From contig CM072345.1 in the NCBI GenBank assembly GCA_036874045.1, positions 6,473,501 to 6,537,500 of the forward strand: a DNA stretch of 64,000 bases. The letters are read 5' to 3'. This DNA comes from Cymodocea nodosa (taxonomy: Eukaryota > Streptophyta > Magnoliopsida > Alismatales > Cymodoceaceae). Position numbers and translations under genes: made by a program. This document shows positions 1 through 64,000 of this stretch, in pieces. The notes under the pieces were generated by a model, which was not told the DNA's origin, searched no databases, and saw nothing but the letters and a program-made list of their open reading frames with translations. How positions within the stretch are numbered: position 1 is the stretch's first letter; every line of letters starts with the position of its first letter.

Positions 1-221
1 AATGAATCGAACTAACCCATGAGTTGTTAGAAATCGGATATATAATGTCATTATCTAACCATTTCACCATTTCTTTCCTAAATAATTCTTTAAGGTTTGG
101 ATTTAATCTACATTTAGGAATTCTTGCTGGTTTAACGTTTTCTTTCGGATATATGTGATGCCTACACATAGTTGGACTTAACCCCTTTATATTAGCTATA
201 GTTCATCCTATTGCTTCTGTA
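1..221 (-). pseudogene. Athila-like reverse transcriptase fragment at left edge
   Basis: Read on the minus strand this piece matches the start of the RT domain of the two better Athila copies in the window (about 12740-12960 and 28970-29190), including a stretch like 'RLNPNLKEL' and 'WLDNDIIYPIS'. It is a fragment of a minus-strand element whose remainder lies left of the window. It directly abuts an LTR piece of the same family, so the intervening 5' internal region is gone. Seen in sequence: nucleotide and protein similarity. Inferred: both pieces belong to one element. Broken fossil. Confidence 0.8.
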
Positions 222-1487
222 AACACCCCAATTTTGGACATGTATTAGATAGAAAATAAAAATCTCTATCAATAGTAAAAACTTCCGTCATTACATGTGA
301 CATGATTACACTATTGAAAACTTAATCACTTACAATCTTACCTCCTCTCCCTATAGAATCACGAATCAAGAATTGTAAGATGATCTCCTCTTTAGCATAC
401 TGGCATCAACCCAAAACCAAGGCTAGAAGCTTTACAATCTCTTGAGATATGAGTCGGTGATTGGCAAAAATAGCTTCCCTTCCTGTGACGCGATCACTCC
501 TCATAGTGATTGTCAGTCACAATGTTTGGCTCAGAATCGACATGACATCTGGAAAGTATCTTCACAGACCTTTGATGATTGGTGATTTTGGTGGTGGTGT
601 AGAGCTTTCGGGAACTTCCGATGCTTCTTGCAATTAGCGCGGTTCTCCACCTACACACACACACCTCATCTTTCTCCTCTTCTTTTATATTTCTTTCAGT
701 AATAACTGCTTATACTTAAATGATCGATTGGATTTCTTTCATTTATGTCAACGATGGTGATTTCCTCTTCATTCCCTGAGTGAATTCTTGCGTGATACGT
801 GCAATCGTGGTTTTCCTTTGAATTTCCTGTTTCTGCAACTACTATAGTGGCATATTAGAAAATAAATGGTCCATGGAGTTAGTGTAACTCAATAGACTTA
901 CTTCATTGATTTAACTATAAAACACATGCAATAAAGAAATAACAAGTTCAAATGTTTCGGATAGTTATAACTATAAGTATTCGAAACTTATATGCATTTC
1001 AGATACTTAGCACCTAACCTTCCGAAAGATAACTTACGTTAAGTTTCTAGAATGCGACACGTGTCAAACAGTTTTATGATAAATAGATATTATGGATACT
1101 TGCAAACCTAACTATCCGATGCTCAAACACATTTTGGATAGTAATAGATAACTTTCCAAAAATACATTTAAGTTGTGCATTAAAGTTTCAATAGGTGTGC
1201 TCTAGGAAATAATAAAATATTCTTTAAGCATTTAAAACATAACTATCCGGTACATGCAATATAACTCTCTAAAATAATAGAAAATTTAAATACTTAATAA
1301 TTTCAAAGCTTGTAACTTACTAACAGTTCAGAAGTATACTTAATCAACGCTAATTTCTTGAAATTATGCAAATTCTTTCATTAAAGTATATAACAGTGCA
1401 ATTGTAACATAATGATGTAATTTTCATATGATAAGATAAATATTATGTGATTAACCGTTAATATTATTCACTTTTTCATTTTGAACA
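222..1487 (-). repeat. Partial Athila-family LTR (minus), 5' LTR of the left-edge element
   Basis: The right end reads, on the minus strand, as TGTTCAAAATG, a variant of the TGTTTAGAATG that opens the other LTRs of this family. The body carries the family's U3 dyads (AACTATCCGATGC, AGATAACTTAC) and the conserved R/U5 block (CTCCTCTCCCTATAGAATC, GATATGAGTCGG, TTGTCAG). The first few tens of bases next to the RT fragment are not clearly LTR. No polypurine tract lies outside the TG end, so this was probably the 5' LTR, with flanking DNA beginning at 1488. Confidence 0.8.
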
Positions 1488-2191
1488 GTCATTTTTGGAT
1501 TCAGCACATTCGAATTACCCAAAAGAGACACTTTTCAGCATTTTGACTAGGGGCAACATGTTGCGTCCTAGATGTACCATGTGTCGCATCTTGAGGCTGC
1601 CATGTCAGTAGTTGCTGTAGAGCTTCCCACTAGACCCAAATTTGCTCGACCTAGATCCAAACTCGAATCCTAATCTGAATTTGAATCCAAGTGGTATAAA
1701 ACCACCTAGGGATGCATGCAAGAACTGAAATTGCTATTAGCTCACCACAAAAATAGCTACTATGTCATTGCTGCTCCGTTGCTGCTAATGCTACCGCCAA
1801 CAAACTTCGGTTACTCACCTCTACTGTAGGTAATGAGTTTTCTTCTTCAAATTGTATGCGTCAAATTTCATTTTTTCTGTTTCCCTCTTCTTTTTCCAGT
1901 TTGTGCAATGCTCAATACCGCATTTCATGTTTGAACAATCAGTCAAGCATTGGTGATTGTTCTTCTTTCTTTTCTTCCTTTTCCCAACCTCCGATGGCTA
2001 AGATTTTGTTGTTGCCAGGTGCGGGAAAGCTCTTTCTCCTTGCACCTAGCTTCTTTTACCACAAGAAGCTTTCTTTCCCCTCCTTAGGTTCGTTGGAGAA
2101 ATCTTGCCACCACTGGAGACGAAAGTTGTCTCCATTGTAGGCTACACCAGATCTCGATGAATGTCAGGATTTGTTTTCAACCGTCAGATCT
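1488..2191. other. Unassigned interval
   Basis: This is DNA between an Athila LTR and a SIRE LTR. It holds a TATA-like TATAAAA near 1701 and a pyrimidine-rich stretch near 1870-2000. One plus-strand frame (1856-2140) stays open for 94 codons but has no recognisable domain and is rich in Ser, Phe and Leu, as expected from pyrimidine-rich DNA. It may be host sequence or the LTR of an unrelated old element. No gene is supported. Confidence 0.4.
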
Positions 2192-3464
2192 TGTAGGATC
2201 GTAGTATCACAATAAGAGGGGTGAATTGTGTCTTTAGCAATTAAAATTTACTAGTAGATAAAACAAGAGTACAAAAACACTCGTAAATAAAATTCTAATC
2301 TTTATAGACTTTAAAGAAAGAATTTACAATCTCTTTTCAGCTCAATTCCCTTCTTGTCAGTTCTGATATAATAAAGTCCGATATACAATTCAAAGAGAAA
2401 ATAAAATCCTTATTCTAAGCTAATTTCGAATTGTATAAAACCTAATTTTTATGCACATAGCTCCTTTTCCTTCTTTTTGCTCAGCTTCTGTATCTTTTCT
2501 TCTCTAGTTGTCGAATTTTCAAACTTCTTGTATTGCAGCTCCTTTCTGAAATTGCTTGGAATTCCGAACTTCTTCTAATGTTGGAGAATTTTTTTAGATT
2601 TAAATACTCAGATTTGGTGTTTGAGATTTGGATTGGATATTCAAACTTGGTATTTGAGATTGGGATGATCGTAATGCAACTTGTACCCTCTATTTATAGT
2701 AGTTGAACTATGACTTCACGTTCAGCATGTTCAACCACTTAATCCATAATCCCATGTACTAATTTCAAATTCAAGTTATCCATGATTTCCACTATCTTTT
2801 TAAATTTCCACTATGTCCACTCTTTATTTTGAATGTCCAATTCTTATTTTGAATTTCCATTATCACCACTATCATTTTGAATTTCCACAATTTCATATCA
2901 TAGATCCACTGAAACTTTATCTTCCTAGAGATTTGTAGAATATCTTCTAAACCATTACTTTAGTCGAACACTTATCCTTTAAGTCCTGTAAAAACATAAA
3001 TACTTATCTGTAACTCTTCGAGTTTTTGCACCTACAAAACACATGACTAAACAAGAAAATTTATCTGTTCATTAGTCATTTTATAAAACTTGAACAATTA
3101 TCCATCCATGCATATAAAAACTCGAACAATTATCTAACTCTTCAATTTTCATTACCGAACACACATGGAAAACACGTGAAAACTTAAAACATTAAAAACA
3201 CATGTGCAGATAACTTAACTATACAAGTTTTTAATATAACTCTTCAACTAAATCAAAACGTTAACTATTCGAAACTTTAACTATCCAAAGCTTAACTATT
3301 TGAAAATCCTTAACTATCTAAAAGTTAATTATCTAAAATTTTAAATGAAACTTTCCAATAACTTATCAACATTTAATTACGTGACTATTATACTTAGAAA
3401 AATTTATTTAGACTTATTTACAAACTTTAATAAAATATTCATCATCAAAACAAAATTCCTAACA
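2192..3464 (-). repeat. 3' LTR of SIRE-like element A
   Basis: On the minus strand it starts TGTTAGGAATTTTGTTTTGA and ends ACGATCCTACA, giving proper TG...CA termini and about 1.27 kb. It closely matches the solo LTR at 61735-62941 and the LTR of element B at 58661-59880. The conserved block near its end (AATTCACCCCTCTT) is the usual hallmark of plant SIRE/Tork-type LTR ends. It contains several dyads of the form ACTCGAACA...TAACTCTTCGA. The five bases outside the left end are GATCT; no matching copy is identifiable because the right end of element A is lost. Confidence 0.9.
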
Positions 3465-3530
3465 ATCTCTCCCTTTTTTATGATGTCAAAACTTAATAAG
3501 TCAAATAATCTTTCCTCTCTCCCTTTTTGG
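3465..3530 (-). other. Polypurine tract(s) of SIRE-like element A
   Basis: Directly outside the LTR start, on the minus strand, is AAAAAAGGGAGAGATT, the plus-strand primer expected next to a 3' LTR. A second, similar purine run (CCAAAAAGGGAGAGAGG) lies about 40 bases upstream. Element B has one such run (CCAAAAAGGGGGAGAAG) at about 58621. Confidence 0.8.
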
Positions 3531-3849
3531 TATTATAAAAAAGTAAACAATATGTAAAGAAGAAAAATATGCTAAGTATATATTTTTCAAAAAGAAATTT
3601 TTAAACATACATAACTTACTCGTGGATAATAAAAACTGTTTAAATAAAAACTATTTTAAACAAGAATTTTTGAAAACAAGTGTATAACATTAAATTTTGT
3701 AAAAAGTTTACATAATTTTTGGTAACAAATTACAATGAAAAAATCATGTAGTACATAATTTGTTTATTTTCACAAGCTTCTTTGTCTTTGAAAAATATCC
3801 AATAGAGTATTTGAAATTTTCTATGTAATTTCTATACTTACTCTATTTA

Positions 3850-6360
3850 TTTAATCAATTATTGCTTGATCTAAATCTGAATGTGAAGCTTGTGGTTGTT
3901 GTAAGAAATCTGTATGTATATCTGTATGTTGTTCGTATGTTGTGTGTTGCTATTGTTCTGCTATAAATTGCTTTGATTGTTGTTGTTGCTGCTCTAGTTG
4001 ATTTTGTTGATCTTTTTATTGTTGTTGCTGTCGAATCATAGGTGTATTTGTTTCCTAGTATTTCTAAAGTTCTTTTGTAGAGAAAGATTGTAACTTTAAT
4101 TTTTTCTATGGCCAAGGTGTAATATCTGTTTAACTTGTCACAAGTCTTAAAAGTGCATCACCATAAAGTAATTTACTCTACAAATTTAAAATATGATAAA
4201 CAAAAATATCATACCAGTTCACTTGTATATGGTTAATCAATGCATAAGTCGTATAAAGACAGCATCTGCCAACTTCTACTCCATGACCAAACCTCTGAAA
4301 AATTGAAGCATGCAATATCTTTGCAATAAATCATGCTTGGCCATATAAATCATTTAATAACCTCATTTGATTGTTGGTAGTTGGATCTTTAGCTAAACTT
4401 TTGATGTCCCATCTGAACTGATAGACCTGCTTTCTTTTTGATAATTTAACTCCATTTTTCAGTCCAAGTACTTCATAAAGTAGTTCTAGAGTTAAATATA
4501 TAATTGATTCTTGTATATTTGAAATAAGAATACTATCTTCTACTATTAAGTTTGAATAAAAGCAACTTATAATGTCGAGTATAATAAGATGACCTGGCTA
4601 TTGTGGAAGCAGAGTCAACAAGCTTTGAAATTCAAACATTTCTTTAATGTTCACCATCCCTTCAAACTTAACTGGTCTTGAATATAAAACTATGAAAGTT
4701 TTATACATTTTAAATTTTTCATAACAGGATTTACTTCTGAACCATGAAAGTGTACCATCTTCTAAATTTTGTTCAAGATTAGGTATTTTCCTGTTATGAG
4801 TTTCTGATCTATGACTTGTTTCAATATTTTCAGTAGTATCTAAATTTTCAGATCTTTCAGACCTAGTGGAATTTCTGTCAAAGCTAGTATAAATGTCTGA
4901 AATATCTGTTATTGTTGTATCAATAATATGTTGAGCTTCCTTTGTTTGATCTTCGTCAAACATATCAGCAACTGATATTTGTATATCAGTATCAATAGTT
5001 TGTGCAATATTCTCTCTATCAGCAACATTTATTTTTATAATTGGTCTCTACAACAACTGTCTCTATATGAAAGAATATTCTATATCTATTTATACTATAG
5101 AATTATTCCGTAATTCTGTAATTTCTATATGTGAGACTTCAACAATGTCATATTCTATTTGTAACTATATATTTTGTTGATTATATACAGCTATCAACAA
5201 ATAATATGTATATTGTAACAGACATAACCAGATATATACAATGTAGTATAAGCAACTGTACCAAAAATTAAAATTCTCAATCTGAGATACAATAAGAGGA
5301 AGAATATCTGTACATTCCTCTTTAGATGAAATATCTTCAAAATTCATAGACTTAGTGTATATGTCATCAAAAATGTCATCAAAATTGATATCATCTATAT
5401 ATATGTCATCAAAATTTCCTATATTTTCTATTTTTGTAGGAAAAGAATGTTGTGTTGTAGCATGAGGTGAAAAATTGTCCATTGTATTGAAAGAAAGATT
5501 ATGGATTAATGTGACACAATACCTTAATGTGTATGTTTGTAATCCAATACTTGTCACATCTATTGGGATTCCTGAAACAAAATCTTGTCTAGCTTGTGCA
5601 ATGGAACATAGTTTTCCATTTTTCAAAGATTCTTCTCTTTACTACAATATACCTTGTACACTTGTAGTTAGTCCAAAATATTCTATTATCTTTTTCTTAT
5701 GATTATATGTTTGTAGTGTCTCAAGTTTTTCAAGAGGTTCTAATGTTTTCTTTATTTCTCCCGTTAAAGGCACCTATGGGTTTGATAGTCCTTCACTAGG
5801 TTGCCTAGGTTGTAATAATGTAATATAGAGTTTTAAGCTCCAACCTCAGCCATTTTCAATTGATAAAGTCTTTGTCCTTCACTTCGAATGCCCATTTTCC
5901 AGATGGCAGTTTTCTGTTCATTAATAAATTTCTGTATATCATCTAAAATAGCTAAGGGAAAATAATGTTGGGAATATAAATTTTCTAATTCCCTATTGGC
6001 ATTTTCTATCATGGGTCTTTGTTTCTTTCTATAATAAGTGATAGATTGTATCAATTTTTCAAGTACTTGTCCAGAACTGGTAACAACCTTAGGGTTAGGT
6101 TGTAACGTTCTTTTCCAAGTTTGCAATGCAGAAAGTTCACTCTATTTTAGTCTAAATTGTGTTTTAGTATAATTTCTAATAAATTTCTAACAAAAATTTT
6201 TCTCATCTTGAAAAAATTTTCAAATTTCATGCAAAACTTCATTGGAAAATGTATACTTAGAGTAAATATCTTTGATCTCACTTTCTATTTTCTGAAGTTC
6301 TATCTCCCATTTCTACACTTTTGTCATTCTACCATGTCCTCTTTCACGTCTTGAAATTGT
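3850..6360 (-). pseudogene. Post-pol accessory coding region of SIRE element A
   Basis: Minus-strand coding remnant collinear with the accessory region of element B (55795-58360). Recognisable parts from N to C terminus are: a segment around 'SQHYFPLAILDDIQKFINE' (about 5840-6120), a segment with 'NGKLCSIAQ' and 'TLRYCVTLIHN' followed by acidic NFDDI-type repeats (about 5270-5620), a segment with 'CYEKFKMYKTFIVLYSRPVK' leading into 'MFEFQSLLTLLP' (about 4600-4960), and a low-complexity C-terminal part (about 3860-4110). The middle is related to the accessory ORF of the Athila copies. It is broken in many places. It sits where SIRE elements carry their env-like ORF, but I see no clear membrane or signal segments, so I do not call it env. 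Confidence 0.75.
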
Positions 6361-7084
6361 CGATTAATCTTTGTTTTTCATTGTAGAACCTAGTGGAAGT
6401 AAAGATTTTCGATCTAGGGTTTTACAAAGGTAGAAACACAAAAGGTTGTTAGTAAAACATTTATAATCTTCGAGTTTATAAACAGATTCAATCATTGAAA
6501 TCATAAATATAAGATCCATTTTTCATAAATAACTTGAAAGCTTACAATAACTATATGAGTTTTACATCCTACCAAAGCAAAAGACTTAGCGTAACTGTTT
6601 GTGTAAAGAAAATAACTACTAGCTAAGTAAAATGAGAAACTCGAAGACTTATGATAACTATACGAGTTTTATGGGTAGTGAAGCACATAACTATACGACA
6701 AACTAGAATAGTTACTATTATATTTTAAGTATTTTATAAAAATATAATAATATTATGTTAACTGTTCGAGTTTCTCAAATAGATATATTGAAAAGTCGAA
6801 GACTTAAGCATAATTGTTTGAGTTTCTTAAAAAGATAATATAAGAATTTAAAACAGAAACTCAAATAAAAACCTAACTATTCGAGTTTGTAGGATAATAA
6901 AACATAACTATATGAAAAACTCAAATGGTTATTTATCTATATGCGAGATAAAATGACATATCAGGTGAAATACATAACTGTATATTAAACGAGTTGAATG
7001 AGTCTAACTTTTTATCAATATAAGTTCTAGAATATTTTCACTTGAATAGATTTACTATTGTTTTTCTATGCTCCCCCTACATAA
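6361..7084 (-). other. AT-rich spacer of SIRE element A
   Basis: Noncoding DNA collinear with about 55280-55790 in element B. It is packed with short phrases of the type AACTCGAAYAGTTA and CGAGTTTNTNA, the same dyad vocabulary as the SIRE LTRs. The phrase CTACATAAATGTAG beside a CCCCC run (7073-7090) corresponds to ACTACATTTATGTAGGGG at about 54894 in element B. No open frame of note. Confidence 0.6.
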
Positions 7085-7570
7085 ATGTAGTAAAGAGAAA
7101 CCATGGCATACTTAAAATTAGGTTGCCAAGCCCTAATAGATTTGTTATTAATTTCAAATAGCTAACTTAAATGGGTTACTAAGCCCTAATATAAAAATTT
7201 TGTATTTTAAGGCATATGGCTTACTTAAACTTGGTTGTCAAGCCCTAACAAATTTTCCATTTAAGTTCAAATGAATGTTTCGTTCCAATAGATTTTTCAT
7301 TTAAGTTTAAATGGCTAACCTAAGTGAGTTGCCAAGCCCCACTATAAAAATTTTTGCATTTTAAAATATATGGCTTACTTAAACTAGGTTGTCAAGCCCC
7401 ACTATAAAAATTTTTGCATTTTAAGGTACGACTTACTTAAACTGAGTTGCCAAGCTCCAATATAAAAATGTTTCATTTAAGTTTAAATGGCTAACTTAAG
7501 TGGGTTGCCAAGCCCCAATATAAAAATTTTCATTTAAGTTCAAATGGCTAACTTAAGTAGACTAGGCTGT
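7085..7570. repeat. Tandem repeat, about 55-60 base unit, in SIRE element A
   Basis: Roughly eight diverged units, each containing a phrase like GGTTGCCAAGCCCCAATATA followed by AAAATTTT and TTAAGTTTAAATGGCTAACT. Two units of the same repeat occur at 54785-54890 in element B, in the orientation expected from the inverted relation of A and B, so the repeat belongs to the SIRE family and not to the locus. Confidence 0.75.
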
Positions 7571-8479
7571 TGGATCTAGAAAGTTAACTTAAGTGGCTAA
7601 TTTAAGTTCTTGTGATAGATCTAGGCTGTTGGATTTGGACAATTAAGTCATGACCGTCCAATCCTCTACTTTAAGCTGCATAAGATCTAGCCGTCAGATC
7701 TCATTGCAACAAATCTCAGCCATCCATCCGAGATCAAAGAAGATGATCTAAGTTTGATGAGGACTGTCAGATTCAGGTTTGACGGTCTTAACGCTCAACC
7801 GCACCATCCTGCTCCACTACACCACCACAATTCGATGACCACTCAGTCATGCACCTTCCACTGTGAACTTCCACTGATGCCCCATAACCACCGTGAGCTC
7901 TATTGCTCCACCATGATTGTTGTGAACTTCGTCGTTTCGCCGTCATCATCGTGAGCTTCCGCCACGAGCTCCGTCGCTCCACTACTACCTTGCTGCCACT
8001 CTACTATTGTGATTCCCTACTCTACTCACCTCAAAGCCTCGACACCTCAGGTTGCATTGCCGTTAGTTCGCTTGTGCGTTGGAGCACCAGAGGTTGGGCA
8101 GCAGGAGCAAAGAATGCGGTCGTGCGCTCTCTACGAGTTTGTTGGAGGGCAGTCGTTGGCGATGGAGACAAAGAACTCCGCCACCACGATTTGGAGACTC
8201 CTTATGGCCATCGAATCATTCGTACGTGGACGATCTCGAATGTCCATGTGTCCTAGTCCACAGTGGATACCGAATCGAGCCAATTGGTAGATTCGGATCC
8301 ATGAGATTTGGATTTCCACGGTAATCCCATGGATTTACTGATTCAATCGATAAATCATAGGTTAATCCTGCTTTAGATCATGATTAATTGATAATAATAG
8401 GTTAATCGAGCTCGAGTTATCGGATTAGTCGGTTAAATTGCTATTAGGGTTGTTGACGTCATCTTTCTGTCTAGTGACG
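7571..8479. other. GC-richer unassigned DNA upstream of the Athila nest
   Basis: Clearly richer in G+C than its surroundings. It has repeated phrases such as GATCTAGGCTGTTGGAT and CCGTCAGATCT. Several frames on both strands stay open for 60-120 codons between 7754 and 8324, but they overlap one another, begin and end without pattern, and contain no domain I know. It is most likely the LTR or leader of an older unrelated retroelement, or intergenic host DNA. It is the left flank of the outer Athila element; the right flank at 50009 is similarly GC-richer. Confidence 0.4.
8475..8479. repeat. Left target-site duplication of element O (TGACG)
   Basis: The five bases before the TG of the 5' LTR at 8480 are TGACG. 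The five after the CA of the 3' LTR at 50008 are TGACA. A 5-base duplication is what Ty3/gypsy integrases make, and four of five bases agree. This pairs two LTRs 37 kb apart as the ends of one element. Confidence 0.65.
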
Positions 8480-10758
8480 TGTTTAGAATGAAAAAGTGCA
8501 TAATATTAATGGTTAAATGAAGGTTAATTGCATAATATTTAGCTTATCATATGAGAATTAAGCCATTATATTATAATTGCACTGTTATATGCTTTAATGA
8601 AAGAATCTGCATAAGTCCAAGGAATTAATGTTAATTTAGTACATTTCTGAACTGTCGGTAAATTGTAGGCTGTGAAATTCTTAAGTATCTGAATTTTTTG
8701 TTATTTTGGACAGTTATGTTTAACATACCGAACAGTTATGCTTAATGTACTGAAGAGTTATGTTTAAATTACCGAACAGTTATGTCTTAAAAGAATATTT
8801 TATTATTTCCTGAAGTACACATGTCGAAACCATGATGCATGACTTAAGTGGACTTTCGGTGAGTTATCTCTAAGTATCTGAAATTGCAGTTGGGCATCGA
8901 ATAGTTATATGTGTAACTCTCCGAAATCTCCTTTTATTATAAAACTACTAATGACATGTGTCATGTTCTAGGAGAATGACTTAAGTGGATTTTCGATGAG
9001 TTATCTTTAACTATCTGAAATGCATTTGGGCATCGGATAGTTAGACTTGTAACTCTCTGAAATATTTCTTTATTATAAAACTGCTGATGACACGTGTCGT
9101 GATCTGGAAGATTGACTTAAGTGATATATCGATGAGCTATCTGTAACTATCTGAAATGCATCTAAGCATCGGATAGTTAAGTCTGTAACTATCCGAAATG
9201 CATCTGGGCATCAGATAGTTAAGTTTGTAAGTGTCCGAAATGCACATGAGCATCAGATAGTTAAATTTATGCACGTGTTTTATAGTTAAATCAACGAAGC
9301 AAGTCCGTTGAGTTATCTGTAACTCCACGGACCATTTATTTTCTAATATGCCACTGTAGTAGTTGCAGGAACAAGACAGTTGGAAGAAAAAAACCACGAT
9401 CGCACGTATCACGTAGGAATTCACTCGTCGAAGGGAGAAGAAATCATTGTCGTTGATATGAATGAAGGAAATCCAATCAATCATTCAAACAGAAGCAATT
9501 ACCACTGAAGAAATATAAAAGAAAAGAAGAAAAAAGCAGCAGTGTGGTGGTCGATGGGTGTGGCCAATGTGTGTAGAGGAAGATCACTGAACTTTCTACA
9601 GGCAGCGTTAGTAATTCTTTGAAGTACCACACCAACCATCATCACCACCACCATAATCACCAATCATCGGAGGTCTGTGAGGATACTTTCCTGATGTTGG
9701 GTCGATTCCGAGCTAAACATAGTGCTTGACAACCACTGTGAGGAGTGATCACGTTGTGGGAAGGGAAGCCATTTTCACCAAGCACCGACTCATATCTCAG
9801 GAGATCGTAAAGCTTCTAGCCTTGGCTTCGGGTTGATGCCTATATGCTGAAGAGGATATCATCTTGCAATTCTAGACTTGCGATTCTATAGGGAGAGGAG
9901 ACAGAATTGTAAGTGGTTTAATTTTCAGTGGTGTAATCGCATCACATGTAGTGACGAAAGTATTTACTATCGACTAAGATTACTTTACATTTCACCTTTC
10001 GCCCATTTCCATGCTCATATCAAAACAAAAATACCAAAAACAACTTATCTGTGTTTATATTTTGTATTTGAGTGTTGTATTGTTTGTTTGTATCATGATT
10101 AATGTTATCTTTGTTAGTGTTGTGATTGTTTTATGTTTGTTTTAGTTTTACAATTTACTGAAATTGGTTCGTTCAAAAGACTTAAAGATTTTAATGGTTA
10201 TTGTTTGAATTATCTAAATGTTAGTATTGCCTAATGATAAATCTAGTGTTTACTAACATTAAAGAGCTTAATTGATGTTATTTACAATCTATGGAACCGC
10301 CCAATGGTTGGCCGAATTCCTCTGTAAATAGCAATATTAAATAGGAAAGGCAAGCTCGTGGAGTTAACTTAAGTCCATGAGGTTAGTCCGTTGAGTTAGC
10401 CATAATTCAACGAACTTAGTCTGTTGAGTTAACTATAACTCAATGGAGAGCTTATTGAATATATAAATTTGATTATTAAAAATGGAACAGTTTGCAATTC
10501 TTAAGCAATTCCTTATGGGATCGACCTGTACTTGCACACTAATACAATAGACACTATGCACTTGCAGTTAAAATACAAATTGGAATTAATATCTAATTTG
10601 TGTGAAAGGTTATTTGTTTACTTCTAAAAAGGAATTCAGTGATATAGACATAAAGATAAATTAAGTAAGTAAAAATAGAAGTTAACAAATCCAAGTTTTT
10701 CTAGCATGTTGCTGGAGATCCAAACAAGTTTTTTGGTGCCGTGCTGGAGATCCAAACA
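8480..10758 (+). repeat. 5' LTR of element O
   Basis: It starts TGTTTAGAATG and ends GATCCAAACA. U3 holds three tandem units of about 136 bases (8843-9275). A TATA box (AATATAAAAG) lies at about 9512-9521, followed by a purine-rich and CACCACCAC-containing transcribed part. U5 holds the hairpin-like phrases CGTGGAGTTAACTTAAGTCC and CCGTTGAGTTA (about 10360-10450) and the conserved phrase GGGATCGACCTGTACTTGCA. The last 32 bases (10727-10758) repeat the preceding LTR end plus a degenerate primer-site-like stretch. Open frames inside the LTR are incidental. Confidence 0.9.
8843..9275 (+). repeat. U3 tandem repeat, three units of about 136 bases
   Basis: The units begin at CTTAAGTG (8843, 8980, 9115). 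Each carries a gap-separated pair of phrases, GAGTTATCTNTAACTATCYGAAATGC-type and GCATCGGATAGTTA-type. The first two then have GATGACACGTGTCRTG-type phrases, where GACACGTGTC is a palindrome with a G-box (CACGTG) core. The same array occurs in the LTRs at 17750-19935, 39074-41211 and 47751-50008. Position upstream of the TATA box suggests an enhancer; that role is inference. Confidence 0.75.
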
Positions 10759-10765
10759 AGTTTTT

Positions 10766-10783
10766 TGGCACCGTTGCTGGGGA
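10766..10783 (+). other. Primer binding site of element O (tRNA-Asp type)
   Basis: TGGCACCGTTGCTGGGGA, seven bases after the LTR, differs by two transitions from TGGCGCCGTTGCCGGGGA, the complement of the 3' end of plant tRNA-Asp that Athila/Tat elements commonly use. The transitions fit decay of methylated cytosine. Confidence 0.85.
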
Positions 10784-10858
10784 ATCCATATAAGCAACTA
10801 TTAGAGTTGTTTTGTTTTAATAGCCAGAGTGTTGTGTTTTTCTTCTATAATTGAGGAT

Positions 10859-12396
10859 ATGGCATATGCTTATGCTCAAAGATTTCTGAAACTTGTAGTT
10901 AGCATATGTGAATTCTGCAATTCTGAAGGTCACGACATTTCTGACTGTTTGAAATTGAGACGTTTGCAGATGGCTAGATCCCATGAACAACAAATGAATT
11001 ATCCTCAATATAATAGGCCGAGTATGAGAATCCTATAGTTTACCCAACTGATGGTCAATATAGAATGTGTAATATGTTGAGAGACACGGAAGTTTGGGAT
11101 AGGTATAACAGATTGGAGCATAGTATAGAGCAAAACCAGGACAAACTAGAATACTTTATGTGTCAGCAACAAGAAATCAACCAATTAAACTATAAGGAAG
11201 CATATTTAGAACCTAAAATTGATATAATTTACAAAACTGGAAAAATCATAATGAAAATTGATCAAAAATTGAATGCAATGAGATTAGATGATCTGGAAAG
11301 AAAACTAAAAGCATTGGACGAATATATAATGAAAATACAAGTTATGCAACAAGATAATGGAAATTATAATGTCATAGATCTGCATAATTTACAAAATACA
11401 CAGCCAAAAGAAAATACTAATGCAAGAGAATTTAAAGAATGCACTTTAAAACTAAAAACAATTAAAGATCGTAACCATGAAAATGATATACAAAAACATC
11501 ATGAGAGTAACGAAAATCTAGAAGATGTATGTGTAACATTAAGATCTAGAACTGATATACCACCAAGAACTCAAAATGAAAATAATATGAAGGTGGATAA
11601 GAGTAAAAATCAAAATGATAATGAAAATGTAATAGCTGAAAATCTAGAAATCACTAAAGAACAATCTGAGTTTGCTAATGAGACTAAAAATGATCAAACA
11701 AATCAAACAAAAGAAAAAGAATCTTTTAAATCACAATCTTTAGCACCCTATCCTAAAAGATTACAACAAACAATACCTGAAAAACAAGAAAAAATTAGAG
11801 AAATTTTTGAAAAAGTACAAGTTAACATTCCTTTGTTAGATCTATTGCAGAAAATGTTACCTTGTGCTAAATTTTTGAAGGATTGGTGTACTAAGAAAAG
11901 AGAGAGAAAGGTTCTTAGAAAGGTCTTTTTAGCTGAGCAAAGTAGTTCCCTATTTCTGCCACAATTTCTAAAAAGTTATCTGATCCTGGAATCCCTATTA
12001 TATCATGCACCATAGGAAATACCATTCTAGAAATAACCTTAATAGACTTAGGTGCAGGTATAAATGTTATGCCAAGTGATATATTTGCATCCTTAGGATT
12101 AGAAGGCTTAACTCCTACTAGTACGGTTATTCAATTAGCTGATAAAAGTATAAGATACCCTAGAGGAAAAATAGAAGATGTCTTAATTAAAATCAACAAC
12201 TTTATATATCCTATTGATATTGTAATTTTGGATTCCCAACAAATTAAGTATAAAAATAGTAATACATCTTTAATTTTGGGAAGGCCACTTTTAGTAACAT
12301 CAGGGGCTGTTATAAATTGTAAAACTGGAGTAATGAAGTTAGCATATGGTAATGAGGATACTCAACTAAATATTTTCAAACCAGAAAGGTTTTAGG
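10859..12396 (+). pseudogene. Element O: zinc knuckle, linker and aspartic protease
   Basis: The first internal coding block. Near the start is a CCHC zinc knuckle, 'CEFCNSEGHDISDC' (spacing C-x2-C-x4-H-x4-C), which in gag proteins binds RNA. Then comes a long Lys/Glu/Asn-rich linker with an 'LRSRTDIPP' phrase, related to the 'LRSG' phrase before protease in Athila polyproteins. A segment 'PLLDLLQKMLPCAKFLKDW' follows, and then the retropepsin domain with 'DLGAGINVMPSDIFASLGL' carrying the catalytic Asp and 'LILGRPLL' near its end. No capsid domain precedes it: that domain lies downstream of pol in the related copies. Broken by a few interruptions. Confidence 0.85.
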
Positions 12397-12659
12397 AGTT
12401 AGAAATGTCCTTACATACCATAGACTTTTTAGAGGATGAAAAAGATATGTTAGATGATGTGATTCAAGAAGAATTAAATAGGCAAATCAATTCTGAAACT
12501 TTAGAGGAAAGTGAAAGCATAAATATAAAAGGAGATCTAGAAGAAATTAATTTAGAAAATGATGATGTTCAATTAGGAGCTCTAGCTTTTGATGGGCAAC
12601 ATTTAGAATTAAAATCTTTACCTCCTGAATTAACCTATATATTTCTGGAAGAGAAATGA

Positions 12660-13770
12660 ACCTGTTCAATCATTATTGCTTCAGATTTAAAAGAGGATCA
12701 AATAGCTAAATTAAAAGATGTAGTGAAAAGTTATAAAGAAGCAATAGGATGGACTATGACTGATATAAAAGGGTTAAGTTCAACTTTATGCTGTCACCAC
12801 ATATATTTAGAAGAGAATGCTAAATCTGTTAGAATTCCTGAGAGGAGATTAAATCCAAACCTTAAAGAAGTAGTCAGGAAGGAAATAGTGAAATTGTTAG
12901 ATAATGACATAATTTATCTGATTTCTGATAGCTCGTGGGTTAGCCCAATCCATGTAGTTCCCAAGAAATCAGGATTAACAGTTATTAGGAATGAAAGTCA
13001 AGAATTGATACCTACTAGAATTCAATCAGGCTGGAGAGTATGTATAGATTATAGAAAGCTAAATGCTGTGACTAGGAAAGATCATTTTCTCTTACCTTTT
13101 ATGGATCAAATACTGGAAAGATTAGCAGGGAAAGAATATTTTGTTTCCTAGATAGGTATTCAGGTTATAATCAAATTCCAGTAGCATTAGAGGATCAAGA
13201 GAAAACAACTTTCACCTATCCTAATGGAACTTATGATTTTTAAGAGATTGCCATTCGGATTATGCAATGCACCAGCTACCTTTCAAAGGTGTATGTAGGG
13301 CATATTTACTAGAATGACTGAAGATTTCTTAGAAATATTTATGGATGATTTTACTGTATATGGCAACTCATATGAAGTTTGTTTAAAAAATTTAGACCAA
13401 ATATTAAAATGTTGTGTGGAAAAAAATTCTGGTTTTAAATTGGGAAAAATGTCACTTCTTGGTTAAACAAGGAATAGTCTTAGGACATGTTGTTTCAAAG
13501 AAAGGGTTGGAAGTAGATAAAGCTAAAATAGAAGTAATTTCTAATCTACCAGAACCTAAATCAGTAAAAGATATTAGATCATTTCTAGGACATGCTGGTT
13601 TTTATAAAAGATTTATTAAAGACTTTAGCAAAATAGCTAGACCTTTAACTAATCTATTAAAAGATGTCCCATTTAACTTTGATAAAAATTGCAAGGAAGC
13701 ATTTTTCAGACTTAAAACTAGCTTAATTTCAACTCCTATAATTCAAACACCTGATTAGAGCCATCCATTT
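12660..13770 (+). pseudogene. Element O: reverse transcriptase
   Basis: Ty3/gypsy RT. Visible motifs are 'WVSPIHVVPKKSG', 'WRVCIDYRKLNAVTRKDHF', the catalytic box 'IFMDDFTVYG' (FMDD in place of YxDD, as in Athila), 'GHVVSKKGLEVDKAKIEVI' and '[20 protein letters not shown]' leading into the connection. Order and spacing match Athila polymerases. Broken by a few interruptions. Confidence 0.9.
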
Positions 13771-14180
13771 GAATTAATGTGTGATGCATCTGATTTTGCT
13801 ATTGGAGCAGTGTTGGGACAGAAGATAGAAAAATCTCATAGAGTGATTCATTATGCAAGCAAAACCTTAAATGATGCTCAAGTTAATTACACAACTACTG
13901 AAAAAGAACTATTAGCTGTTGTGTTTGCCTTGGAAAAGTTTAGATCATATCTGATTGGAGCTAAAGTAATAGTATACACGGATCATTCAACTTTAAAACA
14001 CCTAATAGTAAAAAAAGAAACTAAGCCTAGATTGATCCAATGGATATTATTATTACAAGAATTTGATCTAGAAATTAAAGATAAAAAAGGTTGTGAGAAT
14101 GTAGTAGCAGATCATTTATCAAGATTACAAATAGAAAAATCAAATATTCAAATTAAGGATAATTTTCCTGATGAATAATT
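13771..14180 (+). pseudogene. Element O: RNase H
   Basis: RNase H domain of Ty3/gypsy type, continuing from RT: '[15 protein letters not shown]' (first catalytic Asp), '[20 protein letters not shown]' (catalytic Glu), '[11 protein letters not shown]' (catalytic Asp) and the terminal 'VADHLSRL'. The [16 protein letters not shown] ending is characteristic of Athila. In this copy the domain reads as one open stretch. Confidence 0.9.
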
Positions 14181-14189
14181 AATGACCAT

Positions 14190-15500
14190 CAACACAATGC
14201 CTTGGTATGCAGACATAGTTAATTACTTAGTTACTGGTTTAACACCTAAAGATTAGAATAGATAGGATAAGAAATTGTTCTTCTCAATAGTAAAATATTA
14301 CTATTGGGAAGGCCCATACTTATTTAAGAAATGTCCTGATCTAGTTTTAAGGAGGTGTGTTCTAGAAACAGAATATCAGAGCATATTGCCTTTCTGTCAT
14401 GACCAAGCTTGTGGAGGGCATTTTGGTTCAGGGAAAATTGCTGCAAAAATTCTGCAATGTGGGTTTTATTGGCCAACACTATTCAAAGATGCTCATAAAT
14501 ATTGCTTAAATTGTTTAAGATTTCAACAAATAGGAAGAATATCAAAGAGGAATATGATGCCTCTTAATCCTATTGTTGAGGTTGAAATCTTTGATGTATG
14601 GGGAATAGATTTTATGGGTCCATTTTTTATGTCTAATCAATATAATTACATATTGTTGGGGGTGGATTATGTATCTAAATGGATAGAAGCTATTCCTACA
14701 AAAACTAATGACAACAAAGTGGTAATACAATTTATAAGAACCAATATATTTGCCAGATTTGGAATACCTAAAGCTATTATCAGTGATAGAGGAACTCATT
14801 TCTGTAATAGAAGTTTTGAAACCTTAATGAAGAAATATGGAGTAAACCACAAAATTGCAACATCATATCATCCACAAACAAGTGGACAAGTAGAAAGTGC
14901 TAACAAACAATTAAGTTAATCTTAGAAAAAGTAGTAAATCCTACTAGAACAGATTGAGCTAATAGATTGATAGATGCACTTTGGGGTTATAGAACTGCTT
15001 ATAAGACAAGCTTAGGTATGTCACCTTTTAGGCTAGTATATGGAAAAAGTTGTCATTTGCCAACTGAAATAGAACATAAAGCTTATTGGGCATTAAAAAC
15101 TCTGAACACTAATTTAAATCGAGCTGTTGAAAATAGGAAAATGTAATTAATTGAATTAGAAGAACTTAGGAATGAAGCTTATTCGAAGAATGTAAGAGAA
15201 AAAAAGAAAATGAAATTCTGGCATGATAGGAAAATTATTCCAAAAAACTTTGAAATAGAACAAGAAGTATATCTTTACATGGCTAAACTCCATATCCATC
15301 TAGGAAAATTAAGATCTAGATGGGCAGGACCTTACATAGTTTGAAATATTTATCCTTATGGAGTTATTGAGATTGAAAATCCAAAAAATCAGAATATATT
15401 TAAAGTAAATGGACAAAGACTTAGACCTATTCTGAAAATACCAAAAAGCTCCTTTGGAATTATAGAAGAAGTCAGAGTAGAGGACTACTCGAGCTTTACT
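14190..15500 (+). pseudogene. Element O: integrase
   Basis: Integrase with an N-terminal zinc-binding HHCC region ('HDQACGGHFGSGK' ... 'CLNCLRFQQIG'), the catalytic core with '[12 protein letters not shown]' (first Asp), 'SDRGTHFCN' (second Asp) and '[15 protein letters not shown]' (Glu), and a C-terminal part with 'RWAGPY' and 'VNGQRLRPI' like other Athila integrases. I see no chromodomain. Broken by several interruptions. Confidence 0.9.
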
Positions 15501-16040
15501 TAGTAAGAAATCAGTTTTTATTTTATTTTCATATAAAAAAAAAAATTTTAAAAATAAAATTATAAAATATAAAAAATCATTACGGTTCAACCGACTAGAT
15601 CCATCGATATGACCGGAACATAAAAAATCTATATTAATTTTTAGTAAAAAAAAATTGGTTTTACCGAAACATAGTATCAGTTTAACTGGAAAAAAATGTC
15701 GGTTTGACCGAAACATAATATCTGTTAAACTAGTAAAAACCGAAAAGAAAAAAAAAACTATTATCTTAAGTATTTTTTTTATTTTTTTTATTTTTATATC
15801 TGTTTGTACGGGAGGTCCGTTGAGTTACGTTTAACTCAATGAACTTACTCCGTTGAGTCTTGAGTTAGTTAACAAGCTTATTCCGTTGAGTTAATTGTAA
15901 CTCAATGAAGTACTATAGTTAAAATCACGGATGAGAGAGCAAGAGTTTTGTTTGGGAAATGACTTGATTACCTACCTAAACTTAGGGCTTATTTAGACTA
16001 AAACTTAGGGTTTTGGGGGTATTATCCGGCAAATTATTTA
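15501..16040 (+). other. Element O: spacer with short tandem dyads
   Basis: Noncoding AT-rich DNA after integrase. Between about 15575 and 15740 a roughly 50-base phrase recurs with CGGTTNNACCG dyads (ACGGTTCAACCGA, TCGGTTTGACCGAAAC). Between 15810 and 15920 there are three CCGTTGAGTTA phrases, some facing TAACTCAATG to form hairpin-like dyads. Confidence 0.55.
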
Positions 16041-17400
16041 GAATTTAGAATAGTAGAGATCAAAGCGATTCTGTGCCATTGTGTAATTCCATAATGAGGA
16101 AGATAAAGCCCAAGTTCTGAGAAGATGTTGTTAACACATCAGAATTTCTAAAAGAGTCAGAGGAATGACACACGCAACAGAAAATCAGGAATACGACAAG
16201 AGAAAAAAAGCTACAGAAGGTAGAATTTGAACTTTTCAACTTGAGAAGATTTTTGGTAAATTTGGGTATATAAATACCCCAGATAGTGGAAACAAGAATC
16301 AGAGTAGCAACAGAAATTGCTGTAAGTAAAGAGAGAAAAATCAAGCCAAACAACGAAGTAGCCCTAGAGCTAATCTAGTGCAATGCCAGATTATGGTTCA
16401 AAAAGCGCATTGCTGGTCGTGCAACGGGTGCAATAAGGCGGCAACAACAAGTAGAGGAAGAACAAGAGGAGCCGACTGCTAAAAGACCTGTTCCTGAGGA
16501 ACAGCAGCCAGGACCTTCAGTTCCACCATTCAGGCCGTTGGCACGAGCAAAAATGTTGGGGCCTTCAACTGAAGAGGAATTAAGAGAATTCCAAGGACTG
16601 GTTCAAGTTGGGAAAAACCAAGGAGAACTAGAAGATTTAGTAGTAGTTAAAGCACACCTGATATTTGATGCACTTTGCAAGAGGAGGGCTGTAGAAAAAT
16701 TGAAAGCCCAATACAAAATTAAAATTGAACAGCATCAAAGAACCATTGTTAGATTTGTTACAAGAGGAGAAGCTGAAGCTGGTCCTTCGAGACTAGCAAA
16801 TATTGAAAAACTTAAACAGGAAGAGCCAATACCTGTAGCTCAAAGGCATGTAGAGCCTTTGTTTATGGATTTAATCTCAGAAGTAGAAGAGGAAGACAAT
16901 GCACAATTAATCAAATGAAGAAAGGAAAAGAGATAGTGTCTGAATGTCAAAAGGAGATTAAATTTAAAATACCAACATCAACAAGGCCTATAGAGCCAAT
17001 TTTGGTGAACCTGCTATCTGATTCTGAGGATGAGCAGGAGTAGTAGCAGCAAGAGCAAAGAAAAGAAGAAAATCAGGCTGGAATTCAAGAGCGAAGAAAA
17101 GAAGAAAATCAAACTGGAATTAGTTTGTAGCCTGTACAAGAAGAAGAAACAGAAAATAGGGTAGAAACTGAATTGCCCGTGACTCCATCCCAATCTGCCA
17201 AAGAATCAGAAAGAATAGTGACAACGCAGATTGGTAGTCAGGAGGAAGAAGAAAGAACAGATAATGAACAAGAAGCTAAACAAAGCCATATGGATAAAAA
17301 TGACTTTGCAGATTCGACTGGATTTAATGAAACAATTCAAGACAAAGTGGAGAGTTCTACCGACTCACCACCATAGACAAAAGCAGAAGCAAATGTTCAG
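16041..17400 (+). pseudogene. Element O: charged coiled-coil accessory ORF
   Basis: Downstream of integrase all copies have a coding remnant rich in Glu, Gln, Lys and Arg. Recognisable pieces here are a heptad-like N-terminal part, then 'LREFQGLVQVGKNQGELEDL' and 'KAHLIFDALCKRRAVEKLKA', then acidic repeats such as 'VEPLFMDLISEVEEEDN'. I recognise no enzymatic family; it resembles the extra ORFs reported in some Athila/Ogre-type elements only in position and composition. Broken by several interruptions. Confidence 0.6.
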
Positions 17401-17439
17401 GAATCTGTAGAACATTTCAACAAGTTCAAGTTCAGCTTA

Positions 17440-17749
17440 TGGAAGAGGAAGATCAAGAACAAACCCCTCTAGAACAACAAAGTCACATTCCTGACCCGGC
17501 TAAAGCATTTAAATGGTAAAGCACACATGATAGCTAACATTTTGATTAAAAATGTCTACCAACGACAGGGCCATGACATTGAACTGAGTCAATTTGTCAA
17601 GTGGGCCACTTATGAAGTTGTGAACAGAATTCAAGTTAATTGGTGTCAAGTCTTCCTATCTAAAATGAAGTCTGTAAAGAAGAAATTATTTTATGGAGAT
17701 TTGATACCTATATTGATGGTAGACTGTATTGATTTCCTAACTATATTGA
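17440..17749 (+). pseudogene. Element O: plant transposon protein-like ORF, first part
   Basis: Carries 'MIANILIKNVYQRQGHDIEL', 'QFVKWATYEVVNRIQVNW' and 'VKKKLFYGDLIPILMVDCI', matching E2 at about 33480-33690. It is shorter than in E2. Element N is inserted at its end, and matching sequence resumes at 42189. The family resembles the 'putative plant transposon protein' domain seen near plant retroelements (recalled, not searched). Confidence 0.7.
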
Positions 17750-19935
17750 AGTTTGGAATAGGTATGACAGACCATAAAACTTGTTTAGTTACCCAGCACG
17801 ACACCAGAAAATTTGTTTGGATCTCCAGCAACGCACCAAAAAACTTGGATTTGTTAACTTCTGTTTTTACTTAGTTAATTTATCTTTATGCCTATTCCAT
17901 TTTTTTTAGAAGTAAACAAACAACATTTCACACAATTTAGATTTTAATTCTAATTTGTATTTTAACTGCAAGTGTATAGTGTCTATTGTATTAGTATGCA
18001 AGTACAGGTCGATCCCACAGGGAATTGCTTAAGAATTGAGAACTGTTCCGTTTTGAACAATCAAATTTATATATTCAATAAGCTCTCCATTGAATTACAG
18101 TTAACTCAACGGACTAACCTCGTGGACTTAAGTTAACTCCACAAGCCTGTCTTTCCAATTTAATACTGCTATGTATAGAGGAATTCGACCAACCATTGGG
18201 CGGTTCCACAGATTGTAAATAACATCAATTAAGCTCTTTAATGTTAGTAAACATTGGATTTATCATTAAGTATATTAACATTCAGATAATTCAAACAGTA
18301 ACCATTAAAATCTTTAAGTCTTTTGAATGAACCAATTTCAGTAAATTGTAAAACTAAAACAAACATAAAACAATCACAACATTGACAAATATAACATTAA
18401 TCACGATACAACAAAAACAACACAACACTCAAATACAAAATACAAACACAGATAAATTGTTTTTGGTATTTTTGTTTTAATATGAACATGGAAATGGGCG
18501 AAAGGTGAAATGTAAAGTAATCTTAGTCGACAATAAATACTTTTGTCACTATATGCGATGCGATTACACCACTGAAAATTAAACTACTTACAATTCTGTC
18601 TCCTCTCCCTATAGAATCGCGAGTCCAGAATTGCAAAATGATCTCTTCTTCAGCATACAGACATCAACCTGAAACCAAGGCTAGAAGCTTTACGATCTCC
18701 TGAGATATGAGTCGGCGCTTGGTGAAAATGGCTTCCCTTCCCGCGACGCGATCACTCCTCATAGTGGTTGTCAGGCACTGTGTTTGGCTCGAAATCGACC
18801 TGACATCAGAAAAGTATTCTCACAGACCTCCGATGGTTGATGATTATGATGGTGGTGATGATGGTTGGTGTGGTACTTCGGAGAATTGTCGATGCTGATC
18901 CTCCTCTACACACACTGGCCACACCCATCGATCACACACCTTTACTTCTTTTTCTTCTTTTCTTTTATATTTCTTTAGTGGTAACTACTTCTGCATGAAT
19001 GGTCGATTGGATTTCCTTCATTCATATCAACGACGATGATTTCTTCTCTCTGCGCGATACGTGCGATCGTGGTTTTTCCTTCCAACTGTCTTGTTTCTGC
19101 AACCGCTATAGTGGCATATTAGAAAATAAATAGTCCGTCGAGTTATAGATAACTCAACGGACTTGCTTCATTGATTTAACTATAAAACACGTGCATAAAT
19201 TTAACTATCCGATGCTCAAGTGCATTTTGGATACTTACAATCTTAACTATCCGATACTTAGATGCATTTCAGATAGTTACAGATAACTCACCGATATATA
19301 ACTTAAGTAAATCTACCAGATCTCGACCCGTGTCAGCAGTAGTTTAATAATAAAAGAAACATTTCGGAGAGTTACAGGTCTAAGTATCCGATGCTCAGAT
19401 GCATTTCGGATAGTTAGAGATAACTCACCGAAAATCTACTTAAGTCACTTTCCCAGAACATGACACGTGTTTACAGCTATTTTATAAATAAAAGGAGATT
19501 TCAGAGAGTTACACATATAACTATCCGATGCCCAGCTACAATTTTGGATAATTATAGATAACTCACCGAAAGTTCACTTAAGTCATGCATTATGGTTTCA
19601 ACACGTGTACTTCAGGAAATAATAAAATATTCTTTTAAAACATAACTATTCGATAATTTAAACATAACTATCTAATACATGTTCGGTATGTTAAACATAA
19701 CTGTCTGAAATATCAAAAAATTCAAATACTTAAGGATTTCACAGCCTGCAACTTACCGATAGTTCACAAAATGTACTAAATTAACATTTATTCCCCAAAA
19801 TTAAGCAGATTCTTTAATTAAAGCTTATAACAGTGCAATTATAACATAATGGTTTAATTCTCATATTATAAGCTAAATATTATGCAATTAACCATCATTT
19901 AACTGTTAATATTATGCACTTTTTCATTCTAAACA
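17750..19935 (-). repeat. 3' LTR of element N
   Basis: On the minus strand it starts TGTTTAGAATG at 19935 and runs about 2.15-2.19 kb. The end is diverged: after the usual GATCCAAACA (at about 17814) it continues through two further imperfect copies of the 'AGTTTT..GG....GCTGG..CCAAAC' extension, ending near 17782 or 17750. It contains the U3 repeats, the G-box palindromes, the R/U5 block (18600-18780) and the U5 hairpin phrases (18090-18150). Confidence 0.85.
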
Positions 19936-19955
19936 CTTCCCCCATACCTGCATTT
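19936..19955 (-). other. Polypurine tract of element N
   Basis: On the minus strand GCAGGTATGGGGGAAG directly precedes the TG of the LTR, the expected position for plus-strand priming. E2 and O have this motif twice, 1.3 kb apart; N has it once. Confidence 0.85.
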
Positions 19956-20402
19956 TGCATTGTCCTCAATGTAAAAGATTTGACAATAAATACAGTAATT
20001 GTAGTAGGCATGAATACAATTTCATTGATTTAGCACCTAACTCAACAAATGAGTTTAAATCTAAATTCAGGATGAGTAATCAGTTACATACCTTGTTTCA
20101 TTTGTATCTCCTTCTACATATTCCGATTTTTGATTTTGAAAAACTTTTCATTCACAGATAAAAGCAGAATATATAACAAAATAACATTTAATAGATATTG
20201 ATAAATTAGTGTCTTGTGTGGAACCCAGGCTCCTACACCTTTGGTGGCTCACAAGCAAGCCAGCTGGTTTCCTAGAACAGATACCAACAAACTAGATTGA
20301 TATTTTGTTTTTGTTTTCTTATAACATAAAATGAAAACTAACATTTTCTTTTTTCTAAAAATAAATGCAGAAGACACAACATTAAACACACAAAATCACA
20401 GC

Positions 20403-21548
20403 TTAAGAACATGATTAAAAAGTAGAAACAAATGGAATAAACGTGTCAGTCCAAGCAAACTTTTTAGGCATAATTCTTCTTGCTATTAATTCTGTTTTAA
20501 TACCATTCTTGTTCATTCTTAATTTGTAAACTTGTAATATATTATCAATGCTAAATACAAGTGTATTATCGTTAATGAAATGAAATTCCGAAAGGGATCC
20601 TTTTTAGTTTCAGGGTAATGTAGCAGTTTCTATTTCTACATCTATTTCAATATATTCCTCTTCCCACTTCCATTCATTTATGTCTTTCATAATCCATATT
20701 TGAAATTTCATCAATTCGTCCCACCATCTTATTAGACATAAAGTAGGATCATCATATTCATTATACCACATTCCTATTTGAATTTTATCAAATTCTGTAG
20801 ATGGTGGTTTAGCTATTTCTCTTGGTATAGGTAAAATTTCTATATATTCATCATAACTGTCTATGCTCACTATGTATAAATCAGTTCTAAATGCAACTGA
20901 TATATCTGTGACAAGATATATATATCCATCAAGTATGACATGCATGCTGTTAATTAATGATTTTTGTCCTAGATATATCATAGTATTTTCAGTCCAAGAT
21001 CTATTCAGAAAATTATACACACTCAAGCATAAATCTTCATCCCAATTTCCTATAGGTCTCCAATAATATAATTTTTCAAGAATGGTAGAATTTTTATCAG
21101 AAAATATTAAAGCCGACCCACAATTTACAATTGGTACTTCATATCTATTAGGTCTTCTTATATTCCATTCTTCTCTTGTTATAGGATTTCTTATCAAAAT
21201 ATCGGGTAATAGACTTGCATACCTTGGTCTGGTTCTGTATATGATTAATCTTTCATCCATCCCCATAACATGATCTATTCCTTCTAATGTATTAGGTGGA
21301 ATTCCAATAGTTTCTTCCATATTCAGATATTCATGGGTAATTGAACTACGATTAAATGACTTCCATATGAATCCATCTCTAATCTTAGTCATTTTTGCAG
21401 CTTGTAGTCCCTGAAAATATTTTTCTCCAACATAGTCTTTAATTTCCTTTGATACACAACACAGCCTGCATAGATCTTTAGCTGACAAGTTACTCAGTAC
21501 TTCCCTTAGTGCATCCAACGGTAATTGCATCAATTCCATTTTTTGATT
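20403..21548 (-). pseudogene. Element N: F-box protein ORF in the env position
   Basis: About 380 codons, with the first 309 (from 21539) reading open. The N terminus is a clear F-box: 'LPLDALREVLSNLSAKDLCR' then 'LCCVSKEIKD', the usual pattern with which F-box proteins bind Skp1 in SCF ubiquitin ligases. The rest resembles plant F-box-associated (kelch/FBA-like) substrate domains, with beta-rich phrases such as 'ILIRNPITREEW', 'LYYWRPIGNWDEDLCLSVY' and 'DGYIYLVTDIS'. The same ORF occurs in E2 (36184) and O (43286) at the same place in the element, so it belongs to the element and is not a neighbouring host gene. It follows an AG acceptor at 21549-21550. This copy has about two breaks near its end. 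Confidence 0.88.
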
Positions 21549-23097
21549 CTATATAACACAAACAAAAATTTAGCAGAGACAAAAATTAACATAACTACTA
21601 CACCCCCTCGTGAAGTTAGGGCATAACTCAATGAACTAAGTTCGTTGAGTTAAGGACTAACTCTACGATACTATTAACTATAAATAAACATATATATACA
21701 GATAGTTGCTTCAGTTATACTGCTTCATTCAGCTATCCTCCCAAAAGAGGTATCAATTTCATTAACAGTTCTATTGACAAGATTATGTATTGCTTGTATT
21801 GGCAATCCTCCAGTGGGTCTAACTTCCATTGATTCCTTTTGTCTAAGTGGTATGTTTCTATTCTGATTTTGAATTGCAGCATTTCCAAATACAAAATCCA
21901 AATGATTGTTTAATTGTTGAATTATCTTTTCTAATTTCTCTATTCTAGATCCTTGTTCAAGCAATTCTTCATAACTTATATTCTTCTCATTTACATTTTC
22001 TCCTCCTTGGAAATTGTTGTTTCTCCAAGATAAATTCGGGTGATTTCTCCGATTAGGATTATAAGAATTTCCAAAGTTATCTTTTTGGTTTCTAGCATAA
22101 ATAATATCTAAATCATTAATGTTTGCATTCTTTTCTGCTACCTTTTGATTTAATGATAACTCTTCTATTTTCTTTGTTAATTCAGTTAATTTCACTTCAA
22201 GCATAGTACTTGAATCTATTTCATGCATTCCTCTTGGCAATATTCTTTTATCTGTAATAGCTTCAGCCGAGTTTTCCCACTGTGTAGTTCTTTTTGCAAA
22301 GTTTTCTAAATATGCCTATGCTTCTTCACTACATAGTTTCAGAAATCCATTTTGACAAGTAGATTCTAATAAAGATTTCGTTGAAACATCTATGCCTTCA
22401 TAAATTATACCTATTAATTGTGTTTTACTCATTGCATAATGTGGATATTGAGTTAGTAAATCTTTAAATATTTCAAAATATTTCTAGAATGATTCACCCT
22501 ATTTTTAGCTACACATTAATATTTCTTTTTTCTTTTTAATCGTTTGATGTGTTGGATAATATTTTTCCAGAAAAATAGAGCAAAATTCAATCCATGTAGA
22601 AATTGAATCAGGCGATAGAGTATATAACTATCTCTTAGCTATGTATTTTAAAGCAAAAGGGATATATCTAAGTTTAATAGCATCTATACTCATGTTCAGC
22701 ATTTTCATCATTTGACAAACTTCATTAAATTCTCTAAGGAAATAATAGGCATCCCCTCTTTCTAATCCATGAAAATGTGGCAATTGACTAATATAATTCG
22801 ATTTCAGTTCAAACCTATCTCCCTCAAAGTTTGGCAATCGAATACATGAAGGTTCATCAACTAATTCAGGATACAGAATTTCTCCTAATGGTTTTTCTAC
22901 TAGAGTAGCTATCTCTACGTTCTCTTTTAAAGAAAGGTTAGTTACACCCCAAAGAATTTCATTAAAGTCCAGCTCAGAAAATGTTTCAGTACTCCTCTAT
23001 GTTGAATATTCTTAGGTAGGCGTTCCTACTAATCGTTTAGTGCTTAGAGAATGAGTCCATGTACTCATAAATAAACAACAGAAGATTAATTACATAC
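21549..23097 (-). other. Element N: intron-like interval containing gag
   Basis: On the minus strand the interval opens GTATGTAA after AGACTG (23097) and closes with TTATATAG before AATCAAAAAATGG (21549), a plant-like donor and acceptor. It contains the whole gag ORF. In copy O the equivalent interval is missing exactly between these two points. A nearer acceptor (CAACATAG, ending 22997) would instead join the leader to gag. Splicing of downstream ORFs is known for env-like ORFs of some plant retroelements; use in this family is inferred. Confidence 0.7.
21735..22996 (-). pseudogene. Element N: gag (capsid domain), located after pol
   Basis: Minus-strand gag of Retrotrans_gag type: 'RLPNFEGDRFELKSNY', 'FLREFNEVCQMMKMLNMSID', 'AIKLRYIPFALK', then 'EFCSIFLEKYYP' and 'GESFWKYFERFKDLL', and further on 'NRRNHPNLSWRNNNFQGG' as in Athila gag, ending in a coiled-coil part ('RIEKLEKIIQQLNNHLDFVF'). 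In ordinary Athila elements this domain opens the internal region. Here it lies between the accessory ORFs and the F-box ORF, with no zinc knuckle of its own. Broken by a few interruptions. Confidence 0.85.
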
Positions 23098-24015
23098 CAG
23101 TCTGAAGCTTTCCATTCAGTAAATATTTGTTGACGAACGAAGTCGAATCAGCTACTTCTCCTTCCAGTTCCCCCAACTCTTTTCTCCTTACTTTTAAAAG
23201 TGCTGGTAACTTCTAAAATAACATTCTGTTTTATATATATAATGCACATTCATAAAGTGAATAAATCTCGTTGCAAGAATGTGTCTTGCAATGTGCATCG
23301 TGGTTCCTGTTTTTATGGGTACGTGTACCACTACTAATTTCAAATTTTGGTAACCGCTAAGCTGACGAAGTTTCGTTCATGGTTAAAAGAATAACTGTTC
23401 AGCTTAATCTACGAACTAACCTCGTTGAGTTACAGATAACTCAACGAAACAAAGTCGGCTATTGTTGCTAACTACATGGACTAACCTCGTTGAGTTACAG
23501 ATAACTCAACGGAACAACCTTATATTATATTACTGACCTCGTGGAGTTAAGTTTAACTCAATGAACTTACTTCATTGAGTTAACACTTAGCAACTTCTAA
23601 GTTTACTCTTCGTAAGTACCTCTTTGTTTTTTTTTTTCTACATTCTGCTAATTGAAATAAAGTTGAATCTATGTCATTAATGCATTATTCTAATCAAAAT
23701 TCGTTTAAATCTAAACATTATATAAATATTTAACTTGTAGGTCATTTTATGTTATGCAGAATTTACATTTTACCTTGCAACATGTAGAAATTTTCAAGCA
23801 TCTATCTTGTCATTTAGCAAATTGTAAATCTATTAAACATTCATTCATAATGTTCCACAAATTATATAACATTCAATATATTCCATTCATTCCACATTCA
23901 AAACAGACATGGAAAGTATATCTGAAAAATATATATTCATTCATATGAATCAATTACAATACAATCAAATCAGATATTTTTCATACAATTATATACATGT
24001 AGACGAACAATACAA
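23098..24015 (-). promoter_or_regulatory. Element N: internal promoter-like spacer with hairpins
   Basis: Noncoding interval between the accessory ORF and the leader exon (ATG at about 23115). It holds two perfect dyads CGTTGAGTTA-CAGA-TAACTCAACG (23423-23446 and 23488-23511), further weaker ones to 23620, a decayed palindrome around GCAAGACACATTCTTGC (about 23269-23300), and a TATA-like run TTATATATATAA (23231-23242) about 120 bases upstream of the leader ATG. The same arrangement occurs in E2 and O. A separate promoter for gag and F-box transcripts is inference. Confidence 0.5.
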
Positions 24016-24930
24016 TTAGCCTCTATTCCTAAGTTCATCTACTTCCTTCTGGAGTTTTTCTAATTATTGCTCTAATTGATTAATTCTTTCTACTACTCCT
24101 GTAATGCCTCCAGAAGGTACAGCAATCTTTACAGCTACAAAATTGTTGTACTCTTTCACTAAAATGGTTCTTGATTTGATTCTTTTTGATGCCTATTTAG
24201 TGAAATCAATACAATCCACCATCAGTAGTGAAATCAAATCTCCATAAAACAATTTCTTCTTTACTATTCTCAGCTTGGAGATAAAAACTACAGACCAATT
24301 TATTTGAATTCTATTTACAACTGCAAACGTGGCCTATTTGACAAATTGACTTAATTCTATGTCATGGCCTTGTCGTTGATACACATTCTTAATCAAAATG
24401 TTGGCTATCATGTGTACTATACCATTTAAATGCTTCAGTCTATTTAATAAAGGCACACTAGGATTGATAGCCAAATTATCCTTGATTTCTTGTTCTGTCC
24501 ATTCAACGGTAGTTGTACTTTCCAAAATTTCTTGTCCTTCATTTTTTAACCCAAAAATGTTATGGAGAAGCTCAGGTGTTATCTATACATCCACTTCCTC
24601 CACATTGGAAATTAATTTTCCTTCTTCTTCTTTTAAATTAGCATAAAAACAGGGCACTAGATTCTCATATATTGCATGCCCTCTTTCTTGAGAAATAAAA
24701 TTCAGTAGACCTTGGCATTCAAATAATTCTTTGATTTCTTGCATTCCATCCCAATTTACTGGTCTACTGTATATAATATCATAACCCCTAATTTCTTGGT
24801 ATTTATGATATGCTTCCTGACTCCAAAAATGTATTTCATTCAAAACTGTTGCTTCAGTCGAGTCAGGAATGTGACTTTGTTGTTCTAGAGGGGTTTGTTC
24901 TTGATCTTCCTCTTCCATATGCTAAACTTG
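24016..24930 (-). pseudogene. Element N: plant transposon protein-like ORF
   Basis: Minus-strand coding remnant with 'YHKYQEIRGYDIIYSRPVNW', 'GMQEIKELFECQGLLNFISQ', 'ENLVPCFYANLKEEEG' and a C-terminal heptad coil of the type 'LEQQLEKLQKEVDELR'. Collinear with E2 32980-33882 and related to the SIRE accessory region. No catalytic motif seen; function unknown. Broken by several interruptions. Confidence 0.75.
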
Positions 24931-25748
24931 AACATGTTCTGCAGATTCCTGAATTTTTGCTTCTGCTTTTGTCTATGGTGGAAAGCCAGTAGAACTCCCC
25001 ACTCTATCTTAAATTCTTTCATTTAATTCAGTAGAATCTGCAAAGTCATTTTTGTCCAAATGGCTTCGTTCAGCTTTTTCTTCATTTTCTGCTCTTTCTT
25101 CTTCCTCCTGACTACCAATCTGCTCTATCACTGTTCTTTCTGATTCTGTGGTAGATTGGGATGGAGTCACGGGCAATTCAGTTTCTACCCTAATTTCTAT
25201 TTCTTTTTCTTGTATAGGCTGCAAACTAATTTCAGCCTGTTTTTCTTCTTCTCTTTTCTCTTACTGTTGTTGCTCCTGCTCCTGCTCCTCCTCAGAATCA
25301 GATAGCAGGTTTATAAAAATTGGCTCCACAGGCCCTGTTGATATTGGTACTTCAGATTTAATCTCCTTTTGACATTCAGGCACTATCTCTTTTCCTTTCC
25401 TTCGTGTGATTAATTGTGTCTGGTCTTCCTCTTCTTCTTCTGAGATTAAATCTAAAAACAAAGGCTCTACATGCCTTTGAGCCACAAGTACTGGCTCTTC
25501 CTGTTTAATTTTTTCAATAATTGCTAGTCTCGAAGGACCAGCTTCAGCTTCTTTTCTTGCAGCAAATTTGACAGCAGTTCTAGTAGTAGCTTCTTGATGC
25601 TGTTCCACTTTAATTTTATATTGAGCTTGCAATTTTTCTACAGCCCTCCTATTGCGTAGCGCATCAAACACCAAATGTGCTTTAGCTACTACTAAATATT
25701 TTGGTTCTCCTTGGTTTCTTCCAACTTGAACTAGTCCTTGAAATTCTT
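24931..25748 (-). pseudogene. Element N: charged coiled-coil ORF, C-terminal part
   Basis: Contains 'KEFQGLVQVGRNQGEPKYL', 'KAHLVFDALRNRRAVEKLQA', and acidic repeats 'VEPLFLDLISEEEEED' and 'VEPIFINLLSDSEEEQ', the same pair of repeats seen in E2. The element's sequence stops at 25748, where E2's LTR begins on the other strand. Confidence 0.65.
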
Positions 25749-26985
25749 TTAAGGGAGAAGAAAGCATCGTCGTTGATATGAATGAAGGAAATCCAACCGA
25801 CCATTCAAGCAGAAGCAGTTACTACTGAAGAAATATAAAAGAAAAGAAGAAAAAAAAGAAAGGTGTGATCGATGGAAGGTCAGTGTGTGCAGAAGAGGAT
25901 CGGCATTGCAATTCTCTAAAGTACCACACCAACCACCATCATTACCACCACAATCACCAACCATCAGAGGTCTGTGAGGATACTTGCCTGATGTCGGGTC
26001 GATTCTGAGCCAAACACAATGCCTGACAACCACTGTGAGGAGTGATCACGTCGCAGGAAGGGAAGTCATTTTCACCAAGTGTCGACTCATATTTCAGGAG
26101 ATCGTAAAGCTTTTAGCCTTGGCTTCGGGTTGATGCCTGTATGTTGAAAAGGAGATTATCTTGCAATTCTGGACTCGCGATTCTATAGGGAGAGGAGACA
26201 GAATTGTAAGTGGTTTAATTTTTAGTGGTGTAATCGCGTTGCAAGTAGTGTCGGAAGTATTTACTGTCAAGTGAGATTACTTTACATTTCACCTATCGCC
26301 CATTTACATGTTCATATTAAAACAAAAATACCAAAAACAATTTATCTATGTTTGTATGTTGTATTTGAGTGTTGTATTGTTTGTGTTGTATCGTGATTAA
26401 TGTTATCTTTGTCAGTTTTGTGATTGTTTTATGTTAGTTTTAATTTTACAATTTACTGAAATTGGTTTGTTCAAAAGACCTAAAGATTTTAATGGTTACT
26501 GTTTGAATTATCTGAATGTTAGTATTGCTTAATGATAAATCCAATGTTAACTAGCATTAAAGAGCTTAATTGATGTTATTTACAATCTGTGGAATCGCCC
26601 AATGGTTGGCCGAATTCCTCTATAAATAGCAGTATTAAAAAAGAAAAGTCAGGCTCGTGGAGTTAACTTAAGTCCACGAGGTTAGTCCGTTGAGTTAACT
26701 ATAAGTCAACAGAGAGCTTATTGAATATATAAATTTGATTGTTAACAAACGAACAGTTCTCAAATTCGTTAGCAATTCCCTGTGGGATCGACCTCTACTT
26801 GCACACTGATACAATAGACATTATGCACTTGCAGTTAAAATACAAATTGGAATTAATATCTAAATTGTATTAAAGGTTGTTTGTTTACTTCTAAAAGAAA
26901 GAATAGGCATAAAGATAAATTAATTAAGTAAAACAGAAGTAACAAATCCAAGTTTTTCTAGTGTAGTGCTGGGAAAATCCAAACA
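25749..26985 (+). repeat. 5' LTR of E2 (3' half)
   Basis: Corresponds to the 3' LTR from about 39948 onward; U3 upstream of the TATA region is absent. TATA box AATATAAAAG at about 25828-25840. Ends AAAATCCAAACA without the 32-base extension seen in O and N. Confidence 0.9.
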
Positions 26986-26992
26986 AGTTTTA

Positions 26993-27010
26993 TGGCGTCG
27001 TTGCCGGGGA
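26993..27010 (+). other. Primer binding site of E2 (tRNA-Asp type)
   Basis: TGGCGTCGTTGCCGGGGA, seven bases after the LTR end, one transition from the tRNA-Asp complement TGGCGCCGTTGCCGGGGA used by many Athila elements. Confidence 0.9.
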
Positions 27011-27100
27011 ATTGAATTGAATTGAATTGATATAAGCAACTGTTAGAGCTGTTTCGTTTTAATAGCTAGAGTTGTGTGTTTTCTTCTGTAATTGAGAATA

Positions 27101-28870
27101 TGACATATGCTTATGCTCAAAGATTTCCAGAACCTGTAATTAGCATATGTGAATTCTACAATTCTGAAGGACACGACATTTCTGATTGTTTGAAATTGAG
27201 ACATTTACAGATTGTTAGATCCCATGAACAACAAATGAATTATCCTCAATAAAATAGAGCCGAGTATGAGAATCCTATAGTTTACCCAACTAATGGTTAG
27301 TATAGAATGTGTAATATGATGAGAGACATTGAAGTTTGGGATAGCTATGACAGACTAGAGCATAGTATAGAGCAAAATCTTAACAAACTGGAATACTTTG
27401 TGTCAGCAATAAGAAGTCAACCAATTAAATTATAAGGAAGTATATTCAGAACCTAAACAGGATATAATTTATGAAACTAAAAAAACCATAAAGAAAATTG
27501 ATCAAAAATTGAATGCAATGAAATTAGATGATTTGGAAACAAAATTAAAAGCATTAGACAAAAATGCAATGAAAATACAAGTTATGCAATAGGACAATGA
27601 AAATTACAATGTTATAAACCTGCATAATTTGCAAAATATGCAGCAAACATAAAATACTAATGCAAGAGAATTTAAAGAATGCACTTTAAAACTAAAAACA
27701 ATTGAAGATCATAATCACGAAAATGATATACAAAAACATCATGAAAGTAACGAAAATCTGGAAGATGTATGTGTAGTATTAAGATCTGGAACTGATATAC
27801 CACCAAGAACTCAAAATGAAAATGATATGAAGGTGGATAAGAATAAAAATCAAAATGATAATGAAAATATAGTTGAAAATCTAGAAATCATTGAAGAACA
27901 ATCTGAATCTGCGAATGAAGCTAAAAATGATCAAACAAATCAATTGAAAGAAAAAGAGTCTTTGAAATCAAAATCTTTAGCACCTTATCCTAAAAGATTA
28001 CAACAAACAATACCTGAAAGACAAGAGAAAATCAGAGAAATTTTTCAAAAAATACAAGTTAACATTCCTTTATTAGATCTATTGCAGAAAATGCCACCTT
28101 GTGCTAAATTTCTTAAGGATTGGTGTACTAAGAAAAGAGAGCGAAAAGTTCTTAGAAATGTCGTTTTAGCTAAGCAAAGTAGTTCCTTATTTCTACCACA
28201 AATTCCTAAAAAGTTATCTGATCCTAGAATCCCTGTTATATCATGCACCATAAGAAATACCATTCTAGAAAGAACCTTAACAGACTTAGGTGCAGGTATA
28301 AATGTTATGCCAAGTGATATATTTGCATCCTTAGGATTAGAAGGCTTAACTCCTACTAGTACGGTTATTCAATTAGCTGATAGAAGTATAAGATACCTTA
28401 GAGGAAAAATAGAGGATGTCTTAATTAAAATCAAGAATTTTATATATCCTATTGATATTGTAATTTTGGATTCCCAACAAATTAAGCATAAAAATAGTGA
28501 TACATCTTTAATTTTGGGAAGGCCATTTTTAGCAACATCAGGGGGTGTTATAAATTGTAAAATTGGAGTAATGAAGTTAGCATATGGTAATGAGGATACT
28601 CAATTAAATATTTTCAAACCAGAAATGTTTGAAGAGTTAGAAATGTCCTTACACACCATAGACTTTTTAGAGGATGAAGGAGATATGTTAGATGATGTGA
28701 TTCAAGAAGAATTAAATAGGCAAATCAATTCTGAAATTTTAGAAGAAAGTGAAAGCATAAATATAGAACGAGATATGAAAGAAATTAATTTAAAAAATGA
28801 TGATCTTTAGTTAGGAGCTCTAGCTTCTGATGGGCAACATTTAGAATTAAAACATTTACCTCCTAAATTA
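27101..28870 (+). pseudogene. E2: zinc-knuckle region, linker and aspartic protease
   Basis: Begins with 'MTYAYAQRF' and a zinc-knuckle-like block 'NSEGHDISDCLKLR', then a long Lys/Asn/Glu linker with 'LRSGTDIPPRTQNEN' and 'APYPKRLQQTIPERQEKI'. The protease follows with 'DLGAGINVMPSDIFASLGL' and 'LILGRPFLATSGGVINCK', both hallmarks of gypsy retropepsin. The second half (27827-28810) is an open stretch. The 'LRSG' and 'PFPQRLKK'-type phrases are the conserved region between gag and protease in Athila, so only the capsid domain is missing from this end. Broken elsewhere by several interruptions. Confidence 0.87.
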
Positions 28871-29995
28871 ACCTATATATTTCTAGAAGATAAACGAACC
28901 TATCCAATCATTATTGCTTCAGATTTAAAAGAGGATCAAATAGATAAATTAAAAGATGCAGTAAAAAGTTATAAATAAGCAATAGGATGGACTATGACTG
29001 ATATAAAAGGGTTAAGTTCAACTTTATGCTATCACCACATATATTTAGAAGAGTATGCTAAACCTATTAGAATTCCTAAGAGGAGATTAAATCCAAACCT
29101 TAAAGAAGTAGTCAAGAAAGAAATAGTTAAATGGTTAGATAATGTTATAATTTATCCGATTTTTGATAGCTCGTGGGTTAGTCCAATCCATGTAGTTCCC
29201 AAGAAATCAGGATTAACAGTTATTAGGAATGAAAGTCAAGACTTGATACCTACTAAAATTCAATCAAGCTGGAGAGTATGTATAGACTATAGAAAGCTGA
29301 ATGCTGTGACTAGGAAAGATCATTTTCCCTTACCTTTTATAGATCAAATGCTGTGATTAGTAGGGCAAGAATATTTTTGTTTCCTAGACGGGTATTCAGG
29401 GTATAATCAAATTCCAATAGCATTAGAGGATTAAGAGAAAACAACTTTCACCTGTCCTAATGGAACTTATGCTTTTAAAAGAATGTCATTCGGATTATGC
29501 AATGCGCTAGCTACCTTTCAAAGGTGTGTGCAGGGCATATTTACTGGAATGACTGAAGATTTTTTAGAAATATTTATGGATGATTTTACTGTGTATGGCA
29601 ACTCATATGAAGTGCGTTTAAGCAATTTAGGCCAAATATTAAAACACTGTGTGGAAAAAAATCTGGTTTCAAATTGGGAAAAATGTCACTTCATGGTTAA
29701 ATAAGGAATAGTCTTAGGGCATGTTGTTTCTTAGAAAGGGTTGGAAGTAGATAAAGCTAAAATAGAAGTAATTTCTAATCTACCAGAACCTAAATCAGTA
29801 AAAGATATTAGATCATTTCTAGGACATACTGGTTTTTATTGAAGATTTATTAAAGACTTTAGCAAGATAGCTAGGCCTTTAACTAATCTATTAAAAGATG
29901 TCCCATTTAACTTTGATAAAAATTGCAAAGAGGCATTTTTCAGACTTAAAACTAGTTTAATTTCAACTCCTATAATTCAAGCACCTGATTGGAAC
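28871..29995 (+). pseudogene. E2: reverse transcriptase
   Basis: Athila-type RT with 'WVSPIHVVPKKSG', 'WRVCIDYRKLNAVTRKDHF', 'FGLCNALATFQRC' and the catalytic 'IFMDDFTVYGNSYE', followed by the thumb/connection region. Copies DNA from element RNA. Broken by several interruptions. Confidence 0.9.
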
Positions 29996-30000
29996 TATCC

Positions 30001-30420
30001 ATTTGAATTAATGTGCGATGCTTCTGATTTTACTGTAGGAGCAGTGTTGGGACAGAAAATAGAAAAATCTCCTAGAGTGATTCATTATGCAAGTAAAACC
30101 TTTATTGATGCTCAAGTTAATTACACAACTACAGAAAAAGAATTATTAGCTATTGTGTTTGCTTTAGAAAAGTTTAGATCATATTTGATTGGAGCTAAAG
30201 TAATAGTATACACGGATCATTCAGCTCTAAAACATCTAATAAAGAAAAAAGAAACTAAACCTAGATTGATCCGATGGATATTATTATTGCAAGAATTTGA
30301 TCTAGAAATTAAAGATAAAAAAGGTTGTGAGAATGTAGTAGCAGATCATTTATCAAGATTACAAATAGAAAAATCAAATATTGAAATTAAGGATAATTTT
30401 CCTAATGAACAATTAATGAC
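30001..30420 (+). pseudogene. E2: RNase H
   Basis: Contains '[15 protein letters not shown]', '[20 protein letters not shown]', '[11 protein letters not shown]' and 'VADHLSRL', with the Asp-Glu-Asp catalytic residues visible. It is open and continues into integrase in the same frame (30011-31219). Confidence 0.92.
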
Positions 30421-31568
30421 CATTAACACAATGCCTTGGTATGCAGACATAGTTATTTACTTAGTTACTGGTTTAACACCTAAGGATTGGAATAGACAGG
30501 ATAAGAAATTATTTTTTTCAAGAGTAAAATATTACTATTGGGAAGACCCATACTTATTTAAGAAATGTCCTGATCTGGTTTTAAGGAAGTGTGTTCTAGA
30601 AACTGAATATTCGAGCATATTGTCTTTCTGTCATGATCAAGCTTGTAGAGGGCATTTTGGTTCAGGGAAAACTACTGCAAAAATTCTGCAATGTGGGTTT
30701 TATTGGCCAACACTAATCAAAGATGCTCATAAATATTGCTTAAGTTGTTTAAGATGTCAACAAATAGGAAGAATATCAAAGACGAATATGATGTCTCTTA
30801 ATCCTATTGTTGAGGTTGAAATCTTTGATGTGTGGGGAATAGATTTTATGGGTCCATTTCCTATGTCTAATCAATTTAATTACATATTGTTGGGGGTGGA
30901 TTACGTATATGAATGGATAGAAGTTATTCCTACAAAAACTAATGATAACAAAGTGGTAATACAATTTGTAAGAACAAATATATTTACTAGATTTGGAATA
31001 CCTAAAGCTATTATCAATGATAGAGGAACTCATTTATGTAATAGAAGTTTTGAAGCCTCAATGAAGAAATATGGAGTAAACCACAAAATTGCAACATCAT
31101 ATCATCCGCAAACAAGTGGACAAGTAGAAAGTGCAAACAAACAAATTAAATTAATTTTGGAAAAAGTAGTAAATCCTACTAGAACAGATTGGGCTAATAG
31201 ATTGATAGATGCACTTTAGGCTTATAGAATTGCTTATAAAATGAGCTTAGGTATGTCACCTTTTAGGCTAGTATATGGTAAAAGTTGTCATTTGCCAACT
31301 GAAATAGAACATAAAACTTTGAACACTAATTTAAATCAAGCTACTAAAAATAGGAAAATGCATCTAATTGAATTAGAAGAATTTAGAAATGAAGCTTATT
31401 CAAAGTCTGTAAGAGAAAAAGAAAAGATTAAATTTTGGCATGATAGAAAAATTATTCCAAAAAGCTTTGAAATAGGACAAGAAGTATATCTTTATATGGC
31501 TAGACTCCATAACCATCCAAGAAAATTAAGATCTAGATGGGCAAGACCTTACATAGTTCGAAATATTT
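30421..31568 (+). pseudogene. E2: integrase
   Basis: HHCC zinc-binding region ('[13 protein letters not shown]' ... '[11 protein letters not shown]'), catalytic core '[17 protein letters not shown]', 'NDRGTHLCN', '[17 protein letters not shown]' (D, D and E present), then '[20 protein letters not shown]' and a C-terminal part with 'RKLRSRWARPYIV'. It inserts element DNA into chromosomes. One of the better preserved integrases here; few breaks. Confidence 0.92.
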
Positions 31569-31599
31569 AAACTAAAACCTAGGGTTGTGGGGGCATTAT

Positions 31600-32900
31600 C
31601 CGGCAAATCATTTAGAATCTAGAATAGTAGAAATCGGAGCGATTCCGTGCTGTTGTGTAACTCCACGATGAGGAAGATGACACTTGAATTCTGGGAAAAG
31701 GCAGTGGACACCGCACAGTTTCTGAAGGAATCTAAAGAATGGCACACGAGGCAAAAGATCCGAAATACAACAAGAGAGAAAGAGCTACAAAAGGTAGAAT
31801 CAGAACTCTTTAACTTGAGAAAAATTTTGGTTGAGTTAGAAATACAGATACCACAGATAATGGAGACACGAATTAGAGTGGCAACTGAAATAGTAGTAAG
31901 CAAAGAAAGAAAGATATGGCCAAACAATGAAGTAGCCTTAGAATTAATCCAACGTAAGTCCCGGCTCTAGTTCAAAAGACGAATCTGTAGACGAGCTAAA
32001 TGGGCGATCTAGGAGCAAGAAAGGAAAGAAATTTAAGAAGAGGCAATTGAAGAACAGGAGGAACCAACTACTAAAAGACCTGTTCCTGAGGAACAGCAGT
32101 TAGTACCTCAAGTTCAGCCATTTAAGCCGTTGGCACAAGCAAAAATGATGGGGCCTTCGATTGAAGAAGAAATAAGAGAATTTGCAAAACTGGTTCAAGT
32201 TGGGAAGAACCAAGGAGAATCAGAAGATTTGGTAGTGGCCAAAGCACACCTAGTGTTTGATGCACTTTACAAAAAGAGGGTTGTAGAAAAGTTGAAAGCC
32301 CAATATAAAATCAAAGTGGAATAGCATCATGAAGCTACTGCCAGAACTATTGCCAAACCTGTTGTAAAAGGAGATGAAGCTAGTCCTTCAAGACTAGCAA
32401 TTATTGGAAGAATTAAATAGGAAGAGCTAGTACTTGTGGCTCGAAGGCCTGTAGAGCCTATTTTTGTGGATTTAATTTCAAAAGATGAAGAGGAAGAATA
32501 GGCACAACTAATCAGAAAAAGTGCTTGAATATTAGGAAATTAAATCTGAAGTACCAATTTTTACAAGGCCTGTGGAGCAGATTTTTATTAACCTGCTATC
32601 TGATTCTGAGGAGGAGCAGGAGGAGCAAAGACAAGAAAAAAATCTGGCTAAAATTAGTCTGCACCTTGTACAAGAAGAAACAGAAATTAGGGCAGAAACT
32701 GAATTGCCCATGACTCCATCCCAATCTATTACAGAATCAGAAAGAATAGTAACAGAACAGATTGGTAGTTAGGAGGAAGAAGTAAGAGTAGAAAATGAAG
32801 AGGCTGAAAGAAGCCATTTGGACAAAAATAATTTCACAGATTCCATTGAAGAGCAAGAAACTCTTCAGCAATTTATGGAAAGAATTCAAGATAGAGTGGA
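31600..32900 (+). pseudogene. E2: charged coiled-coil accessory ORF
   Basis: Starts with a heptad-rich segment (31647-31970) containing 'REKELQKVESELFNLRKILV'. It continues with 'FAKLVQVGKNQGESEDLVV', 'KAHLVFDALYKKRVVEKLKA' and acidic repeats including 'FINLLSDSEEEQEEQRQEKN'. No family recognised. A coil of similar flavour ('QKREIELQKIENEINDI') opens the SIRE accessory region in element B. Possibly structural or RNA-associated; that is a guess. Broken by several interruptions. Confidence 0.6.
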
Positions 32901-33882
32901 GAGTTCTACCGGCTCACCACCACAGACAGAAGAAGAAGCAAAAATTCAGGAATCTGAAGAGAATGTTCAAATGCAGCCTATGCTAGAGAAAGATCAAGTG
33001 CAAACCCCTTTGGAACAACAAAGTCACCTTCCTAACCCGACTGAAACAACAATTTTGAATGAAGTACACTTTAGTAATCAGGAAGCTTATACTAAATATC
33101 AAGAAATAAGGGGTTACGATATTATCTACAGTAGACCAATAAATTGGGATGGAATGCAAGAAATCAAAGATCTATTTGAATTCCAAGGTCTACTGCAATT
33201 TATATCTCAAGAAAGAGGGCATGTAGTATATGAGAATTTAGTGCCCTGTTTCTATGCAAATTTAAGAGAAGGAGAAGGAGGATTAATTTCAAACGTGGAG
33301 GAAGCTGATGTACAGATAACACTAGAGCTTCTTCACAACATTTTTGGTTTAAAGAATGAAGGAACAATAATTTTGGAAGATACAACAGTAGTTGAATGGA
33401 CTAAGCAGCAAATTAAGAATTGTTTAGCTATCCATCCTGGTGTGCCATTATTAAACAGATTGAAGCATTTAAATGGTAAAGCACACATGGTAGCTAACAT
33501 TCTAATTAAGAATGTCTATCAACGATAGGGCCATGACATAGAATTAAGTTAATTTGTCAAATGGGCCACGTATGTAGTTGTAAATAAGATCCAAATAAAT
33601 TGGTCTGTAGTTTTTATCTCCAAGCTGAAAACAGTGAAGAAGAAATTATTTTATGGAGATTTGATTCCACTACTAATGGTGGACTGTATTGATTTCACGA
33701 AATGGACATCAAAAAGGATCAGATCTACAACCATTTCAGTGAAAGAATACAGGAATTTTGTAGCTGCAGAACTAGTTGTACCTTCTAAAGGAATTTCGGG
33801 AGTAGTAGAAAAGATAAATCAATTAGAGCAGCAATTAGAAAAACTCCAGAAGGAAGTAGATGAACTTAGGCATAGAGATTAA
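32901..33882 (+). pseudogene. E2: plant transposon protein-like ORF with C-terminal coil
   Basis: Best copy of this accessory protein. In order: an acidic/Gln-rich start; a globular part with 'YTKYQEIRGYDIIYSRPINW', 'MQEIKDLFEFQGLLQFI', 'YENLVPCFYANLREGEG', 'ITLELLHNIFGLKNEG', 'LKHLNGKAHMVANILIKNV'; then 'INWSVVFISKLKTVKKKLFY' and 'GDLIPLLMVDCIDF'; and a coil 'INQLEQQLEKLQKEVDELRH' at the end. Layout and phrases such as C-FYANL and the late 'NW..VF' region recall the plant transposon-associated domain Pfam names 'putative plant transposon protein' (from memory). It is clearly related to 57350-57960 in SIRE element B. Function unknown. A couple of breaks. Confidence 0.75.
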
Positions 33883-34611
33883 ATTGTATTGTTCGTCTAC
33901 TTGTGTGAAATTGTATGATGTACTTGTAATGTAATTGATTCATAATAATGAATATAATTTTTCAGATGCAATTTTCATACGTGTTTGGATGTGAAATGAA
34001 CGGAATATATTGAATATTATGTAATTTGTGGAACTTTATGAATGAATATGTAACAGATTTACAATTTGCTGAATGACAGGATAACTGCTTAAAAATTTCT
34101 ACATATTATAAGGTAAAATGTAAATTCTGCTTAACATAAAATGACCTACAAGTTAAATCTCTATATAAGATTTAGATTTAAATGAATTTTAATCAAAACG
34201 ATGCATTAATGACAGAGTTAACGTCAATACAGTTAGTAGAATAAAAAAAGAACAGAAAGGAACTTACGAGAGTAAAACTTAGAAGTTGTTAAGTGTTAAC
34301 TCAACGAAGTAAGTCCGTGGATTAAGCAAAACGGTTATTTTTTTAACCATGAACGAAACTTCGTCGGTTTAGCGGTTACCAAAATTTGAAATGAGTAGTG
34401 GTACACGTACCCATAAAAATAGGAACCACAATGCACATTGCAAGACACGTTCTTGCAACGAGATTTATTCACTTTATGGATGCACAGTATATATATGAAA
34501 CAGAATGTTATTTACGAGTTACCAGCACTTTTAAAAGAAAGGAGAAAGCGTTGGAGGACCTGGAAGGAGAAGCAGCTGATTCAACTTCATCCGACAACAA
34601 ATATTTATTGA
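33883..34611 (+). promoter_or_regulatory. E2: internal promoter-like spacer
   Basis: Noncoding interval ahead of the leader exon. It contains a GGTACACGTACC phrase (about 34400), a decayed palindrome CATTGCAAGACACG/TTCTTGC (about 34434-34457), a TATA-like run (TATATATAT, about 34488-34497) and the leader ATG at 34612, roughly 115 bases later. Compare 43110-43172 in O, where the palindrome is perfect. Inferred to drive a gag/F-box transcript. Confidence 0.5.
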
Positions 34612-34629
34612 ATGGAAAGCTTCAGACTA
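34612..34629 (+). other. E2: short leader exon with splice donor
   Basis: A six-codon ATG-led piece ending at GTATGTAA (34630), a good plant splice donor. Its counterpart in N ends at 23098. In O it runs directly into the F-box ORF with no intron, which is why I read it as an exon. Confidence 0.65.
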
Positions 34630-36183
34630 GTATGTAATTAATCTTCTGTTATTTATTTATGAGCACATGGACTCGTTCTCTAAGCACTAAACGATTAGTA
34701 AGAACACCTACCTAGGAATTTTCATTGCAGAGGAATATTGAAAAATTTTCTGAACTGAACTTTAACGAAATTCTTTGGGGTGTAGCTAACCTTTCTTTAA
34801 AAGAGAACGTAGAGATGACTGCTCCAGTAGAAAAACCATTAGAAGAAATTCTGTATCCTGAATTAATTGATGAACCTTCATGTATTCGATTGCCAAACTT
34901 TAACGGGGATAGGTTTGAACTGAAATCTAATTATATTAGTCAATTGCCACATTTTCATGGATTAGAAAGAGAGGATGCCTATTATTTCCTTAGAGAATTT
35001 AACGAAGTTTGTCAAATGATGAAAATGTCGAACATGAGTATAGATACTATTAAACTTAGATATATCCCTTTTTCTTTAAAAGACACAGCTAAGAGATGGT
35101 TATATACTCTGTCGCCTGATTCAATTTCTACATGGACTGAATTTTGCTCTATTTTTCTAGAAAAATATTATCCAACACATCAAATGATTAAAAAGAAGAA
35201 AGAAATATTAATGTGTAGCCAAAAACAGGGTGAATCATTTTGGAAATATTTTGAAAGATTTAAAGATTTACTGACTTAATGTCCACATCATGCAATGAGT
35301 AAAGCACAATTAATAGGTATAATCTATGAAGGAATAGATGTTTCAACGAAACCTTTATTAGAATCTACTTGTCAAAATGGATTTTTAAAATTATGTAGTG
35401 AAGAAGCATGGGCATATTTAGAAAATTTTGCAAAAAGAACTGCACATTGGGAAAATTCGACTGAAGCTATTGCAGATAAAAAAATATTGCCAAGAGGAAT
35501 GCATGAAATAAATTCCAATACTATGCTTGAGGTGAAATTAAATGAATTAACAAAGAAAATAGAAGAGTTATCATTAAATCAAAAGCTAGCAGAAAAGAAT
35601 ACAAACATAAATGACTTAGATATTATTTATGCTAGAAACTAGAGAGATAACTTGGGAAATTCTTATCATCCTAATTGGAGAAATCACCTGAATTTATCTT
35701 GGAGAAACAACAATTTCTAGGGAGGAGAAAATATAAATGACAAGAACATAAGTTATGAAGTATTAATTGAACAAGGAGCTAGAATAGAGAAATTAGAAAA
35801 GATAATCCAACAAGTAAACAATCGTTTAGAATTTATATTTGGAAATGCTACAATTCAAAATCAGAATAGAAATATATCACTTAGACAGAAGGAACCAATG
35901 GAAGTTAGACCTACTAGAGGATTGCCAATACAAGCTATACCTAATCTTGTCAATAGAACGGTTAATGAAATTGATACCTCTTCTGGGAGGGTAGCTGAAT
36001 GAAGCAGCATATCTGAAGCAACTATCTGTATGTATATATGTTTTTTATTTTTATTTAATAGTATCGTAGAGTTAATTTCTAACTCAACGAACTTAGTCCA
36101 TTGAGTTATGCCTTAACTCCACGAGGGTGTGCAGTAATTATGTTAATTTTTGTCTCTGCTAAATTTTTGTCTGTGTTTTACAG
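34630..36183 (+). other. E2: intron-like interval containing gag
   Basis: Opens GTATGTAA and closes with a pyrimidine-rich stretch ending TGTTTTACAG, an ideal acceptor, right before the F-box ORF. A second acceptor, TTTTCATTGCAG (ends 34730), sits right before gag, so the same donor could serve either ORF. Length is 1554 bases against 1549 in N. Element O lacks the whole interval. Confidence 0.75.
34731..36002 (+). pseudogene. E2: gag (capsid domain), located after pol
   Basis: Retrotrans_gag-type protein, about 420 codons. Motifs: 'RLPNFNGDRFELKSNYISQL', 'FLREFNEVCQMMKM', 'IKLRYIPFSLKDTAKRWLY', 'STWTEFCSIFLEKYYP', 'GESFWKYFERFKDLL', 'LIGIIYEGIDVSTKPLLEST', 'CSEEAWAYLENFAKRTAHWE', then the Athila-like 'NWRNHLNLSWRNNNF' and a coiled C terminus. 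It should form the particle shell. No zinc knuckle here: that module is at 27101, so gag functions are split between the two ends of the element. About three breaks. Confidence 0.87.
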
Positions 36184-37372
36184 AATCGACAAATGGAATT
36201 GATGCAATTACCATTGGATGCACTAAGGGAAGTACTAAGTAACTTGTCAGCTAAAGATCTGTGCAGGCTGTGTTGTGTATCAAAGGAAATTAAAGACTGT
36301 ATTGAAGAAAAATATTTTTAGGGACTACAAGCTGCAAAAATGACTAAGATTAGAGATGGATTCATATGGAGGTCATTTAATCGTAGTTCAAATACCCATG
36401 AATATCTGGCTATGGAAGAAACTACTGGAATTGCACCCAATGCATTAGAAGGTATAAATCATATTATGGGGATAGATGAAGGATTAATCATATACAAGAC
36501 GAGACCAAGGTATGCAAGTTTATTATTACCTGATATTTTGATAAGAAATCCTATAACAGGAGAAGAATGGAATATAGGAAGACCTAATAGATTTGAAGTA
36601 CCAAATGTAAATTGTGGGTCAGCTTTAATATTTTCTGATAAAAATTTTGTAATTCCTGAAAAATTATATTATTGGAGACCTACAAGAAATTAGGATGAAG
36701 ATTTACACTTAATTCTGTAATTCCTGAAATTGGGGTGAAGATTTACGCTTAAGTGTGTATAATTTTCTAAACAGATCTTGGAATGAAAACATTATAATAT
36801 ATCTAGGACAGAAATCATTAATTAACCAAACACATGTCATATTTGATGGATATATCTATTTAGTCACAGAGATATCAATAGCATATAGATCTGATTTATA
36901 CATAGTGAGCATAGACAGTTATGAAGATTATATAGAAATTTTACCTATACCGAGTGAAATAGCTAAACCACCATCTGAAAAATTTAATGAAATTCAAATA
37001 GGAATGTGGTATAATGAAGAAGATGATCCTACTTTATGTCTAATAAGATGGTGGAATGAACTAATGAAATTTCAAATATGGATTATAGAAGACATAAATG
37101 AATAGAAGTGGGAAGAGGAGTATATTGAAATAGATGTAGAAATAGAAACTGCTACATTACCCTGGAATAAAAAAGGATCCCTTTCTGCATTACATATCAT
37201 TAATGGTAATACACTCGTATTTGGAATTTATAATATATTGCATGTTTACAAATTAAAAAGGAACAAGAACTACATTAAAACAGAATTAATAGCAAGAAGA
37301 ACTATGCCTAAAAAGTTTGCTTGGACTGATACATTTATTCCATTTGTTTCTACTTTTCAATCATGTTCTTAA
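36184..37372 (+). pseudogene. E2: F-box protein ORF in the env position
   Basis: Starts after the acceptor at 36183 with 'MELMQLPLDALREVLSNL', the same F-box as in N, followed by the FBA-like domain ('ILIRNPITGEEWNIGRPNRF', 'LINQTHVIFDGYIYLVTEIS', 'IGMWYNEEDDPTLCLIRWW') and ending 'FIPFVSTFQSCS'. F-box proteins recruit targets to SCF ubiquitin ligases. Compared with N it shows the same protein with more damage (about four breaks). The host gene from which it was captured is not in this window. Confidence 0.87.
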
Positions 37373-39058
37373 GCTATGATTTTGTGTGTTTAATGTTGTG
37401 TATTCTACATGTATTTTTTTTTAAAAACAAAATATCAATCCAGTTTGTTGGTATCTGTTCTAGGAAACCAACTAGCTTGCTTGTGAGCCACCAAAGGCAT
37501 AGGAGTCTAGGTTCCACATAAGATAATGAATTATCAATATCTATTAAATGTTATTTTGTTATATATTTTGTGTTTATCTAGGAATGAAAAGTTTTTCAGA
37601 ATCAAAAATTGGAATATGTAGAAGGAGATACAAATGGAACAAGGTATGTAACCAATTACTTATCCTGAATTATAAATCAAACAAAACTTTATTCATGTCT
37701 GCTACAATTACTGTATTTATTGTCAAATCTTTTACATTGAGGACAATGCAAAATGTAGGTATGGGGGGGAGGGAATTAAAGTAACAGCCATGTAAGTTTG
37801 TTAATTAAAGAAATTAAAATGGTACTGCAAAGTTTTGAGGAAATTGAAAATTTTTTATGAACTTGCTGTAACTATCCGATAATTGAAACTGTAAATTTTT
37901 TTTTAAACTACTTAAATGTTATATTTAGAAGGCTATAGAAGATGCTATATAATTTATTATTTATGTAAATCTAGATATAGTATCTTATGTTTTTTCTGAA
38001 GTTCATGAGTTTAACAGTTTACAATTTTAAAATGAAATCAGAATATTTAATGCTTAATCAGAAAATTATCTGAAGTTTTGAAGGAGCTGAGATGTGAATT
38101 CTAGATTAAATAAAACACATATGATTAAAGATACATTTAATTTGATTGATTGAACTTGTAGAATGATTTATTTGTAGATCTTATTAAACTACAAAAAAAG
38201 TATGAGTTTATTGAGATGGATTCATATTTTCAATAAATGATAAAAGCAGAACTATATGAGATTGGTGTTTTACTGCATCTGTATTAATGAAATACGTACA
38301 TATATAGTATGTAATTAATGTTTTGTTTTGTAGTTTTGATTGAAAAAAAAAAAAAAGGAAAATTTTGAGAGTTTATTGACTTGTTTGATCACGAGCCTTT
38401 TGTACTTGAGTAGATAGGTATGTAAGGATTGTTGACCTTAAAAAGGACTCTTGAAATCTGGCAACCTAAGATCTTGATCAGATCTGGGATTGTTGACTGA
38501 AAGCTCGTTACATAGGTACATTAGAAAGCTCTTGTATGATTCAAGCTTGTCAAATTAACTCTTAAAGAAAAAAAAAAGAAAAAAGAAAAAGAAAAAGAAA
38601 AAAACATATACTATTCTGAAAAGATACTAGTGTTTTGTGAAATACAGATATCTTATGAGTCGAGTATATTTTCTGTTATCTAGAATTGTTGAAATATGAA
38701 TCTGGAATTGACTTTTGAAGTTGTTTAATAGATATACAATTCTTTATTCTACTTGTCTTAATCAGATTGAAATGGATTGTACTTTGATTCGTATGTCGTT
38801 GAAATTCCTTCTAGAAATCTTATTGGAAAATTCAGGATTACAGATGATGAAAACAAACGATAATATAATTAACACCTATATGATGATGATATACTTTGTA
38901 TGTAATTTATATATATTCTAAGTATCTTTGCAGGTTGATTATTGAAACATACAGAATATATTTTTATGCTAAACAGAAGAAAAAAAGGGAAGAATTAATT
39001 CTAGCACTTTTAAAGACCAATTAATTAGATCTTAGTTTGCTAAGGGACTAGCAAAATT
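37373..39058 (+). other. E2: 3' noncoding region between two polypurine-like motifs
   Basis: It has conserved blocks near the start (CCAACTAGCTTGCTTGTGAG, CAAATCTTTTACATTGAGGA), then a first polypurine-like motif GTAGGTATGGGGGGGAGGG (about 37755-37773). About 1.3 kb of noncoding DNA follows, with no open frame of note, an A-run (38341-38357) and a purine run (38565-38605). The 1.3 kb is also present in O (46475-47735) but absent from N. Confidence 0.7.
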
Positions 39059-39073
39059 TAGGTATGGGGGAAG
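39059..39073 (+). other. Polypurine tract of E2
   Basis: TAGGTATGGGGGAAG directly before the TG of the 3' LTR; standard plus-strand primer position. Confidence 0.88.
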
Positions 39074-41211
39074 TGTTTAGAATGAAAAAGTACATATTAT
39101 TAACAGGTAAATGATGGTTAATTGCATAATATTTAGCTTATCATATGAGAATTAAGCCATTATGTTATAATTGTACTGTTATATGCTTTAATTGAATAAT
39201 CTACTTAAATTGGGGGAATTAATGTTAATTTAATACATTTATGAACTGTCGGTAAGTTGCAGGCTATGAAATTCTTAAGTATCTGAATTTTCTGATATTT
39301 CGGACAGTTATGTTTAACATACCGAACATATTTCGGATAGTTATGTTTAACAGACCAAATATGTCGGATAGTTATGTTTATATTGCCGAATAGTTATGTT
39401 TTGAAAGAATATTTTATTATTTCCAAAAGTACACATGTCAAAACCATAATGAATGACTTAAGTGAAATTTCGGTGAGTTATCTATAACTATCCGAAATTG
39501 CAGTTGGACATCGGATAGTTATCCCTGTAACTCTCCGAAATCTTTTTTTATTTATAAAATAGTTGTGGACACATGTCATGTTCTGGGTAAGTGACTTAAG
39601 TGGATTTTCGATGAGTTAGGTGTAACTATCCAAAATACATCTGAGCATCGGATAGTTAAACTTGTAACTCTCTGAAATGTTATTTTATAATTAAAACTGC
39701 TGCTGACACGTGTTTAGATCTAGTAGATTTACTCAAGTTATATATCAATGAGTTATCTGTAACTATCCGAAATGCATCTAAGCATCGGATAGTTAAATTT
39801 ATGCACATGTTTTATAGTTAAATCAACGAAGAAAGTCCGTTGAGTTATCTGTAACTCCACGGACTATATATTTTCTAATATGCCATTGTAGCGGTTGCAG
39901 AAACAAGACAGTTGGAAGGAAAAACCACACTTGCACGTATCGCGTAGGGAGAAGAAAGTATCGTTGTTGATATGAATGAAGGAAATCCAACTAACCATTC
40001 AAGCAGAAGATGTTACTACTGAAGAAATATAAAAGAAAAGAAGAAAAAAAAGAAAGGTGTGATCGATGGAAGGTCAGTGTGTGTAGAGGAGGATCGGCGT
40101 CGCAATTCTCTAAGTACCACACCAACCACCATCATCACCACCACAATCACCAACCATCGGAGGTCTGTGAGGATACTTGCCTAATGTCGGGTCGATTCCG
40201 AGCCAAACACAATGTCTGACAACCACTGTGAGGAGTGATCGCGTCGTAGGAAGGGAAGCCATTTTCACCAAGCACCGACTCATATTTCTGGAGATCGTAA
40301 AGTTTTTAGCCTTGGCTTCGGGTTGATGCCTGTATGCTGAAGAGGAGATTATCTTGCAATTCTGGACTCGCAATTCTATAGGGAGAAGAGACAGAATTGT
40401 AAGTGGTTTAATTTTCAGTGGTGTAATCGCGTTGCAAGTAGTGTCGGAAGTATTTACTGTCAAGTGAGATTACTTTACATTTCACTTATCGCCCATTTCC
40501 ATGTTCATATTAAAACAAAAATACCAAAAACAATTTATCTATGTTTGTATGTTGTATTTGAGTCTTGTATTGTTTGTGTTGTATCATGATTAATGTTATC
40601 TTTGTCAGTTTTGTGATTGTTTTATGTTAGTTTTAATTTTACAGTTTACTGAAATTGGTTCATTTAAAAGACCTAAAGATTTTAATGGTTACTGTTTGAA
40701 TTATCTGAATGTTAGTATTGCTTAATGATAATTCCAATGTTAACTAGTATTAAAGAGCTTAATTGATGTTATTTACAATCTATGGAATCGCCCAATGGTT
40801 GGCCGAATTCCTTTGTAAATAGCAGTATTAAAAAAGAAAAGTCAAGCTCGTGGAGTTAACTTAAGTCCACGAGGTTAGTCTGTTGAGTTAGCCATAACTC
40901 AATGAACTTAGTCTGTTGAGTTAACTGTAAGTCAACGAAGAGCTTATTGAATATATAAATTTGATTGTTAACAAAAGAACAGTTCTCAAATTCGTCAACA
41001 ATTCCCCGTGGGATCGACCTGTACTTGCACACTGATACAATAGACACTGTGCACTTGCAGTTAAAGTACAAATTAGAATTAATATCTAAATTGTATTAAA
41101 GGTTGTTTGTTTACTTCTAAAAGAAAGAATAGGCATAAAGATAAATTAATTAAGTAAAACATAAGTAACAAATCCAAGTTTTTCTAGTGTAGTGCTGGGA
41201 AAATCCAAACA
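39074..41211 (+). repeat. 3' LTR of E2
   Basis: About 2.14 kb, from TGTTTAGAATG to AAAATCCAAACA. It holds the U3 repeats with G-box-like ACACGTGTT, a TATA box at about 40027-40036, and U5 dyads at 40850-40945. The frames open on either strand inside it (for example 40010-40219) are not genes. It is directly followed by a copia LTR fragment. Confidence 0.92.
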
Positions 41212-41690
41212 TTATCTAACTCTCCGAAAAGAAAACTCGGATAGTTATCTAACTCTCCGACAAGTCCTTTAAGTTTCCGTTTTGTATTTCTACACGTGGT
41301 TTATTGAATGACCTAACTTTCGGATAGTTATACCTGTAACTCTCCGAAAAGTCCTTTTAAGCTTCTGAATAGTTAACTCCTTAACTATCTGATCATTCAA
41401 TCCCCTTAATTGTCTGATTAAATAACTCTCTAAAGGCTTTGTAATTTTGGATAGTTATTCTTCTAACTGTCCGATAGTATTGCTGCTGCTTTAAACTTGC
41501 TCTTCGGACCTGTAACGATCCAATTTTCCTGTAACTTTAAAGCAGTATTATCTGGAAACTTCTCCATCTATTCATCTGCATGGAATTTATTCTATCTGCC
41601 TTCTAATCTAATCCTGCACTAACTTAACTGTGAAATACAATATGTTTCCTCACATAGGTTTTGCATTATCAAAATACTAGGGTCCTAACA
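41212..41690 (-). repeat. Copia LTR fragment between E2 and N
   Basis: The right end, read on the minus strand, is TGTTAGGACCCTAGTATTTT then GATAATGC, the opening of a SIRE-type LTR distinct from the other two LTR types here. It contains many CGGATAGTTA and TAACTCTCCG phrases, including the dyad CGGATAGTTA-TC-TAACTCTCCG (41238-41259). Only the first 480 bases of the LTR remain. Its TG end touches N's 5' LTR and its other end touches E2, which suggests E2 landed inside it. Confidence 0.7.
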
Positions 41691-42188
41691 TTCACAGCTA
41701 TTTTATAAATAAAAGGAGATTTCAGAGAGTTACACATATAACTATCCGATGCCCAGCTGCAATTTCAGATAGTTATAGATAACTCACCAAAAGTTCACTT
41801 AAGTCATGCATTATGGTTTCGACACGTGTACTTCAGGAAATAATAAAATATTCTTTTAAAACATAACTGTTCGGTAATTTAAACATAATTATCCGATACA
41901 TGTTCGGTATGTTAAACATAACTGTCCGATACATGTTCAGTATGTTAAACATAACTATCTGAAATATTAAAAAATTCAGATACTTAAGGTTTCACAGCCT
42001 GCAACTTACCGACAGTTCAAAAAATGTACTAAATTAACATTAATTCCCCAAAATTAAGCAGATTCTTTAATTAAAGCTTATAATAGTGCAATTATAACAT
42101 AATGGTTTAATTCTCATATTATAAGCTAAATATTATGCAATTAACCATCATTTAACCGTTAATATTATGCACTTTTTCATTCTAAACA
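41691..42188 (-). repeat. 5' LTR of element N (first 500 bases)
   Basis: Near-identical over long stretches to 19440-19935 (for example ACTTCAGGAAATAATAAAAT and the end TTTTTCATTCTAAACA). Its TG end abuts O's accessory ORF at 42189. Confidence 0.88.
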
Positions 42189-42369
42189 GACATCTAAAAG
42201 GATAAGATCAATAACCATTGTAGTGAAAGAATACAGAAATTATGTTGCAACAGTTGAAGTATCTGTACCTTCTAGAGGCATTATTGGAGCTGTAGAGAGA
42301 ATAAACCAATTAGAGCAGCAATTAGAAAAACTCTAGAAGGAAGTAGATGAACTTAGGAATAGAGGCTAA
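42189..42369 (+). pseudogene. Element O: plant transposon protein-like ORF, second part
   Basis: Continues the ORF interrupted by N: it matches E2 from about 33705, with 'VEKINQ'-type heptads and a C-terminal coil ending in the same place. It resumes within a few tens of bases of where the left part stops, the evidence for the nesting. Confidence 0.78.
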
Positions 42370-43285
42370 TTATATAGTTTGTCTACTTATACTTGTATAT
42401 ATTTATATGAAAAATATCTGATTTGATTGTACTGTAATTTATTCATATGAATGAATATATGTTTTTCAGATATATTTTTCATGCGTGTTTAGAATGATGA
42501 AATGGATGAACTATATTGAATGTTATATAATTTATGGAACATTATGCATGAATGTTTAAAAAGATTTATAGTTTGCTGAATGATAGGATTAAATAATAGA
42601 TGCTTGAAAATATCTGCATGCTGCAAGGTAAAATGTAAATTCTGCATAACATGAAATAAACTACAAGTTAAATATTTATATAATGTTTAGATTTAAATGA
42701 ATTTTGATTAGAATGTTGCATTAATGACATATATTTAACTTTATTTCAGTTAGCAGAATGTAGGAAAAAAAAGAAACATAGAGGTACTTACGAGGAGTAA
42801 ACTTAGAGATTGCTAAGTGTTAACTCAACGAAGTAAGTTCATTGAGTTAAACTTAACTCCACAAGGTCAGTAATATAATATAAGGTCACTCTGTTGAGTT
42901 ATCTGTAACTCAACGAAGTTAGTCCGTGGAGTTAGCAATAGTAACCGACATTGTTCCATTGAGTTATCTGTAACTCAACGAGGTTAGTTCGTGGATTAAG
43001 CAGAATGATTATTCTTTTAACCACGAACGAAACTTTGTCGATTTAGCGGTTACCAAAATTTGAAATTAGTAATGGTATACGTACTCATAAAAACAGGAAC
43101 CATGCTGCACATTGCAAGACACGTGTCTTGCAATGAGATTTATTTACTTTATGGATGTGCATTATATATATAGAACAGAATGTTATTTACGAGTTACTAG
43201 CACTTTTGAAAGAAAGGAGAATGCGTTGGGGAACTAGAAGTAGAAGTAGCTGATTCGACTTCATCCGTCAACAAATATTTACTGA
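42370..43285 (+). promoter_or_regulatory. Element O: internal promoter-like spacer with palindrome
   Basis: Best preserved copy of this spacer. It holds several GTTGAGTTATCTGTAACTCAAC dyads (about 42820-43000), then a perfect 26-base palindrome at 43110-43135 with arms CATTGCAAGACAC / GTGTCTTGCAATG centred on the G-box CACGTG, then a TATA run (TATATATA, 43163-43172), then the leader ATG at 43286. A core promoter roughly 115 bases upstream of the leader is plausible; unproven. Confidence 0.55.
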
Positions 43286-44449
43286 ATGGAAAGCTTTAGA
43301 CTGAATCAACAAATGGAATTGATGCAATTATCGCTAGATGCACTAAGGAAAGTACTGAGTAACTTGTCAGCTAAAGATTTGTGTAGGTTGTGTTGTGTAT
43401 CAAAGGAAATTAAAGACTGTGTTAGAGAAAAATATTTTCAAGGACTACAAGCTGCAAAAATGACTAAGACTAGAGATGGATTCATATGGAAGTCATTTAA
43501 TCGTAGTTCAATTAGCCATGAGTATCTGAATATGGAAGAAACTATTGGAATTCCACCCAATACATTAGAAGGAATAGATCATATTATGGAGATGGATGAA
43601 GGATTAATTATATACAAGACCAAACCAAGGTATGCAATTCTATTACTTGATATTTTGATCAGAAATCCTATCACAAGAGAAGAATGGAATATAGGAAGAC
43701 CTAATAGATATGAAGTACTAACTAAAAATTGTGGGTCGGCTCTAATATTTTCTGATAAAAATTCGACCATTCCTAAAAAATTATATTATTGGAGACCTAT
43801 AGGAAATTGGGATGAAGATTTATGCTTGAGTGTGTATAATTTTCTGAATAGATCTTGGACTGAAAACACTATGATATATCTAGGACAGAAATCATTAATT
43901 AACAGCATGCATGTCATACTTGATGGATATATATATCTAGTCACAGATATATCAATTGCATTTAGATCTAATTTATACATAGTAAGCATAGATAGTTATG
44001 ATGAATATATAGAAATTTTGCCTATATCGAGAAAAATAGCTAAACCACCATCTGCAGAATTTGATAAAATTCAAATAGGGATGTGGTATAATGAATATGA
44101 TGATCCTACTTTATGTTTGATAAGATGGTGGGATGAATTGATGAAATTTTAAATATGGATTATGAAAGACATAAATGAATGGAAGTGGGAAGAGGAATAT
44201 ATTGAAATAGATGTAGAAATAGAAACTGCTACATTATCCTAGAACTGAAAGGGATCCCTTTCTGCATTTCATTTCATTAATGGTAATACACTTGTATTTA
44301 GCATTGATAATATACTACAAGTTTACAAATTAAGAAGGAACACGAACTATATTAAAACAGAATTAATAGCAAGAAGAATTATGCCTAAAAAGTTTGCTTG
44401 GACTGACTCGTTTATTCCATTTGTTTCTACTTTTCAATCATGTTCTTAA
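43286..44449 (+). pseudogene. Element O: F-box protein ORF, intronless form
   Basis: Opens with the six leader codons found separately upstream of gag in E2 and N, running straight into the F-box ORF. The F-box ('MELMQLSLDALRKVLSNLSA') and FBA-like domain ('ILIRNPITREEWNIGRPNRY', 'NSMHVILDGYIYLVTDIS') follow, open to 44152, and the tail ends in the same C-terminal phrase. No gag lies between leader and F-box, so this copy looks derived from a spliced RNA. About two to three breaks. It is the copy most similar to N. Confidence 0.87.
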
Positions 44450-44571
44450 GCTATGATTTTGTGCTTGTAATGTTGTGTGTTTTCTGCATTTACTTTTAGA
44501 AAAATTTTAGTTTTAGTTTATTTTATAAAACAAACAAAAAAAACAAAATATCAATCCAATTTGTTGGTATC

Positions 44572-46120
44572 TATTAAGTATTTTTGTTTTGATGATGTAT
44601 GCTGAATGAAAATAATCATATTTCCACAATTACTATTGCTTGTGAAAAGAAATTAAAATCATCAATTAATACAGAAAAAGCTTACTGATATAAATATTTG
44701 TCTGTATTGGATCTGAAGTTAATAACTAGTCGTTTCGTTGCATTAATTTCTCATTTAGCTAAACGTTAAGTTAACGTGTGTTTTTATTGAAAAGCATGAT
44801 ATGTTTTAATGTTATATCTTCTGTATCATGAACAGTGCACGTTTAGACAACTCGTTAAGTTAGAGTTTTGTTTGTATAGAGGTCACGTGAGAACTCGTTA
44901 AGTTAGAGGCTTAAAGGTTAAAATAGGTCACGTGATAACTCGTTAAGTTAGTGTTATACACATGGTGAAATTATAAGTTACGAATGTTGTATTGTATCAC
45001 GTGAGGTGCACATGTTTAACTCGTTAAGTTAACATAACTAAACGCGTTGAGTTGCTATATTGAACACTAAGGCAACGCGTTAGGTTAGCGTTATAAACTT
45101 AAGTTGTTATTTTTGCACATGGTAAAATTCTGATTATAAAAACATTTATTTATTACTGGTTCGTTGAGTTATAATAACACAACGGAGATGGTTCGTTGAG
45201 ATATCATAACACCACAGACTTAGTTCATTGAGTTAGCTACAGTACTTGTCACGTGAAATAGCACATGGTGAACTCGTTAAGTTAGAAACGTTATGTTATA
45301 TATATATACTTGTGTTACTCGTTTAGTTAACATTAAAGTAATGACTTCTTATTACACTAATGAAAAATTTTTGGATGAGAAAGTTTATTTTCAGGAAATT
45401 TTTCAGAGATCCAAGACTGATGATTAAAGGAAATTCAAAATATAAACATGGGTTAGAACGTTTGTGTTTCAATGAAGGAAAAAGAAAAGACGTGGAGAAG
45501 TGGAAAATTGGTAGTGGTTAAACGTGAAGGATATGCATGAAATGAAGATACAGTATAAAAGGCATAAAATTCTCGTTGATCAATTTATCCTTGCACACAA
45601 AATGAAAAATCTTTTCAAGGATCAAACCATCCCTGCACACCAAAAGAAAAATCTTTTTCAGGGATCAAAAACACCTCTTCGAGAAAAATCTCTCAAGTGG
45701 AAGAAAGTTCAGTGAAGCATAAAAAGGTAAGATTTTCGTCACTAAAGATTTGAAGTATTAGAAGAAAGCAAATTCGGTGAAGCATGAAAAGACAAGATAT
45801 TCGTCATTAAAGAATTGTTGAAGAAGAAAAAGAAGAAGAAGAAAGATCTCAAACAGGGAGAAAAGTTTTAAATTCCGCAAATTAGTTTTCTCTGTTTGTA
45901 GTTATGAAATTGTTTAGATGATACATGGTATCGAAATATAATTGCATCTACAATTTCTAAGGAGAACTGAATTGTATATTGTAATTGAAACCTTGAATAA
46001 AAATGATTTTATGAAAACAATGTCTTGACTTGTTTTTGAGTTATAAAATTTCAATTATATTTTAGAAAATATTAAAAATACACCATTCACCCCCCTCTTG
46101 TGTAGCCATACGATCCTACA
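44572..46120 (+). repeat. Solo copia (SIRE-type) LTR inserted in element O
   Basis: Starts TATTAAGTATTTTTGTTTTG (TG decayed; compare TGTTGAGTATTTTG at 50563) and ends CACCCCCCTCTTG...ACGATCCTACA. The flanking five bases are GTATC (44567-44571) and ATATC (46121-46125), a target duplication with one mismatch, and the empty site is visible in E2 near 37470. It contains many CTCGTTAAGTTAG and CGTTGAGTTA phrases. A solo LTR arises when the two LTRs of an element recombine. Confidence 0.85.
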
Positions 46121-46125
46121 ATATC

Positions 46126-47750
46126 TGTGTTGGGAAACCAACTAGCTTGCTTGTGAGCCACCAAAGGCGTAGGAGCCTAGGTTCCACACAAGACAATGAT
46201 TTATAAATATCTGTTAATTGTTATTTTGTTATATATTCTACTTTTATCTGTGAATAAAAAGTTTTTCAAAATAAAAAATTGGAATATGCAGAAGGAGATA
46301 CAAACAAAACAAGGTATGTAATCGATTACTTATCCTGAATTTAGATTTAAACTCATTCGTTGAGTAAGGTGCTAAGTCAATGAAACAATATTCATGCCTG
46401 CTACAATTACTGTATTTATTGTCAAATCTTTTACATTGAGGACAATGCAAAATGTAGGTATGGGGGGGAGGTAATTAAAGTAACAGCCATGTAAGTTTGT
46501 TAATTAAAGGAATTAGAATGGTATTGCAAAGTTTTGTGAAAATTGAAAAAAATATTTTGAACTTGCTATAACTATCTGATAATTGAGACTGTAAAATTTT
46601 TATAAACTGTAACTACTTGAATGTTATATTTAGAAGGCTATATAAGATGCTATAGAATTTATTATAAGATGATATAGTATCTTATGTTTTTTTTCTAAAT
46701 TTCATGAGTTTAACAATTTCACAATTTTAAAATGAAATCAAAGTGCTTAATGAAAAATCAGTAAATTATCTGAAGTCCTGAAAGAACTGAGATGTGAATT
46801 CTAGATTAAATGAAACACATATGATTAAAGATACATTTGACTGATTAAACTTGTAGAATGATTTATGTGTAGATCTTATTAAACTACAGAAAAAGTATGA
46901 GCTTATTGTTATGGATTCATATTTTTAGTAAATGATAAAAGCAGGACTATATGAGATTGGTGTTTTATTGCATCTGTATTAATGAAATACATACATATAC
47001 AGTGTTGTAAAAAAAAAAAAACTTTGAGAGTTTATTGACTTGTTTGATCACAAGCCTTTTGTACTTAAGCATATAGGTATGTAAGGATTGTTGACCTGAA
47101 AAAGGACTCTTGAAATCTGGTAACCTAAGATCCTAATTAGATCTGGGATTGTTGATTGAAAGCTCGTTACATGGGTACATTAGAAAACTCTTGTATGATT
47201 CAAGCTTGTAAAATTAAATTTTAAAGTACAAAAATACATATACTGTTCTGAAAAGATACAAGTGTTTTATGAAATACAAATATCTTTTGAATCGAGTATA
47301 TTTTCTGTTATCTAGAATTGCTGAAATATGAATCTAGAATTGACTTTTGAAGTTGTTTAATGGAGATACAATTCTTTATTCTACTTGCCTTAATCATATT
47401 GAATTGGATTATACTTTGATTCGTATGTTGAAATTTCTTCTAGAAATCTGATTGGAAAATTCAAGATGACAGATGATGAAAAGAAGAACAAACGATAATA
47501 TAATTAACACCTATGTGATGATGATATACTTTGTATGTAATTTGCATATATTCTAAGTATATTTGTAGGTTGAAGAGGAGAAAACAATGTTAAAACAGAT
47601 TACTGAAACATACAGAATATCTATATAATAATATAAGTTCTTATGTTGAACATAACAAAAAAAGAAGAGTTAATTTTAGCACTTTTAGAAAGACCCATTA
47701 ATTAGATCTTAGTTTGCTAAGGGACTAGCAAAATTTAGGTATGAGGGGAG
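46126..47750 (+). other. Element O: 3' noncoding region and polypurine tracts
   Basis: Resumes after the solo LTR with AACCAACTAGCTTGCTTGTGAG as in E2. It has the first polypurine-like motif (GTAGGTATGGGGGGGAGG, about 46456-46472), 1.3 kb of noncoding sequence conserved with E2, and the second (TAGGTATGAGGGGAG, about 47736-47750) directly at the LTR. No open frame of note. Confidence 0.75.
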
Positions 47751-50008
47751 TGTTTAGAATGAAAAAGTGCATAATATTAACGGTTAAATGATGGTTAATT
47801 GCATAATATTTAGCTTATCATATGAGAATTAAGCCATTATGTTATAATTGCACTATTATATGCTTTAATGAAAGAATCTGCATAAGTCCAGGGAATTAAT
47901 ATTAATTTAGTACATTTCTAAATTGTCGGTAAATTATAGGCTGTGAAATTCTTGAGTATCTGAATTTTCTGTTATTTTGGACAGTTATGTTTAACGTACA
48001 GAATAGTTATGCTTAATGTACCGAAGAGTTATGTTTTAAAAGAATATTTTATTATTTCTTGAAGTACATGTGTCGAAACCGTAATGCATGACTTAAGTGG
48101 ACTTTCAGTGAGTTATCTCTAAGTATCCGAAATTGTAGCTGGGCATCGAATAGTTATATGTGTAACTCTCCGAAATCTCCTTTTATTATAAAACTACTGA
48201 TGACACGTGTCATGTTTTGGGAGAATGACTTAAGTGGATTTTCGGTGAGTTATATCTAACTATCCGAAATGCATCTAGGCATCGGATAGTTAGACTTGTA
48301 ACTCTCCAAAATATTTCTTTATAATAAAACTACTGATGACACGTGTCGTAATCTAGAAGATTGACTTAAGTTATATATCAGTGAGTTATCTATAACTATT
48401 CGAAATGCATCTGAGCATCGGAGTATTAAGTCTGTAACTATCCGAAATGCATCTGGGCATCGGATAGTTAAGTTTGTAAGTATCCGAAATGCACCTGAGC
48501 ATCAGAGATTTAAATTTATGCACGTGTTTTATAGTTAAATCAACGAAGCAAGTCCATTGAGTTATCTGTAACTCCACGGACCATTTATTTTCTAATATGC
48601 CACTGTAATGGTTGTAGGAACAAGACAGTTGGAAGAAAAAAACCACGATCGCACGTATCACGCAAGAATTCACTCGTCAAAGGGAGAAGAAATCATCGTC
48701 ATTGATATGAATGAAGGAAATCCAACCAATCATTCAAGCAGAAGCAGTTACCACTGAAGAAATATACAAGAAAAGAAGAAAAAAACAGTAGTGTGGTGGC
48801 CGATGGGTGTGGCTAGTGTGTGTAGAGGAGGATCACCGAGCTTTCTACAGGCAGCGTCGGCAATTCTCTCAAGTACCACACCAACCATCATCACCACCAC
48901 CATAATCACCAATCATCAGAGGTCTGTGAGGATACTTTCCTGATGTCGAGTCGATTCCGAGCCAAACACAATGTTTGACAACCACTGTGAGGAGTGATCG
49001 CGTCGAGGGAAGGAAAGCCATTTTCACCAAGCACCGACTCATATCTCAAGAGATCGTAAAGCTTCTAACCTTGGCTTTGGGTTGATGCTTGTATGCTGAA
49101 GAGAAGATCATCTTGCAATTCTAGACTCGTGATTCTATAAGGAGAGGAGACAGAATTGTAAGTGGTTTAATTTTCAGTGGTGTAATCGCGTCACATGTAG
49201 TGATGGAAGTATTTTCTATCGACTGAGATTACTTTACATTTCACCTTTCGCCCATTTCTATGCTCATATCAAAACAAAAATACCAAAAACAACTTATCTG
49301 TGTTTATATTTTGTATTTGAGTGTTGTATTGTTTGTTTTGTATCGTGATTAATGTTATCTTTATCAATGTTGTGATTGTTTTATGTTTGTTTTAGTTTTA
49401 CAGTTTACTGAAATTAGTTCGTTCAAAAGACTTAAAGATTTTAATGGTTATTGTTTGAACTATCTGAATGTTATTATTGCCTAATGATAAATCCAATGTT
49501 TACTAACATTAAAGAGCTTAATTGATGTTATTTACAATCTGTGGAATCGCCCAATGGTTGGCCAAATTCCTCTGTAAATAGTAGTATTAAATAGGAAAGG
49601 TAGGCTTGTGGAGTTAACTTAAGTTCACGAGGTTAGTTTGTTGAGTTAGCCATAATTCAGCGAACTTAGTCCGTTGAGTTAATTGTAACTCAATGGAGAT
49701 CTTATTGAATATATAAATTTGATTGTTAAAAATAGAACAATTCGCAATTCTTAAGCAATTCCCTATGGGATCGACCTGTACTTGCACACTAATACAATAG
49801 ACACTGTGCACTTGCAGTTAAAATATAAATTGGAATTAATATCTAATTTGTGTGAAAGGTTGTTTGTTTACTTCTAAAAAGGAATTTAGTGATATAGGCA
49901 TAAAGATAAATTAACTAAGTAAAAATAGAAGTTAACAAATCCAAGTTTTTCTAATGCGTTGCTAGAGATCCAAACAAGTTTTCTAGTGCCGTGCTGGAGA
50001 TCCAAACA
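47751..50008 (+). repeat. 3' LTR of element O
   Basis: TGTTTAGAATG to GATCCAAACA, about 2.26 kb, with U3 repeats, TATA box, U5 dyads and the same 32-base terminal extension as the LTR at 8480. The bases after it (TGACA) nearly match those before the 5' LTR (TGACG). Confidence 0.9.
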
Positions 50009-50562
50009 TGACATCACCTCCCGCTTGTTGACGTCATTGGCCAATTTTTTCTAGGTGACTTCCTATGGATTTTGGGCACCTCTTTTGGCTATTTTGGTCA
50101 CGTCTTTTTCGTTGTAATTACGTGAAAATGACATTTTTAACCCTTTAGGGAGGTCCCTTCGCATACCGCGCGCATTGCCTTGGAGGGGGAATTTCACACA
50201 TTTTGTGGCGAAGTTCCAAGCCATCGTATCCTCTAAAGAGGCCTCATCTCCTACTAATACCTCAGAGGAGGAATGTCGCATACTCTAGTGACATTCCAAG
50301 CCACCCTAACCTTTTAAGGGGTTTGACTTTTTGAATGTCAATCCCCCTTTCTATTAGGTTAGGCTTGTGCATGGACCTTCCGTGGGTTAACACCTTTTGC
50401 CCCCTTTATCTTCCTTAGGTGGAGTCACCCTGTAGTCAACCCCAACCATAGGTTAAGATTTTAGTGGACTTAGTCAGCTCTGTTGACTCTAGTCAAAGTC
50501 AATGGTTTAACTTTGACTAGTAAAGTTAATAGTTGACTTTGACTTTTGACATTTTTCCCTAA
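50009..50562. other. GC-richer flank right of the nest
   Basis: Begins TGACATCACC and contains TTGACGTCATTGG, echoing TTGACGTCATC just left of the nest. Later it holds repeated GTCAAAGTCAA and TTGACTTTTGAC phrases like those in LTRs of some plant chromoviruses. It is probably an older retroelement remnant or intergenic DNA. A minus-strand frame at 50063-50281 has no recognisable domain; I see no gene. Confidence 0.4.
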
Positions 50563-51725
50563 TGTTGAGTATTTTGTTTTGATGATGTGTGCTGAATGAA
50601 AGTAATCATATTTGCTCAATTACTATTGCTTGTGAAAAGAAATTAAAAACATCAATTAATACAGAAAACATTTACTGATATAAATACTTATCTGTATTGG
50701 ATCTGAAATTATACTAAGTTAAATAACTAGTCGTTTCGTTGCATTAATTTCTCATTTAACTAAACGTTAAGTTAACATGTGTTGTTATTGAAAAGCATGA
50801 TATGTTTTAAAGTTATATCTTCTATATCATGAACAGTACACGTTTAGACAACTCGTTAAGTTAGAATGTATTTGTATAGAGGTCATGTAAGAATTCGTTA
50901 AGTTAGATGCTTAAAGGTTAAAATAGGTCACATGAGAACTTGTTAAGTAAGTGAGTAAAAGAAGAGACGAACTCGTTAAGTTAGTATTGTACGTGTGGTG
51001 AAATTAAAGGTTACGAATGTTATATTGTATCACGTGAGTTGCACATGTTTAACTCGTTAAATTAACATAACTACACGCATTGAGTTACTATATTAAATAC
51101 TAAGGCAATGCATTAGGTTAACGTTATAAACTTAAGTTGTTATTTTTGCACATGGTAAAATTCTTATTATAAAAACATTTGTTTATTATTGGTTCGTTGA
51201 GTTATCTGTAACACAACGAAGTTGGTTCGTTTAGTTATCGTAACCCCACAAAGTTGGTTCATTGAGTTAGCGTAACACCGCGAACTTAGTTCGTTGAATT
51301 AACTACAGTACTTGTCACATGAGAAACTCGTTAAGTTAGAAACCTCAAGTTATATATCTTCATATTTTACTCGTTTAGTTAACATTAACACGACTTCTTA
51401 TTACACTTGATGAAAAATTTTGGACGAGGAAATTTATTTTGCAAGAAATTTTTTAGAGATCTAGGATTGATGATTAAAGAAAATCTGAAATGTAAACGTG
51501 GGTCAGAACGTGTGTACTTCGATGAAGGAAAAAGAGAAGACATAAAGAAGTGGAAAACTAGTAGTGATTAAACGTGGAGGATATGCATAAAATGAAGATA
51601 CAATATAAAAGGCATAGAATTCTCGTTGATCAATTATCCCTACACACCAAACGAAAAATCTTTTCAGGGATCAAAAACACCTTTTCGGGGAAAAGCTCTT
51701 AGATGGAAGAACGTAAAAACAGATC
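50563..51725 (+). repeat. Copia LTR, 5' part, joined to a pol remnant
   Basis: Starts TGTTGAGTATTTTGTTTTGA and is the same LTR type as the solo LTR at 44572. It carries TCGTTAAGTTAG phrases and the dyad CGTTGAGTTA-TCTG-TAACACAACG at 51195-51218. The LTR stops before its CA end and pol sequence begins, so primer site, gag and protease are absent. Confidence 0.8.
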
Positions 51726-53820
51726 ACTTTAGGAAATGTCTAGAACCATGTTAAATGAAAATAAGTTACCTCTATCTCTCTAAGCAGAAGTAGTTCCTAC
51801 AGCATGTTATGTTATAAATAGAGTATATCTAAGACCAATTTTAGATAAAACTCCTTATAAGATATGGTATAATAGGGTTCCCAAAATAAGTTATTTAAGA
51901 CTCTTTGGTTGCAAGTGTTTTATTTTAAACACTAAAGAATGAAGAGCAAAATCAAATGAGGGTATTTTTGTTGGTTATTCCATTGAAGTAATGCATATAG
52001 AGTTTATACCAAATCAACAAAAACCATTAAGGAAACCCTACATGCGAAATTTCATGAAAATTCTCATTTAGATTTTAGACATGCTGAAAATTTTAATTCA
52101 GAAATTGTCCTAGAAATGGTACCAAATGATGTTGACAAAGAAATTAAGAGATTATCTGATGGAATAAGAAATATAAACTTAAATGATGAAGATTTAGAAG
52201 AAAATAATGTCATACCTATAGAAAATGTGGAACAACATAGAAATTGGTGTTATGCTTCATCTCATCCTATTGATCAGATAATAGGCGATCCTAATCAAGG
52301 AGTTAAGACTAGGTCATCAGTAGTCAACATTTGTGGTGCTTATTCATTTGTTTCTTTATTAGAACCTAAGAAAATTGAAGATGCCTTAGAAGATGAATTT
52401 TGGTATTTAGCTATGCAAGATGAGCTAAATCAATTTATAAGAAATGAGGTATGGGATCTAGTTCCACCACCTGAAAATTAGTCCATAATAGGAACAAGGT
52501 GGGTATTTAGAAACAAAGTAGATCAAGATGGACATATAGTTAAAAATAAAGCTAGGTTAGTTGCTCAAGGTTACAAGCAAGAGGAAGGAATTGACTATGA
52601 TGAAACATTTGCTCATGTTGCTAGACTAGAATCAATACGAATTTTGTTAGCATATACTTGTTAAATGGATTTCAAATTATATCAAATGGATGTTAAGACT
52701 ACTTTTTTAAATGGATATATAAAAGAAGAAGTTTATATAAAACAACTTCTAGGTTTTGAAGATTCAAAACATCTCGAGTATATTTACAAGCTTAAGAAGG
52801 CACTATATGGCCTTAAACAAGCCCTTAGGTCTTGGTATGAGAAATTATCTAAATTTCTTATGGAAAAAGGGTATTCTATGGGAAAGGCAGATCACACTCT
52901 TTTTATCAAGAATGTCGAAAAAGATATATTGGTAGTTCAAATCTATGTAGATGACAACATATTTGGAGCAACAAATGATAAATTAGTTGAGTCTTTTTCG
53001 AAAGACATGACTAATCAATTTGAAATGAGTATAATGGGTGAACTATCATTTTTCCTAGGCTTACAAATTAAGTAGTTAGAACAGGGTACTTTTATTTCAC
53101 AAGAAAAATATACTCAAGATTTATTAAAGAGGTTTGGGTTAGACAACACTAAAACAAAGAATACACAAATAAGTACTATCACTAAGTTGGATAAAGATGA
53201 CTCTGGAAAAACTGTAGATATAAAACAATATAGAAGTATGATTGGTTCATTACTTTATTTAACAGCTAGCCGATCAGATATTATGTTTAGTGTGTGTACT
53301 TGTGCTAGATATCAATCTAATCTTAAAGAATCACACCTACTTGCTGTTAAACGAATTTTTAAGTATTTATTAGGAACCATCAATTTCGGATTGTTTTACT
53401 TTAAACACAGTTCTTTAAATTTAATAGGTTATAGTGATGTTGATTTCGTAGGATGTAAGTTTAAAAGAAAAAGCACTAGTGGAACTTGTCAATTATTAGG
53501 AAATTCTTTAGTGTCATAGTTTAGCAAAAAGCAAAATTGTATAGCATTATCTACAATTGAAGTTGAATATATAGCTTCTCCACTTTGCTGTGCTCAAATC
53601 CTATGGATCAAACAAACTTTAAAAGATTTTAATTTAACCTATGAACCAACTAAAATTTTCTATGATAGTAGTTATGCAATAAGTTTGTCTAAAAATAGTA
53701 TTAAATTTTATTCCTACCACAAAACAATTAGCAGATCTATTTACAAAATCCTTAGATGAGAATACCTTTTCAAAATTACGATTAGAACTTGGTATTTGTA
53801 GGTTATCTTATGTTTAAGTT
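51726..53820 (+). pseudogene. SIRE-like copia pol remnant (integrase end, RT, RNase H)
   Basis: In order: the integrase C-terminal region ('RTMLNENKLPLSL', 'ACYVINRVYLRPILDKTPYK', 'FGCKCFILNTK'); a linker; RT with '[20 protein letters not shown]', '[20 protein letters not shown]', catalytic '[13 protein letters not shown]' and '[12 protein letters not shown]'; and RNase H with 'YRSMIGSLLYLTASRSDIMF' and 'GYSDVDFVGCKFKRKSTSG', closing with 'QLADLFTKSLDE'. The '[18 protein letters not shown]' region is typical of SIRE/Maximus. Broken, about eight to ten interruptions. It may or may not be the pol of element B downstream. Confidence 0.88.
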
Positions 53821-54784
53821 GTCCTACTCATTGCATAATATTTTGATTTGTTATAAAGTAGCTTTAGAATTTAATTTCTTTATTAAAAAATTAATTAATT
53901 AATTAAAAAAAAACTCTCAAAATATCTATTTTAGAATTACTGTTTACTAGTAGTTAAGAATTTATGAAATTCTTATTTTTATTGAAGTCAATTTATTTAA
54001 GAAAAATTCAGAAAAAGTTACTTAAGGAAAGTTAATTTGATTCAATATAAGTGCTAGTTGTATTTTTGTTACTTATGTATACGCTATTATATAGATTTTA
54101 ATTGGAAAATACATAGAAAATATGTATTGTTTATTAAAGGAAAGTTATTAACATACTATTAGAAAAATTAAGTCTTGCGATTGCCTCTTATTCAATTTAC
54201 TATCTTATTTTATTTCTTTTTATCTGCAATTACTTGAGTAATTAAGTATGTTAGGGGATCTTAAACCCTAGTCACTTGAATCAACTAGTTTGGGATGTGC
54301 TAACTGAAAACTTATTTTACAAGTAATTCAGATTCTATTTAAAAAAAAAAAAAAATTACCTATTCTCACTTATCATTGAGTAGCTGGTTATCTTTCCCCT
54401 AAGCAAAGGATTGTGATCATATAAAAAGATGATATTGTGGGAGGTAATACATAAAATATATATATGAATTTTTTTTTTTTTTAAAAAAGGGCAATGCACT
54501 CAATCTTAATTTATTTTACAGGTGTTATAACAATTATGCCATAATCTATGCATATAATCTTTGTTGTTTTTCTTTGTTATTATCTATCCTTTACACACAT
54601 AATGTAATGCATTTATTTTCTTAAGTTCGTGTACTCATTATTGAATTCTTTTAAGTTCCTAACGGTATATCTTTATGAATTTTCTTTTGTAAACTAAATA
54701 AAATAAAAGCTAGAAAGTCTAAATTGTTAAATCTACTACTTATTTTTGTATTTAAAAAATAATAATAAATTATAGAGAGACATA
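53821..54784 (+). other. AT-rich spacer after copia pol
   Basis: Noncoding, with A/T runs near 53885-53915, 54342-54356 and 54470-54485. It could be the post-pol spacer of a SIRE element. No open frame, RNA gene or repeat with copies elsewhere in the window recognised. Confidence 0.4.
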
Positions 54785-54911
54785 AGTCTATTTAGGGCTT
54801 TGCAACTCAATTTAAGTACGCTAGATTTTGAACTTAAATGACACATCTATTTGGGGCTTGGCAACTCAAGTTAAGTACGTCATAAATTCTTTAAACTACA
54901 TTTATGTAGGG

Positions 54912-55270
54912 GAAGCAATTTATCATATAAGAATTCAACCATTATGAATTATTATATGCTTTAATGAAAGAATCTACATAATATCAGGAAATTAACATTA
55001 TTTAAGTACATTTCTGAACTGTCGTTAAATTACAAGCTTTTTAATTCTTAAGTATCCGAATTGTCTGTTGTTTCGGAAAGTTATATTGCATGCACCGGAC
55101 AATTATGTTTTAAACGATTAACGAATATTTTATTATTTCCTAGTGTACACATGTCGAAACCTTAATGCATGACTTAAGTAAATGTTCGGTAAGTTATCTG
55201 GTAACTATCCAAAATGCGTTTGAACATCGAATAGTTAGGTTTGTAAGTATCTGAAATATCTGAACTCCTT
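54912..55270 (+). repeat. Athila LTR (U3) fragment inside SIRE element B
   Basis: Matches the first part of the Athila-family LTR: ATGCTTTAATGAAAGAATCT, TTTCTGAACTGTCG, TTTTATTATTTCCT, GTACACATGTCGAAACC, ATGCATGACTTAAGT, then a single AACTATCCAAAATGC-type unit. It is absent from the equivalent spot of element A (about 7070), so it was gained in B or lost from A. Confidence 0.75.
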
Positions 55271-55794
55271 AAGTTAGAATTATGCACGTGTTGAATTTAA
55301 TTGCTTTATTTTGTCTCATGTTGAAACTCGAACAGTTATGCTTATGTCTTCAACTTTTTCGCATATCCATCCGAGAAACTCGAACAATTAACTTAATATT
55401 ATTCTATTTTTATGAAATACTTAATATCTAACAATAAGTATTCTAGTTTGTCGTATAGTTATGTGCTTTACTGCTCATAAAACTCGAATAGTTATCATAA
55501 GTCTTCAAGTTTTCTCATTTTTACTTAGCTAGTAGTTATTTTCTTCACACGAACAGTTATGCTAAGTATTCTGCTTTTGTCGGTTGTAAAACTCGTACAG
55601 TTATTGTAAGCATTCAAGTTATTTATCAGTAACAGATCTTATATTTATGATTTCAATGATTGAATCTGTTTATAAACTCAAAGAGTTATAAATGTTTTAC
55701 TGACAACCTTTCGTGTTTCTACCTTGGTAAAACCCTAGTTTCACAATCTTTACTTCCACTAAGTTCTACAGTGAACAACGAAGATTAATCGACA

Positions 55795-58360
55795 ATGTTA
55801 GGACATGGTAGAATGACAAAAGTGCAGAAAAGAGAGATAGAACTTCAGAAGATAGAAAATGAGATCAACGACATTTACTCAAGGTATACTTTTTCTAATG
55901 AAGTACTACATGAAATTAGAAAAGTTGTTCAAGACGAGAAAAATTTCTGTTGGAAATTTATCTGAAATTATGTTGAAACATAGTTTAGACTAAAATAGAC
56001 CGAACTTTCCATGTTACAAATGTGGAAATGAACTTTACAACCTAACCTTGAGGTTGTTACAAGTTCTAGACAAGTACTTGAAAAATTGGTACAGTCTATT
56101 AATTATTATGGAAACAAATGGGGACCAATAATAGAAAATACCAACAGGGAATTAGAATCTTTGTATTCCCAACATTATTTTTCCTCGACTATTTTAGACG
56201 ACATTCAACAATTTATTGATGAACAGAAAACTGCTATTTGGAAAATAGGCCTTCGAAGTGAAGGACAAAAAGTTTATCAACTAAAAATGGCAGAGGTTGA
56301 GAGCTTAAAACTCTATATTCCATTATTACATCCTAGGCATCATGGTGAAGGACTATCAAGACCACAGGTGCCTTTAACAGGAGAAATTAAGAAAATTTTA
56401 GAACCTCCTGAACAACTAGAAACACTATAGACATATAGTCGGAAAAAGAAGAAGACATTAGAATATTTTGGACTGACTATAGGTGTATAAGGCATATTGC
56501 AGCAAAGAGAAGAATCATTGAAAAATGGAAAACTATGTTCCATTGCAGAAGTTGGACAAAATTTTGTTTCAGGAATCCCAGCAGATGTGACAAATATCGG
56601 ATTACAAGCATACACTCTAAGGTATTGTGTCACATTAGTGCATAATGTTTCTTTTAATACAATGGACAGTTTTTCACATCATGTTGCAAGCCAACATTCT
56701 TTTCCTATGGAAAGAGAACATGTAGGAAATTTTGATGATATATATACAGATGATATCAATTTTGATGACATAGAAACTGAGTCTATGAATTTTGAAGATA
56801 TTTCGTCTAAAGATGAATGTACAGATATTCTTCCTCTTATTGTATCTTGGATAGAGACTTTTGATTTTTGGTAGAGTTGCTTATACTATAGTTTATACAT
56901 ATAGTTATGTCTGTTACAATATACAATATATTTGTTGATAAATGTATATAATCAACAAACTACATAGTTACAAATAGAATATAACACTACCAATGTCTCC
57001 AATATAGAAATTTCAGAAATACAAAATGACTCTATTATAGAACATTCTTTCATATAGAGACAGTTGTTATATAGATCAATTATAGCAATAAATGTTGCTG
57101 ATAGACAAATTAATACAAATACTGTTACTACTGATATGTTTCAAGAAGATCAAATAGAGGAATTTCAGCAGATTATTGAAACGACACTAATAGATATTTT
57201 AGACATTTATACTAGTTTTGATAGAAATTCCACCAGTTCTGAAAGATCTGAAAATATAGATATTGCTGATCATATTGAAACCAGTCCTAGATTTGAACAT
57301 CATGACAGGAAAATACCTAATGCTGAACAGAATTTAGATGACAATACATTGTTATGGTTCAGAAATAACCCTTGTTATGAAAAATTTCAGACATATAAAA
57401 CTTTTACAGTTTTATATTCAAGACTAGTTAAGTTTGAAGGAATGACACATATATGAGAAATGTTTGAATTTCAAGGCTTATTGACTCTACTTCCACAACA
57501 GCCAGGCCATCTTGTTATACCAAAACTTATAAGTTGTTTTTACTCAAACTTAATAGTGGAACAAGGTATTTCTATTTCCAATATACAAGACTATGATATA
57601 TATTTAACTCTAGAATTACTTTAACAAGTACTTGGTCTAAAAAATGAAGGAGTTAAATTATCAGTAAGAAAACAGGTTTACCAATTGGGATGAAACATTA
57701 AAAGTTTAGCCAAAGATCCAACTACCAACAATCTAATGAGATTACTAAATGATTTAAATGGGCAAGCATGTTTTATTACAAAAATACTGCATGCTTCACT
57801 CTTTCAGAGGTTTGGTCATGGTGTAGAGGTTGGTAGATGCTGTCTTTATGCTACCTATGCATTAATTAACCATATACAGGTGAACTAGTATGATATTTTC
57901 ATTTATCATATCTTAACCTTGTAGAGTAAATTATTTTATGGTGATATACTTTTGAGAATTGTGGCAAGTCAAACAGATATTACACCTTGGCCACAGAAAA
58001 GATTAAAGTCAAGATCTTTCTCTGCAAAGGAACTACAAAAATACCAGGAAGCAGATACACCTGTAATTCAACAGCAACAACCACAACAGGATCGGAAAAC
58101 TCAATCACAACAGCAACAACAACAATCGACACAATTTTCAAAACAACAACAACATATAGATACAAATACAAGTATAAATATATATATACATATAGATTCC
58201 AATACAGACATACATACTGAATTTTTACAGCAACCATCACAAGTTTCACATTCTGATTTAGATGAAGCAATAATTAATCAGATCAACAAAGTAAGTATAG
58301 AAATTGCAAGGCAAATTTCAGATACTCTGATCAACATTTTTCGAAGACAAAGAGGCTAGT
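55795..58360 (+). pseudogene. Post-pol accessory coding region of SIRE element B
   Basis: In order: 'MLGHGRMTKVQKREIELQKI' and a short coil; 'IENTNRELESLYSQHYF' (about 56130); 'NGKLCSIAEVGQNFVSGIP' and 'TLRYCVTLVHNVSFNTMD'; acidic repeats of NFDDI/NFEDI type (about 56730-56810); a globular part with 'CYEKFQTYKTFTVLYSRLVK', 'MFEFQGLLTLLPQ', 'SCFYSNL', 'LGLKNEG', 'NDLNGQACFITKI' and 'SKLFYGDI' (57300-57960); a Gln-rich stretch (58060-58160); and an amphipathic C terminus 'INQINKVSIEIARQISDTLI'. The globular part aligns phrase by phrase with the Athila ORF at 33060-33690. It is in the env-like position of SIRE elements, but membrane segments are not evident. Broken, about eight to ten interruptions. 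Confidence 0.78.
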
Positions 58361-58660
58361 GATTAAACAAATTATGTATTGCATGTTTTATTTATTGTAA
58401 TTTGTTGTCAACAATTACTTATGTAAAGCAATCACATTATGTAAACTGTTTACTGCATTTAATGATCATATACTTGTTTTTGACAGTTTATGTTTAAAAC
58501 AATTTTATTTAAACAGTTTATGCTTATCCACGAATATTATGTATGTTTAAAAATATCTTTTTGAACGATATGTACTTAGCACATTTTTCTTCCTTACATT
58601 TTATTTACTTTTTTATAATGCCAAAAAGGGGGAGAAGATAGATTATTTGACTTATTAGCT
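58361..58660 (+). other. Spacer and polypurine tract of element B
   Basis: AT-rich, no ORF. CCAAAAAGGGGGAGAAG at 58621-58637 is the polypurine tract; the phrase GATTATTTGACTTATTA after it also occurs near the equivalent site in A (about 3490-3510). Confidence 0.75.
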
Positions 58661-59880
58661 TTATTAAAGTCTTTAAATAAGTCTAAATAATATTTTCTAA
58701 GTATAATAGTCACGTAATTAAATGTTGAAAAGTTATCGAAAAGTTTCATTTAAAATTTTAGATAGTTAACTTTCAGATAGTTAGATTTTCAAATAGTTAA
58801 AGTTTTCGAATAGTTAGAATTTAAGATAGTTAAACTTTTGGATAGTTAACATTTCAATTTAGTCGAAGAGTTATGTTAAAAACTCGTATAGTTAAGTTAT
58901 CTACACGTGTGTTTTTAATGTTTTAAGTTGTCACATGTTTTCCATGTGCGTTCGGTAATGAAAATCAAAGAGTTAGATAACTATTTGAGTTTTTATACGC
59001 ATGGATAGATAACTGTTCGAGTTTTATAAAATGACTAACGAATAGATAAGTTTTCTATGTTCAGTCACTTGTTTTGCAGGTGCAAAAACTCAAAGAATTA
59101 CAGATAAGTGTTCGAGTTTTTACAGGACTTAAATGATAAGTATTCAACTAAAATGAAGACTTAGAAGATATTCTACAAAACTCTAGGAAGATAAGGTTTC
59201 GGTGAATCTACGAGTGGAGATTGTGGAAATTCAAAATGATAGTGGAGAAAGTGGAAATTCAGAAAGATAATAATTTGGATTAAAGAAATAATTAGTACGT
59301 GGATTATGGATTATGAATTGTGGATTAAGTGGATGAACATGCTGAACGTGATGTCATAGTTCGACTACTAATAAAGAGTACAAACTACATTACAATGAGG
59401 ATCTCCAATCTCAAAAACCAAGTCTAAATATTCAATCTAGATCCCAAACTGAAAAATCAAGTATGAATATTCATATCTAGAAAAATTCTCTATCATTAGA
59501 AGAAGTTCAGAATTCCAAGCAATTTCAAAAAAGAAGCTGCAAACACAAGAAGTCTGGAAATTCGACAATTAGAGAAGAAGAGATACAGAAGTTGAGCAAA
59601 AAGAAGGAAATGAGCTACATGCATAAAAGATCAGGTTTTATACAATTCGAAATTAGTTTTGAATAAGGACTTCATTTTCTATTTGAATTGTATATCAGAC
59701 ATTACTATATCAAAACCGTCAAGAAGGGAATTAAGCTGAAAAATATTGTAAATTCTTTCTTTAAAGTTTATAAAGAACAGAATTTTATTTACGAGTGTTT
59801 TGTGCTCTTATTTTATCTACTGGTAATTTTAATTATTAAAGACACAATTCACCTCCTTCTTGTGATACAATGATCCTACA
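58661..59880 (+). repeat. 3' LTR of element B
   Basis: Same type as 2192-3464 and 61735-62941. The first few tens of bases of the LTR are missing; the rest runs to AATGATCCTACA. The five bases outside are ACCAC, and the flank is a hAT transposase sequence. Confidence 0.85.
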
Positions 59881-60390
59881 ACCACTAATACTAAATGTCT
59901 GTTCACATGCTATAGAAGAAGTTGGAATTGTTAGTAAATCTCTTGCCATTAATGATAAAATAAGAAATATGCATTTTTGTGTTTTCCTTCAATTTATTAC
60001 ATCAAAATCTAGAAAATCAAGATTATCTCTTATTAAATACATATGATTAAAATTATTTAATTCTTTCCTATTTGTTACAATAAATCACTATGTTTATCAT
60101 CAAATATACTATAATCAAATATTGATGATGATGATGATGGTTGTGAAAAGTAGGACATATTTTGTGTTTGTTGTGTTCTATATTTTGTAGCATACATATC
60201 AAACATATTATTTAAACTTTGTTCTACATTTTCAATTGTTACATCAAGTTCTATGTTTAAACAAGTTTGTATTACATTTATTAATTTTTTAACAACTTTT
60301 ACTTTAGTGCTAGGATCTAAACAAGCACTTAATGTATATAAGAGAGGTATTATATTCCAATTTTTATTTTTTGTTGATTTCAACGTTCAT
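59881..60390 (-). pseudogene. hAT-family transposase, C-terminal remnant
   Basis: Read on the minus strand, 60383 to 60075 gives 102 open codons with 'WNIIPLLYTLSACLDPSTKV' and a Ser-rich tail, as in plant hAT (RICESLEEPER-like) transposases. After a frameshift, 60060 to 59881 gives the dimerisation domain: 'LDFLDFDVIN', then an in-frame TGA where the family usually has Trp, then 'LILSLMARDLLTIPTSSIAC' and 'EQTFSISG', the signature of the hAT dimerisation region (Pfam Dimer_Tnp_hAT). The coding region ends where the LTR of element B begins, so B probably inserted into it. The N-terminal zinc finger and catalytic core are not in the window. Dead fragment. Confidence 0.85.
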
Positions 60391-60644
60391 TTTTTACGAA
60401 CATTGAAAAACAAATGTTATTTTAACATTTGTTTAACGTACATGGACTTACTGACTTAGGAAGCTTGGCTCGAATTGGCTTGTAGGCCAACCCAAGCTCG
60501 ACCTAAATCGGCCCACAGGCCAACCCAGCCCGTAGGCCAATTTTCTAATATATTGTAGCCTAGCTTGGCCTGATTTAAAAAACGGGCCTAGTTGGGCTAG
60601 CTAGCAATGGCTTGGCCCAATTGCCACCGCTACCATTACCACCA
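60391..60644. other. Probable hAT-related noncoding DNA with GGCC-rich repeats
   Basis: Contains three copies of a TAGGCCAACCCA-like phrase and a GGGCCTAGTTGGGCTAGC phrase facing it on the other strand. Such GGCC-rich subterminal repeats are common in plant hAT elements. The link to the adjacent transposase is inference. No clear terminal inverted repeat found. Confidence 0.45.
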
Positions 60645-61640
60645 CACATTAGAGGTCTATGAGGATATTTTCTAAATGTCGGGTAGATTTCGAGCCAAAC
60701 ATAGTGACTAACAACCACTATAAGGAGTAATCACGTCATAAGAAGGAAAAACATTTTCACCAAGTACCAAATCATCTCTCAAGAGACAATAAAACTTTTA
60801 GCCTTAATTTCAGGTTGATGTCATTATGTTGAAGAGGAGATCAACTTACAAAAGTCTAGGTTCGTAATCCAATAGGGAGAGGAGCGTTTGATAGTAAATG
60901 ATTAAGTTTTTAATGATATAATCGTGTCGTATATAGTGACGAAAGTTTTTTACTGTTAATAGAGAATTTTACCTTTCATCACTCACTTATCTTAAGGAAC
61001 AAAAACAAAACAAAACTCGTTATCTATTTTTATGTTTATCAAATCTGTGTTGTATCATTTGTGTTTATATTCTTAGTATTGTTGAATGTTTTGTATTTAT
61101 TTTATTTCAATTATAGAAAATCGTATTACTAATTATTTAAACTAGGTAATATAAATCTCTAAAATTTTGATTAACAAAATCTACTATTTGGAGTATTGAA
61201 TGCTAGAATCGATTAATGACGAATGTAATATAAAATAGCATTCAAAACCTTAATTGATGTTGTTGCTAATATATAGAATCACTTAATGAATGGTTGTATT
61301 CTTCTACAAGTAGCAATATTAATTGTAAGTTACTAGAGAGCTCATTGAGTTAACTATAACTCTATGAGGGAAGTTTGTTGAGTTAAGCATAACTTCGCAA
61401 ACTAAATCCATTGAGTTAACTATAAATCAATGAAGTAAGTATATTGTGAATATACACTAAACCCTAACTATGAAAGTTTAAAAAGTCAAATTGATTTTGA
61501 TAATTCCCTATGGATTCGACTTGTAGTTGCATATTTATATAATAGATGTCATGCACTTATAGTCAATTTAATGAACTAAGTTATTGAAATTAGAAATTGT
61601 TTGTGAAATTACTTGTTACTTATAAAAAAATACTCTTAAG
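60645..61640 (+). repeat. Old Athila-family LTR remnant
   Basis: Strongly diverged copy of the R/U5 half of the family LTR: CACCACACATTAGAGGTCTATGA, AACAACCACTATAAGGAGTAATCAC-type and AATAGGGAGAGGAG phrases in the right order, U5 CATTGAGTTAACTATAA dyads (61345-61440) and ATTCCCTATGGATTCGACTTG (61502). It is much older than O, N or E2 by eye. U3 is absent. Confidence 0.75.
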
Positions 61641-61734
61641 CTGTCAAGATAGAGAGTGTAAGGGGTGTTGTCTGCATTCTTTAGGAGCACTCAATGGTTG
61701 GACAAATTTAGATGCAAACAACTATAATGAACAT
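61641..61734. other. Unassigned short interval
   Basis: Somewhat less AT-rich DNA between the old LTR and the solo SIRE LTR. Too short to assign; no gene evidence. Confidence 0.3.
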
Positions 61735-62941
61735 TGTAGGATCATTGTATCACAAGAGGGGGGTGAATTGTGTCTTTAGCAATTAAAAATTACTAGCAGA
61801 TAAAACAAAAGCACAAAACACTCATAAATGAAATTTTAATCTTTATTGACTTAAAGAAAGAATTTACAATTACTTTTTAGCATAATTCCCTACTTGTCGA
61901 TTCTGATACAATAAAGCCTAAGATACAATTCAAAGAGAAAATAAAATCCTTATTCTAAACTAGTTTGAATTGTATAAAACTTGATCTTTATACATGTGAC
62001 TCATTTTCTTTCCTTTTGCTCAACTTCTGTATCTCTTCTTCTCTAGTTGTCGAATTTCCTAGACTTCTTATATTGCAGCTCTTTTTCTAAAATTGCTTGG
62101 AATTCAAACTTCTTCTGATGTTGGAGAATGTTTCTAGTTTTGAATATTCTGAGTTGAATATTCTGACTTGGTATTTGAGATTGGGATGATCGTAATATAG
62201 CTCGTACCCTCTATTTATAGTAGTCGAACTATGATTTCATGTTCAGCATGTTCATCTACTTAATCTATAATTCATAATCCCACATACTAATTTCAAATTC
62301 AAATTATCCACGATTTCCATTGTCTTTTTGAATTTCCACTATGTCCACTTCTTATTTTGAATTTTCACTATCTCCACTATCATTTTGAATATCCATGATC
62401 TTATATCGTAGATCTATCAAAACTTTTTATCTTCCTAAAGATTTGTAGAATATCTTCTAAGTTACCACTTTAGTCAAACACTTATCCTTTAAGTCTTGTA
62501 AAAACTCGAACATTTATTTGTAACTCTTCAAGTTTTTAACTAAAATAAGAAAACTTATCTGTTCATTAGTCACTTTATAAAATTTGAATAGTTATCCATC
62601 CATGCGTATAAAAACTCAAACAGTTATCTAACTCTTCGATTGTCATTACCAAACATACATGAAAAATACATGAAAACTTAAAACATTAAAAACACACGTG
62701 TAGATAACTTAACTATACGAGTTTTTAACATAACTCTTCGACTAAATCAAAACATTAACTATTCAAAAGTTTAACTATCCAAAAATTTTAACTGTCGAAA
62801 GTTAACTATCTAGAATTTAAATGAAACTTTCTAATAACTTGTCAATATTTAATTACATGACTATTATACTTAGAAAAATATTATTTAGACTTATTTATAA
62901 ACTTTAATAAAATATTCATCATCAAAACAAAATTCCTAACA
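61735..62941 (-). repeat. Solo SIRE-type LTR
   Basis: On the minus strand it runs from TGTTAGGAATTTTGTTTTGA to AATGATCCTACA, 1207 bases, intact termini. The flanking bases are AACAT (61730-61734) and AGCAT (62942-62946), a 5-base target duplication with one mismatch. Same family as elements A and B. No internal sequence on either side. Confidence 0.9.
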
Positions 62942-62946
62942 AGCAT

Positions 62947-63410
62947 AAGTCTATAGATTTGTTCGTTGAGTTCTCTATGACTCAATAATGATTGTCGTTG
63001 AGTTAAGTAATAACTTAATGAGGTGAGAGGCTTAATTAGTAAAACACTACACCTGTTTAAAAGTAACCTAGAAATTGATTCTATATCACTCCCTATTATT
63101 CGACCAATTCTTGCACAATTTTACAATTGATATTGTGCACTTATAGTAATTTAAATGAATGAATTTAATTAATTTGAATCTCATTTAGGAATTGTTTGTA
63201 TCTTAAGAAAACTAGTTTAAACACAAGACAAGTTTATAACATCCTAAAATCATAAAACATTAGATTTTGTTTTATAGCATATAAGATGTTGTGTGAGTTT
63301 ATTATTTGAAGTATGATATATGCGTATACTCGTAGATTTATTAGACTTGAAGTTAGTCTACGTGAATTTTATAATTTTCAAAAATAATATTTAATAACGG
63401 TGAGAATAAT
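62947..63410 (+). repeat. Old Athila-family U5 and start of internal region
   Basis: Very diverged: U5 phrases GTTGAGTTCTCTATGACTCAA and ATTGTGCACTTATAGT, then sequence resembling the start of the zinc-knuckle ORF of O and E2 (TATGATATATGCGTATACTC, AGTTAGTCTACGTGAATTTTATA). A primer site is not recognisable. Possibly the same ancient element as 60645-61640, but both contain U5, so more likely a second copy. Confidence 0.6.
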
Positions 63411-64000
63411 ATTTAAAATGAAAAAGAAAATACTACATAGAAATAAATAAAAAAATATCTAAATCTAAAAGAAAAATTGAAATTTAACAAGAAAAAGACC
63501 TGCGCAAAGAACTCGTTCTTATTTGCACGGATGTTCATGCGTCGCAATCCGTAGGCTTTCCCGTCGATTCCAGTTAGGGTGACAGTGGCGGTGGAGGTTT
63601 GTGGCAGCGCCAGATATTAGGGTTTCGGCAAAGGAGGAAGAAGAAAGGAGAATCGAAAAAAAAAAAAATGATAACAATAATGAAATAAGTAAATAAATCG
63701 TGAAGTCTAGAATTTCTAATGAAAGGCCAGACTTTCCGGTGGGTGGACGATTGCGAACGATGCTCTGCGATGGTTGGGCCAACACGCAATCAGGTAATTA
63801 GTTAGACGGTTGCATGCGACGCTTTGTCTCAACGGGCGGTCAAGCGAACGCGCAATGATCAATCTCGACGAACGACCATCTGGACGAACGTGCGATACTC
63901 AATTTTGGCGACGTAGTGCGACGCTCAATCCTAGCAAATGGTTGGGTGGTGGTGCTAGGTTTCCGGTAGGTGTGCTGTGATAGTCACCCTCGACAGCATG
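63411..64000. other. Unassigned right edge, partly GC-rich
   Basis: AT-rich to about 63480, then GC-richer. From about 63800 the phrases GCGACGCTCAATC, ATCTCGACGAACG and CGAACGTGCGATACTCAATT recur imperfectly. Two overlapping minus-strand frames (63519-63789) are open for 70-90 codons but have no domain I recognise and read through a T-rich run. It could be the start of another repeat or a gene edge; not resolvable here. Confidence 0.3.

Follow-up and report, generated by a model that had tools for sequence, protein, structure and literature searches.

The F-box ORF that lies within retrotransposon sequence at three places of the 64-kb window (the whole stretch of DNA analysed, in which all coordinates are counted) raises the question of whether it is a gene of the element or a host sequence carried along, and of how it is read and what its product may do. 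The window is heavily nested with insertions. The same F-box ORF had been assigned to copies N, E2 and O in the preliminary description, and this was confirmed, one and the same 379-codon ORF being present in all of them:

20403..21548, minus strand: F-box/FBA-like ORF, copy N; 309 aa of open frame ahead of its stops
36184..37372, plus strand: F-box/FBA-like ORF, copy E2, damaged; exon 2 from 36184, in-exon ATG at 36193
43286..44449, plus strand: F-box ORF, copy O, apparently a re-inserted spliced form without gag; leader codons (43286-43303) run directly into exon 2, which starts at 43304

Pfam PF00646 was detected in N (E 6.3e-10) and O (E 6.2e-9), whose proteins are 91% identical, and it also exceeded the cut-off in the genomic copies L028 and L079. 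No family was found in the two scanned pieces of E2, both of which begin behind the F-box domain. In its C-terminal half the protein is similar to the F-box-associated domain of plants, below the cut-off, and this half is called FBA-like here: NCBIfam TIGR01640 gave E-values of 6.6e-7 and 2.7e-6 (28.9 and 26.9 bits, under the curated cut-off of 37.9) and PF07734 gave 0.055. All three copies are damaged. Numbered by the codons of copy L028, the stops in N fall at 311, 313 and 376; E2 has stops at 43 and 291 and three broken codons, and O has stops at 281, 311 and 313 and two broken codons. Structure prediction from two window copies reached a mean pLDDT of 32.7, which is too poor for use.

The element is an LTR retrotransposon of the Ty3/gypsy type, about 17 kb long, with the order LTR, primer site, pol, ORF1, leader, gag, F-box, polypurine tract and LTR. 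Element E served as the reference copy for this layout:

25752..26985, plus strand: 5' LTR, element E; first part missing, 95% identity to the 3' LTR
26993..27010, plus strand: primer binding site, tRNA-Asp type; 1 mismatch in 18, chance expectation 0
27827..31570, plus strand: pol, element E (protease-like, RT, RNase H, integrase), damaged; upstream of gag
32818..33528, plus strand: ORF1, element E, between pol and gag; Transposase_32 at E 0.08 only
34731..36002, plus strand: gag exon and ORF, element E (Retrotrans_gag); domain match 34725-35279, E 6.8e-14; stop codon read
39061..39073, plus strand: polypurine tract, element E; adjoins the TG of the LTR directly
39074..41211, plus strand: 3' LTR, element E; from LTR comparison and boundary sequence

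Within pol, RVT_1 (E 1.6e-22) and RT_RNaseH (E 3.9e-36) are followed farther downstream by rve (E 4.2e-15), and the protease match is weak, below the cut-off. ORF1 comes after pol and was examined for its env-like position; the domain scan gave no clear family for it. The tRNA-Asp-type primer sites of the window have 1 and 2 mismatches of 18 to what we take to be the matching primer motif. At L027/L028 a whole element lies between LTRs with TG...CA ends, the LTR parts being 93.0% and 95.8% identical, with a target duplication AGTAG (5 bp, judged by eye, in this one copy only).

An arrangement with pol ahead of gag could be an artefact of nested and truncated copies, the window being so heavily nested and 2 of the 10 mapped F-box-picked copies having no pol within 13 kb upstream. 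This is very improbable, since pol was seen upstream in the other eight, ending 5.35-5.40 kb ahead of the F-box in six of them, and in none of the ten within the 7 kb examined downstream, and since L027/L028 is bounded by matching LTRs and the 5-bp duplication. The element's gag was directly upstream of the F-box in all ten. The placement of the ORF after gag, as originally described, holds for N and E2; it fails for O, which is without gag and is cut at an exact GT-AG intron. That the ORF stands before the polypurine tract was borne out by E2, where it precedes the purine tract bordering directly on the LTR. The parallel drawn to the env position of other retroelements needs to be changed, because pol comes first in this family and both gag and the F-box follow it. 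Two other interpretations of the layout were rejected. An old-LTR origin of the region before gag was suggested by just 56 nt with a 75% match to the LTR (E 1.6e-5), which is insufficient. At L014, where an LTR is joined to ORF1, a second intron was considered; the LTR end adjoins ORF1 without a primer site, and a nested insertion is more likely.

The element probably belongs to the Athila lineage. The tRNA-Asp-type primer site agrees with this earlier assignment, a tRNA-Asp primer being given for Diaspora and Calypso in the accessible text of PMC1142308; the customary though not strictly defining Athila feature of gag before pol in one ORF is absent. Plant RT relatives showed 58-71% identity (best 120 of 7985), none of the matches listed being named Athila. 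As far as the available text of PMC1142308 describes them, Athila, Calypso and Diaspora resemble our element in the long LTRs with TG...CA ends, the tRNA-Asp-type primer site just past the LTR, Retrotrans_gag together with RT-RNase H-integrase and, in some relatives, an extra gene after pol. Diaspora, however, has a single gag-pol ORF with gag first (PMC1142308), whereas here pol precedes ORF1, gag and the F-box, and, unlike in these relatives, the extra gene is an F-box protein apparently read by splicing. A literature search with most subscription papers outside its coverage found no report of a pol-before-gag order.

Copies of the F-box ORF are far above chance in number and occur far beyond the window. 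The protein-level search of the source genome proposed in the preliminary description scored 128 places of 6485 first-look candidates, with 89-94% amino acid identity (query itself excluded) over nearly the full query length, and the unspliced element was located by its donor sequence at 2621 genomic places (control 0). A PF00646 profile search of the genome scored 150 of 4219 candidates; three were retrieved (L077, L078 and L079), and L078 and L079 proved to be members of a third element subfamily. Among copies chosen by gag alone, 18/20 retained the F-box ORF, in a sample of top-ranking gag matches and hence mostly of one subfamily.

Such retention argues against a single capture of a host F-box gene that had no function in the element and was simply copied with it, a possibility to which the stops in many copies would otherwise lend weight. 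The substitutions are more telling. The replacement/silent ratio of the F-box ORF fell from 2.82 in private changes, which look neutral, to 0.91 in shared changes, parallel to gag (2.89 to 0.90), and the same fall was seen across 54 F-box copies. Net dN/dS between the older subfamilies was 0.20 (C-N) and 0.37 (C-E). Indels common to several copies were in frame in 3/3 cases in the ORF as compared with 5/28 in the flanks, shared frameshifts thus being absent from the ORF and common around it. As judged from these comparisons of copies, the F-box ORF has evolved under purifying selection. The constraint is not uniform, because the fixed differences of subfamily pair E-N are rich in replacements (25N/5S at the strict threshold) and the net dN/dS of this pair, 0.70, is what a passenger might show. 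Taken together, the sequence data refute carriage of a functionless host gene, barring misleading sampling, and its probability is minimal. The outcomes that the preliminary description had named as pointing to a passenger or a local capture were not seen: nine of the ten mapped copies continue into the R region or LTR rather than standing outside LTR pairs, dN/dS is not near 1 along the whole lineage, and the ORF is not missing from other copies of the family. With its retention, the gag directly upstream in all ten mapped copies and three lines of evidence for purifying selection, the ORF has been shown to be a resident gene and, as proposed, a functional part of the element.

The gene appears to be read from a spliced RNA in a retrovirus-like manner, using the following features:

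34488..34496, plus strand: TATATATAT motif, a possible internal promoter; found in 12/13 covering copies
34612..34629, plus strand: leader codons MESFRL, followed by the splice donor; reading frame continuous with gag and, once spliced, with the F-box
34630..36183, plus strand: predicted intron GTATGT...TTTTACAG, containing gag, excised for the F-box RNA; junction in O, L063 and 190 genomic places
34630..34730, plus strand: putative 101-bp intron joining leader to gag; reading frame and one exact genomic junction, control 0

The sequence ATGGAAAG at the leader is conserved in 13/13 covering copies and the donor GTATGT in 12/12 covering unspliced copies. In copy O, the leader (equivalent of 34629) runs straight into the F-box exon (equivalent of 36184) with exact GT-AG intron boundaries; copy L063 carries the leader/F-box junction as well, and it was found at 190 genomic places (control 0). 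A single accidental deletion, multiplied afterwards, could account for all of these, and one junction form is indeed dominant among the 100 listed of the 190 places. Such an origin is nevertheless highly unlikely: the cut is exactly GTATGT...ACAG, the joined product is in frame, the F-box tree puts O and L063 on separate branches, and there are several junction forms (either A or G on the leader side of the cut and again in exon 2), which mirror the variation among unspliced donors and acceptors. Splicing is therefore the preferred explanation and, by the evidence of the genomic junctions, spliced RNA has at times been reverse transcribed and inserted. Amplification of the spliced copies likely adds to the count of 190. 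The donor behind the six leader codons would thus be joined to the acceptor just before the F-box, gag being cut out, or alternatively to the acceptor 101 nt on; the reading frame and the exact junction support a leader that then also starts Gag.

The F-box plus FBA-like layout points to descent from a plant F-box gene over descent from polerovirus P0. The host parent gene was not found in the protein-database searches or among the three retrieved PF00646 loci. One search with the F-box protein gave 579 candidates, none at E <= 1e-3, and a second gave 3729, none at E <= 10. The same database yielded the 7985 pol relatives, and it evidently holds plant proteins, because the named ones among the 120 listed are mostly from plants; the search method relies on 5-residue words in common, and host F-box genes that are only distantly related could escape it. 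Searches of PDB sequences with the F-box protein gave no match, and the FBA_3 profile matched neither this genome nor any of 14 control genomes and is thus uninformative. L077, a host-type F-box gene, was rejected as the parent, its similarity to the element protein being within chance (best tblastn E 0.39).

Present in 18/20 copies and constrained, E-N excepted, the ORF places the element among LTR elements with a conserved additional ORF. In the plant LTR retrotransposons reviewed in PMC7264820, a host-type gene is likewise fixed in most family copies, in sense and ahead of the 3' LTR; an F-box is not named in the section covering these, which lists PMD, G-patch, AIR1, 2-ODD and others. The orchid elements with an m6A demethylase have their host-type gene in the same position and orientation, according to the text available (PMC9289625). 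In Thlaspi arvense, an F-box retrogene next to LTR sequence was also duplicated with the help of LTR elements; as presented there, it is a host gene arisen by retroduplication (PMC8764390), whereas the F-box gene described here belongs permanently to its element family. No report of an F-box in an LTR element was found, again with most subscription papers outside coverage, and a search for an internal promoter, splicing and gag in Athila returned Sirevirus work only. In BARE, a spliced subgenomic RNA reportedly separates gag output from full-length RNA. Splicing does the same in EVADE, by shGAG (PMC8892269), and here; in contrast to both, as far as the text on EVADE goes, the main spliced form of our element would drop gag and yield an accessory protein, and spliced copies appear re-inserted in the genome.

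We consider it probable (roughly 0.7) that this is a pol-first Ty3/gypsy element with a selected, resident and spliced F-box gene whose product serves as an SCF substrate receptor. The F-box half would bind host SKP1 and the C-terminal half would pick the target, so that the host SCF ubiquitin ligase would be working with a substrate receptor provided by the element. F-box genes serve cells in tagging proteins for breakdown; a substrate receptor is the most likely role predicted for the protein, and this hints that the element steers the host protein-disposal system. As the target we would guess first at a host restriction or silencing protein and next at Gag or Pol of the element itself. Polerovirus P0 has an F-box-like motif and is linked to AGO1. 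It resembles the present case in that a replicating parasite encodes an F-box-type protein, but here the parasite is a retroelement and the protein has an FBA-like half. By this analogy, the protein might bring about the degradation of AGO1 or another RNA-silencing factor of the host, which we regard as unlikely; an arms race could explain the rapid change between E and N, but relaxed constraint can give it too. Control over how fast Gag or Pol of the element is turned over, for example to balance the two under the pol-before-gag order, is similarly doubtful, even though the shared leader exon and the opposite splice choice would couple F-box and gag output. Lentiviral Vif and Vpx are encoded adaptors to a host cullin ubiquitin ligase and are made from spliced RNA. 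A broader proposal, somewhat less improbable but still tentative, is a pol-first lineage with a second internal promoter, in which splicing joins one common leader to gag or, alternatively, to an F-box receptor, captured from the host, that turns the host ubiquitin ligase on host defence, as a plant counterpart of the Vif/Vpx strategy; the likeness is one of working and implies no descent.

To our knowledge, few retroelement families have permanently taken in a regulatory gene of the host. The authors who described Diaspora proposed one-step gene loss via packaging and reverse transcription of spliced RNA, and the re-inserted spliced copies found here may be examples of that route, as the available text sets it out (PMC1142308). 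These splicing fossils make expression of the accessory gene checkable by its junction in RNA. The pol-before-gag layout raises the question of how the element keeps Gag in excess over Pol. With an F-box receptor as its accessory gene, a very abundant element would be tied to the host ubiquitin system.

One 379-codon ORF is present in the window as three copies:
20403-21548, minus strand, F-box ORF copy N
36184-37372, plus strand, F-box ORF copy E2
43286-44449, plus strand, F-box ORF copy O
The preliminary description placed this ORF after gag in all three; the ORF is real in each of them, but gag is absent from O. Stops interrupt it in the window copies, and stops at several codons recur among F-box copies from different tree branches. 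The F-box domain was recognized with Pfam E-values of 6.3e-10 in N, 6.2e-9 in O, and 2.2e-8 and 4e-11 in L028 and L079, two copies from elsewhere in the genome. The C-terminal half matched NCBIfam TIGR01640 (F-box associated) with E-values of 6.6e-7 (L028) and 2.7e-6 (L079), both below the curated cut-off, and a predicted F-box plus FBA-like layout of the element protein is supported. L078 and L079 form a third, more distant subfamily with 82-85% amino acid identity to L028; the ORF of L079 is open across 378 codons.

The search of the genome (374.6 Mb, 28 contigs), whose pol relatives and LTR elements are of the flowering-plant type, scored 128 F-box places among 6485 first-look candidates; the query itself apart, their amino acid identity was 89-94%. 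The 20 places ranking directly below the query's own in a list of 150 were chosen by gag alone and, being top-ranked, mainly represent the type of element E, the window retrotransposon that carries E2. The F-box was full-length just 3' of gag in 18 of these 20; it ends after 40 nt in L035 and is missing in L043.

Ten high-ranking plus-strand F-box copies of our choice were mapped with window pieces over 13 kb upstream and 7 kb downstream. Gag sequence adjoined the F-box on its upstream side in all ten, and the R region or an LTR lay 3' of it in nine, L010 being interrupted by an inverted LTR. Pol was found upstream in eight (exceptions L013 and L017), ending 5.35-5.40 kb from the F-box in six of them, and within 7 kb downstream in none of the ten. 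The L027/L028 element is flanked by LTRs (93.0% identity over 1302 positions, 95.8% over 755) that begin with TG and close with CA, and by a duplication of 5 bp, AGTAG, seen by eye in the one copy checked.

The order in the family is LTR (~2.1 kb), primer site, protease-like region, RT, RNase H, integrase, X/ORF1, gag, F-box, R, polypurine tract and LTR. Element E (25752-41211) has the same pol-first order and LTR parts 95% identical. The protease match of the element pol was below its cut-off, and a domain scan of ORF1 gave no clear family. The primer site differs from a tRNA-Asp-type motif by 1 and 2 mismatches; a tRNA-Asp primer site is described for Diaspora and for the Calypso group (PMC1142308). 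According to the same paper, Diaspora gag-pol is a single ORF, whereas pol precedes gag in the family studied here (25752-41211, L009-L028), and the order therefore departs from the custom of the lineage. Further features of the window are:
52116-53519, plus strand, Ty1/copia RT-like ORF pieces (by eye)
60075-60383, minus strand, short ORF that by eye resembles a hAT-type transposase end
2191-6826 and 55323-62942, inverted arrangement, second repeat family, 80-85% identical, with its own ORF1-like frames

The F-box is a resident element gene under constraint, as the preliminary description had argued; besides its retention next to gag, a fall of N/S resembling that in gag and in-frame shared indels speak for this. 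Because copies decay once inserted, changes private to a single copy serve as an estimate of neutral change, and shared ones reflect the lineage during its life. Among 54 copies (mean nucleotide identity 0.925; repeat entries for a place and two places picked by gag that lack the F-box were left out), N/S was 3.97 for private changes, 2.94 for those in two copies, 2.12 in 3-5 and 1.79 in 6 or more (private vs. 6 or more, p 0.0004; transversions only, p 0.03). Private transversions gave 5.75 vs. 5.77 expected under uniform mutation. With methylation-prone transitions masked, the difference between 1-2 and 3 or more copies had p 0.016; the drop in stops taken alone was not significant (p 0.15). 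In a smaller set, private changes and those common to three or more copies were 141N/50S and 29N/32S in the F-box (16 copies) and 127/44 and 18/20 in gag (15 copies). The fall was less clear in protease, RT/RNase H and integrase (shared N/S 10/5, 10/3 and 8/5), for which there were only 7-8 copies and noisy shared counts. Indels common to two or more copies were multiples of three in 3/3 cases in the ORF and 5/28 in the flanks (private ones, 3/12 and 19/49). The proposed dN/dS comparison between copies also favoured a resident gene for two of three subfamily pairs: net values were 0.20 (C-N) and 0.37 (C-E), with E-N higher at 0.70 (hand-chosen copies: both C, 11 of 18 E, 11 of 34 N). Fixed E-N differences, with L032 and L047 set aside, were replacement-rich (25N/5S at threshold 0.9, 43N/17S at 0.7); the E branch therefore evolved fast under relaxed or positive selection, and constraint was uneven.

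Exact splice junctions are present in the genomic DNA. Copy O reads ATGGAAAGCTTTAGACTG directly followed by AATCAACAAATGG, while in E2 the two sides are separated by 1554 bp containing gag, with GTATGT at the start (34630) and TTTTACAG at the end (36183) of the gap. L063 has the identical jump in its own letters. With up to 3 mismatches, the spliced junction was found at 190 places (reversed control 0) and the unspliced donor at 2621 (control 0). Among the junctions listed (100 of 190), the letter preceding the cut is A or G, and exon 2, the F-box exon, also varies between A and G; this variation matches that of unspliced donors and acceptors. The donor GTATGT was kept in all 12 unspliced copies covering it; the acceptor in the 54 aligned copies was AG in 40, AA in 10, CG in L016 and CT in L042, O and L063 being spliced. 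The region 5.3-5.9 kb upstream of eight spliced copies held pol (4), X (1), an LTR (1) or nothing recognized (2), and at least some are therefore otherwise long elements.

The six pre-donor codons MESFRL (34612-34629) are in frame with the F-box (NRQMELMQ in E2) and, across a 101-bp gap with an acceptor at 34730, also with gag (RNIEKFSEL); without splicing, the leader frame meets a stop after three further codons. A genome search for the leader-gag junction that allowed 2 mismatches gave one match, an exact one (control 0), and support for this junction therefore comes mainly from the reading frame. A candidate promoter is TATATATAT, which lies ~120 nt upstream of the leader ATG in 12 of 13 covering copies. 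Copies of a short motif (~40-56 nt, 75-78% identity) lie ahead of gag (33968-34640), ahead of the F-box (36071-36111) and in the LTR (~39788-39843); it is perhaps a shared control element.

A spliced gag RNA has reportedly been described for BARE. The same is described for EVADE (PMC8892269), and the Diaspora authors suggested reverse transcription of spliced RNA as one-step gene removal (PMC1142308); the 190 junctions resemble that process, the lost gene here being gag. Plant LTR elements with additional ORFs have been reviewed (PMC7264820). A screen of 121 angiosperm genomes reported 15 extra domains, and also an m6A demethylase in orchid elements; section 12 of that paper does not name the F-box (PMC9289625). 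The term is likewise absent from the main text of the Retand paper (PMC11963269); an F-box retrogene of Thlaspi was termed an LTR-gene (PMC8764390).

The spliced mRNA would be translated to the F-box protein, which would join SKP1 and cullin, and its target would be degraded. Candidate targets whose degradation would pay off are, in no order of preference, host factors acting in silencing or restriction and proteins encoded by the element itself.
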